A stretch of DNA of 64,000 nt from Martelella sp. NC20. Its GTDB lineage: Bacteria > Pseudomonadota > Alphaproteobacteria > Rhizobiales > Rhizobiaceae. Position 1 is the stretch's first letter, and the number at the start of each line of letters is the position of its first letter. The notes beneath the pieces are model-generated. The model worked only from the letters and a program-made list of their open reading frames with translations. It was not told where the DNA came from and made no database searches. Positions 1-64,000 of the stretch are shown here, in pieces. The stretch lies in contig NZ_CP054861.1 of the NCBI RefSeq assembly GCF_013459645.1, positions 1,538,001 through 1,602,000 of the forward strand. The letters run 5' to 3'. A program made the translations under genes and the position numbers.

Positions 1-250
1 GCACCTTGATATCCATCGGCGCATCAGCAAAGGAGGTCTGCGCCCGTCTGAGGTTCTTCTCCCGCCATTGTTCCAGAAACGCCTCCTGATCCTTTTGCGC
101 CTGTTCGGCCTCGGCCTGTTTCATGCTTTCCTCCACGGTCATGGGCGGTTGTCGGGATTGCGGTGCTTGCGGCGGCGCACGCAGGAACCAGCCGAAACCG
201 GCCAGCATCGCCACGATAAAAACACCGCCAAAGACCTGGTTCCATTTCAT
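1..250 (-). CDS. Second copy of the ankyrin-type putative T6SS immunity protein (3' end outside window)
   Basis: The reading frame starts at an ATG at 250 and runs off the left edge. The product begins MKWNQVF, has a single hydrophobic N-terminal segment (signal anchor) and then a Gln/Glu-rich coiled stretch. It contains the string LRRAQTSFADAPMD, nearly identical to the same region of the protein encoded at 1987-3141, so the two are paralogues. It overlaps by 4 bp a truncated copy of the lipase N-terminus (247-387), repeating the alternation of immunity-like and lipase genes seen upstream. The role as immunity protein is inferred from gene order only. Confidence 0.7.
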   Translation of the reverse strand, partial: MKWNQVFGGVFIVAMLAGFGWFLRAPPQAPQSRQPPMTVEESMKQAEAEQAQKDQEAFLEQWREKNLRRAQTSFADAPMDIKV

Positions 251-387
251 GGGCGGCTCCATGACAGTGCGTCTTGTTGGGGGTGTTCGCACTTCGCCCG
301 ACAAACCCGCGTGATCAGCATGGAACTGACCCTCTCGCAGAGCTTGGTGATGGAGTCGCCGGAGATGATGCAGCTGTCCTTACCCAT
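247..387 (-). pseudogene. Remnant of a second lipase gene (N-terminus only)
   Basis: A 46-codon frame starts MGKDSCIISGDSITKLCE and matches the first ~27 residues of the lipase at 465-1994 with few substitutions. It then diverges (CRAKCEHPQQDALSW) and stops as the next ankyrin-type gene begins. It has no catalytic region, so it is best read as a leftover of a deleted or recombined effector gene. It could still act as a translational coupler for the next gene. Confidence 0.7.
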
Positions 388-436
388 CCCGCTTCTCCGT
401 GCCTTCCTGTTGCTTGGTAAGTGGCAGGGCATCCGG
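380..436 (-). pseudogene. C-terminal scrap of an ankyrin-type gene
   Basis: On the minus strand this encodes PDALPLTKQQEGTEKRDG followed by a stop. The last residues of the protein at 1987-3141 are the same except for one residue (KWDG there, KRDG here). It overlaps the lipase remnant (247-387) by 8 bp exactly as the full-length pair overlaps at 1987-1994. It marks the edge of a duplicated immunity/effector boundary. Confidence 0.65.
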
Positions 437-464
437 CGTTTCACGGATCATGGCGACGTGCTCC

Positions 465-1994
465 CTATTGTTTTGGCCTGTCGAGCAGGAAGGTGAAAGC
501 GCAGGACGGCCACAGGTGATAGCAGCCGGATGCGACGAATATCCGCGACAATTCGAGGAGATCACGTTCCCATATGGGGCGAAGACTGTCCGCCGTGATC
601 GGGGTCGGCCGTCTGCTGGTCGGTTTGCCCGCAGGCGGGGCCTTGATGGCACTCTCTTTCAGCCGCTCCCGTGCGTCGTCATCATTTCGCCAGAGCTTGA
701 GCCCCTCGCCGATCGTGGAGAAAGGATGGGCAAGCATATACAGGCCGATATGGCTGATCAGGCGGTTCAAAAACAGGTCGAGCGTATTGCTGGTTTCGGC
801 AATGTCGAGGATCGGCTTCAGGAAGGAGAAGGGATAGCCCGGCGCGAGTTCCTGATCCTCCAGCGGATAGAGTTTCGGCAGGTCGCCCCACATCGGCGCA
901 TAGTCCAGCGATTGGCCGAACAGTTCGGTCGGGCCGGGGCTGATGCCCTGATAGCCGAAGGGCATGGCAACCGCTTCCGGCATCTGATGGCCGCTCCAGC
1001 GCAACAGGCTGGACAGAAGCGGCACAAGCGGCGTGCGCGATTGCAGCGAGGACAGGATTTCCGATTGCACATAGCGGGAGCGGACGGGGATGGAACAGGC
1101 GTCGGTGAGTTTGGCACCTGCCGCTTTCGCGGTCTTTTTGTGCAGGCCCGCTGCGTTATAGGTCCAGCAGGAGATTTTCAGTTCCGGATAGGCCTTTTGT
1201 GCCGCCAGTGCCGCCGCGCTCGCCAGTCCGCCGCCCAGAGAATGGCCGACAACGCTCAACCGGTTATTCCATTTCGAGATTGCATCACCAGCGGCTCCTT
1301 TTCCTGCGGTAATCGCATTCTTATATTGACTGGGAACATTCCCCAGTCCTTGACTGATATTGGTGGGCCAGTCGCCGTTTTCGCCATAATAGAGCGTGGC
1401 GGAGAATGTGAAGGTGAAGGTCAGCATCAGATAGGATGGCATGGCCGTGCCGGCCGCGGTGTTGACCGGCAGCTTGCGCGTCACCGTCACATTCGAAAAC
1501 AAGACCGTATTGTCGGAAAGCACGCCACTGGCATCTTTCAGCACGCTTTCCGGCTTGCCATTATAGTCCGGATTTTTGGAGAGCGTCGTGTCGAAGGCAT
1601 GAACCTCCGGCTTGCCGGTAAAATTCTTCCAGCCCACCGTGGAATCGGAAGTGATCGTGACGGCGCCATTGATGTTCAACGCCAGTTCAGCAAAATCCTC
1701 ATCGGTTACGTCGGAGCCGCGAAAGGCCAGTACGGGCGGGCAGCATTGCGGCGCTTTCGTTCCACCGGCATTCTTCGGCGTGTAGAGGGCGCATTGAAAG
1801 CCGTCGCTGCCCTTGGTCTGTTTCACCTCCCAGGCCACGTCCCAATGTTTCAGATTGGCGTCATACCAAGGTTTCAGCGGGTCCGGCAGCTTGTCGCGCG
1901 GCGTGTCATAAATCCGCGTGATCAGCATGGAACTGGCGCGCTCGCAAAGCTTGGTCAGCGAGTCGCCGGAGATAATACAGCTGTCCTTACCCAT
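465..1994 (-). CDS. Class-3-lipase-like protein, putative T6SS phospholipase effector
   Basis: The product is about 509 aa from the ATG at 1994, chosen because the following MGKDSC is repeated in the remnant at 247-387 and because it overlaps the upstream gene's stop by 8 bp. It has an alpha/beta-hydrolase core: an LAFRGSD oxyanion-type strand near residue 90 and the nucleophile elbow GHSLGGG with Ser near residue 252, as in lipase_3 and Mbeg1-like families. There is no signal peptide, which fits delivery by the T6SS spike. It is the third gene of a vgrG operon, consistent with a lipase effector carried on or with VgrG. The substrate and the assignment as effector are inferences from context. 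Confidence 0.7.
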   Translation of the reverse strand: MGKDSCIISGDSLTKLCERASSMLITRIYDTPRDKLPDPLKPWYDANLKHWDVAWEVKQTKGSDGFQCALYTPKNAGGTKAPQCCPPVLAFRGSDVTDEDFAELALNINGAVTITSDSTVGWKNFTGKPEVHAFDTTLSKNPDYNGKPESVLKDASGVLSDNTVLFSNVTVTRKLPVNTAAGTAMPSYLMLTFTFTFSATLYYGENGDWPTNISQGLGNVPSQYKNAITAGKGAAGDAISKWNNRLSVVGHSLGGGLASAAALAAQKAYPELKISCWTYNAAGLHKKTAKAAGAKLTDACSIPVRSRYVQSEILSSLQSRTPLVPLLSSLLRWSGHQMPEAVAMPFGYQGISPGPTELFGQSLDYAPMWGDLPKLYPLEDQELAPGYPFSFLKPILDIAETSNTLDLFLNRLISHIGLYMLAHPFSTIGEGLKLWRNDDDARERLKESAIKAPPAGKPTSRRPTPITADSLRPIWERDLLELSRIFVASGCYHLWPSCAFTFLLDRPKQ

Positions 1995-3141
1995 CCCACT
2001 TCTCCGTGCCTTCCTGCTGTTTGGTGAGGGGCAGTGCGTCCGGCGGTGACCAGAGCTGACCGGGGGCAAGAAAGAATCCGCCGATATCGTCCGGCACATC
2101 CATCGCCAGAAGCTCGGAGATAAATCCGGTTGGTTCACGGTTGTTGCCCTTGAGGATCAGCGGCAAGACCTTTTGCAAGCCCCATGTCGAAGCAAGATCG
2201 CTTGGACCAGTGGAGCCGACATATTGTTTGGCGATGCTTTGGTATTGCTCGATCAATCTGTCGAGCTTGTCCACGGGGGCATTGTCGTAGTGACCTGCTT
2301 TGGCAACACGAAAAGCAATTTCTAGTTGAATATCATATGCTGTGGCAATTGTGATGAAGAAACTGTCGTATCGATAGTCCGCCCCTTCGGCCGGCACCTG
2401 AAACCACGGATCGGCATGGTGCGCCAGTAGAAGCAGAATGGCCTGCAGGTTGTTATGACCGTCAGCGTACGTCAAAAGACTGTTTAATCCCTCTTTCACA
2501 TAGGCATTCGGATCGCCGCCATTTTCGAGATAAAGCGTCAGGAACTGGTTGCCAAAAGCGTAGTCGAGAAACGGCGTCGCAGCCGTATCCGGGCGGTAGA
2601 TGCCGAACCCGGTCAGCGTCGTAATCGCGTCAAAGGCCAGTTCATTGTCGTTATAGGTTACATCCGCGCCATGCCTCGCCAGCGCTTCGGCCGCCGGGAA
2701 ATTGCGGGACAACAGCGCCTCGCGCAGCAGATTGTCGGTATAGCCCTGATCAATGCCGAACTCGCCTTCGGTCAGTGGGTAAGTCTTGTTGATCTCTTCC
2801 TTGCTGAATTTGGCCAGATCGGCATCGGAGGGCGTTCGCCCCATGACGATGCCCGTCAGCAGCGCCTTGAGATCCATCGGCGCATCGGCAAATGATGTCT
2901 GCGCCCGTCTGAGATTGCGTTCCCGAAACGCGGCGATGATCTGTTCCTGTTCCTTTTGGGCCTTCTCGGCCGCGTCGGCTTTCATCTCGGCCATGATTTC
3001 CTCCTGCCGTTGCTGCGCCTGAAGTTCCTGCCTCTGAAGCAGATGCCAATAGGCCTTCCCGCCCCAATACCCGCCGGCGCCGAGCCCGGCTGCGAGCGCC
3101 ACCGAGACACCGGCGATCATGAGCGTCCGTTTCCATTTCAT
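1987..3141 (-). CDS. Membrane-anchored ankyrin-repeat protein, putative immunity to the lipase
   Basis: The product is 384 aa starting at MKWKRTLMIAGVSVALAAG, with ribosome site GAGGGAGAG in front. Residues ~5-30 are one hydrophobic segment, followed by a charged Gln/Glu/Lys coiled region (~35-75). The middle carries ankyrin-like repeats (ALARHGADVTYND; ENGGDPNAYVKEG followed by LLTYADGHNN). This architecture suggests export or anchoring with a periplasmic repeat domain, as expected for a protein that blocks a periplasm-acting phospholipase. It lies 13 bp after vgrG and overlaps the lipase by 8 bp, so the three are co-translated. An effector-associated chaperone is an alternative role. Confidence 0.6.
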   Translation of the reverse strand: MKWKRTLMIAGVSVALAAGLGAGGYWGGKAYWHLLQRQELQAQQRQEEIMAEMKADAAEKAQKEQEQIIAAFRERNLRRAQTSFADAPMDLKALLTGIVMGRTPSDADLAKFSKEEINKTYPLTEGEFGIDQGYTDNLLREALLSRNFPAAEALARHGADVTYNDNELAFDAITTLTGFGIYRPDTAATPFLDYAFGNQFLTLYLENGGDPNAYVKEGLNSLLTYADGHNNLQAILLLLAHHADPWFQVPAEGADYRYDSFFITIATAYDIQLEIAFRVAKAGHYDNAPVDKLDRLIEQYQSIAKQYVGSTGPSDLASTWGLQKVLPLILKGNNREPTGFISELLAMDVPDDIGGFFLAPGQLWSPPDALPLTKQQEGTEKWDG

Positions 3142-3154
3142 GCGGCTCTCTCCC

Positions 3155-5224
3155 TCAATTGACCTTGACGATATCGGAGAGGAGTTCGATCTTCTCGTCG
3201 CTTTTCTGGATGACCCGCTTGGCAATGATGTTGATCGTTCCGTCGGCGGTCATGATGATGCGCGCCTGGCCGCAATGGAGGATGATTTCCTCGCCGGCCG
3301 AAATCTCGATGCGGCGCTTGACGGTGAGGTCGTAATCCTTACCGACGGTCGTGGTCTTGTTGTCGCGCACATCCTCACTGTGGTTTTCGCCGATCGTCTG
3401 CGCCCTGCTCTTTTCGACCGAAATCATCAGATTGCCATTGCCCTTTTCACCCGTTTCGGGCCGCCCGAGCGCTTCGGCTGTCGTGCCGATGCCTTGGGTG
3501 TCGCGCGAGGCCGATGACGGCGTGAGGGTGCCGGTATTGCCCGGCCCGACCCGCAGCTCCATATTGCCGTCAACGATCTCGGTCAGGTTATTGCCGACCT
3601 CGATGCCCTTGTTGTGGCCGATGGACTGGACCCAGTTGTTGTTGATGCGTTCGGAGTGGTTGTTGTTGGTCTTTTCGTTGCGGTCCTTCTGGGCGTAGAC
3701 ATAGACCTCCTGCCGGTCGTTCTCGTCCTCGAAGCGCAGCTCGTTATAGCCGGGACCCTTGTGCGTCTGGGAGCGCCAGACGGTTCTGGTCTTGTTTTCG
3801 GGGAGCTTGTAGGGCGGCAGGTTGAGGGCGTTGTAGGAGCGGCCGGTGATGATCGGCTGGTCGGGGTCGCCGCGGACGTAATCGACGATCACCTCCTGTT
3901 TGACCCGCGGCAGGATCACCTCGCCGAAAGTGCCGCCCGCCGAGCTTGAAGCGACGCGGGTCCAGACCGAGGCGTGCTCATTGTCTTTCGAGCGTCTGTC
4001 CCACGGATAGGAAAGTTTCACGCGGCCCCAGTCATCGCAGTAGATCTCCTCGCCCTCCGGGCCGCTGACGGTTGCGATCTCCGGGCCGTCGGCTTTCGGC
4101 TTCGGCTGTTTCGGCGGGGCGTAGTTGAGGTCCGCCGGCATCGCCAGGAAGCGATTGGCATAGGTGGTCGCGCCAGCACCTGCCTCCTCTTTCAGCGCCT
4201 GCGGCTGCTCGCCCTCATGGGAAACGGAGAGCAGATGCCAGAAGACGTTGCAGTCGTCATTTTGATGCTCGGTGAGCATGACCTTATAGCCCGGCGTCAG
4301 CGCCGGCGCATTGGTGCGGCCCTCGCCGGTGGTGGCCTCGACGCGCACGGCCTCGAGCTGCGATCTGGTGAACGGCTTGCCCGCGACATCCTTCTTGTAG
4401 CCGCCCGGATAGTTGTAGAGATCGTAATTGCCCTTGGCGCCGTTATCGGCCTGACGGTCGGCGCGATGCTCTTGGCTGTACCCCGGATTGGTGAACAGCC
4501 TCTCGCGCTGGGTGAAGCTCGTCGCCCGCAAGCGCTCGCGGAAGGTGAAGCTGCGGCAGAAGACGCCCTTCGCCACGCCGCCGGGATTGGCATTGTATTC
4601 CAGTTCCGGCATTGCCTTCAGCTTCGGCACGATCATCGGCGTATCGATGAATGTGACCTGGTTCTGTCCGTTTTCGCCGGAGGTGAAGAAGAACCAGATG
4701 CCTTCCTCGGCGGCGATGCGGCGGACGAAATCGAGATGGGTTTCGTTGTACTGGACGCAATATTCCCGCGCTACATGGGCGCCCTCAAGCACGAAGCGCA
4801 TATCCTCGACGCGGTTTTCCTTCAGCACCTCGGCGATGATTTCGGGCACGGTCTTCTGCTGGAAGATGCGGCTGTCGGAGCCATGGGCGAGCCGGCCGAG
4901 CGCAGGCATGAGGACGACGGTGTAGAAGGTGCGGTGAGCCCCCTCATCGCGGCGGGCCATATCGGCGATGATGCCGGAAATATGCCTTATGCCTGCATAT
5001 TTGTGATGGATCGTCAGCGTCGCCGGTGTGTCGAGCAGGGCGTTGATATCGATCTTGGGATCATCGGAGACGAGTTCGATCACCACCTCGGAAAGCTCGA
5101 AGAGTTTCTCTTCTGACGAAAAGCCATGAACGAGAAGCTCCGCATCCTTCAGCGCCGGGGCCTCGAAGGTGAAGGCAATGTCCTGATCCTGGAAGAGGAC
5201 CGGCATGTCGATGATGGCGTTCAT
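3155..5224 (-). CDS. vgrG: Type VI secretion spike protein VgrG (TssI)
   Basis: VgrG trimers form the puncturing tip of the T6SS tube and carry effectors. The 689-aa protein has the usual order: gp27-like N-terminal domain (residues ~1-370), a gp5-like OB domain (YCDDWGRVKLSYPWDRR, VKQEVIVDYVRGDPDQPIITG, ~395-470) and a C-terminal beta-helix built of short Asn- and Val-rich repeats (~510-689). There is no extra enzymatic C-terminal domain, so cargo must be separate; the lipase two genes downstream is the obvious candidate. AAGGA lies before the ATG at 5224. The rest of the T6SS is not in this window. Confidence 0.93.
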   Translation of the reverse strand: MNAIIDMPVLFQDQDIAFTFEAPALKDAELLVHGFSSEEKLFELSEVVIELVSDDPKIDINALLDTPATLTIHHKYAGIRHISGIIADMARRDEGAHRTFYTVVLMPALGRLAHGSDSRIFQQKTVPEIIAEVLKENRVEDMRFVLEGAHVAREYCVQYNETHLDFVRRIAAEEGIWFFFTSGENGQNQVTFIDTPMIVPKLKAMPELEYNANPGGVAKGVFCRSFTFRERLRATSFTQRERLFTNPGYSQEHRADRQADNGAKGNYDLYNYPGGYKKDVAGKPFTRSQLEAVRVEATTGEGRTNAPALTPGYKVMLTEHQNDDCNVFWHLLSVSHEGEQPQALKEEAGAGATTYANRFLAMPADLNYAPPKQPKPKADGPEIATVSGPEGEEIYCDDWGRVKLSYPWDRRSKDNEHASVWTRVASSSAGGTFGEVILPRVKQEVIVDYVRGDPDQPIITGRSYNALNLPPYKLPENKTRTVWRSQTHKGPGYNELRFEDENDRQEVYVYAQKDRNEKTNNNHSERINNNWVQSIGHNKGIEVGNNLTEIVDGNMELRVGPGNTGTLTPSSASRDTQGIGTTAEALGRPETGEKGNGNLMISVEKSRAQTIGENHSEDVRDNKTTTVGKDYDLTVKRRIEISAGEEIILHCGQARIIMTADGTINIIAKRVIQKSDEKIELLSDIVKVN

Positions 5225-5257
5225 GGTGATGTCCTTCCTGAAGAGCGAGCGGGTGGC

Positions 5258-6190
5258 TCAAGAGCGTGAGGCCGGGAAAGTGACCGGAAAGCCATTGGCG
5301 CCGATCCGTCCGGCGGCCTTCAGCACCTTGTAGGCACGGCGATAGCGGCGCGCCGATGTGTAGCTGAGCCCTGTTCTTTCGCGCAGCGCCTCGCCCTTGG
5401 CCGCGCCGTTATCGTGGCGCTTGCCGGACCAGTCATCGATCATCAGGTCGAGGAAATCCCTGTCGGCGGGCGTCTGCGACAGGCGTTTCTCGACATAGAG
5501 CACCGCCCGCCGCTCGTCGTCGATGACATTGGGCCTGTGGCCGTGACGGGCAGAAAAATCTTCCGGCGTGAGCGTCAGCAGGTCGCCGAACCGCTCTGCC
5601 CACCATGCCGCCCGGTCGTCGTGCCAGGAAAGGCCGAGCCGGGTGCGAAGGTTCATCAGGATCTTGGTGTCGAAGGGCAGGAACGCATCGAGCTTCATCG
5701 GAAAGTCGGCCCATTCGCGGATGAGGGCGGCAAGCGCCGGCGTCAGGACGACCTGCGGGCTGGTCTTGGGCCTGCCGATCTCGACGCCGCGCAGGATGGT
5801 GACACCAAGATCCGTCTTCTGTTCGCGCCGGACCTTGAAACGGGTTCCGTCGATATCGTCAACGATGCGCACCGGCTTTGCGAGCGCCGCCCGCCGCGCC
5901 CGCTCCTTAGGGTCGCGGCCATCGACAATGCCGAGACGCTTGCGGAATTTGAGGAGCCGCACCGATCCGAGCGGCAGGCCGGAACGCTTCTGCGAGAAGC
6001 CATGGGCAAGCAGGTGATCGGCGAGTTCGCGCGTCAGCACCGCTTCCGGCGTGCCGGTCGATCGATCTTCGGGATAGCCGAGGTAGATGGAAAAGCCGTG
6101 CCCGCTGTCAATCGCCTGCCGGCAGGAGAAGACACGACCGTCGATATCTGTGATTGGCGTAACGGCTTCCAGCATCGTCAGATGTGACAC
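5258..6190 (-). CDS. Unrecognised protein with internal duplication, upstream of vgrG
   Basis: The product is 310 aa from a GTG at 6190 with AAGGA 7 nt upstream; an ATG at 6175 is an alternative. I do not recognise the family. Two similar ~75-residue units can be aligned by eye. Unit 1 (~14-88) begins DIDGRVF, has AVLTRELADHLL and ends LLKFRKRLGI. Unit 2 (~110-188) begins DIDGTRF, has VVLTPALAALI and ends LMNLRTRLGL. The C-terminus (~275-300) looks helix-turn-helix-like (GLSYTSARRYRRAYKVLKAAG). It is 33 bp from vgrG and probably co-transcribed, so it may be a VgrG loader or adaptor, or a local regulator; neither is shown. Confidence 0.6.
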   Translation of the reverse strand: MSHLTMLEAVTPITDIDGRVFSCRQAIDSGHGFSIYLGYPEDRSTGTPEAVLTRELADHLLAHGFSQKRSGLPLGSVRLLKFRKRLGIVDGRDPKERARRAALAKPVRIVDDIDGTRFKVRREQKTDLGVTILRGVEIGRPKTSPQVVLTPALAALIREWADFPMKLDAFLPFDTKILMNLRTRLGLSWHDDRAAWWAERFGDLLTLTPEDFSARHGHRPNVIDDERRAVLYVEKRLSQTPADRDFLDLMIDDWSGKRHDNGAAKGEALRERTGLSYTSARRYRRAYKVLKAAGRIGANGFPVTFPASRS

Positions 6191-6253
6191 ACGAATATCC
6201 TTGATGTCTAATATGACAGCGGAAGTTTTACAACTTTAAGGAAGGATGTCAAT

Positions 6254-6284
6254 CATAGTCCGGCCAGATTGCAACCAGACTATG
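6254..6284. repeat. Short inverted repeat in the divergent promoter region
   Basis: CATAGTC (6254-6260) and GACTATG (6278-6284) are perfect 7-bp arms separated by 17 bp. They sit between the divergent genes starting at 6190 and 6313 and could be an operator. There is no further support. Confidence 0.3.
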
Positions 6285-6312
6285 GCATGCGATCCATGAG
6301 GAGGCGCTGAAG

Positions 6313-7626
6313 ATGAAAACTGTTCAGGATATCGCCGGGCAACTGGCCTTTTCGGATGATGCTTCCATCGAGCCTTATGCCCCGGAGTGCATCGCGGAGC
6401 TGGAAGACATGATGGCAGCGTCGTTTCCCGACGATTTGCGCTGGTATTTCGAACATTTTGGCGCCCGCAAGCTATGCGAGGGACAACGCTCTCTGCCGCT
6501 GTGCCTGGACGGCTATCACTATGTTGCCGATTTCGAGGGCCTGCCCGGCATCGCTGAAACCGAAAGGCGCTATCGGCGGCTCTGCGGTTATGTGATGACC
6601 GAGACGCTGCCGTATGACAGAAGACGCTATTTCCCGATCGGGCAAGTCAGCACGGCAACGATGAGCCTTTGTCTGTCGCTGCTTGTCAGCCTGCATCCGC
6701 TAAATTTCGGGACGGTCTGGGGCGTCAGCGCGCTTGCCGGACACCATCCGCTTGAACCGGTCCTTCTGGCGAAAGATTTCACGGCTCTTCTTGAGATGAT
6801 CGAGCCAAAGGGCAGGCTGCCTGAACAGGCAAAGCAGCTTAACGATGCGCTGCTCGATAAAATCATCAGGGATCATGGGCCCAGGATCAAACCACAGCCG
6901 ACAAGGGCGGCCAGTGCAAAGGCGCTTGTTGCGTTTTATCTGGATCACCCGGATGAAACCGTCTTCGACGGGCTGCACAATCTCGAAGTGGCCTATTACA
7001 TTGGTGGCCAGAACTTCCACGGGGCGGCCGCTGCCATGGCCCAGGCTCAAAAGTCCTCGACCGACCTGTCCGACCGCGTGGTCCGGCCGGGACCGGTTCG
7101 CCGACGGCAGGTACGGATTTCGCAGCCACAAAGATTTGTCGGAACGTTCCGCATCTTTCCAGCGCAGGACAGCTATTCGATCGTGACGATCGAATCCGTC
7201 GTCGGTATCGACCAGGTTTTGGAGGAAACATTCGTGCTGCATCATTCCGATGCCGGATGGGCGCTCGTCGCCCGGCAGACGAGCAATGTCGATCCGGTCG
7301 AGGTCGATGGCTTCGGCACATTGGCATTCGACGTCTTTTCCGGCTGGCGCTTCCTGACCCCCGTCACGCCACGCTGGAGCAGGCTCCCGGTAGGCTTTCG
7401 CGCCGTCGGCGAAGAAGATGCGCTGACGCTGCGCCGCCTTGCATTCGTTCGGGATATTCTTAAGCGATCCGATCTGAGACCGGCGCTCGAAAAGCGCCTG
7501 TTCGATCTCTACCTGCCCTCCGTCATGCCGCTGCACACTGCTTTCGTCAAAGACGGCAAATATCATGAACGACTGCAGACTCGAACGGGCGGAATGCCCG
7601 TGATCAATTCTGCGACAGAAATATGA
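6313..7626 (+). CDS. Putative SUKH/SMI1-KNR4-like protein (possible immunity protein)
   Basis: The product is 437 aa, with start supported by GAGGAGG 8 nt upstream. The N-terminus (~28-50, ELEDMMAASFPDDLRWYFEHFG) resembles the opening of SUKH-fold proteins (Glu/acidic helix, LP-x-DL, YxxFG), which are common immunity proteins of polymorphic toxin systems. The middle and C-terminal parts (two mixed beta segments, ~230-330 and ~340-437) are not recognised. It is divergent from the vgrG operon, so it may belong to the same T6SS island. The family call is by eye and tentative. Confidence 0.5.
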   Translation: MKTVQDIAGQLAFSDDASIEPYAPECIAELEDMMAASFPDDLRWYFEHFGARKLCEGQRSLPLCLDGYHYVADFEGLPGIAETERRYRRLCGYVMTETLPYDRRRYFPIGQVSTATMSLCLSLLVSLHPLNFGTVWGVSALAGHHPLEPVLLAKDFTALLEMIEPKGRLPEQAKQLNDALLDKIIRDHGPRIKPQPTRAASAKALVAFYLDHPDETVFDGLHNLEVAYYIGGQNFHGAAAAMAQAQKSSTDLSDRVVRPGPVRRRQVRISQPQRFVGTFRIFPAQDSYSIVTIESVVGIDQVLEETFVLHHSDAGWALVARQTSNVDPVEVDGFGTLAFDVFSGWRFLTPVTPRWSRLPVGFRAVGEEDALTLRRLAFVRDILKRSDLRPALEKRLFDLYLPSVMPLHTAFVKDGKYHERLQTRTGGMPVINSATEI

Positions 7627-7629
7627 ACG

Positions 7630-7752
7630 GTGATTGGCTCATCCGGCAGCGTCTATGTCGAAAATGACAGCCGCTTCACCTGGCGCCTGTCCATCAAGGG
7701 CAGCAGGAACCCGATCGACGTCACGGTCGAAGACGGGAAGATTCTCAAGTGA
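7630..7752 (+). pseudogene. Small ORF or C-terminal fragment after the SUKH-like gene
   Basis: The frame from a GTG at 7630 encodes 40 residues (VYVENDSRFTWRLSIKGS, then NPIDVTVEDGKILK) and stops at 7752. It looks like the end of a beta-rich protein rather than a complete gene. Family not recognised. It could be a displaced tail of the immunity-like gene just upstream. Confidence 0.3.
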
Positions 7753-8506
7753 AGCTTTCCTGATATGGGATTGGCAATCGATGCTCGATTTCCAAAGGCC
7801 GCAGCCACCGCCTTTTTTTCTGACGGACGAGCACTCCACGAAATGATGCGAATAAAGAAACGTGGCTTTCCGGCGCAAATGCGAAAATCAGCAAAAGCCT
7901 GTTGTACTACCGATGCGAAAATCTATCCGTCCGGGACGGAAGCCTGCAAGGCGAATGCGACGCTATCGGCCCGGATCGCCGGTCATTTCGGCCTTCTGCT
8001 CGATTGCGGATGGCACATCACTCTGGGCGTGGCGGTGAAATCTGGAATGCGACAAGCCGGGAAAACAAATGCCAAAAATAAAAGGATAAAGCGTGTATAG
8101 AATGCGAAAAATGAATGTATAAATCCAGAATTTGAAAATCTTATCAGTTCAGCAGGAGAATGAACTGTAAAATTAATAATCGAATGACTTGTCGAGGCGA
8201 ATCGAAGGCGATAGAAAGACTGCGAATCAGTCGTCAAACCTCTGCTTCGCCCATCGGTATTGATGGCGGAGGTTCATGAGAAATACAGGAGTTGAAATGC
8301 GCTGACTTGAGCATCAGGGCTGAAAAAGACTGAGGCCCGGAGGATTGCAGTCCTCCAGACCCCATATAAATCGTGTGCCACGATTGATCTTCCCATCCCA
8401 CGCATCACGGAAGAAGTCAAGTTGCATGCCACCGGTCGGTGCGCGTGAACGAATGGACCTTGTCTGAAAACCGCGATCGGACGTGCTCTTTGTCGTGCAT
8501 GGCGCC
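7753..8506. other. Gene-free stretch between the T6SS island and IS66
   Basis: No convincing coding frame was found. Base composition falls noticeably around 8030-8180 (AT-rich) compared with the flanks. The left end of the IS66-family element should lie somewhere in 8230-8500, but I could not pair a terminal inverted repeat with the right side. Confidence 0.5.
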
Positions 8507-10133
8507 ATGCTCGATACGATCGAAAGCATAAAGCAGGATATTCTGGATGCTGCCATTGTCGACGGAGCGTTGATCGCCCACCGGATCGACGATCTGTGGC
8601 GTGCCGTGATTTCCGACAATGACGATCTGCAGGCCGAAAACCTCAAGCTGACGGCGACAATACGCGTGCTCGAGATTGAGATCAAAAGGCTTGGCGGGCA
8701 GCTTGCCAAGCTCAACAAGATGAAATTCGGCCCGAGCGCTGACACCAATCCCCAGAAAGGCAAAGATAAAGGCAAGTCCGACACAGACCCCGACGGCCAG
8801 CCGGAGACTGGAGACGGCAAACCTGCGGATGGCACCAACGGGTCAGCAGGGCAGGCCATGCCGGCCGAGGGCACGACAGCCTCGGAGACGAAGCTGCGAA
8901 ACCGGTCAGGGCGCGGCGCGCGCACATGGCCGGCCCATCTCGAACGGCGTGAATTTGATATGGGCACCAAGGACGGTCTCTGTCCCTGCGGTTGCGGCGG
9001 AATACTATATTGCGGTTCGCAAATACGCGAAATACCGTTGCCTTCAGGGCAAGATGGTCGGCACGCCCTTTGAACCGGCGCTGATCAGGGGAACCACCTT
9101 CAGCAACGGCTTCCTCGCGCATTCGATCGCCATGCGGCTTGACTGGTATCTCCCCTGGTACAGGCAGGAGCGGCTTCTCGAGGCCTATGGTATAAACTAT
9201 CCGCGTTCCACGCTTATGCGCTGGGCGACCACGGCGGCACTCGGCGTTCTTGATCCCGTGTGGCAATTAATGGAGCGCGAAGCACGGATAGAAAGCTGGC
9301 GTCTTTATCTGGACGAAAGCCCGATGAAGGAACTCGATCCGGGTCGGGGCAAAACCCGCCAGATTTACCTGTACGCCCTTCATCGTGACGACCGCTCCTT
9401 CGGCGGCAACCTTCCTCCGCTGGTTGTCTACTATGTCGGCCCGACGCGATCGATGAAACGCATTCATGAAATTCTTTCAGGCATGACCGCTATCGTGCAG
9501 ACCGACGCCTATTCCGGCTATGGACGGCTCGGAACGCCGGGCACCTGTGTTGCGGGCATCAAGTCACCGAAATGCTGGAGCCACGCGCGGCGCAAGTTCA
9601 TTGACGAGTTCGATGCCAACAAGACGCCGGAAGCGAACGACGTCATCCAGATTATTGCCAAACTCTACGCCGTTGAGGGCGGGATCAATGGCAAACCGCC
9701 CGATCATCGAAGATCGGTGAGACGAAAATTATCACAATCGATACTTGACCGGCTGCGTTGCAGGCTCATCGAACTTGCCGAAATCCATGTCGTCAATAAC
9801 GGCATGCGCAAGGCAATCCACTATGTTCTCAATCATTGGGAAGGCCTGACCATGTTCGTTGACGACGGGCGTATCGATCTCGATACGAACGCTGTCGAGC
9901 GCTTGTTCAAACCAACGAAGCTGCTCGCAAAGAACGCACTCTTCGTCGGCAGCGATGAAGGGTTCGAGGCATGGGCGATCCTGTCCTCGATCGTCGAGTC
10001 CTGCAAGCTGAACAGGGTCAGGGTCGAGCCCTACCTGAAATGGCTATTCGACGAGATCAGCTGCAATCGCGGAACCGTCGACTACGAAAAGCTTCTCCCC
10101 TGGAATGCGCCGCTGGAGGTGCGTCAGGCATAA
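8507..10133 (+). pseudogene. tnpC: IS66-family TnpC transposase, frameshifted
   Basis: The first frame (from ATG 8507) has the IS66 leucine-zipper-like N-terminus and LNKMKFGPSAD region, then the zinc-finger start CPCGCGG near 8990. Homology then continues in another frame (RKYAKYRC, LARLDWYLPWYRQERLL-like region, YLDESPMKELDPGRGKTRQ, QTDAYSGYG, CWSHARRKF, LDTNAVERLFKPTKLLAKN) to the stop at 10133. The segment normally lying between the zinc finger and RKY is missing, so a small deletion around 8990-9010 probably caused the shift. No tnpA or tnpB accompanies it. The transposase is probably inactive. Confidence 0.85.
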
Positions 10134-10820
10134 TCGCTGAAGGGCAGCTGCCACGTCCATCGGCATCGTCTGTCAGGCGTACCCGCCTGCAGCTCGTACA
10201 AAATCTGTTGCGGCAAAACCACCGCCGGTCAAGAGCACACCGAATGCAGGGAAAACCTGGCGAGAACGGCACATCAGCAGAGAGCCAGCGGCTTTTGGCG
10301 CTGCCGAATGATCTTTTCTGGAACGGCGGGCCTTCGCTCATAGCCGACCTCACGGCCAGAACCCATACGAGTGATCATGGCGAATACGATTGATCAGCCA
10401 GACGCCGAGCCCGACCCCAGAACCATCAAGCATCGATCGATTGCCGCCGAACCCGTCATCCGAGCCGCAACGACAACAAGCCGGCCTGCGATGACGCTGG
10501 ACGCATGAAAATGTCCCCAGCTCGAATAGACACTGGAGATGTGTCCACGACGCTGTCGGATACGACGAATCGATCAGGCAAAGTCCCCGTCTCATCGCTC
10601 CCGATCCACCGAGATCAGGCCATCGGCGCACCCAGTCAGCTGAAGCGAGCGATTATTGACAGAAAATTCGTTTCAAATCAAAGGATTGACAAGGGTCGCA
10701 AAAATGCGGCTCTCTGCGAAGCCGTCTCTATATTGGCGCTACGCGCCAATATACCGGCACCCACCCCACCACGGGAAGACACTAAAAAAGGGGCTGGATG
10801 TAACGCTTACCATTTTTCGT
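10134..10820. other. Non-coding stretch after IS66, including its presumed right end
   Basis: Nothing here is convincingly coding. A 43-codon frame at 10377-10508 exists but has no recognisable product. A perfect palindrome lies at 10728-10752, followed at about 10821 by the abrupt start of homology to a MaoC-type dehydratase. This looks like the scar of an insertion or deletion that removed that gene's 5' end and promoter. Confidence 0.5.
10728..10752. repeat. Perfect 11-bp palindrome
   Basis: TATATTGGCGC (10728-10738), a TAC spacer and GCGCCAATATA (10742-10752) form a perfect inverted repeat. It lies between IS66 and the truncated dehydratase. It could be an operator, a recombination site or a hairpin; there is no T-run to suggest a terminator. 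Confidence 0.6.
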
Positions 10821-11255
10821 CCCCCCGGGGAGTTGATCAATCTGGCTGGAACGTCTTTCGAACCAAGCGAATGGATGACGATCACGCAGGAAACCATCGA
10901 CGCTTTCGCGCAGGCAACCGGCGATCGCCAGTAGATTCATGTTGATGTCGAGCGCGCGAAGCGGGAGGCCCCGGGCGGCAAGACGATAGCCCACGGCTAC
11001 CTCCTGCTGTCGCTTCTCGGCACGCTGATGCCGCAGATACTGGAGGTGAAATCCGACCGCATCCTGAACTACGGTTCGAACAAGACACGCTTTCTCGCCG
11101 CTGTGCCCGTGGACGGCCGCGTGAGGCTGGCGCTGACGGTGCAAGAGACCGAGGAAACCCCGGCAGGGCTGAGGGTGACATATGGCGTAAAGTTCGAACT
11201 GGAGGGCGCCCCAAAGCCCGCCATGATCGCGGAAATTCTTTTCGTCTATGGCTGA
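10821..11255 (+). pseudogene. MaoC-type acyl-CoA dehydratase, truncated and with a stop codon
   Basis: Homology to MaoC-like hydratases starts abruptly at PPGELINLAGTSF and reaches the conserved block IDAFAQATGDRQ. There an in-frame TAG (10932-10934) replaces what is normally Trp in the family's QWIH motif. The frame then continues IHVDVERAKREAPGGKTIAHGY with the expected C-terminal half to a TGA at 11253. Its last codons overlap the ATG of the next gene. The 5' end is also missing, so the gene is dead. In the cluster it would have been an additional enoyl-CoA hydratase. Confidence 0.85.
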
Positions 11256-12023
11256 GAGCACCAGAGCGCGCAACGGATTGGTCGTCCTCAAGCGCGATGG
11301 CGACATCGGCTCATAGTTCTGAACCGACCTGACAAGCTGAACGCCGTCACGCGGGAGATGACCCTCGGCCTTCTCGAAACCCTCGACAGCGCAGATCGTG
11401 AGGACGGCATTCGCGCCATCGTCATCACCGGTGCAGGACGTGCATTCTGTGCCGGCGCGGATCTCAGTGGTTCGGCGCCATTCTTTGATGCCACGGACGA
11501 TCGGGATTGCGAATTCGATCCGGATGCTGACCGGGATCTGGGCGGCGTTGTCACCTTGCGTATTCTGGAATGTCGGAAACCGGTGATCGCGGCGATCAAT
11601 GGCGCGGCCGTCGGCTTTGGCGCGACGCTGGTTCTGCCGTCGGATGCGCGTTTTTGCAGCGAGGAATCGAAGTTCGCCTATCCCTTCACGCGCCGCGGCA
11701 TCGTTCCCGATGGCGCCGCCAGCTGGTTCCTGCCAAGGGTGGTGGGCATGGACACGGCTTTGGATTGGTGCCTCTCCGGAAGGGCCATTTCTTCTGAGGA
11801 AGCGCTCGAAAAGGGTTTGGTGCTGACCAGGCGCCTTCTGTGGACACAGTCGATGTCCAACACGCCCATGTCCGCGCATATGGAAGAGAGCCGGCTGCTC
11901 AAGACGCGGTCGCGATCGTCGGACGCCAGGGAAGGCGTTGAAAGTTTTCTGCAAAAGCGTGCGCCCGACTTCCAGGATCGGGTACCCGAGATGCATCCCG
12001 ACCTGATGCCCTCGCAAAGCTAG
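11248..12023 (+). pseudogene. Enoyl-CoA hydratase/isomerase, frameshifted and internally deleted
   Basis: From ATG 11248 the frame reads MAESTRARNGLVVLKRDGDI and hits TAG at 11315. The homologous sequence continues in another frame as IVLNRPDKLNAVTREM, with the crotonase oxyanion regions GAGRAFCAGADLSG and INGAAVGFGATLVLPSD. After GRAISSEEALEKGLV the usual ~20-25 residues before the C-terminal helices are missing and the frame jumps to TPMSAHMEESRLL. Two lesions make it a pseudogene. It was translationally coupled to the dehydratase fragment upstream (overlap at 11248-11255). Confidence 0.8.
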
Positions 12024-12124
12024 AGTTTGTCGGGAAAAAGTGGAATCCGGTTTTCCCGAAAAGACAAACGAAAACAAATGAATCTTGAGTCTGTCTGGTT
12101 CGATTTGAACCTGACAGACTCTAG
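12020..12124. repeat. RIME-like two-palindrome intergenic element
   Basis: This 105-bp unit is bounded by CTAGAG (12020-12025) and CTCTAG (12119-12124). It contains two palindromic blocks: one joining GTTTGTCGGGAAAA to TTTTCCCGAAAAGACAAAC, and one joining AGTCTGTCTGGTTC to GAACCTGACAGACT. Length and two-palindrome layout fit the RIME elements described from Rhizobium. It sits exactly between two convergent genes, and its ends supply both stop codons (TAG at 12021-12023 on plus, TAG at 12121-12123 on minus). Confidence 0.7.
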
Positions 12125-13257
12125 TCGGTTCCGTCCTTCGGGCCGGAATGGAAAAGCAGGCTGTTTTGCTCGCCGAGCTTCGGGGCTTGCATTCTATCGG
12201 ATGATACGGACAGCGCGCTGTCGATCGGAACCGTCGTCCCTGTGAGGGTGCGACCGTCGCGAGTGACTACTTTGCGATCGAATGTTCCCGTCGCGGCGAA
12301 ATGCGCGTCCGCCATCGCTTCTTCCATGTTCCGGACTTTCGCGCAGCAACAATCGGCTCCAAGCAGGCGGTCCCAGTGATCCACCGGCGCCCGCGCCATG
12401 ATTGCGGCAACTACAGTCCGCGTCCGCTCGGGATCTTTGGCGTCATCCCTGTATTCCTCGGGAAGCTCGATCAATTCGCAGAACCGTTGCCAGAAACGGT
12501 CCTCGATCGGCGCGGCGGCAAGATAACGTCCGTCGCCTGCCTCATAGATGGCGTAGCGCGGCGATCCGCCTGTCAGCAGGGCGTCTGAAGGTGCAGGAGG
12601 CTTTCCATGGAAAGCGGTCTCCCCAACGGCCCAGTACTGCAGCGCAAAGAGGTTGCGGGTCATCGAAATGTCGAGATGGCAACCGGCGCCGGTCTTGTCC
12701 TTCCGGCGCAAGGCTAGAAGGATGTTCATGACCGCTGGATAGCTGCCGCCGGCGATGTCGGCGATGGTGACCTGGGGCACCGTGGGTCGGCCCGATATGT
12801 CGCCAGACAAAGAGAGCAGGCCTGTCTCAGCGCAGTAATTGAGGTCGTGGCCGGCCTTCATCCGCGCTGGTCCGGTTTGTCCGTAGCCGGTGATCGAACA
12901 GTATACAATGCGCGGATTTACCGCGCGGATCGCGTCGTAGCCAAATCCCAGTCTTTCCATCACACCGGGCCGGAACTGTTCGATCAGCACATCCGCTTCA
13001 CGCAGCAAGGGTTCCAGCATTTCGAAAGCGCGCGGGTTCTTGAGGTCCAAGCAGACGGACTTCTTGCCTCGGTTGAGCATGGCGAAGCTCAGGCTTTCGT
13101 CACCTGCGAAAGGCGGAATCATACGGAGTTCGTCGCCCGTACCGGGGCGTTCGACCTTGACGACGTCGGCGCCGGCTTCCGACAGTATGAGGCTCGCCAT
13201 GGGTCCCGGCAGATGAAAACTGAAGTCTATTACTTTGACGTCTTCAAGTGGGTACAT
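12121..13257 (-). CDS. CaiB/BaiF family protein, alpha-methylacyl-CoA racemase-like
   Basis: The product is 378 aa, normal for single-domain family III CoA transferases/racemases. The N-terminal fold signature is clear (HLPGPMASLILSEAGADVVKVE, then GTGDELR). AGHDLNY places His137 and VTIADIAGG places Asp167, 30 residues apart; this spacing equals that of the catalytic His/Asp pair of bacterial 2-methylacyl-CoA racemase (His126/Asp156). A racemase acting on a 2-methyl-branched acyl-CoA is therefore a good guess, with CoA transfer as the alternative. It is the last gene of the minus-strand operon that starts at 17512. Its stop codon lies in the RIME-like element. Confidence 0.8.
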   Translation of the reverse strand: MYPLEDVKVIDFSFHLPGPMASLILSEAGADVVKVERPGTGDELRMIPPFAGDESLSFAMLNRGKKSVCLDLKNPRAFEMLEPLLREADVLIEQFRPGVMERLGFGYDAIRAVNPRIVYCSITGYGQTGPARMKAGHDLNYCAETGLLSLSGDISGRPTVPQVTIADIAGGSYPAVMNILLALRRKDKTGAGCHLDISMTRNLFALQYWAVGETAFHGKPPAPSDALLTGGSPRYAIYEAGDGRYLAAAPIEDRFWQRFCELIELPEEYRDDAKDPERTRTVVAAIMARAPVDHWDRLLGADCCCAKVRNMEEAMADAHFAATGTFDRKVVTRDGRTLTGTTVPIDSALSVSSDRMQAPKLGEQNSLLFHSGPKDGTD

Positions 13258-13347
13258 GACATTTTCCCTTCGACCAGTGCCGACCAGTTACTTGCCTGCG
13301 ATATCGCGATGCGCCTGTCGGCGGTGAAAGATGATCGGCCGGCCAGA

Positions 13348-14094
13348 TCACGGCAGGAAGTTGTCGATCGGATCATTCTTCCAGATCGTCAGGATTTCCT
13401 CGTCCGAAAGATCAGAGTATTTCTCCGAAAGCGCCGCGAGGGAGAAAAGAACCTCGTCCACCGACGGATCCTGCAGGTCCTTGTTGTTCTCGCGGAACTC
13501 TCCGATCATGGAATCCAACCGTCGGCGGATCTCGGCCTTGTCCTCTTCCGACGGTTCGACAATGGTCACGCCCTCGGCAGCCATTTTCTCGAGCCCTTCG
13601 GATGTGAGTTGTTCATCCATCTTTGCCATATTGATCATGGCATTGTTGCCAGCCTCCTTGAAGACATTCTGCAGGTCCTCGGGAAGGCCATCATACATGT
13701 CCTTCCGCATTCCGATGGCAACGAAAACCCTGGCGGCGCGCGTCCTGTAAAGATGCTGGGCCTGTTCGTGCAGGTTGTAGGCCTCCATATCGCCGGGCGC
13801 CAGGAACGCGCCGTCGAGACGCCCCGCCGCTGCCATCAGATGCGCAATTATCGCGGTGATCGTTGAAGCGTCCGAAAGGTCCACCCGCAGCGCCTCTGCC
13901 GTGCCGCCCTCCGCCTCGATCTCGGCCTGGGTGGAGCGCGCGCTGGCCAGGTTGATGTCGGCGATGAAGAGCCGGGCGCCTTCGCGCGCGGCCAGGATCG
14001 CGGCGGCCCGGCCGATGCCGGATGCGCCGCCGGTGATCAGGACCACCTTGCCGGCAAGAAGCGGTCCGGCTCCCTGTTCGCGCGTGCGCATCAC
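13348..14094 (-). pseudogene. Chimeric ORF: SDR N-terminus fused in frame to a DctP C-terminus
   Basis: The open frame is 248 aa. Residues ~12-97 are a short-chain dehydrogenase Rossmann start (GKVVLITGGASGIGRAAA, then AGRLDGAF). From ~103 on (EAYNLHEQ, MYDGLPEDLQNVFKEAGNNAMINMAKM, LSDEEILTIWKNDPI) it matches the C-terminal third of TRAP solute-binding proteins, including those at 30136 and 31411. The SDR lacks its YxxxK site and the binding protein lacks its signal peptide and N-domain, so neither activity can remain. A deletion probably joined the two genes near 13790-13806. The frame overlaps the upstream gene by 4 bp (ATGA). Confidence 0.85.
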
Positions 14095-14960
14095 CAGGCC
14101 GGGCTCTTCAATGGGGCTTCGCCTTCCACCGGATTGCGCAGCACGCCAATTCCGTCGATCTCGACCTCGACCAGGTCGCCGGGTTTCATCCAGACCGGGG
14201 GATCGCGAAAGGCGCCGACCCCGCCGGTGGTACCGGTGATGATGACGTCTCCCGGTTCCAGGGCGCAGAAATAGGACATGTAGGAGGCCAGCTGGCCGAC
14301 ATCGAATATGAGATCATCGAGCCGGCCGTCCTGCATCACCTCGCCATTCAGTCGCGTAACGATCTTCTGCGGACCGATCGCGCCGAAGGCCTCGCGCGTG
14401 ACCATCCAGGGGCCGAAGGCGCCGGTCGAGGGGAAGTTCTTGCCAGGCGTGAACTGGGTCGTGTGGCGCTGCCAGTCCCGGATGCTGCAATCGTTGTAGC
14501 AGCTATAACCTGCGACGGCGGCAAGCGCTGCCTCCGGGGGCGCATAGCGCAGATGAGACCCGATGATGACGGCAAGCTCGCCCTCGAAGTCCAGCCTGTC
14601 AGACACCGCGGGGCGGATCACCGGGCGGCCGTGTCCCATCTGGGACTGGGCGAACCGGATGAAGATCATCGGCTTTTCGGGCAGGTCGCGCCCGGTTTCC
14701 TTGAGGTGGCTTGCGTAGTTCACGCCCACACAGAAAATCTTGGCCGGATCCGGAATGACGGGCAGAAAGTCGACATCCGCCAGAGCGGTCGTTGCCGGGG
14801 CAGTTTCCGCTCCGGCCGCGATCTCCTGCCAGTTGTCCAGTCCCAGAAAGGCCTTCAGGGACGGGGCATGGGATGATAGGCTGACGACGCCTTGACCGTC
14901 GGCGGCCAGAACGCCGTAGTCGGGGGCCTCGTCAGCAGTTCGATAGCTCAGAAGTCGCAT
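14091..14960 (-). CDS. Fumarylacetoacetate hydrolase family protein
   Basis: The product is 289 aa. The FAH-fold metal site is visible as DFEGELAVIIG (~125-135), preceded by KIFCVGVNYASHLKETG and followed by GTTGGVGAFRDPPVWMKPGDLVEVEIDGIG. Family members hydrolyse, hydrate or decarboxylate 2,4-dioxo or acylpyruvate acids in ring-cleavage pathways. It lies 6 bp after bioY and overlaps the chimeric ORF by 4 bp, in the operon running from 17512. Which dioxo acid it uses cannot be told from the sequence. Confidence 0.85.
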   Translation of the reverse strand: MRLLSYRTADEAPDYGVLAADGQGVVSLSSHAPSLKAFLGLDNWQEIAAGAETAPATTALADVDFLPVIPDPAKIFCVGVNYASHLKETGRDLPEKPMIFIRFAQSQMGHGRPVIRPAVSDRLDFEGELAVIIGSHLRYAPPEAALAAVAGYSCYNDCSIRDWQRHTTQFTPGKNFPSTGAFGPWMVTREAFGAIGPQKIVTRLNGEVMQDGRLDDLIFDVGQLASYMSYFCALEPGDVIITGTTGGVGAFRDPPVWMKPGDLVEVEIDGIGVLRNPVEGEAPLKSPAW

Positions 14961-14966
14961 CGTGGG

Positions 14967-15542
14967 TCACGCTTTACTGTGGTCGCGAATGCGCATGGCC
15001 TGAACATAGACCAGCGCCGCGATGCCGGCTTTGATGAGGTCCCCCGGCAGGAACGGGTAGAACCCGGCGTCCAGAAGCGTCCTGCCATAGCCGATCATCG
15101 AGCCCAGCCATGCGAGGCCGGGGAGATACACCATGGCCCCGGCGCTAAGCGCCACGACCAGCGCGGACCGGTAGCGCCTGACACGGAACCTTCGGGACAG
15201 CAGTCCTGCGGTCGCCGCCGCCAGGACAAAGCCGACGAGATAGCCCCCGGTCGGGCCCATCATGTAGGCCAGCCCGATCCCGCGTTCAGGCGCGTTGGCA
15301 AAGACCGGAAGCCCCAGAGCGCCCTCTACGAGGTAGAAGACGATCGACAGCGATCCGAGAACCGGGCCGAAGGCAAAGCCGACGCCAATGGCCACCAGCG
15401 TCTGAAGCGACATGGGCACCGGGTAAAAGGGCACCTGGTACTTGGCGGCAAGGGTCATCAGGACGGAGCCGAGGACGATGGCGCCGAAAGATCGGACCAG
15501 GCCGCCGGATAGGCTCTGCGACAGGGAAGTGGCGTTTTGCAT
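14967..15542 (-). CDS. bioY: Biotin transporter substrate-binding subunit BioY
   Basis: The product is 191 aa with about six hydrophobic segments and the BioY signatures VPFYPVPMSLQTLVAIGVG and GPTGGYLVGFVLAA. BioY is the S-component of ECF-type biotin uptake and can work alone in some bacteria; no bioM or bioN is present here. It is embedded in a catabolic operon rather than in a biotin locus. The same gene cluster encodes a biotin-dependent carboxylase (18776, 25046, 25273), so raising biotin supply when the pathway is on is a natural reading. Confidence 0.9.
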   Translation of the reverse strand: MQNATSLSQSLSGGLVRSFGAIVLGSVLMTLAAKYQVPFYPVPMSLQTLVAIGVGFAFGPVLGSLSIVFYLVEGALGLPVFANAPERGIGLAYMMGPTGGYLVGFVLAAATAGLLSRRFRVRRYRSALVVALSAGAMVYLPGLAWLGSMIGYGRTLLDAGFYPFLPGDLIKAGIAALVYVQAMRIRDHSKA

Positions 15543-15562
15543 GATGATCTCCGGGGAAGCGG

Positions 15563-15985
15563 TCAGGAACGGCGGTAGCCTTCAAGCTGTTCATCCGGCA
15601 CATCCGGCAGGTTCTCGACCAGATTGTCGGGGGTCCGGCAGGTCAGCCAGATCAGTTCCTCCGTGGTGCTCATGTTGACTTCGACATGCGGCATGAACGG
15701 GGGGACGAAGACGAAATCGCCCGCGTACATGTCGGTGTATTCCTTGTAGTCGTCGCCGAAATAGATCCGCCCGTGGCCCTTCAGGACATAGCCGCCCGTT
15801 TCGCACTCTTTGTGGTGATGCGGCGGTGAGCGGTGACCGGGTTCGTTGAAAACCTTGCCAAACCAGATTTTCGTGGCGGGGGTGTGTTGCGGGCTGACCC
15901 CCGAGACCCGCACGCAGTCATCCGACTGTGCGGTCCTCTTATCCTCGGCTCCAGCCCGTGTGACGATTGGCACTACCTTTTCCAT
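15563..15985 (-). CDS. Small cupin-fold protein
   Basis: The product is 140 aa and starts 6 nt after GAGGAGA. A single cupin barrel is evident: metal-binding motif 1 SPPHHHKECETGGYVLKGHG (~53-72) and motif 2 PPFMPHVEVNMS (~95-106). It could be a metal-dependent isomerase or dioxygenase, or a sensor. It sits between the old yellow enzyme and bioY in one operon. The specific reaction is not recognisable. Confidence 0.8.
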   Translation of the reverse strand: MEKVVPIVTRAGAEDKRTAQSDDCVRVSGVSPQHTPATKIWFGKVFNEPGHRSPPHHHKECETGGYVLKGHGRIYFGDDYKEYTDMYAGDFVFVPPFMPHVEVNMSTTEELIWLTCRTPDNLVENLPDVPDEQLEGYRRS

Positions 15986-16002
15986 TGCATTTCTCCTCTG
16001 CG

Positions 16003-17130
16003 TCAGGTGTTGGCATCTTCTTCCGCAGGCAGCAGGCGGGGATAATCGACGTATCCTTTTGCGCCGCGGGTGTAGAAAGTCGACCGGTCGTATTCGGCAA
16101 GCGCGATGCCTGCCTTCAGGCGTTCGACAAGGTCGGGATTCGAGATATAGGGACGCCCGAAGGCGACCATATCGGCGCGGTCCGTGCGGATGGCGTCCTC
16201 GGCGCGCGCGCGGTCGTAATCGGCACAGGCGATGATCGGGCCCGAAAAAGCCGCCCGCGCAATGGCGAGGACGTCCGGCGCTTCGGATTCGCCGGCCACG
16301 CGCCGGCTTCCATCGCCGGAAATCGAAGGCTCGATAATGTGCAGGTAGGCAAGCCCCTGATTTTCGATCAGCCCCAGCACATCGCGGAATGCCCCCATGG
16401 GATCGCTATGGCGGATGCCATTGAAATCGCCAGACGGAGACAGGCGGATGCCGATCCGGGAAAGATCGCCCGCTTTGGCGCGGATGGCGTCCAGGATATC
16501 GGAGAGGAACTTGAGCCTGGCCTGCCGGGAGCCGCCGTAGGCATCCGTGCGCTGATTGGCTTCGTCGGACAGGAACTGTTCGATGATGTAGCCGTTGGCG
16601 CAGTGCAGCTCGACCAGATCAAAGCCCGCTTCCAGCGCGGCAAGTGCGGCCGTGGCGAAATCCTCGATCGTTTGTGCGATGTCCTCGGCGGTCATCGGCC
16701 GGGGCGTTCCGATATCTTCCACCCCGCTCTTGGTGAAAATCTTGAAGGCCGGCGCCACGGCTGACGGCCCGAGCGCATCCAGACCGAGCGGGTTGTTGCG
16801 CTTCGAGAAGACCCGCCCGACATGCCAGAGCTGGGCGCAGATGTGCCCACCCGCCGCATGGACCGCATCGGTTACGGCGCGCCAGGCCGCACGCTGCTCA
16901 GCCGACCAGATGCCCGGCGTGAATGGATAGCCATGGGCCTGCGGGTTGATGCCAATGGCCTCGGTGATGACCAGCCCCGCAGACGCCCGCTGCGCATAAT
17001 ATTCGGCGGCAAGCGGGCTGACATTTCCCTCGAAATCCGCGCGGCTGCGGGTCATCGGCGCCATCGCGATCCGATTTTTCAGTTCGATGCCGCCGATTGT
17101 GACGGGACCGAACAGGTCGCGTTCATTCAT
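16003..17130 (-). CDS. Old yellow enzyme family ene-reductase (FMN)
   Basis: The product is 375 aa. OYE hallmarks are present: LKNRIAMAPMTRSRAD at the start, QLWHVGR, ELHCANGYIIEQFLSDEANQRTD (substrate-binding His and Asn in HCAN, normally HxAN), and FMN-phosphate-binding VAFGRPYISNPDL near the end. Such enzymes reduce activated C=C bonds of enones, enals or nitro-alkenes with NAD(P)H. It overlaps the EthD gene by 8 bp. In this cluster it could saturate an unsaturated ketone or aldehyde early in the pathway. Confidence 0.9.
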   Translation of the reverse strand: MNERDLFGPVTIGGIELKNRIAMAPMTRSRADFEGNVSPLAAEYYAQRASAGLVITEAIGINPQAHGYPFTPGIWSAEQRAAWRAVTDAVHAAGGHICAQLWHVGRVFSKRNNPLGLDALGPSAVAPAFKIFTKSGVEDIGTPRPMTAEDIAQTIEDFATAALAALEAGFDLVELHCANGYIIEQFLSDEANQRTDAYGGSRQARLKFLSDILDAIRAKAGDLSRIGIRLSPSGDFNGIRHSDPMGAFRDVLGLIENQGLAYLHIIEPSISGDGSRRVAGESEAPDVLAIARAAFSGPIIACADYDRARAEDAIRTDRADMVAFGRPYISNPDLVERLKAGIALAEYDRSTFYTRGAKGYVDYPRLLPAEEDANT

Positions 17131-17512
17131 GGGTAACCTCTCCGTCTATGACCACATGTTCAGCCCCGATCCAGGGCATCCACTCCGTCCGTTCGGCAAA
17201 CCGCTTCTCGTCCTCCAGAAGCTGGCGGTAGCATTCGCGCGCGTCCGCGTCGGTGAAGGACCACTCCAGGTCCTCCCGGCTTCGCCAGTAGAGCTCGGCC
17301 ATGCCGAACGGGTATTGCGCCGGCTGGTTCCTGGAGGCGGCCATCACGCCCTCGAGCCTGTGCGGAGTCCGCAGGGTCTGGACGTAGCGCGCCAGACGAA
17401 GCTTTTCGGAAAAGCGGCGCACCATGTCCCCGTGTTCGTCCATCCATCGGGACCGAACAATATCGGGAGCCAGATCCTTTCTTGCGAATATGCTGTATGT
17501 AATCTTGATCAT
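17123..17512 (-). CDS. EthD-domain protein
   Basis: The product is 129 aa from ATG 17512, preceded by GAGGAGG; a longer frame from 17569 has an implausible N-terminus and would run through the putative operator. It is a dimeric alpha/beta-barrel (EthD-like) protein: IKITYSIFARKDL, WMDEHGDMVRRF, and an FTDADARECYRQLLEDEKRF helix. EthD proteins accompany oxygenases or act as small lyases or isomerases; their function is often unknown. It is the first gene of the minus-strand operon, divergent from the acyl-CoA dehydrogenase. Confidence 0.75.
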   Translation of the reverse strand: MIKITYSIFARKDLAPDIVRSRWMDEHGDMVRRFSEKLRLARYVQTLRTPHRLEGVMAASRNQPAQYPFGMAELYWRSREDLEWSFTDADARECYRQLLEDEKRFAERTEWMPWIGAEHVVIDGEVTHE

Positions 17513-17534
17513 CGCTTCCTCCTCGCGTATAAAA

Positions 17535-17554
17535 ACAAACAGCCGTTCTTTTGT
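17535..17554. promoter_or_regulatory. Putative TetR operator, site A
   Basis: ACAAACAGCCGTTCTTTTGT lies midway between the divergent starts at 17512 and 17599. It shares the ACAAAC...CGTT core with sites B-E in the cluster and is the weakest palindrome of the five. Confidence 0.5.
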
Positions 17555-17598
17555 CAAACAGATAATCATGCCTGAGAATAGGCGCCAAGGAGGTCGAA

Positions 17599-18759
17599 AT
17601 GCTGCCCCATCTCATAAACGTCACACCCGAACAGGAAATGTTGCGCGAGGCCCTCGAGGGAACGATCGACCGTGTCTCTCCGGTCTCCAAGGTTCAGCGG
17701 CTCGACAACGCCAAGACCTTCGACGCGGATCTGCACGCTGCCCTTGCCGAACTGGGCATTATGGGCATCGGCATACCGGAAGAAATGGACGGCAGCGGCG
17801 GCGGGGTCGTGGAGCAGGCCATTGTGCTCGAGGTGCTCGGCCGCAAGGCGACCTCGATGGCGGTCTTTATGGTCGTGCATTACATGATCACGCGCATCAT
17901 CAAGGAAAACGGCAGCGACGCGCAGAAGGTGGAGTATCTGGTGCCGCTGCTCAAGGGGCAGTCCAAGGCCTCCTTCTGCCTGACCGAAGCTGGCGGCGGC
18001 ACGGATATCCTGGCCTCCATGAAGACCAAGGCCGTGCGCGACGGCGACGACTGGCTGATTTCCGGCAACAAGATGTGGATCAGCGGCGCCTCGACCAGCG
18101 ACATCATGGTTGTCCTTGCCCGGACCGGGGAGCATCGCAGCCGGGGCCTTTCCATGTTCCTTGTCCCCACCCGCGCCGAAGGCGTCCAGGCCACTGAACT
18201 GAACACGATGGCGATCAACGGCTATGACACAAATGCCCTGTCGCTCGACAATGTCCGCGTGCCGGCCGATGCCATCCTCGGTCAGCTCGACAACGGGTTT
18301 CCGCAGGTGGTCGCGACGCTCAATGGCGAGAGGATTAATGCTGCCGCGGTGGCCGTCGGCATCGGCCGGGGCGCGATCGAGGTCACGCGCGACTATGCCG
18401 CCGACCGTCAGGCCTTCGGGCGACCGATCGGCCAGTTCCAGGCCGTCCAGCACCAGTTGGCGGTGGCGGGCATCGCCATCGAATCCGCCTGGTCCATGGT
18501 GATGGAAGCCGCCCGCCGCGATGAGGCCGGCGAGGCGACGGATGTGCTGAGCTCGATGGCGAAATGGGCGTCGGCCCGTGCCGCCGTGGACTGCACCGAT
18601 ACCGGGATGGAGATTTTTGCGGGCGCCGGCTTCGACATGGACCTGCCCATCCAGCGTTATTATCGCGATGTCCGGCTCTATTCCTTCGCGCCGCTCAACC
18701 AGAATATGTCGCTGAACATGATCGCCGAACGCTGGCTCGGTTTTCCCCGCTCATTCTGA
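17599..18759 (+). CDS. Acyl-CoA dehydrogenase, isovaleryl-type active site
   Basis: The product is 386 aa, with a strong AAGGAGG before the ATG. FAD-dependent alpha,beta-dehydrogenase with the usual signatures CLTEAGGGTD (~127-136) and FGRPIGQFQAVQHQLA (~273-288). The C-terminal block where most family members have the catalytic Glu (IYEGT) reads LYSFAPLNQNM and lacks it. A Glu is present at 244 in LNGERINAAA, matching the position used by isovaleryl-CoA dehydrogenases. A branched or 3-methyl acyl-CoA substrate is therefore likely. It is 16 bp from the biotin carboxylase gene, so dehydrogenation and carboxylation are co-expressed. Confidence 0.9.
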   Translation: MLPHLINVTPEQEMLREALEGTIDRVSPVSKVQRLDNAKTFDADLHAALAELGIMGIGIPEEMDGSGGGVVEQAIVLEVLGRKATSMAVFMVVHYMITRIIKENGSDAQKVEYLVPLLKGQSKASFCLTEAGGGTDILASMKTKAVRDGDDWLISGNKMWISGASTSDIMVVLARTGEHRSRGLSMFLVPTRAEGVQATELNTMAINGYDTNALSLDNVRVPADAILGQLDNGFPQVVATLNGERINAAAVAVGIGRGAIEVTRDYAADRQAFGRPIGQFQAVQHQLAVAGIAIESAWSMVMEAARRDEAGEATDVLSSMAKWASARAAVDCTDTGMEIFAGAGFDMDLPIQRYYRDVRLYSFAPLNQNMSLNMIAERWLGFPRSF

Positions 18760-18775
18760 CGTTACGAGGTAGGAC

Positions 18776-20137
18776 ATGACCAAGAAGATTCTCATCGCGA
18801 ACCGTGGCGAGATCGCCTGCCGCATCATCCGTACCGTACAGAAGATGGGGTATGAGGCCGTCGCGGTCTATTCCGAGGCGGACAAGTCCGCGCTGCACGT
18901 GCGCCTAGCTGACGAAGCGCACGAGATCGGCCCCGCCCGGCCGACCGAAAGCTATCTTGATGCCGGGCGGATACTGGAAGTCGCGACGCGCATCGCCGCC
19001 GCCGCCGTCCATCCCGGTTACGGTTTCCTGTCAGAGAACACCGGCTTCTCAGAGGCCTGTGAGCAGGCCGGCATCGCCTTTATCGGGCCGTCGGCGGAGA
19101 CGATCCGCATGATGGGGGACAAGAACGAGGCGCGCGCCGTGGCCCGCAGTGCCGGCGTGCCGGTTCTCGAGGGAACGCCAAAATTGGACCCCGCGGACGC
19201 GGAGGGGATTCTCGCCGCAGGAGAACAGATCGGCTTTCCGGTGCTGGTCAAGGCTGCCGGGGGAGGGGGCGGGATCGGTCTGCGCCCGGTCGAGGCGGCC
19301 GACAAGCTGGTGGCCGCCGTGCAGACCACCTCGGCGCAGGCCGAGCGGGCGTTTTCGGACCCTTCCGTCTATCTTGAAAAGCTCGTCCGCCGCGCCCGCC
19401 ATATCGAGGTGCAGGTTTTCGGCTTCGGCGGCGAGGGGGCGGTGCACCTCTGGCATCGCGAGTGTTCCGCGCAGCGGCGTTATCAGAAAATCCTGGAGGA
19501 GGCCCGCCCGAGACATCTCGATCCGAAGGCGGCGCAGGGCATGCTGGATTCGGCCGTCGCGCTTGCCAGGGCCACAAACTACGTCGGCGCCGGCACGGTC
19601 GAATATCTCTACGATGACGAGACCGGTGCGTTTTACTTCATGGAGATGAATACCCGCCTGCAAGTTGAACATCCCGTCACCGAGATGATCACCGGTCTCG
19701 ATCTTGTTCAACTGCAGATCAGGCAAGCGCTGGGCGAGGACCTGTCGCAGGAACTGACACAGGGCGCTGTCCGCGACGATGGCCACGCAATCGAAGTGCG
19801 GGTCTGCGCGGAACGCCCCGACAAGCAGTTCATCCCCAGCCCCGGGAAGATCGAGAAGCTGAGCCTCCCGGACCTGCCCGATATCCGCGTCGACACGGGG
19901 TTCGAGGCGGGCGATTCCGTCACTCCGTTCTACGACAGCCTTGTGATGAAGGTGATCGCCTGGGGGGATGATCGCGACCAGGCAATCCACCGGCTCACCG
20001 AAGCGCTCGATGCGACCGAGTTCGAAGGGCTGAGGACGAATATCGCGTTTCTGCGACAGCTCGTGCGGCACCCGGAGTTCCGGGCGGATCGGCTGCACAC
20101 GAAATTCGTCGAAGAGAACATCAAGGATCTGGTCTAG
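18776..20137 (+). CDS. Biotin carboxylase subunit of an acyl-CoA carboxylase
   Basis: The product is 453 aa, the length of a free-standing AccC-type subunit with no fused biotin carrier. It starts KILIANRGEIACRIIRT; the glycine-rich loop FPVLVKAAGGGGGIGL is at ~154-169; the catalytic region includes ECSAQRR (~229-235) and FMEMNTRLQVEHPVTEM (~289-305). It carboxylates biotin using ATP and bicarbonate. The carrier (25046-25261) and carboxyltransferase (25273-26814) are encoded on the other strand 5-7 kb away, so the holoenzyme is assembled from two transcription units. Confidence 0.93.
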   Translation: MTKKILIANRGEIACRIIRTVQKMGYEAVAVYSEADKSALHVRLADEAHEIGPARPTESYLDAGRILEVATRIAAAAVHPGYGFLSENTGFSEACEQAGIAFIGPSAETIRMMGDKNEARAVARSAGVPVLEGTPKLDPADAEGILAAGEQIGFPVLVKAAGGGGGIGLRPVEAADKLVAAVQTTSAQAERAFSDPSVYLEKLVRRARHIEVQVFGFGGEGAVHLWHRECSAQRRYQKILEEARPRHLDPKAAQGMLDSAVALARATNYVGAGTVEYLYDDETGAFYFMEMNTRLQVEHPVTEMITGLDLVQLQIRQALGEDLSQELTQGAVRDDGHAIEVRVCAERPDKQFIPSPGKIEKLSLPDLPDIRVDTGFEAGDSVTPFYDSLVMKVIAWGDDRDQAIHRLTEALDATEFEGLRTNIAFLRQLVRHPEFRADRLHTKFVEENIKDLV

Positions 20138-20149
20138 ATTCGACCGCTG

Positions 20150-20171
20150 CGCCGGCCCCGGCCGTCCGGCG
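20150..20171. terminator. Possible hairpin between convergent genes
   Basis: CGCCGG (20150-20155) and CCGGCG (20166-20171) form a GC-rich stem-loop just after the biotin carboxylase stop and before the convergent hydratase stop. No T-run follows, so intrinsic termination is uncertain. Confidence 0.35.
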
Positions 20172-20214
20172 TAGCAGGCTTCCGGCCCGTCGGAATCTCC
20201 CGTGACGCGGAGCC

Positions 20215-21000
20215 TTACTCTGACCCACCGAACATGCGGGTGCGTTCTTGCGAGAACCGCGCAAGATTGTCGCGCAGCACCTGCGAATGCATCAGGGTGC
20301 GGAACGCGGCCCTTTCATTTTCAAGTGCGGCGTCGATCGGCAGATGGTCGTCGTCAGCCAGTTCCCGACAGGCGCGAATTGTCTGTGGCGGCATGGCGGC
20401 GATGCGGTGGGCGATCTGGGACACCCTCACCGCAAGATCCGCCGCCGGCACGATCTCGGACACCAGACCGATCTCGCAGGCGCGCGCGGCGCTGATCGGC
20501 TCTCCGGTCAGAATCATGTGTTCGGCAACTGCGGGAGGGATCATGCGCCTCAGCCGCGTGACGCCGCCGGCGCCCGCCATCGCGCCGATCCGGACTTCGG
20601 GAAGCGCGAACCGCGCGCGGTCGGACGCGATCCGAATATCCGCGGCCAGCGCAAGTTCCAGCCCGCCGCCCATGGCGTCGCCATTGATCGCGGCAATCAA
20701 TGGTTTGCCCAGCCGTCGGTTGGTCAGGCCGCAGAAATGTTGTGGGTCCTTGCCGGCCTCGATGGCCGACGCCAGATACGGCAGAAAAGTCCCGATATCG
20801 GCCCCCGCACAGAAGGACCGATCTCCCGCGCCGGTCAGAACGATGGCCCGCACCTCGTCGTCGGCTTCCAGTTCTGGCCAGATCGCGGCCAGCGCCTCGT
20901 GCGTCTCCGGATCGATAGCATTCAGCTTGGCCGGCCTGTCGATCGACACCCACGCCACCGGTCCGCGCGTTTCCCTGATGATACCCAAAGCTTCCTCCAT
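20215..21000 (-). CDS. Enoyl-CoA hydratase/isomerase
   Basis: The product is 261 aa, standard for crotonases. Oxyanion-hole regions are LTGAGDRSFCAGADIGTF (~55-72) and INGDAMGGGLELALAADIRIA (~105-125). The first acid position reads ALPEVRIGAMAGAGG with a Glu in PEV, as in active hydratases. It is divergent from the HMG-CoA-lyase-like gene, with putative operator site B between them. It probably hydrates an unsaturated CoA intermediate, although three crotonase genes in the cluster (one dead) make the exact step unclear. Confidence 0.9.
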   Translation of the reverse strand: MEEALGIIRETRGPVAWVSIDRPAKLNAIDPETHEALAAIWPELEADDEVRAIVLTGAGDRSFCAGADIGTFLPYLASAIEAGKDPQHFCGLTNRRLGKPLIAAINGDAMGGGLELALAADIRIASDRARFALPEVRIGAMAGAGGVTRLRRMIPPAVAEHMILTGEPISAARACEIGLVSEIVPAADLAVRVSQIAHRIAAMPPQTIRACRELADDDHLPIDAALENERAAFRTLMHSQVLRDNLARFSQERTRMFGGSE

Positions 21001-21063
21001 CCGTACTTCGATCCTAGCACCCTGTCGGGAACAAGGCTTGAAGAAAACGTCTCAATGACATAT

Positions 21064-21083
21064 ACAAACATACGTTAGTTTAC
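21064..21083. promoter_or_regulatory. Putative TetR operator, site B
   Basis: The core AAACATACGTTAGTTT (21066-21081) pairs 12 of 16 positions as a palindrome. It lies between the divergent hydratase (21000) and lyase (21110) genes, 27 bp before the lyase start. Read on the other strand it matches site E closely. Confidence 0.6.
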
Positions 21084-21109
21084 AAATCGAGATGCAAGGG
21101 CATAAAACA

Positions 21110-22054
21110 ATGAGCGACTTTCCGAAGGCCATACATCTGCACGAAGAGGGCCCGCGCGAAGGCATCCAGATCGAGAAGGCGCAGTTGACGGTAGATCAGA
21201 AAGTAGAGCTGATCGACTCTCTTGCCGCAACCGGTCTCAAGCAGATCGACTGCGTGTCATTCGTCAACCCCAAGCGGGTGCCAAGCATGGCCGACGCAGA
21301 CGAGGTTGCCCGCGCCATCCCCAAGCGCGACGGCGTTCGCTATACCGGCCTCTGGCTGAACCAGCAAGGTCTGGAGCGCGCGCTGGAACTGCCGCTCGAC
21401 ATCATGGGATCGCTGCGCGTCACGGCATCGGAAACCTTTTCGATCAAGAACACCAACAAGAACATCGAGCAGACCTTCGACGAGCAACGCAAATGGCTGG
21501 AGACCTACCGCGCTCATGATATCGAGCTTGAGTGGGGTTACATCATGACGGCCTTCGGATGCACCTATGAAGGTCACGTACCGATCAGCCGGGTGATGGA
21601 CATGGCGGCCAGGATCGTGGAGCTGGCGAAAGAGTATTCGCAGCCGCTCAAGGGCATTTATCTTGCGGATACGGTGGGTTTCGCGATGCCGCGCGATATC
21701 GAGGAAAGGGTCGGCGCGCTGCGGGAACGCTACCCCGATCTGCGGGTCGGGCTGCACCTGCACGATACCAGGGGCACCGGTATGCCGAACGTCTATGCCG
21801 CCTTGCGCATGGGCGTTGACCAGTTCGACAGCTCGACCGCCGGACTTGGCGGCTGCCCGTTTGCCGATCACAAGGGCGCGGCGGGCAATGTCTGCACCGA
21901 AGATATTGTCTTCATGTGTGAGGAGATGGGCATCAGCACGGGCGTGGATCTCGACGCGCTGATCGAAACCGCGCGGATGGCCGAGGCCATGTTCGGTCAC
22001 ACCTTGCCCGGAAAAGTCATGCACGCCGGAAGCCTGAGCCGTTTCCGCAGCTGA
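21110..22054 (+). CDS. HMG-CoA lyase family enzyme
   Basis: The product is 314 aa from MSDFPKAIHLHEEGPREG, chosen because AAGGG lies upstream; an ATG at 21092 would add six residues. It has the DRE-TIM metallolyase features EGPREGIQ (normally DGLRDG/EGPRDG), LHLHDTRGTGMPNVYAAL (metal His residues) and FDSSTAGLGGCPFADHKGAAGNVCTED with the catalytic Cys of the GLGGCP loop. HMG-CoA lyase cleaves 3-hydroxy-3-methylglutaryl-CoA to acetyl-CoA and acetoacetate; longer 3-hydroxy-3-alkylglutaryl-CoAs are used in terpene pathways. It ends the dehydrogenase-carboxylase-hydratase-lyase sequence encoded in this cluster. Confidence 0.9.
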   Translation: MSDFPKAIHLHEEGPREGIQIEKAQLTVDQKVELIDSLAATGLKQIDCVSFVNPKRVPSMADADEVARAIPKRDGVRYTGLWLNQQGLERALELPLDIMGSLRVTASETFSIKNTNKNIEQTFDEQRKWLETYRAHDIELEWGYIMTAFGCTYEGHVPISRVMDMAARIVELAKEYSQPLKGIYLADTVGFAMPRDIEERVGALRERYPDLRVGLHLHDTRGTGMPNVYAALRMGVDQFDSSTAGLGGCPFADHKGAAGNVCTEDIVFMCEEMGISTGVDLDALIETARMAEAMFGHTLPGKVMHAGSLSRFRS

Positions 22055-22089
22055 TCAGGGATATCGGCGTCCGCTGATCGGGCGGGCGC

Positions 22090-22704
22090 CTATGCCGCTT
22101 CCATCAGGTGTTCCTCGGGCACGCGCAGCATGGCGACGGCGAGGTCGATATATTCTTCCGTGATGGAGCTGATGCTTTCCTTGCCCTTCGGGCTGTACCA
22201 GTTGGCAATCTGGGTGAGCATCGCGAACAGGGCGAGCCGGACGGTGCGTCGGTTCGAAAATCTGAAGATGCCGCTTTCCTGACCTTTCTTCAGAATATGA
22301 TCCAGCCGGTCCTCGTATTCGTCACGCATCTTCACGATGTCGGCCCGGTTTTCGTCGGTAAGGCTGCGCAGCTCCATATTGCCGATGAACACTTCGTCCT
22401 TGCGTTTGGTGTGGAACAGAATGTGCACCCGGATAAAGGCGCGGAGCATTTCGAGCGGGTCGTCCAGACCCGCCATAGCCTGTTCCATGTCGTTGTTCAG
22501 ATCGCGGATGATGTCTCCCATCAGCGCATGCAGAAAATCCTGCTTGTTGCTGATGTAGTTGTAGAGAGAGCCGGCCTGAATTCCGACTTCCTTTGCCAGA
22601 TGCCTGAGGCTGACTGCATCATATCCGTGCCGCGCGATCAGGCGTATGCCAGCCTCACGCAGCAGCTTTTCGGTAACCTCGCCCTTGGACCCCAGTGTTC
22701 TCAA
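22090..22704 (-). CDS. TetR-family regulator, likely controlling the catabolic cluster
   Basis: The product is 204 aa. The N-terminal HTH is clear: EKLLREAGIRLIARHGYDAVSLRHLAKEVGIQAGSLYNYISNKQDFLHAL (~12-61). The C-terminal ligand domain is all-helical. It is the last gene of the minus-strand operon that starts at 26814 (after the SDR, 21 bp gap), and operator-like site C lies in front of that operon. Autoregulation plus control of sites A-E is inferred; TetR repressors of acyl-CoA catabolism typically respond to a pathway CoA thioester. Confidence 0.9.
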   Translation of the reverse strand: MRTLGSKGEVTEKLLREAGIRLIARHGYDAVSLRHLAKEVGIQAGSLYNYISNKQDFLHALMGDIIRDLNNDMEQAMAGLDDPLEMLRAFIRVHILFHTKRKDEVFIGNMELRSLTDENRADIVKMRDEYEDRLDHILKKGQESGIFRFSNRRTVRLALFAMLTQIANWYSPKGKESISSITEEYIDLAVAMLRVPEEHLMEAA

Positions 22705-22725
22705 TGTAACTTCCCGCCAAATTCA

Positions 22726-23490
22726 TCAGACAGACAGATATCCTCCGTCGACGGGCAGCATAACACCCGTGACATAGCTCGCCAATCTCGAAGCCAGAAA
22801 CACCGCCGGTCCAGCGAGTTCTTCCGGCTCGCCCGCGCGGCGCATGGGAATATGGTTCAGCAGCGCGGTCGATGCCTTTTCGTTGGACAGCGTCTCGGCC
22901 GTCATCGGCGTGCGCATCACGCCGGGGGCTATTCCGTTCACCCGGATTTCGTAGCGCGCAAGCTCGACAGAGAGGGACTTCGTCATCTGCAGCACCGCCC
23001 CCTTGGAAGCGGTGTAGGCCGTGGAATTCGGCGTGGCGACGAAGGACTGGATCGACCCGATATTGATGATCGACCCCTTGGTCGCCTTGAGCTGATCCAG
23101 GAACGCCATGGCGACCGAATAGCTTCCGGTCACGTTGACCTCGAAGGTCTTCTTCCACTTTTCGATGTCGGGATCTTCCTCGACGCGACCCCTGAGCAGG
23201 ATGCCCGCATTGTTGACCAGGCAGTCGATCGGGCCGCAGGACCTCTCGATTTCTGCCGCAATGGCCAGCACGCTGTCGCGATCCGAGATATCGAGGACAA
23301 AGGACCGGGCGTCCGCGCCGCAATCCCGCGCGGTTTTCGCCGCGGTGTCCCCGTTCAGATCGGCGCTCACAATGCGGGCTCCGGCAGCGGCCATGCCAAG
23401 AGCGATCGCCCTACCATTCCCTTGCCCCGCGCCCGTGACCAGGATCGTCTGTCCCTTCAGCAGGTCAGCCGGCATGATCTGTTCAGACAT
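22726..23490 (-). CDS. Short-chain dehydrogenase/reductase
   Basis: The product is 254 aa from MSEQIMPADLLKG, which overlaps the ligase stop by 8 bp; the longer upstream frame is not credible. Classical SDR motifs are present: cofactor loop TGAGQGNG (19-26), NNAG (93-96), Ser146, and YTASK with Tyr159 and Lys163. Asp44 after the second strand (VSADLNGD) favours NAD(H). It probably oxidises a hydroxyacyl-CoA or alcohol intermediate. It is co-transcribed with the ligase and TetR genes. Confidence 0.9.
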   Translation of the reverse strand: MSEQIMPADLLKGQTILVTGAGQGNGRAIALGMAAAGARIVSADLNGDTAAKTARDCGADARSFVLDISDRDSVLAIAAEIERSCGPIDCLVNNAGILLRGRVEEDPDIEKWKKTFEVNVTGSYSVAMAFLDQLKATKGSIINIGSIQSFVATPNSTAYTASKGAVLQMTKSLSVELARYEIRVNGIAPGVMRTPMTAETLSNEKASTALLNHIPMRRAGEPEELAGPAVFLASRLASYVTGVMLPVDGGYLSV

Positions 23491-25012
23491 CTTCCACTTC
23501 CTTGTCGGGGACCAGCCTGGCCCTGAGCTCTTTCTTGGCGATCTTGCCGCTGTCGTTGATCGGAATTTCGCCATAGCCGAGGAAAACGATCCGCTTGGGA
23601 ACCTTGTAGCCGGCGAGTTCGGTTTTTGCAAAGGCGATCAGTTCGGCCGCATCCTCCGAACAGCCGTCCTGGCATACGATGACCGCGACCACCTCTTCGC
23701 CCCACTTCTCGCTCGGGAAGCCCAGGATCGCCGCTTCGCGCACCGAAGCATGCTTCAGCAGTGCCTGCTCGACCTCCTGAGAATAGACGTTCAGCCCGCC
23801 GGTCTTGACCATGTCCTTCAGGCGGTCGTGGAACTGGACGAAACCGTTTTCGTCCATCGACCCCATGTCGCCGGTCCGCAGCCAGCCCTCGTGAAAAGTT
23901 TTGGCGGTCGCATCGGGCTTGTTGTGATAGCCCTTCATCACGCTTGGACCCCGCACGGCGATTTCGCCGACTTCGCCCCTTTCGGCATCGCTCAGATCCT
24001 CGCGGAAGATCTTGACGTCGAAGTTCAGGAAGGCGCGGCCGATGGAGCCCTGCGGCGCGCGTTCATAGTCCTTTTCCTTGAGAACCGTCACGATCACGCC
24101 CGCCTCGGACAACCCGTACTGGAAGAAGATCTCCACGCCGGGGATCAGGTCGTGCATCCGGTTCCGGTCCCGCCGCGACAGGTTGGCGCCGCCGACATAC
24201 CAGCGCTGGAACGAACTGAGGTCCGCTTTTGCAGCGTCAGGGTGATTGAAGATGTCACGCGCCATCGAGGGCGGCGTGAAGGCGTTCGTCACCTTGTGCT
24301 TTTCGATGGTCGCGATGGCCAGCGCCGGGTCGTATTTCGGAACGATCGTCGCCGTGGCGCCAAGATAGAGATGCGGCAGCAGCCAGCAGTTCAGCGCGGC
24401 GGCGTGATGCAGCGGGGTGAGCAACATGGTGTTGTCATCCTCGTGCATCCGGGTGTCGATGACTTCGTGCAGCGTATTCCAGAACACGTTCTCATGCGAA
24501 AGCATGACGCCCTTCGAGGGGCCGGTCGTGCCGCCGGTATAAATGATGACCTTGGTCCACGCGCGGTCAATTTCCACGCCGCAGGGCTCCGATGACGCAT
24601 CGGCCAGAAACCCGTCGCGGTCCGCGGTGTCGAAAACGACCTGCGTATCGATCCCCGAAACCTCGGAGGTCAGACCAACCAGATCAGAACTCACGAACAC
24701 GATCCCGGCGCCCGAATCCGCGACAAGCGCTGCGATTTCATGGGCCATCAGCCGATAGTTCAACGGGACCGCCACGCAGCCGGACTTGATGATGCCGACG
24801 AAGGCTTCGACCCAGTCTATCGTCGAATGCATCACCATGGCGATGCGGTCGCCGCTGCTGGCTCCGGTTGCGCGTATCGCGTTGGCGATCCGGTTGGACA
24901 CGCGGTCCAGCTCGGCATAGCTCACGTTGCGATCGTTCTGGATAAGAGCTGTCTTGTCCGGAAATCGTCCCGCGTTGTGGGTGACATGAGAGCCGACATC
25001 CATTCTCATCAT
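23483..25012 (-). CDS. Acyl-CoA synthetase (AMP-forming)
   Basis: The product is 509 aa, with GGGAGGA before the ATG. It activates a carboxylic acid to its CoA thioester with ATP. Motifs: P-loop-like IYTGGTTGPSKGVMLSH (~158-174), FFQYGLSEAGVIVT (~295-308), WLRTGDMGSMDENGFVQFHDRLKDMVKTGGLNVYS (~390-425) and the catalytic Lys in NDSGKIAKKELRAR near the C-terminus. It is a medium-length, class I-type enzyme; the substrate is not predictable. It is the entry step for the cluster and is co-transcribed with the carboxyltransferase and biotin carrier. Confidence 0.92.
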   Translation of the reverse strand: MMRMDVGSHVTHNAGRFPDKTALIQNDRNVSYAELDRVSNRIANAIRATGASSGDRIAMVMHSTIDWVEAFVGIIKSGCVAVPLNYRLMAHEIAALVADSGAGIVFVSSDLVGLTSEVSGIDTQVVFDTADRDGFLADASSEPCGVEIDRAWTKVIIYTGGTTGPSKGVMLSHENVFWNTLHEVIDTRMHEDDNTMLLTPLHHAAALNCWLLPHLYLGATATIVPKYDPALAIATIEKHKVTNAFTPPSMARDIFNHPDAAKADLSSFQRWYVGGANLSRRDRNRMHDLIPGVEIFFQYGLSEAGVIVTVLKEKDYERAPQGSIGRAFLNFDVKIFREDLSDAERGEVGEIAVRGPSVMKGYHNKPDATAKTFHEGWLRTGDMGSMDENGFVQFHDRLKDMVKTGGLNVYSQEVEQALLKHASVREAAILGFPSEKWGEEVVAVIVCQDGCSEDAAELIAFAKTELAGYKVPKRIVFLGYGEIPINDSGKIAKKELRARLVPDKEVEDV

Positions 25013-25045
25013 TTTACTATCCTCCCCATCTCTAGCTGATGCCTA

Positions 25046-25261
25046 TCAGGAATAACTGAAGAGCGACGTGCCCTCGTCGACGGTATCGCCTTCGGCGACC
25101 ATCAGCTTGTCCACCGTGCCGGCATCGTCGGCTTCGATGTTGATCTCCATCTTCATCGACTCAAGGATTGCCACAGTATCGCCAATATCGAAACTGTCGC
25201 CTTCCTTGACCAGGATCTTCCAGACGTTTCCTGCCATGATAGAATCGATCGTTTTTGCCAT
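25046..25261 (-). CDS. Free-standing biotin carboxyl carrier protein, 71 aa
   Basis: The whole protein is one biotinyl domain: MAKTIDSIMAGNVWKILVKE at the start, the biotinylation motif ESMKMEI with Lys37, and a closing DTVDEGTSLFSYS. AAGGAG precedes the start. The Thr/Pro/Ala-rich N-terminal extension of AccB is absent, and the domain is not fused to the biotin carboxylase as in MccA/LiuD. It lies 11 bp after the carboxyltransferase gene. It shuttles carboxybiotin between the subunits encoded at 18776 and 25273. Confidence 0.93.
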   Translation of the reverse strand: MAKTIDSIMAGNVWKILVKEGDSFDIGDTVAILESMKMEINIEADDAGTVDKLMVAEGDTVDEGTSLFSYS

Positions 25262-25272
25262 TTTTTTACTCC

Positions 25273-26814
25273 TTAGACGGGATGAACGGCGGAGCGGCGC
25301 GGGATGACGGGCGCTTTCCGGCGGCTGTAGATTGCGAAACGCTTGATGAGATCGTCGCGAAGCGTTTCCGGTGCAAGCACGTCTTCTGCCGCGAAAGTGT
25401 CGGCGGCGGCCTTGTAGACGTCGATGTCCTGCGCAAATTCATCCCGCTTTTGCCGGATGAATTCCGCCCGGTCCTCTTCGGGCAGTTCCATGATCTTGTT
25501 GTAATAGATCGCGTTGACGGCGGCCTCGGGGCCGACCAGGGCCGGCATCGCCGTTGGCAGGGCAAGCATTGCGTCGGGATGCGTGGGCGCCCCGGACATT
25601 GCCAGATACCCGCCGCCATAGGCCTTGCGGACCAGCACGCAGATTCGCGGCACGGTGGATTCGCAGACCGCGGACAACAGCTTTGCGCCATGGCGGATAA
25701 TGCCGCCCTTTTCCACCGAACTGCCGATCATGTAGCCGCTGACGTCCTGAAGGAACAGGAGCGGCACGTTGTAGGCGTTGCAGGTCCAGATGAAACGGGC
25801 CGCCTTGTCCGAAGTGTCCGAAAAGATCACCCCGCCCTTGTGCTTTGAATTGTTGGCCACAATGCCGACCGGTCGCCCGCCGAGCCTTGCAAAGCCCACG
25901 GTCATCTCCTTGGCGTAGAGCGCCTTCACCTCAAAGAAGGTGCCCTCGTCGATAAGCCCGTCGATCAGGTCATGAACATCATAGGGGACATTCTGGTTCT
26001 TCGGCACGACCTCATTGATGCGGGCGGCGGCGGCGGGTTCGGCGGCAACGGCCTCGGCCATCGGGGCCGGCTCTTCCCAGTTGCCGGGAAGGTAGGAGAG
26101 ATATTCCTTGGCGCTTGTGATGCCCTCCGCATCGTCCTTGACCAGGACATCGCCAAGACCGCTGAACATGCAGTGCAGTCTTGCGCCGCCCATCTGCTCG
26201 TCGGTGACATCTTCGGAAATGGTCATCTTGGCCATGCGCGGCGAGCCGAGAAAGGCCGACGCCTGCTTGTCCACCATGATCACCAGATCGCAAAGGCCCG
26301 GAACATAGGCCGCCCCCGCCGGCGACGGCCCGAACAGCACACAGACCTGCGGCACACGGCCCGAGATCTGGACTTGCTTGTACCAGATATTGCCCCAGCC
26401 GTTGCGGCCGAGGAACAGCGACTTCTGCTCGTCGATGCGCGCGCCGGCCGAGTCGACGAGATAGACGATGGGAATCCCGGCCTCGAGCGCGAGGTCCTGC
26501 ATCCGATTGAACTTCAACAGGGCCTGCGGTCCCCAGGTGCCGGCCTTGACGGTCATGTCGTTGGCGATAACGGCGACATCCTGGCCGTTCACCTTGCCAA
26601 TGCATGTGACGATACCGTCGGCAGGCAGGTCGCGTTCGCTTCCCGCAAGAAGTCCGTCCTCGAAGGCGAAACCATCATCGAACAACAGCTTCAGCCTGTC
26701 GCGAACAAGCAGTTTGCCGGACTTGAGGTATTTGTCGCGGGCCTTGCCCTGGCCACCTTCAAGCGCCTTGCGGCGCTTTGCTTCGAGTTCATTCCGCATC
26801 TCTTCGTCTCGCAT
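25273..26814 (-). CDS. Acyl-CoA carboxylase carboxyltransferase (beta) subunit
   Basis: The product is 513 aa with the two-domain carboxyltransferase fold. The N-domain includes VIANDMTVKAGTWGPQALLK, LVDSAGARIDEQ and FGPSPAGAAYVPGLCD; the C-domain includes GIVANNSKHKGGVIFSDTSDKAARFI, FLQDVSGYMIGSSVEKGGIIRHGAKLL and KAYGGGYLAMSG. The FLQDVSGYMIG and EKGGIIRHGAK strings are close to 3-methylcrotonyl-CoA/geranyl-CoA carboxylase beta chains rather than propionyl-CoA carboxylase. Transfer of CO2 to a 3-methyl-2-enoyl-CoA is thus likely. The start at 26814 is not well supported by a ribosome site; 26799 is an alternative. Confidence 0.92.
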   Translation of the reverse strand: MRDEEMRNELEAKRRKALEGGQGKARDKYLKSGKLLVRDRLKLLFDDGFAFEDGLLAGSERDLPADGIVTCIGKVNGQDVAVIANDMTVKAGTWGPQALLKFNRMQDLALEAGIPIVYLVDSAGARIDEQKSLFLGRNGWGNIWYKQVQISGRVPQVCVLFGPSPAGAAYVPGLCDLVIMVDKQASAFLGSPRMAKMTISEDVTDEQMGGARLHCMFSGLGDVLVKDDAEGITSAKEYLSYLPGNWEEPAPMAEAVAAEPAAAARINEVVPKNQNVPYDVHDLIDGLIDEGTFFEVKALYAKEMTVGFARLGGRPVGIVANNSKHKGGVIFSDTSDKAARFIWTCNAYNVPLLFLQDVSGYMIGSSVEKGGIIRHGAKLLSAVCESTVPRICVLVRKAYGGGYLAMSGAPTHPDAMLALPTAMPALVGPEAAVNAIYYNKIMELPEEDRAEFIRQKRDEFAQDIDVYKAAADTFAAEDVLAPETLRDDLIKRFAIYSRRKAPVIPRRSAVHPV

Positions 26815-26852
26815 TTCGGTATCAGTGGTTGATCAACGCTCTTGATGACATT

Positions 26853-26874
26853 AAACTAACGTACGACTGTTTGT
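26853..26874. promoter_or_regulatory. Putative TetR operator, site C
   Basis: AAACTAACGTACGACTGTTT is centred on GTAC with AAAC/GTTT ends, between the divergent carboxyltransferase and hydratase starts (26814 and 26906). Compared with site B on the opposite strand it is the same string with four extra central bases (CGAC). Confidence 0.55.
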
Positions 26875-26905
26875 AAATCCTGTAATCGAAACAAGGTAGG
26901 GACGG

Positions 26906-27703
26906 ATGACATTTCAGACGATCAAGGCGCATGTCGACGATAGGGGGGTCGGCTACCTGACGCTGGCGCGGCCGGAAGTTCGCAATGCCATGAATGGCAC
27001 GATGTACGACGAGGCGCGCGCGGTTGTCCGCGATTATGACGAGGACCCGAAGGTTCGCGTCGTGGTGCTGTCGGGCGAGGGCCAGGCCTTCTGCGCCGGC
27101 GGCGATTTCAAATATCAGCAGAGCCAGTCCGGCCGGCCCCGCGAGGAACGCATTGCCGAGGCTCAGAAGTTGGCCAGCTGGCTGCGGGAACTCGATTTCC
27201 TGAGCAAACCCCTGATCGGCCGAATCAATGGCGCGGCCTATGCCGGTGGTCTTGGTTTGGTCTCCACGTGCGACATCGCGATCGGGCTGAAGAGCGAAAC
27301 CTTTGCGATCACGGAATCGCGCATCGGAATGCTCCCCGGGATGATCGCGCCCTATGTGGTCAAGCGACTGGGCGAAGCGAATGCAAGGCGGCTGTTCCTG
27401 AACGCCAGGCCATTCAGCGGCGAAGAGGCCGTCGGATACGGCATCCTGAGCATGGCGGTCGAGGCGGATGATCTGGACGCCGCAGTCGAGCGCGAGGTCG
27501 ATCTGGCGTTGCGCTGCTCGCCCAAGGCGATTGCGGCGGCAAAGAATCTGATCCGCTATGTCGATCGGCACAATCACGATGAGAATTTCATTTACACCGT
27601 GGATCGGGTCGCGGATATGTGGGACTGGGCCGATGCTGCGGAAGGCATGGCGAGCTTCTTCGAGAAACGCCTGCCGGCATGGGACTGGCGCGCCGACAAA
27701 TGA
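26906..27703 (+). CDS. Enoyl-CoA hydratase (methylglutaconyl-CoA hydratase-like)
   Basis: The product is 265 aa. Crotonase regions: LSGEGQAFCAGGDFKYQQ (~54-71), INGAAYAGGLGLVSTCDIAI (~108-127) and ITESRIGMLPGMIAPYVVKRLG with Glu in the ES-R position (~133-155). The MLPGMIAPYVV block is characteristic of 3-methylglutaconyl-CoA hydratase/AtuE relatives. It would hydrate the carboxylated product before the lyase step. It is divergent from the carboxylase operon across site C and followed by a clear terminator. Confidence 0.9.
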   Translation: MTFQTIKAHVDDRGVGYLTLARPEVRNAMNGTMYDEARAVVRDYDEDPKVRVVVLSGEGQAFCAGGDFKYQQSQSGRPREERIAEAQKLASWLRELDFLSKPLIGRINGAAYAGGLGLVSTCDIAIGLKSETFAITESRIGMLPGMIAPYVVKRLGEANARRLFLNARPFSGEEAVGYGILSMAVEADDLDAAVEREVDLALRCSPKAIAAAKNLIRYVDRHNHDENFIYTVDRVADMWDWADAAEGMASFFEKRLPAWDWRADK

Positions 27704-27708
27704 CAAAG

Positions 27709-27734
27709 CGGGGCCCGTCGCTGGGCCCCGTTTT
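27709..27734. terminator. Bidirectional intrinsic terminator
   Basis: CGGGGCCC (27709-27716), loop of 6 and GGGCCCCG (27723-27730) are followed by TTTT on plus and preceded by AAA, giving a T-run on minus. It sits 5 bp after the hydratase stop, between it and the convergent isochorismatase-like gene. Confidence 0.85.
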
Positions 27735-27751
27735 CATCCGGCTCCGCAAGC

Positions 27752-28258
27752 CTACCGGATCAGCTGCGAGATTGGTCGAAACCTGTCATGCTCGGCGGTT
27801 CCAAGCCAGTCGAACAAGATGGATTCCACGGTCTCCAGTTTTGCGCCCATGTCGCGCATCGACCGAAGAGCGGTGCGATAGTCAATGTCTTTCCGGGATC
27901 CGATGGCATCCACGGCGACGACCACGTCGATCCCGCGCGCCCTCAGCCCGCGCACTGTCTGACGCACACAGATATGCGCCTCGCAACCAGCAAGGACCAC
28001 CATCTCGACCGTCTCCGAACCGGGCAGGATCAGTCCGGAGGAGTCGAACGACATTTTCGGGATTGCCGTCTCCCGGTCGATCTGCAGTTCGGCGACCGTT
28101 CCGCCCAGCTTGTCGGGGTTCTGCTCGGTCACCACGATCGGGCGAGCGAATTCCTTGGACCCGGCGACCAGTTTCGCAGCGTTCGCTACCATTGCGTTAG
28201 ACCCTGCCATTGCGGGCACAAGCCTTTCCTGCAGGTCGATGATGGCCGTGATGATCAA
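27752..28258 (-). CDS. Isochorismatase-family cysteine hydrolase
   Basis: The product is 168 aa. The catalytic triad positions of the family are visible: Asp8 (IIDLQERL), Lys68 (AIPKMSF) and Cys97 (GCEAHICVRQT). GCEAHICV with DAIGSR is typical of the YcaC/isochorismatase group, which includes amidases and nicotinamidase relatives. It lies 12 bp after the TRAP permease gene and is the last gene of the dctP-dctQ-dctM operon. Its substrate is unknown; hydrolysis of an amide or ester form of the imported compound is possible. Confidence 0.85.
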   Translation of the reverse strand: MIITAIIDLQERLVPAMAGSNAMVANAAKLVAGSKEFARPIVVTEQNPDKLGGTVAELQIDRETAIPKMSFDSSGLILPGSETVEMVVLAGCEAHICVRQTVRGLRARGIDVVVAVDAIGSRKDIDYRTALRSMRDMGAKLETVESILFDWLGTAEHDRFRPISQLIR

Positions 28259-28270
28259 AGCAGAGTCCTC

Positions 28271-29563
28271 CTATCGGATTGCGAACAGCGCGATTTCCGG
28301 CCAGACCGCCAGGGCGGCGATGAACAGCAACATGCCCGCCACGAAGGGGATGCAGCCCCGGAAGATCGTGCCTAGCGGCACATCCTTGGCCACCGCGTTG
28401 ATGATGTAGACATTGATCCCGATCGGCGGCGTGACCAGCGCGACCTCGGCGACGATCACGATATAGATGCCGAACCAGACCGGATCGATGCCAAGCGACA
28501 TGGCAAAGGGGAACAGGATCGGGACCGTCAGGATAAGCATTCCAAACAGATCGAGAATGCAGCCAAGCACGAGGTAAAGGATCGTCACCGCGATGATGAA
28601 TTCCCAGTAGTTCAGGTCGAGGCTGTTCATGAAACCGAGGATGGTGCCCATCAGCCCGGTCTGCGCGAGAAACCGGGTGAAGAGATATCCGCCCACGATG
28701 ATCAGAAAGAGCATTGCGGTCGTCAGGGCACTGTCGGTCAGTGCGTTGCGGACGGCTGCCGGGCTGAGCTTCCGCGACAGCGCTCCGTAGAGCAGCACGG
28801 CGACCACACCGATGGCCGAAGCTTCGGTCGGCGTGAAGACGCCGAGGTAAAGACCGCCGAGGATGACCGCAAAGATGCCCAGAACCGGCAAGACTTCAAA
28901 AAGCGATATCAGCATGTCGCGCGTGGTGAAGCTTGCCGGGTCGATCCTCCGGCCGACCTCGCTTGGCCGGATGGCTGCGGTGATCAGGACGATCAGCGCG
29001 AAAATGATCGAAATGCAGATGCCGGGCACGATGCCCGCGACAAACAGATCGCCGATCGAGGTTTCGGTCATCAGGCCGTAGAAGACCATGATGATGCTGG
29101 GCGGAATAAGGATGCCGAGCGTGCCAGAGGCCGACATCACGCCGGTTCCCAGCCGCATGCCATAGCCGTAGCGCTTCATCTCCGGAATAACGATGCCGCC
29201 CATGGTCCTTGCGGTGGCAGCACTGGAGCCGCTGACGGCCCCGAAACCCGCGCAAGCGAAGACCGACGCAATGGCAAGGCCTCCCGGCAGCCAGTTCAAC
29301 CAGAGTGACGCACTACGGTACAGGCTGCGCGCGATGCCGGTGTGATGGATGAGGTTGCCCATCAGGATATAGAAGGGCAGAGACAGCAGCAGGAAGCTCG
29401 TGCCTTCGGACCAGTAGACCAGCGTCATTTGGGCCAGGGCGCTATTCAACGTTCCCACAAAATAGAGGCCGGCCAGGCCAATGCTGATCATGGCCAGCCC
29501 GATCGGGATACCCAAGGCGATCAGCGCAAGCAGGACCCCGAAACTGAGGATCACCGGGATCAT
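28271..29563 (-). CDS. dctM: TRAP transporter large permease (DctM)
   Basis: The product is 430 aa, with about 12 hydrophobic segments and typical DctM strings (PIGLAMISIGLAGLYFVGTL; GSSAATARTMGGIVIPEM; PPSIIMVFYGLMTETSIGDLF; TEASAIGVVAVLLYGAL; LGCILDLFGMLILTVPILFPF). It drives sodium- or proton-coupled uptake of an organic acid delivered by the binding protein. It overlaps dctQ by 4 bp. Confidence 0.95.
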   Translation of the reverse strand: MIPVILSFGVLLALIALGIPIGLAMISIGLAGLYFVGTLNSALAQMTLVYWSEGTSFLLLSLPFYILMGNLIHHTGIARSLYRSASLWLNWLPGGLAIASVFACAGFGAVSGSSAATARTMGGIVIPEMKRYGYGMRLGTGVMSASGTLGILIPPSIIMVFYGLMTETSIGDLFVAGIVPGICISIIFALIVLITAAIRPSEVGRRIDPASFTTRDMLISLFEVLPVLGIFAVILGGLYLGVFTPTEASAIGVVAVLLYGALSRKLSPAAVRNALTDSALTTAMLFLIIVGGYLFTRFLAQTGLMGTILGFMNSLDLNYWEFIIAVTILYLVLGCILDLFGMLILTVPILFPFAMSLGIDPVWFGIYIVIVAEVALVTPPIGINVYIINAVAKDVPLGTIFRGCIPFVAGMLLFIAALAVWPEIALFAIR

Positions 29564-30069
29564 TCGATTATCTCCTCGTGCTCGGAACTGTCCGCGTCGG
29601 CCACATGGCCCGTGACGAGACCCCAGAGACCGACCAATCCGGTCATAATGGCGGACACGCCCAGTGCGAAGCGGAACCAGACGTGCGGAAGGTCCAGCTC
29701 AGGCGAGTTTTCGTTAAAGAGAATCATCATCTTGCCGTCTTTCCAGCACTGGAAGGCCAGGGCTGCGCTCACAAGAACCACAAGCAGCCAGACCACGCGC
29801 TCGATGCGCGATTTCGCTTTCTCCGACACGTTGGCCCGGACAAATTCCGCCCGGATGTGAACCCCGGCCAGCCAGGCTGCGGGTGCGGAGAGGGCAAGCG
29901 CGAGGAAGAGCATCAGCGAGGCGAATTCCTGCGACCAGGTCCAGGGAGAATTGAATACGTAGCGGCGTACGACGTCGATCGAGATGATGATGAGGATCGC
30001 GGGGTAGCAGACATAGGCTGCAACGCCGAACATCAGTGAAGAAGCTCTTACGAGCAGATAGCGTACCAT
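29560..30069 (-). CDS. dctQ: TRAP transporter small permease (DctQ)
   Basis: The product is 169 aa with four predicted membrane segments and the DctQ motif DVVRRYVFNSPWTWSQEFASLMLFLALALSAPAAWL (~30-65), followed by the conserved HIRAEFV. It is the second gene of the TRAP operon, between dctP and dctM. Confidence 0.93.
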   Translation of the reverse strand: MVRYLLVRASSLMFGVAAYVCYPAILIIISIDVVRRYVFNSPWTWSQEFASLMLFLALALSAPAAWLAGVHIRAEFVRANVSEKAKSRIERVVWLLVVLVSAALAFQCWKDGKMMILFNENSPELDLPHVWFRFALGVSAIMTGLVGLWGLVTGHVADADSSEHEEIIE

Positions 30070-30135
30070 GATGTTGTCCGGTGTATGAGTGGTGCGGGCA
30101 GAGCCGGCCGTTGGCCGACCCCGCCCGTTCTCTTG

Positions 30136-31215
30136 TCAGTGGAAGGCGCCGGTGACCGGCTGCTCCTCGTCCAGGGCGAGGATGTCCTCGTCGCTCATCG
30201 CGCCGTATTTTTCCGTGAGTTGCTCAAGCTGCGCCAGGGTCTCCTCGGCCGTCGGATCTTGCATCGAGGCGTTTTTCTCGATGAAGGCCGCGTATATCGG
30301 GGCCAGGAGTTCATCGATCCTGGCGAGGTCCGCTTCCGAAGGCTCGATGATCTCGACGCCTTCCTCGTTCATGCCGGCCAGCGCATCTTCGGTCAGCTTG
30401 GTGTACATTTTGGCATAGTTCATCGCGGCGTGACGGCCGGCGACGGCGACCACTTCCTGCAGATCTTCCGGCATGGAGTCGTACAGCGCCTTGTTGAACC
30501 CGGTCGGGATGGCGACACGGCCAATGCCGATCCGGTAATTGTACTTCCCGATCTCATCCAGATTGTAGGCCCCGAGATCCGCAGTGCTGAGGAGCACTGC
30601 ATCCAGAACGCCTTGCTGGAAGGCGGAATAGGTGTCGGTGATGGTCATGGTGACTGGCACGGCGCCCAGACGCTCGACGATCTCGGACATGGTGCCGCCG
30701 GCGGCACGGATTTTCATGCCCTTCAGGTCATCGACGCTCGAGATCGGTTTGCGCGACAGGATGTCGTAGGATGGCGTGACCGCATAGAAACCGAGATAGA
30801 CGCCAACCCGCTCGTACTCATCCATGTAGTAGTCCGGGTACATCTCATTGACGACGCGGGTCGCGGCAATGTCGCTGTCCGGCAGGGCGTGCGGCAGTTC
30901 GTTCGCATGGATCAGGTTGAAGCTCGACGCCATATAGATCGGGTAGGCCGCTGTCGCGTCCGTGACGCCGCTGATCAGCGCCTTGAAGCCGTCGCCGACC
31001 GGGTGCAGTACACCGCCCGGATAGGTTTCGGCCTCGATACGACCATTGCTGAGCTCTTCGAGCTCGTCGGCATAGGCCTGAAAGACCTCCTGCCAGGCAG
31101 GAGACGTCTCGGGTTGGTTATAGGAAACCTTTACCTCGAACTCCTGCGCGACGCTCGTTCCAGCGGACAGCGCAAGTGCGAGCGCGGCCCCGACTACGAT
31201 TTTCTTGATAAACAT
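30136..31215 (-). CDS. dctP: TRAP transporter solute-binding protein (DctP)
   Basis: The product is 359 aa with a cleavable signal peptide (MFIKKIVVGAALALALSAGTSVAQ) and AAGGAGGGAGG upstream. DctP-fold markers include GGVLHPVGDGFKALISGVTDA, VDDLKGMKIRAAGGTMSEIVERLGAVPV and SAFQQGVLDAVLLST; the Arg of KIRAAGG normally binds the substrate carboxylate. It is the first gene of the operon dctP-dctQ-dctM-isochorismatase, behind putative operator site D. It presumably captures the acid that the cluster degrades. Confidence 0.95.
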   Translation of the reverse strand: MFIKKIVVGAALALALSAGTSVAQEFEVKVSYNQPETSPAWQEVFQAYADELEELSNGRIEAETYPGGVLHPVGDGFKALISGVTDATAAYPIYMASSFNLIHANELPHALPDSDIAATRVVNEMYPDYYMDEYERVGVYLGFYAVTPSYDILSRKPISSVDDLKGMKIRAAGGTMSEIVERLGAVPVTMTITDTYSAFQQGVLDAVLLSTADLGAYNLDEIGKYNYRIGIGRVAIPTGFNKALYDSMPEDLQEVVAVAGRHAAMNYAKMYTKLTEDALAGMNEEGVEIIEPSEADLARIDELLAPIYAAFIEKNASMQDPTAEETLAQLEQLTEKYGAMSDEDILALDEEQPVTGAFH

Positions 31216-31279
31216 TCTTTCCTCCCTCCTTGCTCCATTTCAATTGAAGCCGATCCTCCAAGGATTGCCGAGCGTCTCA

Positions 31280-31297
31280 TACAAACGACCGTTTGTA
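31280..31297. promoter_or_regulatory. Putative TetR operator, site D
   Basis: TACAAACGACCGTTTGTA is an 18-bp palindrome with one mismatched pair, 65 bp before dctP. It is the cleanest member of the operator family in the cluster. Confidence 0.65.
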
Positions 31298-31349
31298 AAC
31301 ACGGTATTTTTCTTGGACCTGCCGGTTTGGGTTTCGATGAGGAGTTGCA

Positions 31350-31367
31350 AAACCAACGAATGTTTGT
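31350..31367. promoter_or_regulatory. Putative TetR operator, site E
   Basis: AAACCAACGAATGTTTGT matches the reverse strand of site B (AAACTAACGTATGTTTGT) at 16 of 18 positions. It lies about 44 bp before the second dctP. Confidence 0.6.
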
Positions 31368-31410
31368 TTTACTCCGCAACATGCATCACATGAGCTGGGA
31401 GGAGATCATG

Positions 31411-32466
31411 ATGTGTTTGTTGAGGAGTTGTGCCATAGCGCTCATCGCTACCCTAGCAGTTGGAGAGGCGGCGGCGCAGGAGAATTACACCCTGCGTCTG
31501 TCCACATATAAACCCAGCAATTCAAAGGCATGGACGGAAGTCTACGTCCCATATGCGGAGCGTATCGCCGAACTCAGCGATGGCCGCATCACGATCGAGG
31601 CTTTTCCGGACGGCACGCTGCACAGCGCGCCCGACGGTTTCAAGGCGATCGCCGGGGACATTACAGACGTCACGCCCGCTTTCCCCGTCTACATGTCTTC
31701 AAGCTTCGACCTCGTGAAGGCGACCGAGCTTCCACTGGCCTATCCGAATGTCTACGTCGCGACCCGTGTGATCAACGAATTGTACCCCGAATACTTCCGG
31801 GACGAGTTCGAGCGGCTGGGTACCGACCTTGCCTTCACCAGCGTCACCTCGCCCTACGACATCATCACCAAGGTGCCGGTCAATTCGGTTGAAGATCTGA
31901 AGGGCCTGAAAATCCGCTCCGCCGGCGGGCTGATCAGCACCATGCTCGAGCTTCTGGGCGCGGTGCCCGTCAACATCTCGATCGGAGACACCTACGCCGC
32001 TTTCCAGCAGGGCGTCGTCGACGGGGTGATCCTCAGCACCGCGGCCATGGCGGATTATCGTCTGTACGATGTCGCAAAATATAACTACCGGCTCAACGGC
32101 GCGCTGATCTGGATTCCGAATGCGATGAACCCGGACTTCTATGACCCGTTGCCCGACGATCTGAAGGAAGTCCTTGCGGTTGCCGGGCGCGAGGCGGCGA
32201 TGAACAACGCGATCCACTACGACAACCTGACCAAGGATGCGCTCGCCCTGATGGACGAGGCGGGTGTGACCACGGTCGAGCCCTCGCCGGAAGACATGGC
32301 CGAAATCGAAAAGCGCCTCGCGCCGATTTGGGACGATTTCGTCGCCAACAGCGCCAATCCTGAGCGCGCTCAGGAGCTTGTCGATCAAATCCGTGCGCTT
32401 TCGGACAAGTACGCCGCGATGACGCCTGAGGAAATCATCGCTCTCGATGAGGCCGAGCCGGTCTGA
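31411..32466 (+). CDS. dctP: Second, orphan TRAP solute-binding protein
   Basis: The product is 351 aa from the second of two adjacent ATGs, 6 nt after GGGAGGAG; MCLLRSCAIALIATLAVGEAAAQ is a signal peptide. It is clearly paralogous to the divergent DctP (DGTLHSAPDGFKAIAGDITD; VEDLKGLKIRSAGGLIST; YAAFQQGVVDGVILST). No membrane subunits follow it. The TGA at 32464-32466 is the first three bases of the inserted IS21-family element, so the native C-terminus is lost; the paralogue runs five residues further (TGAFH), so little is probably missing. It may share dctQM with the divergent operon. Confidence 0.9.
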   Translation: MCLLRSCAIALIATLAVGEAAAQENYTLRLSTYKPSNSKAWTEVYVPYAERIAELSDGRITIEAFPDGTLHSAPDGFKAIAGDITDVTPAFPVYMSSSFDLVKATELPLAYPNVYVATRVINELYPEYFRDEFERLGTDLAFTSVTSPYDIITKVPVNSVEDLKGLKIRSAGGLISTMLELLGAVPVNISIGDTYAAFQQGVVDGVILSTAAMADYRLYDVAKYNYRLNGALIWIPNAMNPDFYDPLPDDLKEVLAVAGREAAMNNAIHYDNLTKDALALMDEAGVTTVEPSPEDMAEIEKRLAPIWDDFVANSANPERAQELVDQIRALSDKYAAMTPEEIIALDEAEPV

Positions 32467-32585
32467 GAACGGCGGTGCAAAAGTCGGCCACGGAAGCGGC
32501 GGAATAATTCGTCCGCGGGCGGAGTAAAATCCGGCCACCTATTTTCCTTCTGCAATGAGCGCAGGAGGGACAGAGGATCTACACC

Positions 32586-34082
32586 GTGGAACTTTATCTG
32601 AAGGTTCGTCTGGCCGTCTCGGAAGGGATGAGCCGACGTCAGGCAGCCAAGCACTTCAACATATCCCGCGACAGCGTAGCGAAGATGTTGTCGTATTCGA
32701 CGCCTCCTGGCTATCAGCGACAATCACCGGTCCGGCGGCCGAAGCTGGACGCGTTCGTTTCAACGATCGACCACTGGTTGGACGAAGACAGACACGTACC
32801 GCGCAAACAGCGCCATACAGCCAAGCGTGTGTTTGACCGGCTTCGTGATGAGTGCGGGTTCACCGGCGGCTATACGATTATCAAGGGCTATATCCGGGAG
32901 CGGGAACAGCGCCGTCAGGAAGTCTTCGTGCCGCTTTCTCATCCGCCCGGCCATGCGCAGGCCGATTTCGGTGAGGCGACGGTCGTGATCGGAGGTGTCG
33001 AGCAGAAAGCCCATTTCTTCGTACTCGATCTTCCGCATAGCGACGGTTGCTATGTGCGGGCTTATCCGGCGGCGGTAGCCGAGGCTTGGGTCGATGGCCA
33101 CGTCCATGCGTTCGCCTTCTTCGGGGCCGTGCCTCCATCAATCGTCTATGACAATGACCGCTGCCTTGTGGCGAAGATCCTGCCTGATGGCACGCGCAAG
33201 CGGGCAACACTGTTCAGCGGGTTCCTGTCCCATTATCTGATCCGGGATCGCTATGGCCGCCCCGGAAAGGGTAATGACAAGGGGAATGTCGAGGGCCTCG
33301 TGGGCTATGCGCGGCGTAACTTCATGGTCCCCATCCCGCAGTTTCCAACGTGGGATGCGTTCAATGCCTTTCTGGAAGAACAGTGCCGCAAGCGCCAGCG
33401 CGACAGGCTGCGTGGTGAGAGCGAGATGATCGGTGAACGGCTGCAGCGTGATCTGGCTGCCATGCAGTCCTTGCCAGCCTCCCCATTTGACGCCTGCGAT
33501 CAGGCCAGCGCCAGGGTCACGGCACAGTCTCTCGTTCGCTACAAGACGAACGACTATTCCGTACCCGTCGCCTACGGTCACCAGGACGTCTGGGTCCGAG
33601 GCTATGTCGACAAGGTGGTGATTGGTTGCCGCGGCGAGATCATCGCCCGCCATCCCAGGAGCTTTGATCGGGAGGATGTCATCTTCGACCCTGTGCATTA
33701 CCTGCCGCTGATCGAGCAGAAGATCAATGCGCTGGATCAGGCAGCCCCTTTGCAGGGCTGGGATCTGCCGGAGGAGTTCGCGACACTGTGCCGTCTGATG
33801 GAAGGCCGCATGGCAAAGCATGGCCGGCGAGAATACGTGCAGGTTCTTCGACTGCTGGAAAGCTTCGATATGGCTGACCTGCATGCGGCGATCAAGCAAG
33901 CCATTCATCTCGGTGCGATCGGCTTCGACGCCGTCAAACATCTGATTCTTTGCCGGGTGGAGCGCCGGCCGCCGCGACTTGATCTGTCGATCTATCCCTA
34001 CCTGCCGAGAGCAACCGTGGAGACGACATCGGCGAAGGCGTATATGGGCCTCCTGTCATCGGGGAAGGGAGAAGCGGCATGA
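32586..34082 (+). CDS. istA: IS21-family transposase IstA
   Basis: The product is 498 aa from a GTG start after AGGAGGGACAGAGG. It has an N-terminal HTH (SEGMSRRQAAKHFNISRDSVAKML, ~13-36), then the DDE integrase core: HAQADFGEATVVIGG (~118-132), YDNDRCLVAKI (~189) and GNDKGNVEGLVGYARRNF (~231-248). It appears intact. The stop overlaps the istB start by 4 bp (ATGA). Confidence 0.95.
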   Translation: MELYLKVRLAVSEGMSRRQAAKHFNISRDSVAKMLSYSTPPGYQRQSPVRRPKLDAFVSTIDHWLDEDRHVPRKQRHTAKRVFDRLRDECGFTGGYTIIKGYIREREQRRQEVFVPLSHPPGHAQADFGEATVVIGGVEQKAHFFVLDLPHSDGCYVRAYPAAVAEAWVDGHVHAFAFFGAVPPSIVYDNDRCLVAKILPDGTRKRATLFSGFLSHYLIRDRYGRPGKGNDKGNVEGLVGYARRNFMVPIPQFPTWDAFNAFLEEQCRKRQRDRLRGESEMIGERLQRDLAAMQSLPASPFDACDQASARVTAQSLVRYKTNDYSVPVAYGHQDVWVRGYVDKVVIGCRGEIIARHPRSFDREDVIFDPVHYLPLIEQKINALDQAAPLQGWDLPEEFATLCRLMEGRMAKHGRREYVQVLRLLESFDMADLHAAIKQAIHLGAIGFDAVKHLILCRVERRPPRLDLSIYPYLPRATVETTSAKAYMGLLSSGKGEAA

Positions 34083-34837
34083 GCACCGAAGCACCCGAGA
34101 TCCTGCTTGCCCACGACCTCAAGAGCCTGAAGCTGCCGACCTTCCAGCGGGAGTATCAGAAACTGGCCCGGCTTTGCGCCACCGAGGGCGTTGATCATAT
34201 CGGATACCTCACCCGGCTTGCCGAGCGGGAAATGATCGAACGGGATCGCCGCAAGGTCGAGCGCCGTATCAAGGCAGCCAAATTCCCGGTTGTCAAAAGC
34301 CTCGACAGTTTCGATTTTACCGCCATACCGAAGCTCAACAAGATGCAGGTGCTGGAACTGGCCCGCTGCGAATGGATCGAGCGTCGCGAGAACGTCATCG
34401 CTCTCGGCCCCAGCGGAACCGGGAAGACGCACATAGCGCTCGCCCTTGGCCTGGCCGCCTGCCAGAAGGGCCTGTCCGTTGGCTTCACCACAGCAGCTGC
34501 CATGGTCAGCGAGATGATGGAGGCCCGTGACGAGCGGCGTCTCCTACGTTTCCAGAAGCAGATGGCAGGATACAAGCTGCTGATCATCGACGAACTTGGC
34601 TTCGTGCCGTTGTCAAAGACCGGCGCGGAGCTGCTGTTCGAGTTGATCTCGCAACGCTATGAGCGGGGCGCCACCCTGATCACCAGCAATCTGCCCTTTG
34701 ACGAATGGACAGAAATCCTGGGATCCGAGCGACTGACTGGCGCTCTGCTCGACCGCGTCACCCACCACGTCAACATTCTCGAAATGAATGGCGACAGCTA
34801 TCGTCTCGCCCAAAGCCGCGCCAGAAAGGCTGGCTGA
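34079..34837 (+). CDS. istB: IS21-family helper ATPase IstB
   Basis: The product is 252 aa, a DnaC-like AAA+ ATPase. Walker A is GPSGTGKTHIALALG (~110-124), Walker B is LLIIDELGFVPL (~168-179), followed by TLITSNLPFDEW. It directs IstA to target DNA. It is complete and translationally coupled to istA. Confidence 0.95.
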   Translation: MSTEAPEILLAHDLKSLKLPTFQREYQKLARLCATEGVDHIGYLTRLAEREMIERDRRKVERRIKAAKFPVVKSLDSFDFTAIPKLNKMQVLELARCEWIERRENVIALGPSGTGKTHIALALGLAACQKGLSVGFTTAAAMVSEMMEARDERRLLRFQKQMAGYKLLIIDELGFVPLSKTGAELLFELISQRYERGATLITSNLPFDEWTEILGSERLTGALLDRVTHHVNILEMNGDSYRLAQSRARKAG

Positions 34838-34857
34838 AACCCTTCAGAAAATCGCTA

Positions 34858-34912
34858 CGCCGGTATGAGACCCCCGCTCGGGCTACGCCCTCCCGCGGGT
34901 CTCATACCGGCG
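34858..34912. terminator. Strong hairpin in the right end of the IS21 element
   Basis: CGCCGGTATGAGACCC (34858-34873) and GGGTCTCATACCGGCG (34897-34912) are perfect 16-bp arms around a 23-nt GC-rich loop. It follows istB and may end transcription or insulate the element. No T-run is present. Confidence 0.6.
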
Positions 34913-34973
34913 TCCAAAGTGGCCGACTTTTGCTCCGCCCCGTGGCCGGTTTTTACGCCGCCGTTGACAGGTC

Positions 34974-35222
34974 GTGCGCCGGGTCGTCACCTCGCGCAGG
35001 TTCGATACGCCGATCGGGGCGCTCTCGGTCGATCCTGCAACACAGCACGCAGCACTTTCATGCCATATGGCGGAAGTCGGGAAAGACGGACGGTTCCGCC
35101 TGTTCGACCGCAGCATCGGACCGATCGTGGCCGACCCCTATCTTTCCGGTGATGCCGCACGCGAAGCTTTCCAGCCAATGCCGCGCGCCGAAAAAACAGC
35201 AAGCTTGAAGGTGGTCAAATGA
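34974..35222 (+). pseudogene. C-terminal remnant of an AmiC/FmdD-type amide sensor
   Basis: The 82-codon frame is open from the IS21 edge. It resembles the last part of periplasmic-binding-type amidase regulators and urea/short-chain amide receptors (FDTPIGALSVDPATQHAAL, DGRFRLFDRSIGPIVADPYLSGD). The first ~300 residues expected of such a protein are absent. It overlaps the intact amiR gene by 4 bp, the usual amiC-amiR order. Confidence 0.7.
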
Positions 35223-35809
35223 AGACATTCAAGCGACCGGATATCGCCGGCAAAAAAGCTCTCATTCTCCACCCGCCGCATGCAACCAGTGAGGCGCTGG
35301 TGCGGCAGCTGGCGCTTCTCAGGATCTCCACACGGGTGGTCTGGCCGCAGCTCGATCTGGCGGATGCCGAGGCCGACTTCGTGTTTTTCGATGTCGATGG
35401 CGGCCATGAGGGCCAGTTTCCCTGGGAGCCGGGCTGTGCGCCCATGCCCACCATCGGGCTGATCGGATCGGAAGCGCCGGGCCGGATCGAATGGGCGATT
35501 GCACAGGGCGCCGATGCCCATCTGTTGAAGCCGATCGGCTCCACCGGTGTCTACAGCGTTCTGCTCGTGGCAAGCCACGCCTTCAAGACAATACGCCGGC
35601 AGACGGATGACATTCGCGCTCTCGAGGGCCGGCTGCGCCAGCGCCCGTCCGTCGTCCAGGCCGTCCTCTTGCTGATGGAAGAGGGCGCGCGCGATCAGGA
35701 GGCGGCCATGAAGACCCTGCGCGCCATTGCCATGACCTGGCGGATGACGCTCGAGGAAGCGGCGGAGGCCATCTGCAACAATGAAGGCCGCACCAAATGC
35801 GGTGCATGA
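35219..35809 (+). CDS. AmiR/NasR-type antitermination regulator with ANTAR domain
   Basis: The product is 196 aa. The N-terminal pseudo-receiver ([54 protein letters not shown]) lacks a normal phospho-acceptor pattern. A coiled helix ([25 protein letters not shown], ~138-162) leads into the ANTAR RNA-binding helices (~165-190). It normally binds leader RNA hairpins to prevent termination and is held inactive by AmiC. Because the AmiC partner is truncated here, regulation may be constitutive or lost. It sits at the head of the peptidase-transporter operon. Confidence 0.88.
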
Positions 35810-35826
35810 AAGACAAGGAGAAAGAG

Positions 35827-36720
35827 GTGTCAGTCACAGAAGGTTTCGCGCCCTACGGCGAATATCGGACCTGGTATCGGATCACCGGCGACCTGAAATC
35901 CGGCAAGCCGCCTCTGATCGTGGTCCATGGCGGTCCTGGCTGCACGCATGATTATGTCGACAGCTACAAGGATGTCGCCGGGAGCGGCCGCGCCGTCGTC
36001 CACTACGATCAGGTCGGCAATGGCAAGTCCACACACCTGCCGGAAAAGGGCGCCGATTTCTGGACCGTCGATTTCTTCAAGAAGGAACTGCACAATCTGA
36101 TCGATTATCTCGGCATTCGCGATGCCTATTGCGTGCTCGGCCAGTCGTGGGGCGGCATGTTGGGCGCGGAATTTGCAATCGATTGCCCAAAGGGCCTCAA
36201 GGCGCTGGTGATCGCCAATTCTCCGGCCGCTATGGAGACCTGGATTTCCGAAGCCAACCGGCTGCGCAAGGCGCTTCCGGGCGGCGTTCACGAGACGCTC
36301 CTGAAGCACGAAAAGGCAGGCACGACGGACAGCGCCGAATACAAGGCCGCCACCGACGTGTTCAATCAGAACCATGTCTGCCGGATCGTACCGATGCCGC
36401 CGGAGGTCCAGCATACATTCGATCAGATCGACGAGGACCCCACGGTCTATCACACGATGAACGGTCCGAACGAGTTCCATGTCGTCGGCACGATGAAGAA
36501 CTGGTCCGTGGTCGGCAAGCTCTCCGCAATCGAGGCTCCGACCTACCTGATCTCCGGGCGCTTCGATGAAGCGACGCAAGCTTGCGTGACGCCCTTCCTG
36601 GAAGAAATTCCGGATGTCCGCTGGACCGTGTTCGGCGCTTCGTCCCACATGCCGCATGTCGAGGAACGGGAAGCCTGCATAGCGGCCGTTTGCGCCTATC
36701 TCGATGAAAAGGCCGCCTGA
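35827..36720 (+). CDS. Proline iminopeptidase / L-amino-acid amidase (S33 family)
   Basis: The product is 297 aa from a GTG 6 nt after AAGGAG; an ATG at 35806 overlapping the amiR stop is the alternative. It is an alpha/beta-hydrolase with oxyanion motif [10 protein letters not shown], nucleophile GQSWGGMLG (Ser ~109), the acid in [10 protein letters not shown], and His in SSHMPHVEE. These enzymes remove N-terminal residues from small peptides or hydrolyse amino-acid amides. With the amide-type regulator and peptide transporter in the same operon, it probably processes imported peptides or amides in the cytoplasm (no signal peptide). Confidence 0.88.
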
Positions 36721-36769
36721 GCGGCGTGCGATCAACCCAAAAACAGAAAGCAAAAGAGGAACAGCAGTG

Positions 36770-38461
36770 ATGAAGACAATCAGGCATTTGAAGACAGCAG
36801 GAGCCGCGCTCGCCGTGGGCCTTCTGGCACAGACGGCGCTTGGCGGCGTTGCCGAGGCGCAGGATCGCGAAGCGCTTCTGAAAGAGCACAGCGGCGGCAC
36901 CATGATGCTGGGCGCGGTGTCGGCGGCCGGCACGATCGACCCGCACGTCAACTACACCGCCGAGTTCTGGCAAGTGTTCCAGATCCTTTACGATGGTCTC
37001 GTGAAGTTCAAGCAGGCCTCGCGTGCGGAGGGTTACGAGATCGTTCCCGATCTGGCCGAGGCGATCCCAGAACCGCAGGATGGCGGCAAGACCTACGTGT
37101 TCAAGCTGCGTGACGGCCTCAAGTTCGCCGATGGCACGGATGTGACGGCGGAAGATGTCGTCGCCTCGTTCCAGCGCATCTTCAAGATCAACGGCCCGAC
37201 CTCCGGCTCGTTCTACAACAACATCGTCGGCGCCGACAAATGCCTTGCCGAGTCGAAGAGCTGCACGCTGGAAGGCGGCATTGTCGCTGATGAAGCGGCC
37301 GGCACGGTGACCTTCCATCTGGTCGCACCGGATTCGGAATTCTTCGACAAGCTCGCCGTTCCGCATGCCTCAATCCTGCCTGCCGAAACCGCGGCGACCG
37401 ACGCGGGCACGAGCTATATTCCGGGCACCGGTCCCTACATGATCGGGAGCTACGATCCGAACGACAAGATGGTGATGAAGCGCAATCCGGAATTTTCCGA
37501 ATGGAGCGTCGACGCCCAGCCGCAGGGCTTCCCGGACGAGATCGTCTACCGGTTCGGCATGAATGAAGAATCGATGATCAACGCAATCCAGAACGGCCAG
37601 CTCGACTGGATGTTCGATCCGCCGCCGGCAGATCGGCTGAACGAACTCGGCACGCAGTACGCCGACCAGGTTCACGTCAATCCGCTTGCCGCCTTCTGGT
37701 ATGCGCCGATGAACACCAATCTTGCGCCGTTCGATAACGTCAAGGTGCGCCAGGCCGTCAACTATGCCATCGACCGCAATGCGCTGGTCAGCATCTATGG
37801 CGGCCCCGTTCTCGCGCAGCCGACCTGCCAGATCCTGCCGCCGGAATTCCCCGGCTTTGAAGAAAGCTGCCTCTACACCGAAAATCCGGGCACGACCTGG
37901 TCGGCGCCCGATATGGAAAAGGCAAAGCAGCTCGTCGAGGAATCCGGCACGGCCGGACAGAAGGTGACGGTGGTTGCCGAAGACACCGCGACCTCTCGCG
38001 CCGTTGGCACCTATCTGCAGAGCGTTCTGGCCGAACTCGGCTATGACGCCACGATGCAGGCGATCTCGCCCAACATCCAGTTCACCTATATCCAGAACAC
38101 CGACAACAATGTGCAGATCTCGGTTTCGCAGTGGTTCATGGACTATCCGCAGGCTTCGAACTTCCTGAATGTTCTCCTGTCCTGCGCATCCTTCAACGAG
38201 GGTTCGGACGCTTCGATCAACATTGCGGGCTATTGCAACGAAGAGATCGACGCCAAGATGGCTGAAGCCATGCAGACGGCAGTAACCGATCCGGAAGGTG
38301 CCAACAAGCTTTGGGCCGAGATCGACAAGGCGTTCATGGAGCAGGCGCCGGTCGCGCCGCTGTTCACGCCGAAGAATGTCGATTTCACCTCCAAGCGCGT
38401 CGGCAACTTCATCTTCTCCAACCAGTTCCGCTGGCTCATCGACCAGTCCTGGGTGCAGTAA
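36770..38461 (+). CDS. Peptide/opine-type ABC transporter substrate-binding protein
   Basis: The product is 563 aa from MKTIRHL, with signal peptide through ~GGVAEAQ. It belongs to the SBP family 5 fold (TIDPHVNYTAEFWQVFQILYDGLVKF; TYVFKLRDGLKFADGTDVTAEDVVASFQRI; VRQAVNYAIDRNALVSI; APVAPLFTPKNVDF). It contains several Cys residues, unusual for the family but compatible with periplasmic disulfides. It precedes two permeases and two ATPases and is followed by a hairpin (38540-38561). Confidence 0.93.
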   Translation: MKTIRHLKTAGAALAVGLLAQTALGGVAEAQDREALLKEHSGGTMMLGAVSAAGTIDPHVNYTAEFWQVFQILYDGLVKFKQASRAEGYEIVPDLAEAIPEPQDGGKTYVFKLRDGLKFADGTDVTAEDVVASFQRIFKINGPTSGSFYNNIVGADKCLAESKSCTLEGGIVADEAAGTVTFHLVAPDSEFFDKLAVPHASILPAETAATDAGTSYIPGTGPYMIGSYDPNDKMVMKRNPEFSEWSVDAQPQGFPDEIVYRFGMNEESMINAIQNGQLDWMFDPPPADRLNELGTQYADQVHVNPLAAFWYAPMNTNLAPFDNVKVRQAVNYAIDRNALVSIYGGPVLAQPTCQILPPEFPGFEESCLYTENPGTTWSAPDMEKAKQLVEESGTAGQKVTVVAEDTATSRAVGTYLQSVLAELGYDATMQAISPNIQFTYIQNTDNNVQISVSQWFMDYPQASNFLNVLLSCASFNEGSDASINIAGYCNEEIDAKMAEAMQTAVTDPEGANKLWAEIDKAFMEQAPVAPLFTPKNVDFTSKRVGNFIFSNQFRWLIDQSWVQ

Positions 38462-38539
38462 CAAGAACGGCTTTGCCGCTCCCGGTCAGATGGCCTCAAG
38501 TCGGGCGACCGGCGGCGGCAGCGCCTTGAAGACATCAGA

Positions 38540-38561
38540 GACAGGGCGTTTGCGCCCTGTC
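38540..38561 (+). other. Intercistronic hairpin after the binding-protein gene
   Basis: GACAGGGCG (38540-38548), 4-nt loop and CGCCCTGTC (38553-38561) form a perfect stem-loop between the binding protein and the first permease. Hairpins at this place commonly keep binding-protein mRNA more abundant than permease mRNA. There is no T-run, so read-through is expected. Confidence 0.65.
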
Positions 38562-38579
38562 ACCGGCCAGACGAGATCC

Positions 38580-39608
38580 ATGCCCATGACAGACGCAGCG
38601 TTACCAGTGAACCCGGCAGAGCCTAAGCCACGCGTCGGGCAAAGCCCGATGCGCCGGGCATGGCTGATCCTGTCGCGCGACAAGGCCGCCATCGGCGCCT
38701 TCGCCGTGCTGGTACTGATCGTGCTCGCCTGTCTCGCCGCGCCGCTCTATGCGAAATATGTCGCGAAGTCGGACCCGTTCCGCTCCAATCTCTCGGGCTC
38801 GATCGAGATTGACGGCAACGCGGAGAAGATCATGCAGGCCTCGACCACCGGTCTCGGCCTTGGCGTCACCCCCATCGGCCCCACCTGGCACGGTCAATAC
38901 ATGCTCGGCGCCGACAATCAGGGCCGTGATGTCGCAGCCCGCCTGCTTTACGGCGGGCGCAATTCGCTTCTGATTTCATCGGCGGCAACGCTCATCTGTC
39001 TGGTGCTGGCGGCAGTGATCGGCATTTCCGCGGGCTTCTTCGGCGGCTGGGTCGATATGGTCCTGTCGCGAATACTGGAAGTGCTGTGGGCGTTCCCGGT
39101 CTATCTCCTGGCCATCTCGCTGTCGATCGTGCTCCTGTCGCAGACGATCGTTCTCGGCCCGATCGAGATCAGTTCGGGAAGCCTCGCGCTCCCGATCGTG
39201 ATCATCGGCATCATCTACGTTCCCTATATTGCAAGGCCGATCCGCGGGCGTGTTCTGTCTCTGCGCGAAAGCGAGTTTGTGCTTGCCGCCCGCGGCCTCG
39301 GCATTCCGCGCTGGCGGATCCTCATCAAGGATATCCTGCCGAATGTGACGACCACGCTGATCGTTTATATCCCGATCATGATGGCGCTCAACATCGTCAC
39401 GGAATCGGCACTCTCCTTCCTCTCCATCGGCGTTCAGCCGCCGGATGCGAGCTGGGGCACGATCATTCAGGACGGGCAGGGTCTGCTCTACACCCGGCCA
39501 ATGGTGGCGCTTGCGCCCGGTATTTCGATCGTGCTCACCGTGCTGGCGCTGAATGTGCTCGGCGATAGTGTGCGTGATGCGCTCGACCCCAGAACCAAGA
39601 TGCGCTGA
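38580..39608 (+). CDS. ABC transporter permease (DppC/OppC-like)
   Basis: The product is 342 aa with the N-terminal OppC-type segment (AWLILSRDKAAIGAFAVLVLIVLACLAAPLYA), a periplasmic loop, and the inner-membrane-component signature EFVLAARGLGIPRWRILIKDILPN (EAA motif). It is unusual in that the C-type permease precedes the B-type permease. Confidence 0.92.
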   Translation: MPMTDAALPVNPAEPKPRVGQSPMRRAWLILSRDKAAIGAFAVLVLIVLACLAAPLYAKYVAKSDPFRSNLSGSIEIDGNAEKIMQASTTGLGLGVTPIGPTWHGQYMLGADNQGRDVAARLLYGGRNSLLISSAATLICLVLAAVIGISAGFFGGWVDMVLSRILEVLWAFPVYLLAISLSIVLLSQTIVLGPIEISSGSLALPIVIIGIIYVPYIARPIRGRVLSLRESEFVLAARGLGIPRWRILIKDILPNVTTTLIVYIPIMMALNIVTESALSFLSIGVQPPDASWGTIIQDGQGLLYTRPMVALAPGISIVLTVLALNVLGDSVRDALDPRTKMR

Positions 39609-39618
39609 GGAGCGATCA

Positions 39619-40590
39619 ATGTTTTTTGCAATCCTCCAGCGCCTCGGCCAGATGATCTTCGTGATGTTCGGCATTTCGGCGCTCGTGTTCCTGATCTTCT
39701 TCGCAACGCCCGGCTCCGATCCTGCCGCGCGTATTGCGGGGCGCAATGCCGCGCAGGAAACGGTTCAGGCGATCCGCAAGGATTTCGGTTTCGACAAGCC
39801 ACTGCCCGTTCAATATGTGATCATGATGAAGAAGTTGTTCGTCACCCGCGATTTGACCTCCTTCGTCAATCGCGGGCTGGAGGTTGTGCCGCAGGTGATG
39901 CGCGCCGCCCCAATCACGCTGTCGCTGGTGTTTGGAGCGGCGGTGCTATGGGTGTTCGGGTCAATCGTGGTCGGAGTTCTGGCGGCGATGTACCGCGATA
40001 CGGTGATCGACAAGGGCCTGATGATCCTCGCGCTCATCGGCGTGTCGATGCCGGTGTTCTGGCTTGGCGAACTGATGAACCTGGTTTCCCAGAGCCGCTT
40101 TCATGACACATGGCTTTTCTCCTGGGTGCCGGGCCTCGGCTACAAGCCGTTCTTCGATGGTCCCTGGCTGTGGTTCAAGACCCTGGTGATCCCGTGGTTC
40201 ACGCTGGCCGCCCTCTACATCGGCATCTATGGCCGCGTTCTGAGGGCCAATCTGGTGGAGGCCTATCAGGAAGACTATGTCCGCACCGCCCGCGCCAAGG
40301 GTCTGTCGCCCGGCCGCGTCATGCTGCAACATGCGCTCAGGATGTCGATGATCCCGTTCGTGACCATGTTCGGCCTCGATTTCGGCGTTCTCGTCGGTGG
40401 CGCCGCGTTGTTGACGGAGGTCGTGTTCGGTCTCAATGGAGTCGGCCGCCTGACCTATCAGGCCATGCTCAATCTCGATCTGCCAATGATCCTCGCCACC
40501 GTGATGTACGCTTCGTTCTTTGTCGTTGTCACCAATGCCATTGTCGACATCGTCTATGTTGTCATAGATCCGCGGGTAAGGGGGCGCTGA
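39619..40590 (+). CDS. ABC transporter permease (DppB/OppB-like)
   Basis: The product is 323 aa from ATG 39619 (GAGG upstream). It has the OppB-type start (ILQRLGQMIFVMFGISALVFLIFF), LRKDFGFDKPLPVQY-type region and EAA motif EDYVRTARAKGLSPGRVMLQHALR. Its stop overlaps the ATG of the next gene (TGATG). Confidence 0.92.
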   Translation: MFFAILQRLGQMIFVMFGISALVFLIFFATPGSDPAARIAGRNAAQETVQAIRKDFGFDKPLPVQYVIMMKKLFVTRDLTSFVNRGLEVVPQVMRAAPITLSLVFGAAVLWVFGSIVVGVLAAMYRDTVIDKGLMILALIGVSMPVFWLGELMNLVSQSRFHDTWLFSWVPGLGYKPFFDGPWLWFKTLVIPWFTLAALYIGIYGRVLRANLVEAYQEDYVRTARAKGLSPGRVMLQHALRMSMIPFVTMFGLDFGVLVGGAALLTEVVFGLNGVGRLTYQAMLNLDLPMILATVMYASFFVVVTNAIVDIVYVVIDPRVRGR

Positions 40591-41615
40591 TGGAAAAGAG
40601 CGCAAACGCGACGCTGCTTGATGTGCAGGGCCTGTCGGTATCCTTTGCCACCGACCGGGGCCGGATGAAGGCCATCGACGACGTGTCTTTCCATGTCGAG
40701 AAAGGAGAAATCCTGTCGATCGTTGGCGAGTCCGGATCGGGGAAATCGGTGACCTTGCTGTCGTTGCTCGGCCTCAACGATCCCAGGACCACCTTCGTCG
40801 AGGGCTCCGTCGCCTTTCAGGGCAAACGTCTGCTCGAACTGCCGGACCGGGCGTTGCGCCGGTTGCGCGGCAAGGAAATCGGCCTGATCTCGCAGGATCC
40901 GATGACGGCGCTGACGCCGGTCTACACAATTGGCTGGCAGATTGCCGAGCAGATCCGGACCCACGAGAATGTGTCGAAGAAGGCTGCACGTCTGCGCGCG
41001 GTGGAACTCCTTGCCTCGGTGGGCCTTCCCAATCCGAACGAGGCGGTCGACCGCTATCCGCATCAGCTTTCCGGCGGCATGCGTCAGCGCGCCGTCATCG
41101 CGATGGCGCTGTCCTGCAGTCCGTCTCTTCTGGTTGCCGACGAACCGACGACGGCGCTTGACGTGACCGTGCAGGCGCAGGTTCTGGATCTGCTTTTGAA
41201 ACTGCGCGACGAATTCGGTTCCGCGATCATCCTCATCACCCATGATATGGGCGTGGTCGCCGAAGTCGCGGACCGGGTCCATGTCATGTATGCCGGGCGG
41301 ATGGTGGAAAAGGGAACGACGGCGGAGGTCTTCGACCAGCCGATGCATCCCTACAGTTGGGGTCTGATGGCTTCCATCCCGCCGCTTTACGGTGAAAAGC
41401 TGGCACGGCTTCCCTCGATCCCCGGAATGCCGCCCACCCCGCAACAGGCGCCTGTCGGCTGCGGTTTTGCCCCGCGCTGTCGCTTTGCCAGGCCTGAATG
41501 CGCGGCCCGTCCGCCAACCCGTCGGGATGGCAATCATACAGCACTCTGTGTGCTCGAAGGCGCCGAGCGCGCCGCCGCGCGACGCGCCGTTCTAGGCCAT
41601 GAGGTGGACGCATGA
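40590..41615 (+). CDS. ABC transporter ATP-binding protein (DppD/OppD-like)
   Basis: The product is 341 aa. Walker A GESGSGKS (~50-57), Q-loop LISQDPMTALTPVYTIGWQI, signature LSGGMRQRAVIAMAL, Walker B LLVADEPTTALDVT, H-loop THD. The C-terminal Cys-rich OppD/DppD domain is present (GCGFAPRCRFARPECAARPP), likely an iron-sulfur site. It overlaps both neighbours. Confidence 0.94.
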   Translation: MEKSANATLLDVQGLSVSFATDRGRMKAIDDVSFHVEKGEILSIVGESGSGKSVTLLSLLGLNDPRTTFVEGSVAFQGKRLLELPDRALRRLRGKEIGLISQDPMTALTPVYTIGWQIAEQIRTHENVSKKAARLRAVELLASVGLPNPNEAVDRYPHQLSGGMRQRAVIAMALSCSPSLLVADEPTTALDVTVQAQVLDLLLKLRDEFGSAIILITHDMGVVAEVADRVHVMYAGRMVEKGTTAEVFDQPMHPYSWGLMASIPPLYGEKLARLPSIPGMPPTPQQAPVGCGFAPRCRFARPECAARPPTRRDGNHTALCVLEGAERAAARRAVLGHEVDA

Positions 41616-42613
41616 GCGAGATGACAGGCCAGCAACCGCCGCTGATTGCCTCCCGCGATCTTTCAAAGCACTTTACCGTCGGCAAGACCATGCGGCCCGG
41701 TTCGGGCCGGACGCTCTATGCCGTGGACGACATCACGCTCGAAGTCCATCAGGGCGAAACGCTCGGGCTTGTGGGCGAGTCCGGATCCGGAAAATCCACG
41801 CTCGGCCGTTGCCTGACGCGGCTTTACGATCCGACTTCGGGAACGCTGGAATTCGATGGCAAGGACATCACGCGCGTGGGCGAACGCGGGCTCCTGCCGG
41901 TGCGCCGGCGGATGCAGATGATCTTCCAGGACCCATCGGCCTCGCTCAACCCGAAGCGGCGCGTGCGCGAGATCGTGGGTGAGGCCGTGCGGGTTCACGG
42001 CATCCGCAAGAGCGGCGCGGTCAATGACTGGCTCGAAGAGCTTATGGATATCGTCGGCCTGCGCGCGGAATATCTCGACCGCTATCCGCACGAATTTTCC
42101 GGCGGACAGCGCCAGCGTATCGGCATTGCCCGCGCGCTTGCGGTCGAACCGGAGCTGATCGTTGCCGACGAGCCGGTCTCCGCGCTGGATGTGTCCGTTC
42201 AGGCCCAGATCGTCAACCTGTTCTCGGACCTGCGCGAGCGGCTGAACCTCACCTATATCTTCATCGCGCATGATCTGGCGGTGGTGCGGCAGGTGTCGTC
42301 GCGGGTTGCGGTGATGTATCTCGGCTCGCTGGTGGAAATCGGCGAAACCGATGCGCTCTATCGCGAGCCCCGCCATCCCTATACCCAGGCTCTCCTATCC
42401 GCGGTTCCGCAGGCGGAAAACCGCGGCAAGCGCCAGCGCATTCTGCTGGAAGGCGAAATTCCAAGCCCGCTCGACCCGCCGAAGGGCTGCAAGTTTTCCA
42501 CCCGCTGTCCGTTTGCCGCCGATCGCTGCCGCTCCGAGCGACCAAAATTGCGGGATTTCGGTGATGGCCATCAGGTGGCCTGCCACTATCCCCTCGGCGC
42601 CACTGGAGATTAG
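41612..42613 (+). CDS. ABC transporter ATP-binding protein (DppF/OppF-like)
   Basis: The product is 333 aa. Walker [21 protein letters not shown]-loop [16 protein letters not shown], signature [15 protein letters not shown], Walker [15 protein letters not shown], and C-terminal [14 protein letters not shown]. It is the last gene of the peptide-uptake operon; the decayed IS630 begins just downstream. Confidence 0.94.
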
Positions 42614-42639
42614 CGCCGATGCCCCTTTCCGCAACGGAG

Positions 42640-43578
42640 TTGTCATATTATGGAGCCAGCGCTCGACCTGGTTCAGCCAGCTTGCCGAGGTCGGCGTGAA
42701 GTGGACGTGTCAATGCGGGCAACGGGCCAATGCGGGCGGCGGGCCAGTCAGGCCTTGATCTTCGGCGTCTTGTGCGTGGCGTAGTTGTCCATGACGACAT
42801 GCACGTCCCGCCGCTTGGGCATTCTCCGGTCCAGCTCCTTCAGGAAGTCGAGGAACTCCGTCGCGCGGTGGCGTTTGCAGCATTTCCCGATCACCGCTCC
42901 GGTGGCGATATCGAGCGCGGCAAACAGCGAGGTGGCGCCATTGCGGACATATGTATGGGTGCGTCGTTCCGCCAGGCCCGGCGCCATGGGCAGGACGGGC
43001 TGCTCGCGGTCGAGCGCCTGTATCCGGGATTTTTCATCGACACACAACACGATAGCCCGGTTCGGTGGAGACATGTAAAGATCGACCACATCCTGCACCT
43101 TGTCCACGAACAGGGGGATCGGTGGACAGCTTGAACGTCTCGGCGCGATGCGGTTGCAGTCCGAACGCGTTCCAGATGCGGCGGATCGTGGTGTGTGACA
43201 GACCGATTTCCTCGGCCATCGACCGAATCGACCAATGGGTCGCATCCTTCGGCGTCGTCTCCAGCGTCCATTTGATCACAATCGTTCGAGGCAGGTCGGC
43301 AACCTGTTCGTCCGAGGCCGGCCGGCGCGATACGCGTCCGAAAGCCCTTCGATGCGGTGTTCGGAAAACCGTCGCCGCCGCTTGCCGACCGTATGCTCGG
43401 TATGTCCGAGTTCGGCGGCGATCTCCCTGCTTGTCGCGCCATCAGCGCATCGCAGAACGATCCTGCACCTGTCGGACAGCGATCGCGCAGCCTTGTGCCG
43501 GCGCAACGGCGCTTCCAGAAACCCGCGTTCCTCATCGCTGAGTTCAATTGTAACCGATGCCCGCCCCCTCATCGCCAA
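42640..43578 (-). pseudogene. IS630-family transposase, multiply disrupted
   Basis: Read from 43578 downward, the first frame has the HTH half (TIELSDEERGFLEAPLRRHKAARSLSDRC, GATSREIAAELGHTEHTVGKRRRRF). It shifts near 43290 to a second frame (KWTLETTPKDATHWSIRSMAEEIGLSHTTI) and near 43120 to a third (FVDKVQDVVDLYMSPPNRAIVLCVDEKSRIQAL, VMDNYATHKTPKI) that ends at a stop at 42748. A further piece, HVHFTPTSASWLNQVERW, is in another frame at ~42650-42705. At least three lesions make it inactive. Confidence 0.85.
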
Positions 43579-43641
43579 CCCCCAAAATTCGCTTCATATC
43601 AATGATGGCAAATTTGGTTCCTGGTGACTAGATGCTGTTGT

Positions 43642-44445
43642 CTAGACGATCTCGACATTCACGTTCGATGCGCGAATTAACTCGAGTTCTTTGGATGGTA
43701 TGTCGCCAGTCAGGATCACGAGGTCGAAATCGGTGATTTCTGCGACATAGTTCAGGGCGCTGAACTGAAATTTGGTCGCATCGGCGAGCAGAATCCGCCG
43801 TCGGGCGACCTGCATCATCGTCTGTTTGGCGCGGACAACGATTTCGTCGGGCGTATAGAGCGATAGCCCCTGGATCGTGGTCGTCGACAGGATCGCTACG
43901 TCCACATGATAGGAGCGCATGGCTTTTTCGCAATTGGCTCCGAAATAGCCGTGATAGCCCGGGTGATAGCGTCCGCCCGTCGATACCAGATCGATGTCCG
44001 GTGTTTGCCGCAGCCGCTCAAGGATCGGCGCGGCATTGGTGACGACGGTTAACGGCGAGACCTCATCAAGGTAGTCGGTAAGGTGGAATGTGGTGGTGCT
44101 GTCGTCGATCATGACAGCATTTCCGGGCTCAAGATGAGCGATAGCCGCGCGTGCGAGCCGCTTCTTGTCCTCCACATTCTTGCGTCCGCGGTAGTTGTAG
44201 CTGCTCTCGAACAATAGCGACTTTTCTGCTGAAACTGATCCGCGCAATCTGCGCGCGAGGCCTTCCGCTTCCAGAACGGATAGGTCGCGATGGACAGTCA
44301 TCAGACTGACGTCGAGCATTTCGGCCAGATCCCGGATCTGGATCGATGAACCGCTCATCAGAAACTGGACGATTTTGGTCCGTCGCCGTTCCGCCTTGGA
44401 GGGCGTTGCCTCGGTGTCGACGTCCAAATTGTTATGATCGCTCAT
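43642..44445 (-). CDS. DeoR-family transcriptional regulator
   Basis: The product is 267 aa from MSDHNNLDVDTE (GAGAGAAG upstream); an upstream ATG at 44508 is possible. It has an N-terminal winged HTH (RRRTKIVQFLMSGSSIQIRDLAEMLDVSLMTVHRDLSVLEAEGLARRLRG) and a C-terminal sugar-phosphate sensor domain (VMIDDSTTTFHL, LTVVTNA, STGGRYHPGYHGYFG). Such regulators answer to phosphorylated sugars. It is divergent from the lsrF-like gene and probably controls it and the broken aldolase/dehydrogenase behind it. Confidence 0.9.
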   Translation of the reverse strand: MSDHNNLDVDTEATPSKAERRRTKIVQFLMSGSSIQIRDLAEMLDVSLMTVHRDLSVLEAEGLARRLRGSVSAEKSLLFESSYNYRGRKNVEDKKRLARAAIAHLEPGNAVMIDDSTTTFHLTDYLDEVSPLTVVTNAAPILERLRQTPDIDLVSTGGRYHPGYHGYFGANCEKAMRSYHVDVAILSTTTIQGLSLYTPDEIVVRAKQTMMQVARRRILLADATKFQFSALNYVAEITDFDLVILTGDIPSKELELIRASNVNVEIV

Positions 44446-44848
44446 CGCTTCTCTCGTTGAATTTAACATTTTCTTGTATCGAACAATTTCCGGTCTCTGT
44501 CTAATCATTTCTGATATCGCTATTGAAGCAGAAAATAAATTAATAAACCCAATTATTTGATAAGGATTACATACCCTCGCGCGCGTTGGAATGCGGAGCG
44601 TGCTCCCAATCAGAAATATCCAAAATGTTGTTAAGCAACAAATTTTACGATAAAAGAAACAAAATTATTGATATCTCTAACTCGCGCTGTTAGCGTTTAC
44701 GCATCCGGTGTCGGCAGATCCTGAGATCACTCGGGATTTCGTCGAAAGGTGGAAATAGCGGTTCCGTCAGCGAGTGTTGACGTTCGGTTCCGCGTGAAAG
44801 CGTATGACGACCAGACAGCCGCTTTCACGCGGCGAGAGTGAGGGTTGA
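44446..44848. promoter_or_regulatory. AT-rich divergent control region (DeoR gene / lsrF)
   Basis: This 400-bp gap has no gene. It is AT-rich at 44500-44690, unlike its surroundings, and should hold promoters for both directions. A perfect 12-bp inverted repeat lies near the lsrF end (44790-44832). Confidence 0.6.
44790..44832. repeat. 12-bp inverted repeat 16 bp before lsrF
   Basis: CCGCGTGAAAGC (44790-44801) and GCTTTCACGCGG (44821-44832) are perfect arms with a 19-bp spacer. The right arm ends just before the ribosome site (GAGAGTGAGGG). It could be a regulator operator or an mRNA hairpin in the lsrF leader. Confidence 0.7.
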
Positions 44849-45736
44849 ATGGCAGATCTGGACGATATCAAGGACGGCAAGGACTGGGGACGGGAGCGGC
44901 CGGCGGATACCTCGCGCTTCTTTCTAAAAGGCAATGCGCATCACGATTGGGGCATGAAGGCGCGTCTTTCGCAGGTTTTTCGTCCTGACACGGGCCGCAC
45001 GGTCATGCTCGCCTTCGATCACGGCTATTTCCAGGGGCCCACCACCGGTCTCGAACGGCTCGATCTGACGATCGCACCCCTTGCCGAGCATGCCGATGTT
45101 TTGATGTGCACGCGGGGCGGCCTGCGCAGCTCAATTCCGCCTGAAGTCCGCAAGCCTGTCGTTCTGCGCTGCTCTGCCGGCAACTCGATCCTGACCGAGC
45201 TTTCCAATGAGCTTGTCAGCGTGGAAATTGATGACGCAATCCGTCTGGGTGCGACCGCAATGGCGGCGCAGGTCTATATCGGCGCGGAATATGAACACAA
45301 GTCCATCGCCAATGTCGTGAAGCTGATCGATACCGGCACCCGCTATGGTATCCCGACCATGGCCGTCACCGGAGTCGGAAAGTCGATGGCGCGTGATGCA
45401 CGCTATTTCGGCCTTGCCACCCGCATCGCCGCCGAAGTTGGCGCGCAATTCGTCAAGTCCTACTACGTTGACGAAGGGTTTGAGCGCATCACCCTTGGTT
45501 GCCCGGTGCCAATCGTAATTGCCGGCGGCAAGAAGCTGCCGGAACGCGAAGCGCTTGAAATGGCATACCGCGCCATCGACCAGGGCGCAGCCGGCGTCGA
45601 TATGGGGCGCAATGTTTTCCAGTCAACAGATCCGGTAGCCATGCTGACCGCGCTCGCCGCTGTCGTGCATGAGGGGCGAACCGGCGAAGAAGGCTACGAG
45701 CTGTTCCAGGATCTGCGGAACAAGACGACGGATTGA
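44849..45736 (+). CDS. lsrF: LsrF-type class I aldolase/thiolase
   Basis: The product is 295 aa, close to the length of E. coli LsrF, and shares its long N-terminal strings ([48 protein letters not shown]) and the C-terminal [21 protein letters not shown] and GVDMGRN. The Schiff-base Lys lies in the [14 protein letters not shown] strand. LsrF finishes breakdown of the phosphorylated quorum signal AI-2 in enteric bacteria. No lsr transporter, kinase or lsrG is nearby, so here it may act on another ketose-type phosphate. Divergent from a DeoR regulator. Confidence 0.9.
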
Positions 45737-45754
45737 TGTCGCAGGCGCCGACAC

Positions 45755-45780
45755 CGGGGCCGGTCCGCCGGCCCCGAAAA
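45755..45780 (+). terminator. GC-rich hairpin after lsrF
   Basis: CGGGGCCGG (45755-45763), TCCG loop and CCGGCCCCG (45768-45776) form a perfect 9-bp stem followed by AAAA rather than T. It may reduce transcription into the following gene or act on the opposite strand. Confidence 0.5.
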
Positions 45781-45800
45781 CTTGAAATCAGGGAAATGGC

Positions 45801-47762
45801 ATGAAAAACCTCTGGGACGAGGCCGAGGCTGCAAAGGCGGAGACAGGTTTGGATCTGCGAGCCTATTCTTCGCGATTGATCGGGCGCGATCGCTCCCTGG
45901 TCCTGCATGGCGGTGGCAATACTTCCTTCAAAGGTGCAGCCGCCGACCGTTTCGGCGCGTCGAAATAGGTCATCTGGGTGAAGGCCAGCGGTTACGATCT
46001 GGGCACGATGGGCGTCGAGGGCTTCACCGCGCTTGAGCTTCCCGCCCTTTTGGCGCTGGCCGAGCTCGAAAGTCTGTCCGATAGCGACATGGTTGCCGAG
46101 GTCAAGCGGGCGCGTCTTGATCCGCAAGCCGCGGCCGCCTCTATCGAGGCCATCGTTCATGCTCTCGTTCCCGCGCCCTATGTTGATCATTCTCATGCTG
46201 ACGGCGTGCTGACGATTTCCAACAGCGTCAACGGCACAGCCTTGTTGCGCGAGATTTACGGGCCGCGCGTTATCATACTGCCATATGTAAAGCCGGGATT
46301 TGATCTGGCGCGGCAGATGCGTGAAGCGATTCTCTCGTCCGGGTTGGCCGAGACCGATGCGATCATCCTCGAGCATCACGGTGTTTTCACCTGGGGCGAG
46401 ACCGCGCGTGAAAGCTATGATCGCATGGTGGCGATCTGCGCGCGGGCGGAGGGATGGCTCTCAGAGCATGTTCCGTCCTTGCCGAAGGCGGGAGAAACAG
46501 AGACCGATCCCGTCGCGATTGCCGACCTGCGTGGCCGCGTCAGCCGAATGGCCGGACGCGCCATGATCTCGCGGCCCTCGACCGCCCTGCCGGTCGACGA
46601 GATCGAAGAAATCGGCAGGCTGTCCCGCAACGGCACACTGACCCCCGAGCATGTCATTCACAACAAGCCGTTCCCAGTTGTCGTCGGCGGCGACATCGAA
46701 CTGGCGCTCGAGAACTTCGCTTCTGAATACCGCGCCTATGTCGAGCGCGGCAATGATGACGACCTGCAGCCGCTGCCGCCGCATCCCCATTGGGCAATCC
46801 TGCCCGACGGCGCGGTGCGCAGCTTCGGGTCGGTGCTGGCGCGGGCGGATGTTTCCGCCGATGTCGCAGCAGCCAATTTGACGGCCCTGCGTCGCGCCGC
46901 CCGTCTCGGCGGCTGGCAGGGACTGGACGAAAACGATCTGCGGGCGCTCGAATACTGGGAGCTGGAGCAAGCGAAGCTGCGCGCGCAGGGCACACCGCCG
47001 CCGCTTGCGGGGAAGATTGCGGTGATCGGCGGATGCGCCACCGGCATCGGTCGTGCGACGGCGGTAGCATTGCGCGACCGTGGCGCGGTCGTGGTCGGGC
47101 TTGATATCAATCCCGACGTCGAGAGGTTCATGAACCGTCCGGATTTCAGAGGCGTGACAGTTGATCTCACCGACGAAGCGGAGGTGACCGCCGCATTGCG
47201 GCATACGGTGGCCGACTTCGGCGGCATTGACATCCTTGTTTCCAACGTGGGGATATTCCGCGCCGGAGCGACTATCGAAGTGCTTGAGGCCGCGGCGTGG
47301 GACGCATCCCTGGCGGTGAACCTGACGTCGCACCGTAAGCTCTTGAAACAGGCGATCCCGTTCCTGCGCCACGGCGTCGATCCGAGCGTGGTCTTTATAG
47401 GCTCGCGCAATGTCATGGCTCCGGGCGCCGGCGCGGCCGCCTATTCCGTCTCCAAGGCCGGGCTGACGCAGTTGATGCGGGTGGCCGCCCTAGAGCTGGC
47501 GCCCGAGGGGATCAGGGTCAACGCCATCCATCCCGACGGGGTCTTCGATACCGATCTGTGGACGCCGGAGGCGCTGGCGACATCGGCGCGTCGTTACGGA
47601 CTGACGATCGAGCAGTACAAGGCGCGCAACCTGATGCAGACCGAGGTTGTGTCACGGGACGTCGCGCGCGCTGTCGCGGCACTGGCGGACCAGGGTAACG
47701 GTGGTGATCAGTCGGGCTGTCGAAGATCACCTGATGGAACGTTCACCGAAGACCGACGATGA
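45801..47762 (+). pseudogene. Bifunctional class II aldolase / short-chain dehydrogenase, broken
   Basis: The gene starts MKNLWDEAEAAKAETGLDL with the HGGGNTSFKG motif, but an in-frame TAG at 45966-45968 follows GASK. The rest is open and recognisable: KASGYDLGTMG, aldolase metal region HSHADGV and LEHHGVF, then the SDR half (GKIAVIGGCATGIGRATA, VSNVGIF, YSVSKAGL, VNAIHPDGVFDTD). The C-terminus is also altered: after VAALADQGN (~47690) the expected GAQIPVDGG-type end is replaced by unrelated residues. The family includes rhamnulose-phosphate-type aldolase/lactaldehyde dehydrogenase fusions. Two lesions, so probably inactive. Confidence 0.85.
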
Positions 47763-47940
47763 TCGACTTTCCGAGTTCCTTGAACACCTCCAGACAACCG
47801 ATCGCCATCAGGTCATTGGCGCAGAAAATTCCATCGGGCGGGTCGGGAAGCTTCATCAGTTCATGGGTCTTTTCATACCCCGACGAGGGTTCCCAGTTGC
47901 CGTAATGGACCAGCTTCGGATCATAGGTGTCAATAAGCAT
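47743..47940 (-). pseudogene. LacI-family regulator fragment
   Basis: A 65-codon minus-strand frame matches the effector-domain segment of LacI proteins: GYEKTHELMKLPDPPDGIFCANDLMAIGCLEVFKELGKSI. The HTH and most of both lobes are absent, and the usual VPEDISVVGFDD continuation is cut off at ~47755, where the end of the broken aldolase gene begins. It is a deletion remnant. Confidence 0.7.
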
Positions 47941-48371
47941 GATGTCGGAACCCCACTCACTTCAGAAATTACAAATACATATAGTGCCGATCGGCGTCGA
48001 ACCCCTACGCCGAGTGACATCTACACCTACCAGGCGGGGCTTTAACTTGGACCGGAAACGAAAGGCCTCCAGCGAGATCGCCGCTGACCTTGCCCCGTTG
48101 AAATACTCCGTTTTAAGGAAGCTCTATCCCAGTGATAGGACCAGAGAATGAAGCGCACGCGTCTGCACCATCGCGGCGAGGACATGTTCCTGATCCGTTG
48201 ACGGGACAATCGATAGGAGGAAACTATCGAACGTTCTCAAGCCGTTGAAACTCTAGTATGGGGATTCGCGGTTCGTATCCCTTCAAGGCGTCCGGGGCGA
48301 ACCACCAATAAAGTTCTGCGACGTTTGCGGCAAGCACAAGCAGATCACCTGTCTCTGGGCGCTACACCTCT
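47941..48371. other. Gene-free scar between LacI fragment and TetR gene
   Basis: I see no coding frame of recognisable type. It contains one copy (48270-48288, GGTTCGTATCCCTTCAAGG) of an 18-19-mer that recurs at 53081 and 63716. Confidence 0.45.
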
Positions 48372-48989
48372 TCAGGCGCCATGCTTCCCGGGCCAGGCCG
48401 TGAGCGCGAGATCGATCAGCTGCTTCAGCCGCGCATTGCAGGCGCCATCGCAGGCCTGTGCCGACATGCCCTGGATAATCGCGCCATAGAAGCGCGCGAG
48501 CGTCTCGGTGTCGGTTTGCGGCGGCAATTCGTCTTGTTCGACCGCCCGGTCAAATCGGGTTTTGAGGGTCTGCATCGATGCTTCCCGCAAGGCCGCTGTC
48601 ATCTGCGCGACGGATGCGTTTTCTTCCGCATGCTGCAGGACGGCTGTCGAGACCATACAACCTCGCGGCTTGTCGGGCTGAGTGTCTCCATCAGCGATAT
48701 CGTAGAGGTACTGCCTGAGGGCGTCGTAAGCTGGAAGAGGGGATGCTAAGATTTCCATCCGGCGGCTGCTTTCGCGGGCGGTGCTGAACTCGAGCGCCTG
48801 ACGGTACAGTTCCTCCTTTGAGCCGAACATGGAATAGAGCGTCGGCGGATTGATCCCCATGGCCTTCGTGAGGTCGGCGGTCGAGGTTCCTTCATAGCCG
48901 CGTTCCCAGAACAGGCGTGCCGCGATGTCGAGGCCCACGTCGCGATCGAGCGCGCGCGGTCTGCCCCGTTTGCGAACTGGATTCGACAT
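48372..48989 (-). CDS. TetR-family regulator, divergent from an SDR
   Basis: The product is 205 aa with N-terminal HTH RGRPRALDRDVGLDIAARLFWERGYEGTSTADLTKAMGINPPTLYSMFGSKEELYRQAL and a TetR_C-type C-terminus (ARFYGAIIQGMSAQACDGA). An arrangement with operators in the shared 87-bp promoter region indicates it represses the SDR gene at 49077 and itself. Such pairs often respond to reactive carbonyls, quinones or drugs. Confidence 0.92.
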   Translation of the reverse strand: MSNPVRKRGRPRALDRDVGLDIAARLFWERGYEGTSTADLTKAMGINPPTLYSMFGSKEELYRQALEFSTARESSRRMEILASPLPAYDALRQYLYDIADGDTQPDKPRGCMVSTAVLQHAEENASVAQMTAALREASMQTLKTRFDRAVEQDELPPQTDTETLARFYGAIIQGMSAQACDGACNARLKQLIDLALTAWPGKHGA

Positions 48990-48991
48990 TA

Positions 48992-49054
48992 AATAGTGAT
49001 CCCTATTAAATTGTTGACAGCAGCATTTACGCTCTTATTGTATCGGTCACTATT
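48992..49054. promoter_or_regulatory. Divergent promoter with two TetR operator half-palindromes
   Basis: AATAGTGATCCCTATT (48992-49007) is a palindrome (AATAG/CTATT around GATC). GGTCACTATT (49045-49054) repeats the half-site in inverted orientation. Between them is a good promoter for the SDR gene: TTGACA (49014-49019), 18-bp spacer and TTGTAT (49038-49043). Confidence 0.7.
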
Positions 49055-49076
49055 TAATTTAGCAACGGAGTGATCC

Positions 49077-49850
49077 ATGACCAAGAGACTGGAAAACAAG
49101 ATAGCCCTCATCACCGGAAGTTCGCGCGGCATCGGCCGGGCGGCGGCACTTGCCTTCGCGAAGGAAGGCGCGGCACTGATCGGCGTGCACTACACCGCCA
49201 ACGCGGAGGCGGCCAATGCCACGCTTCGCGACATCGAGGCGCTCGGGGTCAAGGCGGTTGGTGTCAAGGCTGACTTGCGAGAGGGCAAGGACGCGGCCGA
49301 TAGCCTTTGGGCACAGTTCGGCGAAGCCGCCCGTGCCGAGACGGGTTCCGCCGCTCTCGACATTCTTGTGAACAACGCCGGCATCGCGCCCGCCCTGCCG
49401 TTGAAGCAGACGAGCGAAGCTGCTTTCGACGAAGTGATGGCCATCAACTACAAGGCGCCATTCTTCCTGATCCAGGCAGTGGCCGACCATATTCGCGACG
49501 ATGGCCGCATCATCAATGTGTCCACCGGCTTCACCCGGATCGCGGCGCCGACACATCCGGCCTATGCGGCCTCCAAGGGGGCGTTGGAGACATTGACACT
49601 GGCGCTGGCGCCAGAATTTGCAGCGCGTGGAATTACGGTCAATGCCGTGCTGCCGGGTGTCACGGAGACGGATATGAATGCCGCGTGGCTGGCATCGCCG
49701 GATGCGCGCGCCGGCGCCGAAGCCCTCTCGGTCTTCTCACGTGTCGGAAAGCCGGAAGACGTCGCCGACGTCATCGCCTTCCTCGCATCGAACGATGCGC
49801 GCTGGACGACGGGTCAGATGATTGATGCGACCGGTGGCGCCCGGATCTGA
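49077..49850 (+). CDS. Short-chain dehydrogenase/reductase
   Basis: The product is 257 aa. Motifs: cofactor loop TGSSRGIG (13-20), NNAG (99-102), Ser149/150 region, and YAASK with Tyr163 and Lys167; the C-terminus ends ATGGARI. The residue pattern after strand 2 (VHYTAN) suggests NADP(H). It is under divergent TetR control. Likely 3-oxoacyl-ACP-reductase-like annotation, but as a TetR-controlled single gene it more probably detoxifies carbonyl compounds. Confidence 0.92.
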   Translation: MTKRLENKIALITGSSRGIGRAAALAFAKEGAALIGVHYTANAEAANATLRDIEALGVKAVGVKADLREGKDAADSLWAQFGEAARAETGSAALDILVNNAGIAPALPLKQTSEAAFDEVMAINYKAPFFLIQAVADHIRDDGRIINVSTGFTRIAAPTHPAYAASKGALETLTLALAPEFAARGITVNAVLPGVTETDMNAAWLASPDARAGAEALSVFSRVGKPEDVADVIAFLASNDARWTTGQMIDATGGARI

Positions 49851-49940
49851 ACGATCCCAACGCCCTGCTGTGCATGGCCGCGGCGAGCGCATCGCTATTC
49901 GACTGCGCTCGCCGCAGCGGCGTTATCGCCGAACTGCAGA

Positions 49941-50525
49941 TCAGCTCAATCCTTCCTCCGCAAGCGCCCGGATGACGGAGGGCATTGCCTTCATCCGATC
50001 CAGGCAATTTTGTAGATTTACGGGCAGATCAACGTCGCTCTTTGGCGCTACCATCAGGATCCAGAAGAGATAGCAGTCGGCAATCGTCATCTCGTTGCTG
50101 ATCAGGAATGCCTTGTCGCCCATCTGATCGGCGAGAAGTGCGAAGGCCTTCCCGATCTTCTCGCGGACGCGCTGCTTTTCCGGTTCGGGGAAATCCCTGA
50201 AGAACGGGGCGTAAGCTCCATGGATTTCGCTGGACATGAAGGCGAGCGCCTCGAATGTCTGCCACCTCAGCATGCGATCTTCGGGTAGGAGCTTGCCGCT
50301 TTCTTCAGCGATATAGGCCAGGATGACCTGGTTCTCCGTCAGGATCGTTCCGTCGTCCATTTCAATGGCCGGAATGTAGCCCTTCGGGTTGAGCGCCAGA
50401 AAATCGCGACCGTCCTCGGTCCTTTTTTCGCGATCGATGCTGACGAGCTTATAGGCAAGCCCGGCCTCGATAAGCGCTATGTGATCGGCCAGGCTGCAGG
50501 CGCCGGGATAATAAAACAGCTTCAC
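49941..50525 (-). CDS. Glutathione S-transferase
   Basis: The product is 194 aa from a GTG at 50525 with AAGGAGA 6-7 nt before it; the upstream-extended frame has no ribosome site. It has a thioredoxin-like N-domain (KLFYYPGACSLADHIALIEAG, NPKGYIPAIEMDDGTILTENQVILAYIAE) typical of beta-class GSTs, with the Cys of PGACS and the cis-Pro/ENQ glutathione-binding segment. The helical C-domain has TIADCYLFW. Divergent from an HxlR regulator. Confidence 0.92.
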   Translation of the reverse strand: MKLFYYPGACSLADHIALIEAGLAYKLVSIDREKRTEDGRDFLALNPKGYIPAIEMDDGTILTENQVILAYIAEESGKLLPEDRMLRWQTFEALAFMSSEIHGAYAPFFRDFPEPEKQRVREKIGKAFALLADQMGDKAFLISNEMTIADCYLFWILMVAPKSDVDLPVNLQNCLDRMKAMPSVIRALAEEGLS

Positions 50526-50648
50526 GTGTGGTCTCCTTGTTTGAACCCGGCCAGAGTCAATTTCTGGAGCCAGGTCTAAATTGTTGACCACAGCCACTTA
50601 TGGGACTTAAAAAGAACCGTCAAAAGCATAAATTCCGGAGCAGGTCAG

Positions 50649-51017
50649 ATGGATATGACTGTCGAGCCAGCCGGCGTCGACTGCCGCGCCGTAAGCGAGA
50701 TCCTCAGCCGCATCGGCGACAAGTGGACGATCCAGGTGGTCGTCGCGCTTCGCTCGGGCCCACACCGCTTCAACGAAATCAAGCGGCGCGTGGGCGGCAT
50801 TTCGCAACAGATGCTGACCAGAACGCTCAAGACGCTGGAACGCGACGGCATGATCGACCGCATAGTGCGCCACACCAGTCCGCCGCAGGTCGAATACGCC
50901 CTGACGCCGCTCGGACATTCCTTGTCCGACTCGGCAAGGCGTCTCGCCGATTGGGCAGCGGCCCACCGTGAAGCTATCGCAGACAATCGCATCCGTTACG
51001 ACAACCGTAAGCCTTGA
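50649..51017 (+). CDS. HxlR-family regulator
   Basis: The product is 122 aa, a MarR-like winged helix of the HxlR type: ILSRIGDKWTIQVVVALRSGPHRFNEIKRRVGGISQQMLTRTLKTLERDGMIDR and YALTPLGHSLSD. Two Cys residues at most, one in VDCRAV near the N-terminus that could sense electrophiles or oxidants. It is divergent from the GST gene, which it likely controls. Confidence 0.92.
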   Translation: MDMTVEPAGVDCRAVSEILSRIGDKWTIQVVVALRSGPHRFNEIKRRVGGISQQMLTRTLKTLERDGMIDRIVRHTSPPQVEYALTPLGHSLSDSARRLADWAAAHREAIADNRIRYDNRKP

Positions 51018-51172
51018 TGCATTGACCATCGCAATAGGGCGGAAGCCCAGACGATCCGCATCGGAACGTCTGCACTGGGCTGAACATTTTCAGGGCAGGA
51101 AGGCGCTACCATTAGCTGGCCACTGGAAAGCAGTCTTACCCAACTGGAGAGCTTTCGGACCAGGTTGGCGTT

Positions 51173-51649
51173 TCACAGACGCGGCAATCCGCTGGTCTCC
51201 CGAAAGTAGCGACGCGGCGGACAACCCATTTCACGTTTGAACGCCGCAGCGAAGGCGTGTTCCGACGTATATCCCAGCGATGTCGCGATTTCGGCAACAC
51301 TGTCGCTGGTTTCGATCAGCCGTTCGCCGGCCAGCATCATGCGCCAGCGGGTGAGATAGGCGATCGGCGTCGTGCCGACCTTCCGCTTGAACCGCTGCGC
51401 AAAGACGGTGCGCGACACGCCAACCTGCCGGGCCAGGGTCTCCGATGTCCAGGCACGAGCAGGCTCCGCGTGAATTGCGCGGATCGACGGGCCGATATGC
51501 GGATCGGCGAGTGCGGCAAGCCAGCCGGTCTCATCAGCGCCTTGTTCCTCCACATGAAGACGCAGCGCCTGGACCAGTATCATATGCGAAAGCTGTTGCG
51601 CCATGAGCGACGATCCGGCGCGCGCCTCCCGCATCTCCTCCATCATCAT
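51173..51649 (-). pseudogene. AraC-family regulator lacking its N-terminal domain
   Basis: The frame retains both HTH motifs of the AraC DNA-binding domain (SETLARQVGVSRTVFAQRFKRKVGTTPIAYLTRWRMMLA and EIATSLGYTSEHAFAAAFKREMGCPPRRY) and a short linker of the cupin-type N-domain (QQLSHMILVQALRLHVEE). The first ~150 residues are missing because the sequence switches at ~51652 to an unrelated gene on the other strand. It might still give a short DNA-binding protein but is probably dead. Confidence 0.75.
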
Positions 51650-51653
51650 TTCG

Positions 51654-51836
51654 ATGATCCATGACTATAGCGGCAAGGTTCAGGTCATCCCGATCACCGA
51701 TGGCAACCGCGCGCTTGTCCACTGGTGCGGCACCTTCTCGATCCGCGAAGGCGATCCTGACGAAGTCAAAGCCTGGGTCCAGGGCATCTACCAGCGCGAC
51801 ATAGAGGATATGCGGGCCTATTTCGCCGGATCCTGA
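51654..51836 (+). pseudogene. C-terminal fragment of an SRPBCC (START-like) protein
   Basis: About 60 residues (IHDYSGKVQVIPITDGNRAL, VHWCGTFSIREGDPDEV, IYQRDIEDMRAYF) resemble the end of polyketide-cyclase/SRPBCC proteins, which close with a long helix. No N-terminal half is present; it abuts the truncated AraC gene head to head at ~51652. Confidence 0.6.
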
Positions 51837-51929
51837 TCCTTCCGCACAGAACAACGCTACCGAGGCTGCCTCCGGCGGCATCCGGGCAAAGGCATTGGCC
51901 GTCTATGTCAAAGAACTGGAGAGCTCACC

Positions 51930-52883
51930 ATGAAAGCTGCGATCATCACATCGCCCGAGGCTGGCCCTCGTTACGGCGACTTCAAGGAGCCAGAAGCCGC
52001 CGAGGGCGAAGCTGTCATTTCTGTAACCGCGGCGCCGATCAGCCCGATCGTGCGTACGCGGGCCGCGATGAAACCCGCGTCAGATGACGGCAAAGGCTTC
52101 GTGGTCGGCGTCGATGGGGTGGGTAAGGATGCGTCGGGGCGTTATGTCTATTTTCTCTTCCCCAAGGCTCCCTTCGACGCGCTGGCGGAGCGGACGCTTG
52201 TCCCGGCGGCGATGACCGTCCCCGTTCCGGACGGATTGAGCGATATACGCGCCGCCGCGATCGCAACCGCGGGGCTCGCATCCTGGGATGCGCTGACACG
52301 CCGAGTGCCGATCAAGTCTGGACAGACGGTGCTTGTCACCGGTGCCAACGGAGCGGCCGGACGTTTGGCACTGAATGTTGCACGCCATCTCGGAGCAGGG
52401 CGCACCATCGCGGTTGTCCGTTCCGCCGACAAGCTGGATGGGCTCGCTGCCGACACCGGCATCGCGCTCGACGCGCGGGATGCAGACGATGCCCTGAAGG
52501 CTGTTTTCGACGTCGGCGTCGACGTCGTGCTCGACTTCGTCTGGGGATCGGTGGCAGAGCGTGTTCTCACCGTCGCCATGGCGGGTCGCGGTTCACCCGC
52601 GGGCGAGCCGAGGTGCTCCTACCTCGTTCTCGGAACGCTTGGCGGCACCACGGTGCCGCTCTCCGGATACGGGCTGCAAAGCTCGGGACTCGACATTCTT
52701 GGCGCGGGCATCGGCTCGGTTCCCGTGCGCGATTATCTGGCATCCGCTGGTGAACTCATGGCCGCGGCGCAAGAAGCCGGATGGACGCCGCCCTGTGAGG
52801 TCGTGCCTCTCGCAGATATCGCCAGCGTATGGAAACGGTCGGGCGAAGTGCGCTACATCATCCATCCGGACGTAACGGGCTAA
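51930..52883 (+). CDS. MDR-family zinc-independent oxidoreductase (quinone-oxidoreductase-like)
   Basis: The product is 317 aa. The GroES-like N-domain (KAAIITSPEAGPRYGDF) is short and lacks the zinc-binding Cys/His residues; the Rossmann motif is VTGANGAAGRLALNVARHLGAG (~136-157). NAD(P)H-dependent reduction of quinones or enones is the usual activity. GGAGAG precedes the ATG. It stands alone downstream of the SRPBCC fragment; MDR and SRPBCC genes are commonly paired in AraC-controlled loci, so this may be what is left of such a locus. Confidence 0.85.
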   Translation: MKAAIITSPEAGPRYGDFKEPEAAEGEAVISVTAAPISPIVRTRAAMKPASDDGKGFVVGVDGVGKDASGRYVYFLFPKAPFDALAERTLVPAAMTVPVPDGLSDIRAAAIATAGLASWDALTRRVPIKSGQTVLVTGANGAAGRLALNVARHLGAGRTIAVVRSADKLDGLAADTGIALDARDADDALKAVFDVGVDVVLDFVWGSVAERVLTVAMAGRGSPAGEPRCSYLVLGTLGGTTVPLSGYGLQSSGLDILGAGIGSVPVRDYLASAGELMAAAQEAGWTPPCEVVPLADIASVWKRSGEVRYIIHPDVTG

Positions 52884-53101
52884 GGCCGCGCGGATTGCGG
52901 TGTGCGATTCAACAACAGCTCGGACTTTCGTCCGGGCCAGAGATGAACCTGATGCATTGGTTGACGGATTGACACCAGACTCGGATAGCCCCCCGGCCTC
53001 AAAACGCCATCCCGGACGCGGCAAGTTCTTGGTCCGACGGCACTTCCACGCCAGCGAAAGCATGCAACGACGTGGGCACCGGTTCATATCCCTTCAAGAT
53101 C

Positions 53102-54217
53102 TTAGCGCGGCCTTCGATATCGCTGAACAAACCGCGTATCATTCCAGTGCTTCCAGGCCTGCACCCCACGTCCTGAAACCGCGAGACCCCACTTGTCGGC
53201 GATGGCGCGTCCGTCTGACAGCGAAATAAGTGCCAGCCACGCGCGCTGGGGGTAAAAGGCTCGCAAAGCTTCACCTGTCAGGCTGCGACGGATGTTGTCC
53301 GCGAGGATCGGGCCCTGGCGAACGGCGAAGACGCCGGCCTTGGGCCGCGGGTCGGGCAGCGATGCGACATCGCCGGCTGCAAAGACATTGCTGTGGGAGA
53401 CGGAACGCAGCGCGGCATCCACGCGGATGAAACCGCCCGCGTCCAGTTCGAGACCGGTCTTGCGAAGCCACTCCGGAGCACCGCTCGACGTGGTCCACAC
53501 GGCCTCGTCGACCGGAAGTCGCCTGCCATCGCGGGCGACGAGTTCGCCGTTTTCGAATGCGACGACATCGAAACCGGAATAATGTTCGATGCCAGCCTGT
53601 TGCAGAGCCGTTTCCACGAGTTTCCGTGTTCTTCTGCTGCGCTCGGGAACAGGGCGAAGAGCGCGGCCTGCAAGCGTGACCTGCACCCGGTCGCGCGCGA
53701 ACCTCTCATGAAGAGCGAAGGCCATCTCTATCCCCGCGACGCCCTGGCCGACGATCGTGAGGCGGAACGGTCCTTCGTGTTCTGCGGCCAGGGCGTCCAA
53801 CTGGGCCAGACGCTCGGCAAAACTCGCGATCGGCTTGACCGGGATGCCGCCTGAAATACCTGCCGGAAGCGAAGGCGCGGAACCGATATCGATCGAAAGC
53901 AGATCGTAGCCGACAACTTTTCCATCGGCGAGCGATACGCTCCGGCGCTTGGGGTCGATGCCGGTCGCCGATGTTTCCAGAAAGGTCACGTCATTGCGCC
54001 CACACAGGGCGGCCAGATCGATATGAAAATCCTCGAAGCGGTACCGGCCCGCGATATAGCCTGGCAACATGCCGGAATAGGGCGCATGGCGCGATGGCGA
54101 GACGAGCACGATCTTCCGGCCATGACCATGTTCGCCAAGAGAGCGGACGACCTCGACATGCGCATGGCCTCCACCGAGCAGGACAATCGGTCTATCCGTT
54201 TCGTTGTTCTCAAGCAT
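53102..54217 (-). CDS. FAD/NAD(P)-dependent oxidoreductase of the NDH-2/SelD-associated type
   Basis: The product is 371 aa from MLENNETDRP, overlapping the ynjD-like stop by 8 bp (ATGCTTGA). Motifs: VLLGGGHAHVEVVRSLG (dinucleotide loop with the distinctive GGGHAH), APYSGMLPGYIAGRY, second nucleotide site IVGQGVAGIEMAFAL and FAAGDVASLPDPRPKAGVFAVRQGPILADNI. This type of NADH-dehydrogenase-like flavoprotein also occurs fused to or next to SelD in other bacteria; no selD is visible here. The last residues (VQRYRRPR) may be altered by a junction at ~53115. Confidence 0.85.
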   Translation of the reverse strand: MLENNETDRPIVLLGGGHAHVEVVRSLGEHGHGRKIVLVSPSRHAPYSGMLPGYIAGRYRFEDFHIDLAALCGRNDVTFLETSATGIDPKRRSVSLADGKVVGYDLLSIDIGSAPSLPAGISGGIPVKPIASFAERLAQLDALAAEHEGPFRLTIVGQGVAGIEMAFALHERFARDRVQVTLAGRALRPVPERSRRTRKLVETALQQAGIEHYSGFDVVAFENGELVARDGRRLPVDEAVWTTSSGAPEWLRKTGLELDAGGFIRVDAALRSVSHSNVFAAGDVASLPDPRPKAGVFAVRQGPILADNIRRSLTGEALRAFYPQRAWLALISLSDGRAIADKWGLAVSGRGVQAWKHWNDTRFVQRYRRPR

Positions 54218-54887
54218 AGGGCTGGTCTTTAGGGCCGACGCGATGGACGACACCGCCTGCGGCATCCGCATCGGCCTCATCATGGGTCACGAGAATGACA
54301 GGAAGGTCGGCATCGCGCATCTTGGTGAAGACGAGGTGGCGCATCTGCGCGCGCAATTCCGTGTCGAGCTTGGAGAAGGGTTCGTCCAGCAGTAAAAGCC
54401 TCGGGCGCGAGACGAGCACACGCGCAAGCGCGACCCGGGCCTTCTGCCCGCCGGAAAGCGTTGCCGGGTCACGGTTTTCGAAACCGGCAAGATCCATTTC
54501 GGCCAGAATACCGGCTGCGATGTGTCGCCGGGCGCGGCGATCCTTCACGTCGGCGGGAATCGCGAATTCAATATTGGCTCCGACCGACATGTGCGGGAAC
54601 AGGAGCGGATCCTGGAACAGGATGCCGGCCCGTCGCGCTTCCGGCGGCAGGGCGAGCAGATCGATACAATCGATGGAGACTCTTCCCGCGGTTTCGAAGA
54701 CCGGATCGAGAAAACCGCCGATGAAAGAGAGCAGCGTCGATTTGCCGGAGCCGGAAGGCCCCATCACGGTCAACACTTCGCCGGATGAAACATGCGCTGA
54801 CAGATCGATCAGCGTGTCGCTGCCGAGACGGATCACGATATTGGAAAGTGAAAGGCCGCTTCGGTTATTTTCGTGCCGCATGGTCAA
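54210..54887 (-). CDS. ynjD: ABC transporter ATP-binding protein (YnjD-like)
   Basis: The product is 225 aa. Walker [12 protein letters not shown] (~43-53), Q-loop ILFQDPLLFPHMSVGANIEFAIP, signature LSGGQKARVALARVL, Walker B LLLLDEPFSKLD, H-loop THDEADA. The mid-region spelling resembles the YnjD/thiamine-type ATPases. It overlaps the permease gene by 4 bp and the flavoprotein gene by 8 bp. Confidence 0.85.
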   Translation of the reverse strand: MTMRHENNRSGLSLSNIVIRLGSDTLIDLSAHVSSGEVLTVMGPSGSGKSTLLSFIGGFLDPVFETAGRVSIDCIDLLALPPEARRAGILFQDPLLFPHMSVGANIEFAIPADVKDRRARRHIAAGILAEMDLAGFENRDPATLSGGQKARVALARVLVSRPRLLLLDEPFSKLDTELRAQMRHLVFTKMRDADLPVILVTHDEADADAAGGVVHRVGPKDQPYA

Positions 54888-56608
54888 ACCCTCATGTCCC
54901 GACGGTTCCGGTGGAGGAGAGCGGGCAGCATCGCGGCCAGTGAAAACGCGATCAGCGGCAGAATTGTCTGCAGCAGGGCATAGACGCCGATAACGCGGCG
55001 ATTGTTACCGGAGGCGAGCGCGACGGCCTCCGTGGTGATGGTCTGCAACCGTCCCTCGCCGATGAGCAGCGTTGGCAGGTATTGTCCGACCGAAACGGCA
55101 AAGCCGATGGCCGAGGCCGTCAGGATCGGTCGGATCAGCATCGGCAGGCGGATGGTGACAAGCACGGCCAGGCGGGAACGTCCGAGCGCTGTGGCGATGA
55201 TTTCATAGCGCCGGTCGAGCGCTCGCCAGGGATCTGCGAGCGAGAGAAACACATAAGGCAGGACGAAAACGAGATGGACCAGGATCAGCGCGGCGTAGCG
55301 ATGCTGGCTGCCGCTGCCGATGAAGAGGAGTTGCAGACCGAACACGAAGGTAATCTGGGGCACGATCAGCGGCAGGTACAGAATGAACAGGCTCCGTTCA
55401 CCGCCGGTCCGTCCAGTCTGGCTCTCCCGTTCGAGGCAGCCGACCGTCAGCATGATGGCGATCAGTGTCGAGAAAAAGCCGGTTACAAGCGTGGTGAAAA
55501 GCGGATCGATCATCTGTGGCAATGCCCGCACCCAACTGCGCAAGGTAAAGCTCTGCGGCAAAAGGTCTGGAAATTGCCACAGCCCGGCCACGGACCAGAT
55601 CGCGAGCAGTATGAGACCTGCAAAAACGGCGAAGCCGAGGATCCCGATCACGACAGCCGAGAACCGCCGCAGTGCCGCATCCCGCGCGAAGCGGCAACCG
55701 CGATCCCGCGACAGCCGAAGTAATGTGGCGCAGCACCGCTCCAGCGCATACCAGACGAGGAGCGCCGCAAGCGTCACCGCCAGTTGAACGATAGCGCCGG
55801 CGGAGGCCATGAAACGAAAGGTGAGATCGGGATCGCTCATCCATTGCACGAGACGCGTGGCGAGCGTGCCCGGCAGGTTGGGTCCAAGGATCAGCGCGAC
55901 GTCCACCACCGATGTGGAATAGGCGATGACGGCATAGACGGCGAAACGGATCTGCCGGTAGAGCGCAGGCCACAGAAGGTAGATGAAGCCGCTGATCCGT
56001 CCGTAACCGAAGGAGGCTGCCAGCCTGCGGGCAGAGGCCAGATCGATCTGCGGCAGGGCGGCGAGCGTGACGAGAAACAGGAAGGGCGTTTCCTTGAGCA
56101 CCAGTCCGGCGATCATCGCAAGTCCCAGAGGATCATGCGGGATCAGGATATCCGGTGGCCGTTCGATGCCGAGAATGGGCGCCGCGAGCCGGACCAGATA
56201 GCCTGAGGGAGCAATCAGGAAGGCAAGCCCGAAGGCTGCCGCCGCATGCGGCACGGCAAGAAGCGGCGAGAGCAGATGCTGAACGCGCGATAGCGTCGGC
56301 GTTCCGGCAAATCCTGCGATAAAAACCAGGGTGATCGTGAGGGAAAGCCCGGTGGTAACCAACCCGGTCATGAAACTCAGCATCGTCGCGTCGGTCAGCC
56401 CCGGCGCGGCAAACAGGCTGGCGAAGGCATCGAGACCGAAGTGGTGACCGCCGAGTGCAGGCAGGTAGCCGAAGGCGGGGAGCAATGTTCCGAGCAATCC
56501 GAAGGTGATGGGCAGCACCAGAAGAGCAAGGGTGACCACGACCGCGCTTGCGGCAAGGCGCGCCAGCCATCGCCCCGCTTCAGCTTGTGCGCCCTGAATG
56601 CCCGACAC
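54884..56608 (-). CDS. ynjC: ABC transporter permease, two fused halves (YnjC-like)
   Basis: The product is 574 aa with about 12 hydrophobic segments and two permease units in one chain; each carries an EAA-like loop (ASARRLAASFGYGRISGFIYLLWPALY and EIIATALGRSRLAVLVTIRLPMLI). This double-permease layout is that of YnjC and of iron/thiamine transporters. It follows the binding-protein gene by 3 bp. Confidence 0.87.
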   Translation of the reverse strand: MSGIQGAQAEAGRWLARLAASAVVVTLALLVLPITFGLLGTLLPAFGYLPALGGHHFGLDAFASLFAAPGLTDATMLSFMTGLVTTGLSLTITLVFIAGFAGTPTLSRVQHLLSPLLAVPHAAAAFGLAFLIAPSGYLVRLAAPILGIERPPDILIPHDPLGLAMIAGLVLKETPFLFLVTLAALPQIDLASARRLAASFGYGRISGFIYLLWPALYRQIRFAVYAVIAYSTSVVDVALILGPNLPGTLATRLVQWMSDPDLTFRFMASAGAIVQLAVTLAALLVWYALERCCATLLRLSRDRGCRFARDAALRRFSAVVIGILGFAVFAGLILLAIWSVAGLWQFPDLLPQSFTLRSWVRALPQMIDPLFTTLVTGFFSTLIAIMLTVGCLERESQTGRTGGERSLFILYLPLIVPQITFVFGLQLLFIGSGSQHRYAALILVHLVFVLPYVFLSLADPWRALDRRYEIIATALGRSRLAVLVTIRLPMLIRPILTASAIGFAVSVGQYLPTLLIGEGRLQTITTEAVALASGNNRRVIGVYALLQTILPLIAFSLAAMLPALLHRNRRDMRV

Positions 56609-56611
56609 GGA

Positions 56612-57841
56612 TCAGTTGCCGCTTGCGTAGCGTTTGCGCCACTCGGTCTCGATCCTGTCCATCCAGCTCGCATGGGGCTCGGCGATGACCGGTCCCAGTT
56701 GGTCTGGCGGAAGGGTCGCCACGCCAAGATCGAGCGATTGGAAGGCAGCGCGGTCGGCTTCCGGTAGCCTGTCCATGGCAAGAACGGTGGGATCGCCCCA
56801 ATAGGCCGGATCCTGCTTGCGCAATTGCGCTTCCGGGGACAGCAGGAAATTGGCGGTTAGCAGGGCAGCTTCCCGGGCATTGGCATTGTAGGGGATGGCG
56901 ACGAAATGCGTGTTCCCCAGCGTACCGCCGGACAAAGTGAAGGAACGCACGGTATCGGGCAATTCGCCCGCCTCGATACCGGCAGAGGCTTCCGCCGGGT
57001 TGAAGGCGAAGATGATATCCAGTTCGCCGTCAGCCAGCTTCTGCTTCATGTCCGGATAGTTCTGCGGAAAGGCATGGCCCGAGCGCCAGGCAATCGGATG
57101 CAACTGGTCGAGATAGGCAAAGAGCGGCTCGACGTCGCGCTCGAAGGTCTTCTCGTCCACCGGTTCGCCAAGCTTCGAGGGATCGTCGATCACCTCGCTC
57201 AGTACCTGCTTCAGGAAGGACGAGCCGATGAAGTCCGGCGGAGCGGGATAGGAAAAACGGCCAGGGTGCTTGTTCGCCCAGTCGAGGAGCTGGGCGGCAT
57301 TGTCCGGCAAGGAACCGGCGTCCGTGCGGGCACTGTCGTAAAAGAAGACCATCTTCGCCCCGCCCCAGGGGCTTTCCAGCCCATCGGTCTGCTCGGTGGA
57401 ATCCGCGAGGATGGTCGGCTGGTTCTCGACATCCACATAATGCCAGTTGGGCAGCGACATTGCCCAGCCGGGGGAAAGAAGCAAATCCTGCTGCTTCATC
57501 GAGGCGAAGTTCTCGCCATTGATCCAGATAAGATCGACGGAGCCACCCTCGTCTTTTCCGGCGGCCTTTTCCGCCACCACCTTGGAAACGGCGCTTGCGG
57601 TATCGTCGAGCTTGACCTGAACGACCGTGACATCATGGCGCTTTTGCATCTGTGCGCCCACCCATTCGATATAGGCGTTGATGTTTTCCGAGCCGCCCCA
57701 GGCATTGAAGTAAACAGTCTGGCCCGCGGCTGCCTTTTCGATCTCCGGCCAGCCGCTCACATCGGGTTCGGCGGCTGCGGCGTTCAGACAGCTAATCCCG
57801 GTTATGACGCAGGCCGCCAGAAGTTGTTTCATCAAACCCAT
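56612..57841 (-). CDS. ynjB: ABC transporter substrate-binding protein (YnjB-like)
   Basis: The product is 409 aa with signal peptide MGLMKQLLAACVITGISCLNAAAAE. It is a family-1-type periplasmic binding fold (QTVYFNAWGGSENINAYIEWV; VDLIWINGENFASMKQQDLLLSPGW; PWGGAKMVFFYDSARTD; DIIFAFNPAEASAGIEAGEL) matching the YnjB group. The ligand of YnjBCD is not established. First gene of the unit ynjB-ynjC-ynjD-flavoprotein. Confidence 0.87.
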   Translation of the reverse strand: MGLMKQLLAACVITGISCLNAAAAEPDVSGWPEIEKAAAGQTVYFNAWGGSENINAYIEWVGAQMQKRHDVTVVQVKLDDTASAVSKVVAEKAAGKDEGGSVDLIWINGENFASMKQQDLLLSPGWAMSLPNWHYVDVENQPTILADSTEQTDGLESPWGGAKMVFFYDSARTDAGSLPDNAAQLLDWANKHPGRFSYPAPPDFIGSSFLKQVLSEVIDDPSKLGEPVDEKTFERDVEPLFAYLDQLHPIAWRSGHAFPQNYPDMKQKLADGELDIIFAFNPAEASAGIEAGELPDTVRSFTLSGGTLGNTHFVAIPYNANAREAALLTANFLLSPEAQLRKQDPAYWGDPTVLAMDRLPEADRAAFQSLDLGVATLPPDQLGPVIAEPHASWMDRIETEWRKRYASGN

Positions 57842-57923
57842 GTTGTTCTGTTCTCCCTTGTGCGGATCGGTCGGAGCCGGTTCGCGCGAACCCCGTCTTC
57901 GATGAACTTAACTGCTCGCATCC

Positions 57924-58169
57924 TCAGATCCTGCCGACGGGCCGCGGCCGCCTTTGCGCGAGTGCTGCCTGGATCTCCGGGTCGATGTGCTGCTCTTCCG
58001 AACCGCTTGCCGTGCGTGTGAGATCACGCGTGATCCGCATTTGCGCAACAAAGGCGCGGCAACCGCGGCACATGGCGAGGTGCAGCTTGATGTTGAGGCG
58101 CTGCAACGGGCCGAGCTCGCCGTCTATGAGAAGGCTGGCGCGTTGGGCGACTTCACTGCATCGCAACAT
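57924..58169 (-). CDS. Small zinc-finger protein, putative anti-sigma factor
   Basis: The product is 81 aa from MLRCSEVAQRASLLIDGELG, with AAGGA 8 nt upstream. It has the zf-HC2 pattern HLAMCRGCRAFVAQM (His-x3-Cys-x2-Cys) with an N-terminal CSEVAQRASLLIDGEL helix, as in ZAS anti-sigma domains. There is no membrane segment, so it would be cytoplasmic. An ECF sigma gene lies 1.2 kb away on the other strand (59343), with the TVP38 gene between them. Confidence 0.8.
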   Translation of the reverse strand: MLRCSEVAQRASLLIDGELGPLQRLNIKLHLAMCRGCRAFVAQMRITRDLTRTASGSEEQHIDPEIQAALAQRRPRPVGRI

Positions 58170-58279
58170 CAGATCAATCCTTGTTCTGGACTCTATGGAA
58201 AGGACTCGCGCGGCCACGATCCGTTACAGCCCGGCATGTTTTTTCTGCCGACGGTTTCGCTTTTCCGGCCGCCCGCCGT

Positions 58280-59047
58280 TCAGGAACCGATCCGGCGTCT
58301 GCGGATCTGCCTGACGACCGTCGGGATCAGCGCCACTACGGCCAGCGCAAAAAAAGCGAGCGTGATGTCTCGCGTCACCAGATCGGAAATCCGCGCCTCG
58401 CGTCCCGCCTCCTGCGCGGCGACCAGCACGCTGTCGACGCCCTGGCCGAGATAGGCATAGGCAAAGGTGCCGGGCAGGATGCCGAAAAAGGTTGCGGCGA
58501 CGAAGCGCCCGAGGCTGATGTCGAACAGGGCGGCGGCGATGTTCACCACGAAGAACGGAAACACCGGCGCGAGCCGGATGACGAACAGATACCCGAATGC
58601 ATTTTCGCGAAAGCCATCCGCGAGTTTCCTGACGACCCCGTCGACACGGTGCTGCAAAAAGCTGCCAAAGGCCGAACGCGTCGCCAGAAACAGGATTGAT
58701 GCGCCGGCCGTGGCGCCGACGGCGACGAGCGCCCCGCCAGCCAGCCAGCCGAACAGGAACCCGCCGAAGATGGTGAGGATCGACGCCACCGGAAACGAAA
58801 AGGCGACGGCAACAATGTAGACGCTGACAAAAATCAGCGCCGACCAGGCCGTATTGGCATCCACATAGGCCCGCAACACCTGCCGTTGTTCGGCAAGAAA
58901 CCCGAGGTTCAGATAGTTCTGCAAGCCAAGGGCATAGCCGAGCGCCAGCCCCAGCAAGATAATGCCGACAGGCGCGAAGCGCGACAGGGGTTTTGCTGAA
59001 GCTGTGTTGCCTGTTGGCGGGCGTGGTTGGTTATGGTCATCAGGCAT
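58280..59047 (-). CDS. TVP38/TMEM64 (SNARE-associated) membrane protein, YdjZ-like
   Basis: The product is 255 aa from ATG 59047. It has about six hydrophobic segments and the family core AFSFPVASILTIFGGFLFGWLAGGALVAVGATAGASILFLATR and LFVIRLAPVFPFFVVNIAAALFDISLGRFVAATFFGILPGTFAYAYLG. The DedA-superfamily fold suggests lipid or ion movement. E. coli ydjX/ydjZ of this family are neighbours of ynjABCDEF, supporting the functional link seen here. Confidence 0.88.
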   Translation of the reverse strand: MPDDHNQPRPPTGNTASAKPLSRFAPVGIILLGLALGYALGLQNYLNLGFLAEQRQVLRAYVDANTAWSALIFVSVYIVAVAFSFPVASILTIFGGFLFGWLAGGALVAVGATAGASILFLATRSAFGSFLQHRVDGVVRKLADGFRENAFGYLFVIRLAPVFPFFVVNIAAALFDISLGRFVAATFFGILPGTFAYAYLGQGVDSVLVAAQEAGREARISDLVTRDITLAFFALAVVALIPTVVRQIRRRRIGS

Positions 59048-59342
59048 CTTTGAATATCCAGTCGTGGGCAAAGTCACCGGTCGTGGTGGTATCGGTCGAG
59101 CAACCCGGCAAGGCTCTTCCCCGCAATCGGGACGGGAGCGACGAGGCGTGGTTCATGTGGCGATGGCGCATGAACGTGAGGGCCGCTCATTCGGTTCATA
59201 ACGCATCGCCCGCACTGGTTTGAATCAAGTTCCCGAGAGGCGGAAGCGGGGTTGCGTCACGATGGCTTGATCGGCGCAAATCGCTCTGGACTTCCGGAAG
59301 GGCTGTTCTGCTAATGGAACGCCAACGGTGGCCGGAGGGATT

Positions 59343-59951
59343 GTGAGCAATACGAAAAATGACGAGCAGGCTTTGGCGCGGTTGCTGGTTGAAGGGGACC
59401 ATGAGGCCTTCGAACGCCTGTTTCGACGGCACAATGCGGCGATGGTCCGTTTCTGCACGGGGATGGTCCAGTCCCGTCAGATAGCGGAAGAGGTGGTTCA
59501 GGATACATGGGTGTCCGTGCTCAACCGTATCGACCTCTTCGAGGGACGCAGTTCGCTGGCGAGCTGGATATTCACCATCCTGATCAACAAGGCCCGCACC
59601 CGCGCAAAGCGCGAGGGGCGTGTCGTCCTGTTTGACGAGCAGGGTGACGGCGATGGGCTGGCGGATGCCTTTGACGGACGCGGACGCTGGCGCACAATGC
59701 CCGCGCTTTGGGACGATCTGACGCCCGAGCGCCATGTGGCAGGCCGGAGCATTCTGCAGCATGTCGAGGCCGTGATCGCGACGCTTCCCCCGGCGCAGCG
59801 GGCGGTGCTGATCCTGCGCGGTCAACAGGAGCTTGATCCTTGTGAGGTCTGTGCGCTTCTCGACATCAGCGAGGGAAACATGCGCGTTTTGTTGCATCGG
59901 GCGCGTGTGACGCTGCGCAACGCCCTTGACTGTCTGAACAAGGACATCTGA
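59343..59951 (+). CDS. ECF-type RNA polymerase sigma factor
   Basis: The product is 202 aa from a GTG 5 nt after GGAGG. It has region 2 (AFERLFRRHNAAMVRFCTGMVQSRQIAEEVVQDTWVSVLNRIDLFEGRSSLASWIFTILINKARTRAKRE) and region 4 (VIATLPPAQRAVLILRGQQELDPCEVCALLDISEGNMRVLLHRARVTLRNAL). A CEVC pair in region 4 is unusual and could bind metal or respond to redox. It is divergent from the TVP38 gene; the zinc-finger protein at 57924 is the likely antagonist. Confidence 0.92.
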   Translation: MSNTKNDEQALARLLVEGDHEAFERLFRRHNAAMVRFCTGMVQSRQIAEEVVQDTWVSVLNRIDLFEGRSSLASWIFTILINKARTRAKREGRVVLFDEQGDGDGLADAFDGRGRWRTMPALWDDLTPERHVAGRSILQHVEAVIATLPPAQRAVLILRGQQELDPCEVCALLDISEGNMRVLLHRARVTLRNALDCLNKDI

Positions 59952-60003
59952 CAACAGGCGCATGGCCGTGTCCGCTCGCTGCTCGGCACGTTCGTTTCTG
60001 CGA

Positions 60004-60621
60004 TCATTTTTCGGCGCCGGAAAAGGCGGCCCAGCCCTGCCGCCATCGGATCACGGTGGTAAGCGCGCAGAGCGCAGCAAAGCCGTAGGCGATCACGGGG
60101 AAATTTCCGGGAAACAGGCACATTGCGACGAATACCGCGATTGTCTCGAACCCTTCCGCCAATCCTCCGGCGTAATAGATGCCCTTCGTGGGAAATTCCG
60201 GCGCCCTTTTACCGCGCTTGGCGGCCACTGCGGAAAAGGCGAGGAAGGACGAGCCGGTTCCGACGAAGGAGACGATCAGCACAGCCGCCGGCAGTGCATG
60301 GATAGCGGGAGCCTGAACGGCAAAACCCAGCGGTATGAGGGCGTAAAACACCATATCGAGCGCAATATCGAGATAGGCCCCGCGATCCGTCGGGCCCTGG
60401 ATGCGCGCCACGGCGCCGTCCAGCCCGTCCAAGACCCGGTTGCAGAGAACAAGGGCGAGCGCCAGCAACCATGCACCGAAGCACAGGCCGATGAAGGCGC
60501 CGAGACCGGCGAGGAACCCGATGAGGCTGATCACGTCGGCGCGCACGCCGCGCCGTGCCAGAAGCCCGGCAATCGGCTGAAGGCCAGCACGCTGCAGCGG
60601 CAATATCCGGGCGTCGATCAT
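60004..60621 (-). CDS. ynjF: CDP-alcohol phosphatidyltransferase (YnjF-like)
   Basis: The product is 205 aa. The start at 60621 overlaps the flavoprotein stop (ATGA) with GGAGG in front. The catalytic motif D-G-x2-A-R-x7-G-x3-D-x3-D is complete: DGAVARIQGPTDRGAYLDIALD. It has about six membrane segments. It transfers a phosphatidyl group from CDP-diacylglycerol to an alcohol; the acceptor is unknown for YnjF. Coupled to the mercuric-reductase-like gene. Confidence 0.87.
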   Translation of the reverse strand: MIDARILPLQRAGLQPIAGLLARRGVRADVISLIGFLAGLGAFIGLCFGAWLLALALVLCNRVLDGLDGAVARIQGPTDRGAYLDIALDMVFYALIPLGFAVQAPAIHALPAAVLIVSFVGTGSSFLAFSAVAAKRGKRAPEFPTKGIYYAGGLAEGFETIAVFVAMCLFPGNFPVIAYGFAALCALTTVIRWRQGWAAFSGAEK

Positions 60622-62129
60622 CCGCGCCTCCATGTCTGGAATCGTTCGAGCAGCGAAAGGAGGACGCCGTTGAGATGGTTGCGGCGCCACTGGCCCGCAA
60701 CCATCTTGTTGGCTTCGGCCAGCGTCGGATAGATATGGATCGTACCCAGGATCTTGCCCAGGCCGTGTCCGTGTTTCATGGCGAAAACGAATTCCGCGAG
60801 CAGATCACCCGCATGGTCGCCGACGATGGTCGCACCGAGGATCCTGTCCTTGCCCGGAACCGTCAGCACCTTGACGAAGCCGCCTGGCGAACCATCGGCG
60901 ATTGCGCGGTCGAGATCGTCGTTGCCGAAGCGCGTCACTTCGTGGGGAATGTTGTTTTCCCTCGCCTCGGTCTCGGACAGGCCGACGCGCGCCACCTCCG
61001 GATCTGTGAACGTTGCCCAGGGAATGACGCGGTAGTCGGTCTTGAAACGCCTGATGTCGCCAAAAAGCGCATTGATCGTGGCAAACCAGGCCTGATGCCC
61101 GGCGACATGGGTGAACTGATAAGGCCCCGCGACATCACCGGCGGCGAGGATATTCGGGTGAAGCGTCTGCAGATACGCATTGGTCGCGACGACACGGTCC
61201 GTCTTAATGCCGAGCTCTTCCAACCCGAAACCTTTCAGCCGCGGCGACCGGCCAACGGCTGCGATCATGTCATCGAATTCGATGCGCTGTCTTTCACCAC
61301 CGTGTTCGACCTCGATCCATTTATTGCCCGCTTCCACGCCGCAGGCGACAGCCTTGTGACCCGTCAGAACCGCCACGCCATCCGATCGGAGGGATGCCTC
61401 GACGAGCCCGGAGGCGTCCTCATCCTCGCGCATCATCAGGCGCGGCGCCATTTCGATCTGAGTGACCTTTGACCCAAGCCGTGCAAAACTTTGCGCCAGT
61501 TCGCAGCCGATCGGCCCGCCGCCCAGAACGACCAGCCGTTTTGGAGCCTCGGGGCGCTCGCGCAGACTATCCCAGAGCGTATCCGATGTGAGATAGCCGA
61601 CCTCGTCGATACCGGGAATTGGCGGCACAAAGGGGCGCGCGCCTGTGGCAATGATGATCGCGCGGGTTGTCAGCCGTCGGGTTTCGCCGCTGCTCAACGC
61701 AATCTCCACCGTCCAGGGATCGATCAGCTTCGCATAGCCTTGCAGGACCTCGACACCCAGTGCGGTATAGCGTTCGATGCTGTCATGCGGCTCGATTTCG
61801 GCGATCACCGAATGCACCCGCTCCATGACGGCGGAAAAGGAAATCTCCGGCTTGACCGGTCTGAGGCCATAGCGCTCAGCGTGGCGCATTCGATGCGCCG
61901 CCTTCGCGCTGCCGATCAGCGCCTTGGATGGCACACAGCCGAAGTTCAGGCAGTCGCCACCCATCTTGTTCACCTCGACCAGCGTCACCTTTGCCTTTGC
62001 GCCCGCGGCGATATAGGCCGAGACAAGACCGGCGGAGCCTGCGCCGATCACGATGAGGTTGCGGTCAAACCGCTTCGGCCGTTTCCACCGCTGTCCGTTG
62101 GTTTTCGGCTTTTTATCTGTCGGTGCCAT
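60618..62129 (-). CDS. Mercuric-reductase-like FAD disulfide oxidoreductase
   Basis: The product is 503 aa. FAD loop IVIGAGSAGLVSAYIAA; redox-active Cys pair in KMGGDCLNFGCVPSKALI (~56-73); NAD(P) site LVVLGGGPIGCELAQSFARLGSKVT; FAD site ILAAGDVAGPYQFTHVAGHQA; and interface segment WATFTDPEVARVGLSE with the family HIYPTLAEANKMV near the end. The N-terminal heavy-metal domain and the C-terminal Cys-Cys pair of true MerA are absent, so mercury reduction is unlikely. It starts the unit with ynjF. Confidence 0.9.
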   Translation of the reverse strand: MAPTDKKPKTNGQRWKRPKRFDRNLIVIGAGSAGLVSAYIAAGAKAKVTLVEVNKMGGDCLNFGCVPSKALIGSAKAAHRMRHAERYGLRPVKPEISFSAVMERVHSVIAEIEPHDSIERYTALGVEVLQGYAKLIDPWTVEIALSSGETRRLTTRAIIIATGARPFVPPIPGIDEVGYLTSDTLWDSLRERPEAPKRLVVLGGGPIGCELAQSFARLGSKVTQIEMAPRLMMREDEDASGLVEASLRSDGVAVLTGHKAVACGVEAGNKWIEVEHGGERQRIEFDDMIAAVGRSPRLKGFGLEELGIKTDRVVATNAYLQTLHPNILAAGDVAGPYQFTHVAGHQAWFATINALFGDIRRFKTDYRVIPWATFTDPEVARVGLSETEARENNIPHEVTRFGNDDLDRAIADGSPGGFVKVLTVPGKDRILGATIVGDHAGDLLAEFVFAMKHGHGLGKILGTIHIYPTLAEANKMVAGQWRRNHLNGVLLSLLERFQTWRRG

Positions 62130-62312
62130 TCGGTCGCCTCGTGAAATCGCGGCCCGTTGGAGCCTGTTTCACAGAGACTGCCGAACGCCGGATCTGTTAC
62201 GCAAAGCGGAGAAAAAGTTGAAGGACGTGTCTGGGGCGGAGCAAAGCCGTCACGATGGCGTTCGGGATCGGCACGGTGCACCGACATCGTTCTGCCTCAG
62301 CCGTTCTGGTGT

Positions 62313-62834
62313 TCAGGCGCGGGATTTATCCATGGATCTGAATTCGCGGGGCATCTTGATGACCCTTATCGTCGCGACGGAGGCGAGAAGCGCATACGCG
62401 CCACAGGCGAGTGCCTGAAAGGAAAGAACACCCATCAGGATCGGCGATGCGCCGCTCGCGATGACCGTTCCGGCTTCGACAAACGATCTCACCCGAGCGA
62501 GTTCGGCAGGGCCGAACAGATCGACCCAGAGCGCGGTCGCCAATGTCGATCCGAGCGCCATGGAAAGCGCCATCAACACCATGTGGACCGGTGCGATCTA
62601 GGGTGCGCTCATGAATTCCAGCAGGAGCATTGCGCAGACCTGCGGCAGCAGAAACACAGGCAGCAACCTTTTCGGACCGAGCCGGTCGATGACCGGCCCA
62701 ATTCCCACGGAAACAATCGCCTGAACCACGGCAAAGACGGCAAAACTTGCTGCAATGGTTTTGACGTCCCACCCCTTTTGTTCGGCAAGACGCACTTGGT
62801 GGAAGAAAAAGCCGGTTGTCGCTTTACACTTCAA
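62313..62834 (-). pseudogene. MFS transporter C-terminal half with a stop codon
   Basis: The sequence is recognisable from GFFFHQVRLAEQKGWDVKTIAASFAVFAV through GIGPVIDRLGPKRLLPVFLLPQ, has TAG at 62598-62600, then continues in the same frame as MVLMALSMALGSTLATALWVDLFGP...AYALLASVATIRVIK. The N-terminal six helices are missing: homology ends at ~62815 where the inverted-repeat scar begins. Certainly non-functional. Confidence 0.8.
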
Positions 62835-62919
62835 ACTGGGACTCGGGCATATTTTGGCAAAACGTTACACTTCAATTGAGACTCTTGCTGCCTGAGTCTC
62901 AATTGAAGTGTAACGTTTT
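62824..62919. repeat. 26-bp perfect inverted repeat plus a third partial copy
   Basis: The left arm 62859-62884 and right arm 62894-62919 are perfect reverse complements (each contains GTTACACTTCAATTGAGACTC or its complement) with a 9-nt loop. A diverged copy of the left arm (TTACACTTCAAACTGGGACTC) lies at 62824-62844. Repeated terminal motifs like these are typical of insertion-sequence ends; here the ends appear back to back with no transposase. Confidence 0.85.
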
Positions 62920-62954
62920 ATAGACCATGCGAATGCAGCCTCTTTTTCCAAGGC

Positions 62955-63545
62955 TGGAACGGCGTCATCGGCGTTCAGGGCGATGTGAGCGACCCTGGCG
63001 CGGTCGACCGGCTTTACGTCCGGATAAAGCAGGATCACGGCCACGTGGATGTGGTCTTTGCCATTGCCGGCGTGTCTGAAACAGCGCCGATCGGGGAGAT
63101 CCGAGAAGACCATTTCGACCGCGTATTCAACATCAACGTCAAAGGGACGGTCTTCACGGTGCAGAAAGCTCTGCCGTTGATGTCAGCCGGCGCGTCCGTC
63201 GTGTTGGCCGGCTCGGGCGCCGGCAGCAAGGGCTTCGCCAACCTCTCGATCTACAGCGCGACGAAAGCAGCGATCCGATCCTTTGCACGAACCTGGACGG
63301 TCGACCTGAAAGGCCGCGGCATTCGTGTCAACGTGGTGTCGCCGGGCATGGTTCTGACCCCGGCCATGGCGACCTACCTTCGAAACAATGCCGGTATTGA
63401 GGAATGGATGGACCAAGCCATCCCGTTCGGCAGGCTCGGACAGACTGAAGAGGTTGCCAGGGCCGTGCTGTTTCTAGCCTCGGGCGAGAGCAGCTTCGTT
63501 GGAGGCGAGGAACTGATGGTGGATGGCGGCTTCGTGGCGGTTTGA
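62955..63545 (+). pseudogene. Short-chain dehydrogenase missing its N-terminus
   Basis: The frame starts inside an SDR at GVQGDVSDPGAVDRLY and runs normally: FAIAGVSETAPIGEI, GSGAGSKGFANLSIYSATKAAIRSFARTWTVDL (YSATK active site), VNVVSPGMVLTPAM and a normal end MVDGGFVAV. The cofactor-binding loop (TGxxxGIG) and about 50 residues before it are absent, replaced by the inverted-repeat scar. It cannot bind NAD(P) and is a 5'-truncated pseudogene. Confidence 0.82.
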
Positions 63546-63964
63546 AGCCGCAGTGTGAGGCGACGCTTCAGTTGCCTCACTTGCCCGCTCTCCTGATTTG
63601 ACCTCCTTTTGTGGACAGCCAAATTCCGACCCTGCCTTTGTCATCCACCGGTACCAAGCATGTGTTTGGGTATTTGGATTTTTGCTCGGATGGATGTCCT
63701 TACGACAGGGTCGCCGGTTCATATCCCATCAAGACCATTGGTGTGGTCCATCAATACGAACTGTGTCTCTTTAAGAACTGGGCGAAGGTTCGAAAGGCGG
63801 TTTCGCGTCCCAAGTCAGTTGTTCGACCTGTGGAAGATCGACCCGCGTCTTGAAACTGGTTTTCACCTCCCCTGCAAGGCCGTGCGGTACGTCCACATCC
63901 TGTGCAAAAAGCGCAGTTCGACATCTTCTGTGGTAAGCCGTCTCGTTCCAGTCCAGGAGGTCTC
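63546..63964. other. Gene-free stretch before the right edge
   Basis: No recognisable coding frame. It contains the third copy of the recurring 18-mer (GGTTCATATCCCATCAAGA at 63716-63734). The last ~30 bases hold a strong ribosome site (CAGGAGG at 63953-63959). Confidence 0.45.
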
Positions 63965-64000
63965 ATGCGCCCTTGCCACCCGATGATCGCCCTCGTCACC
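63965..64000 (+). CDS. Start of a gene continuing past the right edge
   Basis: An ATG at 63965, 5 nt after AGGAGG, opens MRPCHPMIALVT and runs off the window. Too short to identify; MIALVT would also suit the start of a short-chain dehydrogenase beginning at the internal ATG (63983). Confidence 0.4.
   Translation, partial: MRPCHPMIALVT

Follow-up and report, generated by a model that had tools for sequence, protein, structure and literature searches.

Genes for a three-piece acyl-CoA carboxylase within a probable TetR-controlled island of Martelella sp. NC20

Genes of the island and their recurrence

In the window, by which we mean the whole 64,000-nucleotide stretch of Martelella sp. NC20 that was analysed, about 20 bacterial genes lie between transposon-type elements and are apparently under common control. 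The elements and genes, with the matches that identify them, are as follows.

8829..10133, + strand: IS66-family transposase, left flank of the island (Pfam DDE_Tnp_IS66, 222 bits)
12121..13257, − strand: CoA-transferase family III, CaiB/AMACR-like (Pfam CoA_transf_3, 318 bits)
13348..14094, − strand: chimeric ORF, SDR N-terminus and DctP C-terminus (Pfam adh_short 16-95, DctP 94-201)
14091..14960, − strand: FAH-family hydrolase (Pfam FAA_hydrolase, 219.9 bits)
14967..15542, − strand: BioY biotin transporter (Pfam BioY, 113 bits)
15563..15985, − strand: single-domain cupin (Pfam Cupin_2)
16003..17130, − strand: ene-reductase, OYE, NemA-like (Pfam Oxidored_FMN, 272 bits)
17123..17569, − strand: EthD-domain protein (Pfam EthD, 31.9 bits)
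17599..18759, + strand: acyl-CoA dehydrogenase, AcDH (Pfam)
18776..20137, + strand: biotin carboxylase, BC, without carrier domain (Pfam Biotin_carb_N, CPSase_L_D2, Biotin_carb_C)
20215..21000, − strand: enoyl-CoA hydratase/isomerase A, ECH-A (Pfam ECH_1, 174.6 bits)
21092..22054, + strand: HMG-CoA-lyase-like enzyme; GPREG motif, extended GGCP..GN loop (NCBIfam PRK05692)
22090..22704, − strand: TetR regulator (Pfam TetR_N, TetR_C_24)
22726..23490, − strand: SDR dehydrogenase (Pfam adh_short_C2, 206 bits)
23483..25012, − strand: AMP-forming acyl-CoA ligase (Pfam AMP-binding, 267 bits; nearest solved 8weu/8wev)
25046..25261, − strand: stand-alone biotin carrier, BCCP, 71 aa, ESMKM motif (Pfam Biotin_lipoyl, 65.7 bits)
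25273..26814, − strand: carboxyltransferase, CT, third (yngE-like) lineage (Pfam Carboxyl_trans, 458 bits; tree; motifs)
26906..27703, + strand: enoyl-CoA hydratase B, ECH-B (Pfam ECH_1)
27752..28258, − strand: isochorismatase-like protein (Pfam, 82.7 bits)
28271..29563, − strand: TRAP large permease DctM (Pfam DctM, 299.5 bits)
29560..30069, − strand: TRAP small permease DctQ (Pfam DctQ, 74.4 bits)
30136..31215, − strand: TRAP solute-binding protein DctP1 (50% identical to DctP2; best solved relatives of TRAP DctP type)
31408..32466, + strand: TRAP solute-binding protein DctP2 (Pfam DctP, 141.7 bits)
32586..34837, + strand: IS21-type element, Mu-type transposase and IstB, right flank (Pfam)

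The EthD gene probably starts at 17512, judging from an alignment of orthologues. The chimeric ORF is 40% identical to DctP1 over 188 aa and is a probable deletion fusion, the remnant of a third DctP; a 793-aa ORF at 30085-32466 is DctP-like only beyond about 31408 and runs antisense to DctP1 in its 5′ part. The structures nearest to the DctP proteins allowed no ligand to be safely assigned. Several best NCBIfam matches fell below their cut-offs: succinyl-CoA:mesaconate CoA-transferase for the CoA-transferase (173 against 700 bits), PRK10605 for the ene-reductase (327 against 403) and PRK07468 for ECH-B (322 against 350), whose second match was gamma-carboxygeranoyl-CoA hydratase (193 against 426).

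The gene set was found again elsewhere. In a genome of the same family, G1378, 16 of 20 window proteins were matched within one 38-kb stretch, and on the conjugative plasmid pDY25-B of Pacificitalea manganoxidans 18 of 20 were matched, the FAH hydrolase among these only distantly (33%) and CaiB, present as fragments only, left uncounted. The OYE, EthD, cupin, TRAP and BioY genes reappear in both. G540 has the carboxylation core, with no match to cupin, FAH, BioY or TRAP in 29 kb. For the relatives in R. ruber and at locus L006, no lyase match turned up within the 31.5 and 15.9 kb examined, respectively, which means that not every such cluster includes the lyase step; an R. ruber cupin (23%) and EthD protein (28%) were rejected as orthologues. 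The spread is patchy: the set occurs in 1 of 393 other genomes of the family and in none of the 7 same-genus genomes within that sample. Listed relatives of the CT, AcDH and lyase come from shared organisms (among them Chelatococcus asaccharovorans, Amorphus sp. 3PC139-8 and Bradyrhizobium sp. 1), and the right-flank element is 99.7% identical to a plasmid of Martelella sp. NC18. The viral contigs searched yielded no relatives, and the titles and abstract openings retrieved from the open-access literature contained no account of this gene set. The pathway genes thus appear real, and the comparison suggests that they belong together.

These results bear on the initial annotation, whose central claim, a single coherent and as yet uncharacterised route of acyl-CoA carboxylation extended by further enzymes, is supported by the gene families and the conserved set. 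Pfam bears out its genes for TRAP uptake (DctM, DctQ, DctP), CoA ligation (an AMP-forming ligase) and hydration (two enoyl-CoA hydratases), as well as the EthD extra, and its HMG-CoA-lyase-like cleavage gene is a homologue by both Pfam HMGL-like and NCBIfam PRK05692. The cupin, ene-reductase, FAH and AMACR-like extras exist, although all four lie to the left of the 17123-32466 span assigned to the route. Gene content in G1378 and the Pacificitalea plasmid keeps the OYE, EthD protein and cupin with the route; for the FAH hydrolase this is true of G1378 (61% identity) but doubtful for Pacificitalea. The isochorismatase gene is present but has no match in either stretch, so it is probably a passenger outside the route. 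The 71-aa BCCP, TetR, SDR, BioY and second DctP had been missed.

A palindrome, ACAAACnnnnGTTTGT, is repeated at the island's divergent promoters and is found also in relatives whose TetR gene resembles that of the window; in G067 no operator-like site is present. The sites in the window, none with an assigned strand, are these.

17535..17550: operator-like, 2 mismatches, EthD/AcDH divergent promoter (between the two genes only if 17512 is the EthD start)
21064..21079: operator-like, 1 mismatch, ECH-A/lyase divergent promoter
26859..26874: operator-like, 2 mismatches, CT/ECH-B divergent promoter
31281..31296: operator-like, perfect palindrome, DctP1/DctP2 divergent promoter
31352..31367: operator-like, 1 mismatch, DctP1/DctP2 divergent promoter

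The 5 matches compare with 0.83 expected, and none of 100 shuffles reached 5; genome-wide counts in the host showed no excess over a reversed-pattern control (7 vs 8). Both the excess over shuffles within the window and the reappearance of the gene set elsewhere lie beyond chance. As read from sequence, the island is probably a TetR-controlled regulon.

Carboxylase, lyase and dehydrogenase

The carboxylase is encoded in three pieces. According to the accessible text of PMC3199775, the alpha subunits of MCC and GCC are fused BC-BCCP proteins; the window departs from this arrangement, its BC (453 aa) and BCCP being two proteins. In a 29-row tree the window CT fell neither inside the MCC clade (100/100) nor within the PccB/MmdA fork (100/100), and shared a broad clade of 21 rows with yngE (100/98). 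By this placement the CT belongs to neither the MCC nor the PCC group and is assigned to a third, yngE-like lineage. The methylcrotonyl/geranyl type given in the initial annotation consequently does not hold, as the clade, the separate BC and carrier, and a predicted model favouring PCC-type chains all differ from it; the phylogenetic check that it proposed was run and gave no grouping with PccB.

The accessible part of PMC4673880 treats an extended N-terminal helix as a mark of the MCC type, a mark that the window CT lacks: only 32 residues precede its GK(L/I) motif (here GKL), compared with 30 in the host PccB and 51 in an MccB-type CT of Roseibium aggregatum (L110). The same part describes a pocket Phe after a 3-residue insertion in MCC and a Gly without insertion in GCC. 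The window CT has the 3-residue insertion, as in MCC, but Trp140 where MCC has Phe, in a column found by alignment and not matched to the residue numbering of that paper; Trp occupies this or the equivalent position in 117 of 120 listed relatives. The pocket loop is MCC-like, without the PCC-type gap, and the CT carries an LLFLQD-x-SG-x-M-x-G motif. Its short N-terminus, RKAYGG motif and five-residue C-domain insertion are PCC-type traits. The predicted CT model, a shallow one (19 close sequences, pLDDT 72.5), fits PCC-type chains better and the listed MCC-type chains poorly, and the first entries in the CT sequence and structure lists are PCC-, transcarboxylase- and ACC-type chains. An identity as MmdA (TIGR01117) was ruled out, at 410 vs 999 bits. 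The VIA-align rows listed for the CT include no MCC-type chains, an observation given no weight as evidence.

The lyase passes the NCBIfam PRK05692 cut-off (279.2 vs 246 bits) and lacks the usual motif, having GPREG instead of the conserved GPRDG, whose Asp we take to be a metal ligand. Its GGCP..GN loop has 14 residues, against 12 in the Bacillus rows. Among 120 listed relatives, PREG is found in 119 and the 14-residue loop in all, and from these alignments we read the enzyme as a homologue of HMG-CoA lyase in which two features of the active site are altered.

In the AcDH, Glu244 stands in the IVD/LCAD column and Pro365 where MCAD-type enzymes have Glu, columns that we take to hold the catalytic Glu of the respective types. 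An ER with its Glu in the former column, combined with Pro in the latter, is found in 120 of 120 listed relatives. The 'isovaleryl-type' dehydrogenation initially proposed agrees with the position of the catalytic Glu, but the nearest solved sequence is SBCAD (2jif, 194.8 bits; IVD 1ivh, 152.5, and 4o5m, 156.5).

Proposed route and rival readings

We consider it slightly better than an even bet that the island serves the catabolism of a compact beta-branched, probably ring-derived acid by gamma-carboxylation and retro-Claisen cleavage, as a horizontally acquired and probably TetR-controlled regulon. The TRAP proteins would import a small carboxylic acid, and the OYE, SDR, EthD protein, cupin and FAH hydrolase may, going by their neighbourhood, process its ring or a beta-dicarbonyl part. 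The ligase and dehydrogenase, clear as to family and presumptive as to substrate, would form the CoA ester and desaturate a beta-branched acyl-CoA, and BC, BCCP and CT would carboxylate the gamma carbon of a beta-methyl enoyl-CoA. The substrate is probably something other than simple HMG-CoA from leucine. An acetoacetate product is not claimed because in G1378 and G540 the large ligases score under the curated cut-offs listed.

For the ring, the evidence is one of neighbourhoods. The best 15 of the 154 plasmid records match the window cupin at 71-84% identity, and such cupins adjoin FAH hydrolases in hydroxylase/OYE ring-degradation clusters. The cupin tree has only one well-supported inner branch of eight and so shows only that cupins are not separated by cluster type; the predicted cupin fold has a pLDDT of 47.6. 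The window FAH groups, across phyla, with those of the G1378 and L006 carboxylase clusters (85/99), a group that does not include the Pacificitalea FAH. These neighbourhoods lend indirect support, short of proof, to the ring-containing substrate that the initial annotation suggested.

One may postulate instead that the island is the host's own Liu-type route for leucine or isovalerate, with a yng-type methylcrotonyl-CoA carboxylase, a true HMG-CoA lyase and extras serving neighbouring chemistry. The host genome, which has its own PccB, yielded neither an MccA- or MccB-type gene nor a further HMGL match as long as a lyase, so leucine/isovalerate stays a rival substrate; it also has a BCKDH E1-alpha N-domain gene. 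The initial annotation had named, as contrary to its reading, a host without a second Liu locus that grows on leucine through this one only, and of this the first half was found. The same AcDH-ligase-BC-BCCP-HMGL-ECH-CT set on a Bacillus amyloliquefaciens plasmid and the second-best ECH-B match point the same way. We nevertheless hold this reading unlikely, as the AcDH catalytic Glu is unlike the Bacillus type, the lyase has GPREG and a longer loop, the CT gate is Trp rather than Ala, and the extras are conserved alongside with the same operator-like sites; the set is also too patchy, and 3 of 12 other members of the genus have an MccB-type gene instead.

The PCC-like traits and list positions of the CT raise another scenario, in which alpha-carboxylation of a saturated acyl-CoA gives an alkylmalonyl-CoA and some other intermediate is the substrate of the lyase. 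The two-lineage rule in the accessible text of PMC4673880 has PCC architecture alpha-carboxylating and MCC architecture gamma-carboxylating, and applied to the PCC-like CT model it would lead one to expect a saturated acid to be carboxylated at its alpha carbon. This we judge improbable given the tree position outside PccB/MmdA, the MCC-like loop and motif, and the presence, in the same cluster as the CT, of a second crotonase and an HMGL-type lyase. Least probable, and by our estimate very much so, are two independent pathways, one a ring module (TRAP/cupin/FAH/OYE) and the other for carboxylation, made adjacent by chance of transposition. In favour of this, G540 has the core without the ring module, an Alloyangia locus (L137) has TRAP-cupin-FAH with no carboxylase gene within the 20 kb opened, and IS elements lie on both sides. 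Against this stand the same combination in the window, G1378 and Pacificitalea, the operator-like sites at the EthD/AcDH, lyase/ECH, CT/ECH and TRAP promoters, and the FAH grouping across phyla.

The reading as gamma-carboxylation of a ring-derived acid can be extended, tentatively and with considerable doubt, to a third carboxylase lineage of PCC-type architecture performing MCC-type gamma-carboxylation, a new class among the homologues of HMG-CoA lyase, marked by Glu in place of Asp and a lengthened loop, and a route that spreads whole, cupin and FAH included, as one TetR regulon, with a carboxylation core common to different phyla. The architecture split proposed in the accessible text of PMC4673880 can be tested directly on this family. 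Relatives are plentiful under names such as acetyl-CoA carboxylase and HMG-CoA lyase, which may mislead, and the palindrome and TetR gene are a possible reporter toward the natural substrate.

Comparison with known systems

Two limonene/perillyl-CoA routes were ruled out: that of Castellaniella because PMC4109377, in its accessible part, states that atuC/atuF homologues are absent from the genome, and that of a methanogenic enrichment because PMC12583861, likewise in its accessible part, proposes an HMG-CoA-synthase-superfamily enzyme.

Salicylyl-CoA-5-hydroxylase/oxidoreductase clusters (such as those of plasmids pAL1 and pRLCBG43), which presumably have a role in 2-aminobenzoyl-CoA metabolism, share the similar cupin, an adjoining FAH-family gene and an OYE domain; the island FAH belongs to a separate group, and, unlike those clusters, the island has no flavin hydroxylase or RidA that we could find. 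The Roseibium plasmid cluster L110 unites AcDH, ligase, CT, BC, HMGL and SDR, and its lyase also has GPREG, whereas its CT is of MccB/GccB type and its biotin carboxylase gene, at about 2 kb, has room for a fused carrier, judged by length alone. Propionyl-CoA carboxylase and MmdA resemble the window CT in length, short N-terminus, RKAYGG and predicted domain arrangement, and differ in clade and pocket loop.

The Bacillus yng type (L097, on the B. amyloliquefaciens plasmid), which we assume to have a role in leucine metabolism, likewise clusters its AcDH, AMP ligase, BC, HMGL, ECH and CT with a separate BCCP of the 70-aa class, the same three-piece plan, and has biotin genes nearby (bioBFAD there, BioY here). 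Its CT lies in the same broad clade but another subclade, about 51% identical, with Ala at the gate; its AcDH has the MCAD-type Glu and its lyase GPRDG and a short loop, so that in subclade, dehydrogenase active site and lyase motif the island is not of this type. Unlike the island, the L097 region has no TRAP, OYE, EthD, cupin, FAH or BioY annotated. The gene names yngE-yngJ are from PMC517825; in the accessible parts of this paper and of PMC3097244 the yng genes figure as sporulation genes, and no substrate is given. The Liu (methylcrotonyl-CoA) and Atu (geranyl-CoA) pathways would share the order of steps, from ligase/dehydrogenase through biotin carboxylation and hydratase to an HMGL-type lyase, and the island differs from both in a CT outside the MCC clade, unfused BC and BCCP, a divergent lyase and its extra genes.

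Gene content and boundaries of the island

Roughly 20 genes within 12121-32466 make up the putative catabolic island, which is bounded by insertion elements on both sides. The gene list of the initial annotation proved mainly correct on domain annotation; its span of 17123-32466 was too narrow, four of the genes it had called extra falling to the left, and it had overlooked a biotin carrier, a TetR regulator, an SDR and a BioY transporter. As the biotin carboxylase (BC) is devoid of a carrier domain, the carboxylase is made of three separate chains.

Boundaries of the island and the added biotin carrier
8829-10133, IS66 transposase, left boundary
25046-25261, biotin carrier of 71 aa, not in the initial gene list
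32586-34837, IS21-type element, right boundary; a Martelella sp. NC18 plasmid carries a copy with 99.7% identity

The 793-aa ORF at 30085 is DctP only from about 31408 onward; its 5′ part is antisense to a second DctP-like ORF. At 13348-14094 (−), an ORF that joins an SDR start to a DctP end, with a 4-base overlap onto the FAH stop, is probably a deletion fusion marking a third DctP copy. Left of the island lie a VgrG/baseplate-hub-like protein (Phage_GPD, Gp5 trimer; 3155-5224, −) and a SUKH-domain protein (6313-7626, +); right of the IS21 element, an AmiR/ANTAR regulator, an alpha/beta hydrolase and a family-5 solute-binding protein (35219-38461) probably belong to another system.

With 20 window proteins as queries, a 38-kb stretch of G1378, a genome of the same family, matched 16 at 39-81% identity (CaiB, acyl-CoA dehydrogenase (AcDH), BC and isochorismatase were unmatched). 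Plasmid pDY25-B of Pacificitalea manganoxidans matched 18, its FAH at only 33%; isochorismatase was absent, and CaiB, present as fragments only, was left out of the count. Among further genomes with related clusters, G540 holds the carboxylation core (AcDH, BC, the HMG-CoA-lyase-like enzyme, carboxyltransferase (CT), BCCP, enoyl-CoA hydratase (ECH), ligase, SDR and TetR), with cupin, FAH, BioY and TRAP unmatched in 29 kb, and G067 shares CT, AcDH, ligase and SDR. An Actinomycetes MAG shares CT (59%), cupin (57%), FAH (52%), AcDH (49%) and others, and a Rhodococcus ruber megaplasmid shares CT, AcDH, BC, ligase and TetR; neither gave a lyase match, within 15.9 kb and 31.5 kb respectively. This recurrence suggests that the island genes form one set rather than a coincidence. 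A DUF2889 protein, not found among the annotated window genes, adjoins hydratase A in G1378 (L104 5719-6285) and Pacificitalea (L109 5121-5696), and in G067 some 8 kb separate the CT relative from a tricarballylate dehydrogenase TcuA (L101 27-1511; 607 bits, cut-off 369).

Distribution and accessory enzymes

At E <= 1e-170, G1378 (79%) is the one genome with the CT among the 393 others sampled from the family; the 7 other same-genus genomes within that sample gave no match. Of 397 others sampled from the phylum, one has it at this cut-off, and at E <= 1e-150 it was found in one of 288 others from the class and one of 396 others from the order. Among the organisms with a relative in the protein search are Chelatococcus asaccharovorans, Mesorhizobium sp. 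1B3, Amorphus, Bradyrhizobium and Pseudomonas. The sole plasmid CT above 60% is that of pDY25-B, a conjugative plasmid (78%); the R. ruber CT reaches 58.7%. The island has probably moved by horizontal transfer, given its patchy spread, its presence on a plasmid and the IS elements at its flanks.

Of 154 plasmid cupin records, the top 15 show 71-84% identity and most others less than 60%. Eight of these 15 loci were inspected besides pDY25-B, seven of them annotated (L140 carries no annotation). In six of the seven, an FAH-family gene adjoins the cupin, accompanied by RidA and a flavin-hydroxylase/OYE fusion annotated as salicylyl-CoA 5-hydroxylase/oxidoreductase; we read the ureidoglycolate lyase, enamine deaminase and 2.3-kb 'NADPH dehydrogenase' of L139 as the same genes under other names. 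One of the six also holds kynureninase, and we take these clusters to be 2-aminobenzoyl-CoA routes. In the seventh, the cupin is part of a TRAP cluster that also contains FAH and SDRs. A small cupin tree, weakly supported (one starred branch of eight), did not separate the cluster kinds, while the FAHs of the window, G1378 and the Actinomycetes MAG group together (85/99), that of Pacificitalea being a distant outlier; this may mean a cupin step in common and an FAH step specific to the substrate. By analogy, a ring-containing substrate is hinted at. The mycofactocin-type SDRs and aldehyde dehydrogenase of the R. ruber cluster would suit an alcohol precursor there.

An operator-like palindrome

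The intergenic stretch between the island's two DctP genes contains a perfect palindrome, ACAAACGACCGTTTGT, which we propose as a candidate binding site of the island's TetR. Allowing up to two mismatches, the window holds 5 sites against 0.83 expected, a number reached by 0 of 100 shuffles, and the five are spread over four junctions between divergent island genes; the site at 17535 is intergenic only with the EthD start at 17512, which EthD orthologues use. G1378 likewise has five, at CT/ECH and lyase/ECH, upstream of DctP and of EthD, and within the TetR gene. In G540 there are three copies, all perfect, at ligase/SDR, ahead of the ECH-CT genes and at AcDH/transporter. In pDY25-B, sites lie at lyase/ECH, AcDH/EthD and CT/ECH, before a second TRAP operon and, unrelated, within cueR; the 2-mismatch site before the second TRAP precedes a set (L109 20229-29999) with thiolase, OB-fold protein, acyl-CoA ligase, MaoC, AcDH and CaiB, possible extra members of the regulon. 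Four R. ruber sites (8782, 12261, 18531 and 19568 of L096) precede AcDH/acetate symporter, BC, a mycofactocin-type SDR and TetR; the regulon might therefore extend beyond one phylum. A single weak copy precedes the ligase in the Actinomycetes MAG. The scan gave zero sites in G067 and in the Roseibium aggregatum plasmid cluster (L110); of the Bacillus controls, L097 has one weak copy and L007 has none. With at most one mismatch, 79 genome-contig loci (L007-L085) and 10 plasmid loci, 1.60 Mb together, gave 3 hits, and eight cluster loci gave 8. The whole host genome has 7 sites, not above a reversed control (8); three of these, including the sole perfect one, fall in the island.

Active sites and lineage of the carboxylation enzymes

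The lyase, scored as HMG-CoA lyase with 1ydo as nearest solved structure, has GPREG instead of GPRDG and a longer GGCP..GN loop. Both features are common to the orthologues of G1378, pDY25-B and G540 and to the Roseibium lyase, whereas the Bacillus and actinobacterial lyases compared have neither; among the best 120 of 7983 relatives, PREG occurs in 119 (PREA in 1) and the 14-residue loop in 120. Roseibium L110, a different carboxylation route, pairs an MccB-type CT with its GPREG-type lyase. In Desulfotruncus, Desulfofundulus and Desulfallas (L035, L043, L045), CT relatives have as neighbours HMGL homologues in which a VRDGFQ motif goes with a very long GGQP loop. The AcDH, nearest by sequence to SBCAD among solved relatives, carries ER at what we take to be the IVD/LCAD position and Pro at the presumed MCAD position, both in 120/120 of the best 120 of 2528 relatives; Bacillus rows instead show the MCAD pattern.

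The initial annotation had called the CT methylcrotonyl/geranyl-type, which a tree of 29 rows does not support. The protein lies outside the MCC clade (3u9r, 4q0g, 8j4z and Roseibium L110; 100/100) and, as that annotation had anticipated, outside PccB/MmdA (100/100); it joins Bacillus yngE-type proteins in a third group (21 rows, 100/98), where it belongs to a nine-row subclade (100/99). The pocket residue is Phe in MCC and Gly in GCC according to PMC4673880; the window CT has Trp140 in this column, matched by alignment and not by that paper's numbering. Trp recurs in 117 of the best 120 of 8000 relatives (Gly in 1, motif missing in 2), whereas Bacillus rows have Ala, MCC rows Phe and PCC rows Tyr.

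One may postulate that the CT instead performs alpha-carboxylation, and its AlphaFold model (pLDDT 72.5, 19 rows) keeps this alternative alive: among 50 listed structure matches, TM is 0.73-0.81 with chains of PCC, transcarboxylase and ACC type but only 0.38-0.40 (rmsd near 24) with the five listed MCC-type chains (9tqc_E, 9tqg_A, 9yx0_G, 4q0g_A, 4q0g_B), a poor fit that counts against a simple MCC reading; the tree sets the protein apart from PccB as well. Another alternative, that the island is the host's own leucine/isovalerate route, keeps some probability because no other route of such kind was found in the 6.1-Mb, three-contig genome. An MccB-type query matched only the window CT (37%) and PccB (36%) there. 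Of the five carboxyl-transferase family matches, three occupy frames of 312-336 aa and the other two are PccB and the window CT; outside the window, BC C-domain matches occur in frames of 453 aa, 734 aa (adjoining PccB) and 1167 aa; four HMGL-family matches besides the window lyase all lie in frames of 599-1167 aa. By its own account, the initial annotation would be refuted by a host that lacks a second Liu locus and grows on leucine through this one only; this search found no second locus, which is the first half of that combination. The host also has a BCKDH E1-alpha N-domain gene, the window AcDH is 97% identical to a Martelella sp. FLE1502 dehydrogenase, which makes Martelella the probable genus, and 3 of 12 other genus members carry an MccB-type gene (51-53%).

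Judged from sequence, the island would follow a variant of known carboxylation logic, and there is real evidence both for the unity of its set and for divergence at three active sites. The CT itself resembles PCC in its short N-terminus, RKAYGG motif and C-domain insertion, and MCC in its pocket loop and LLFLQD...G.M.G motif.
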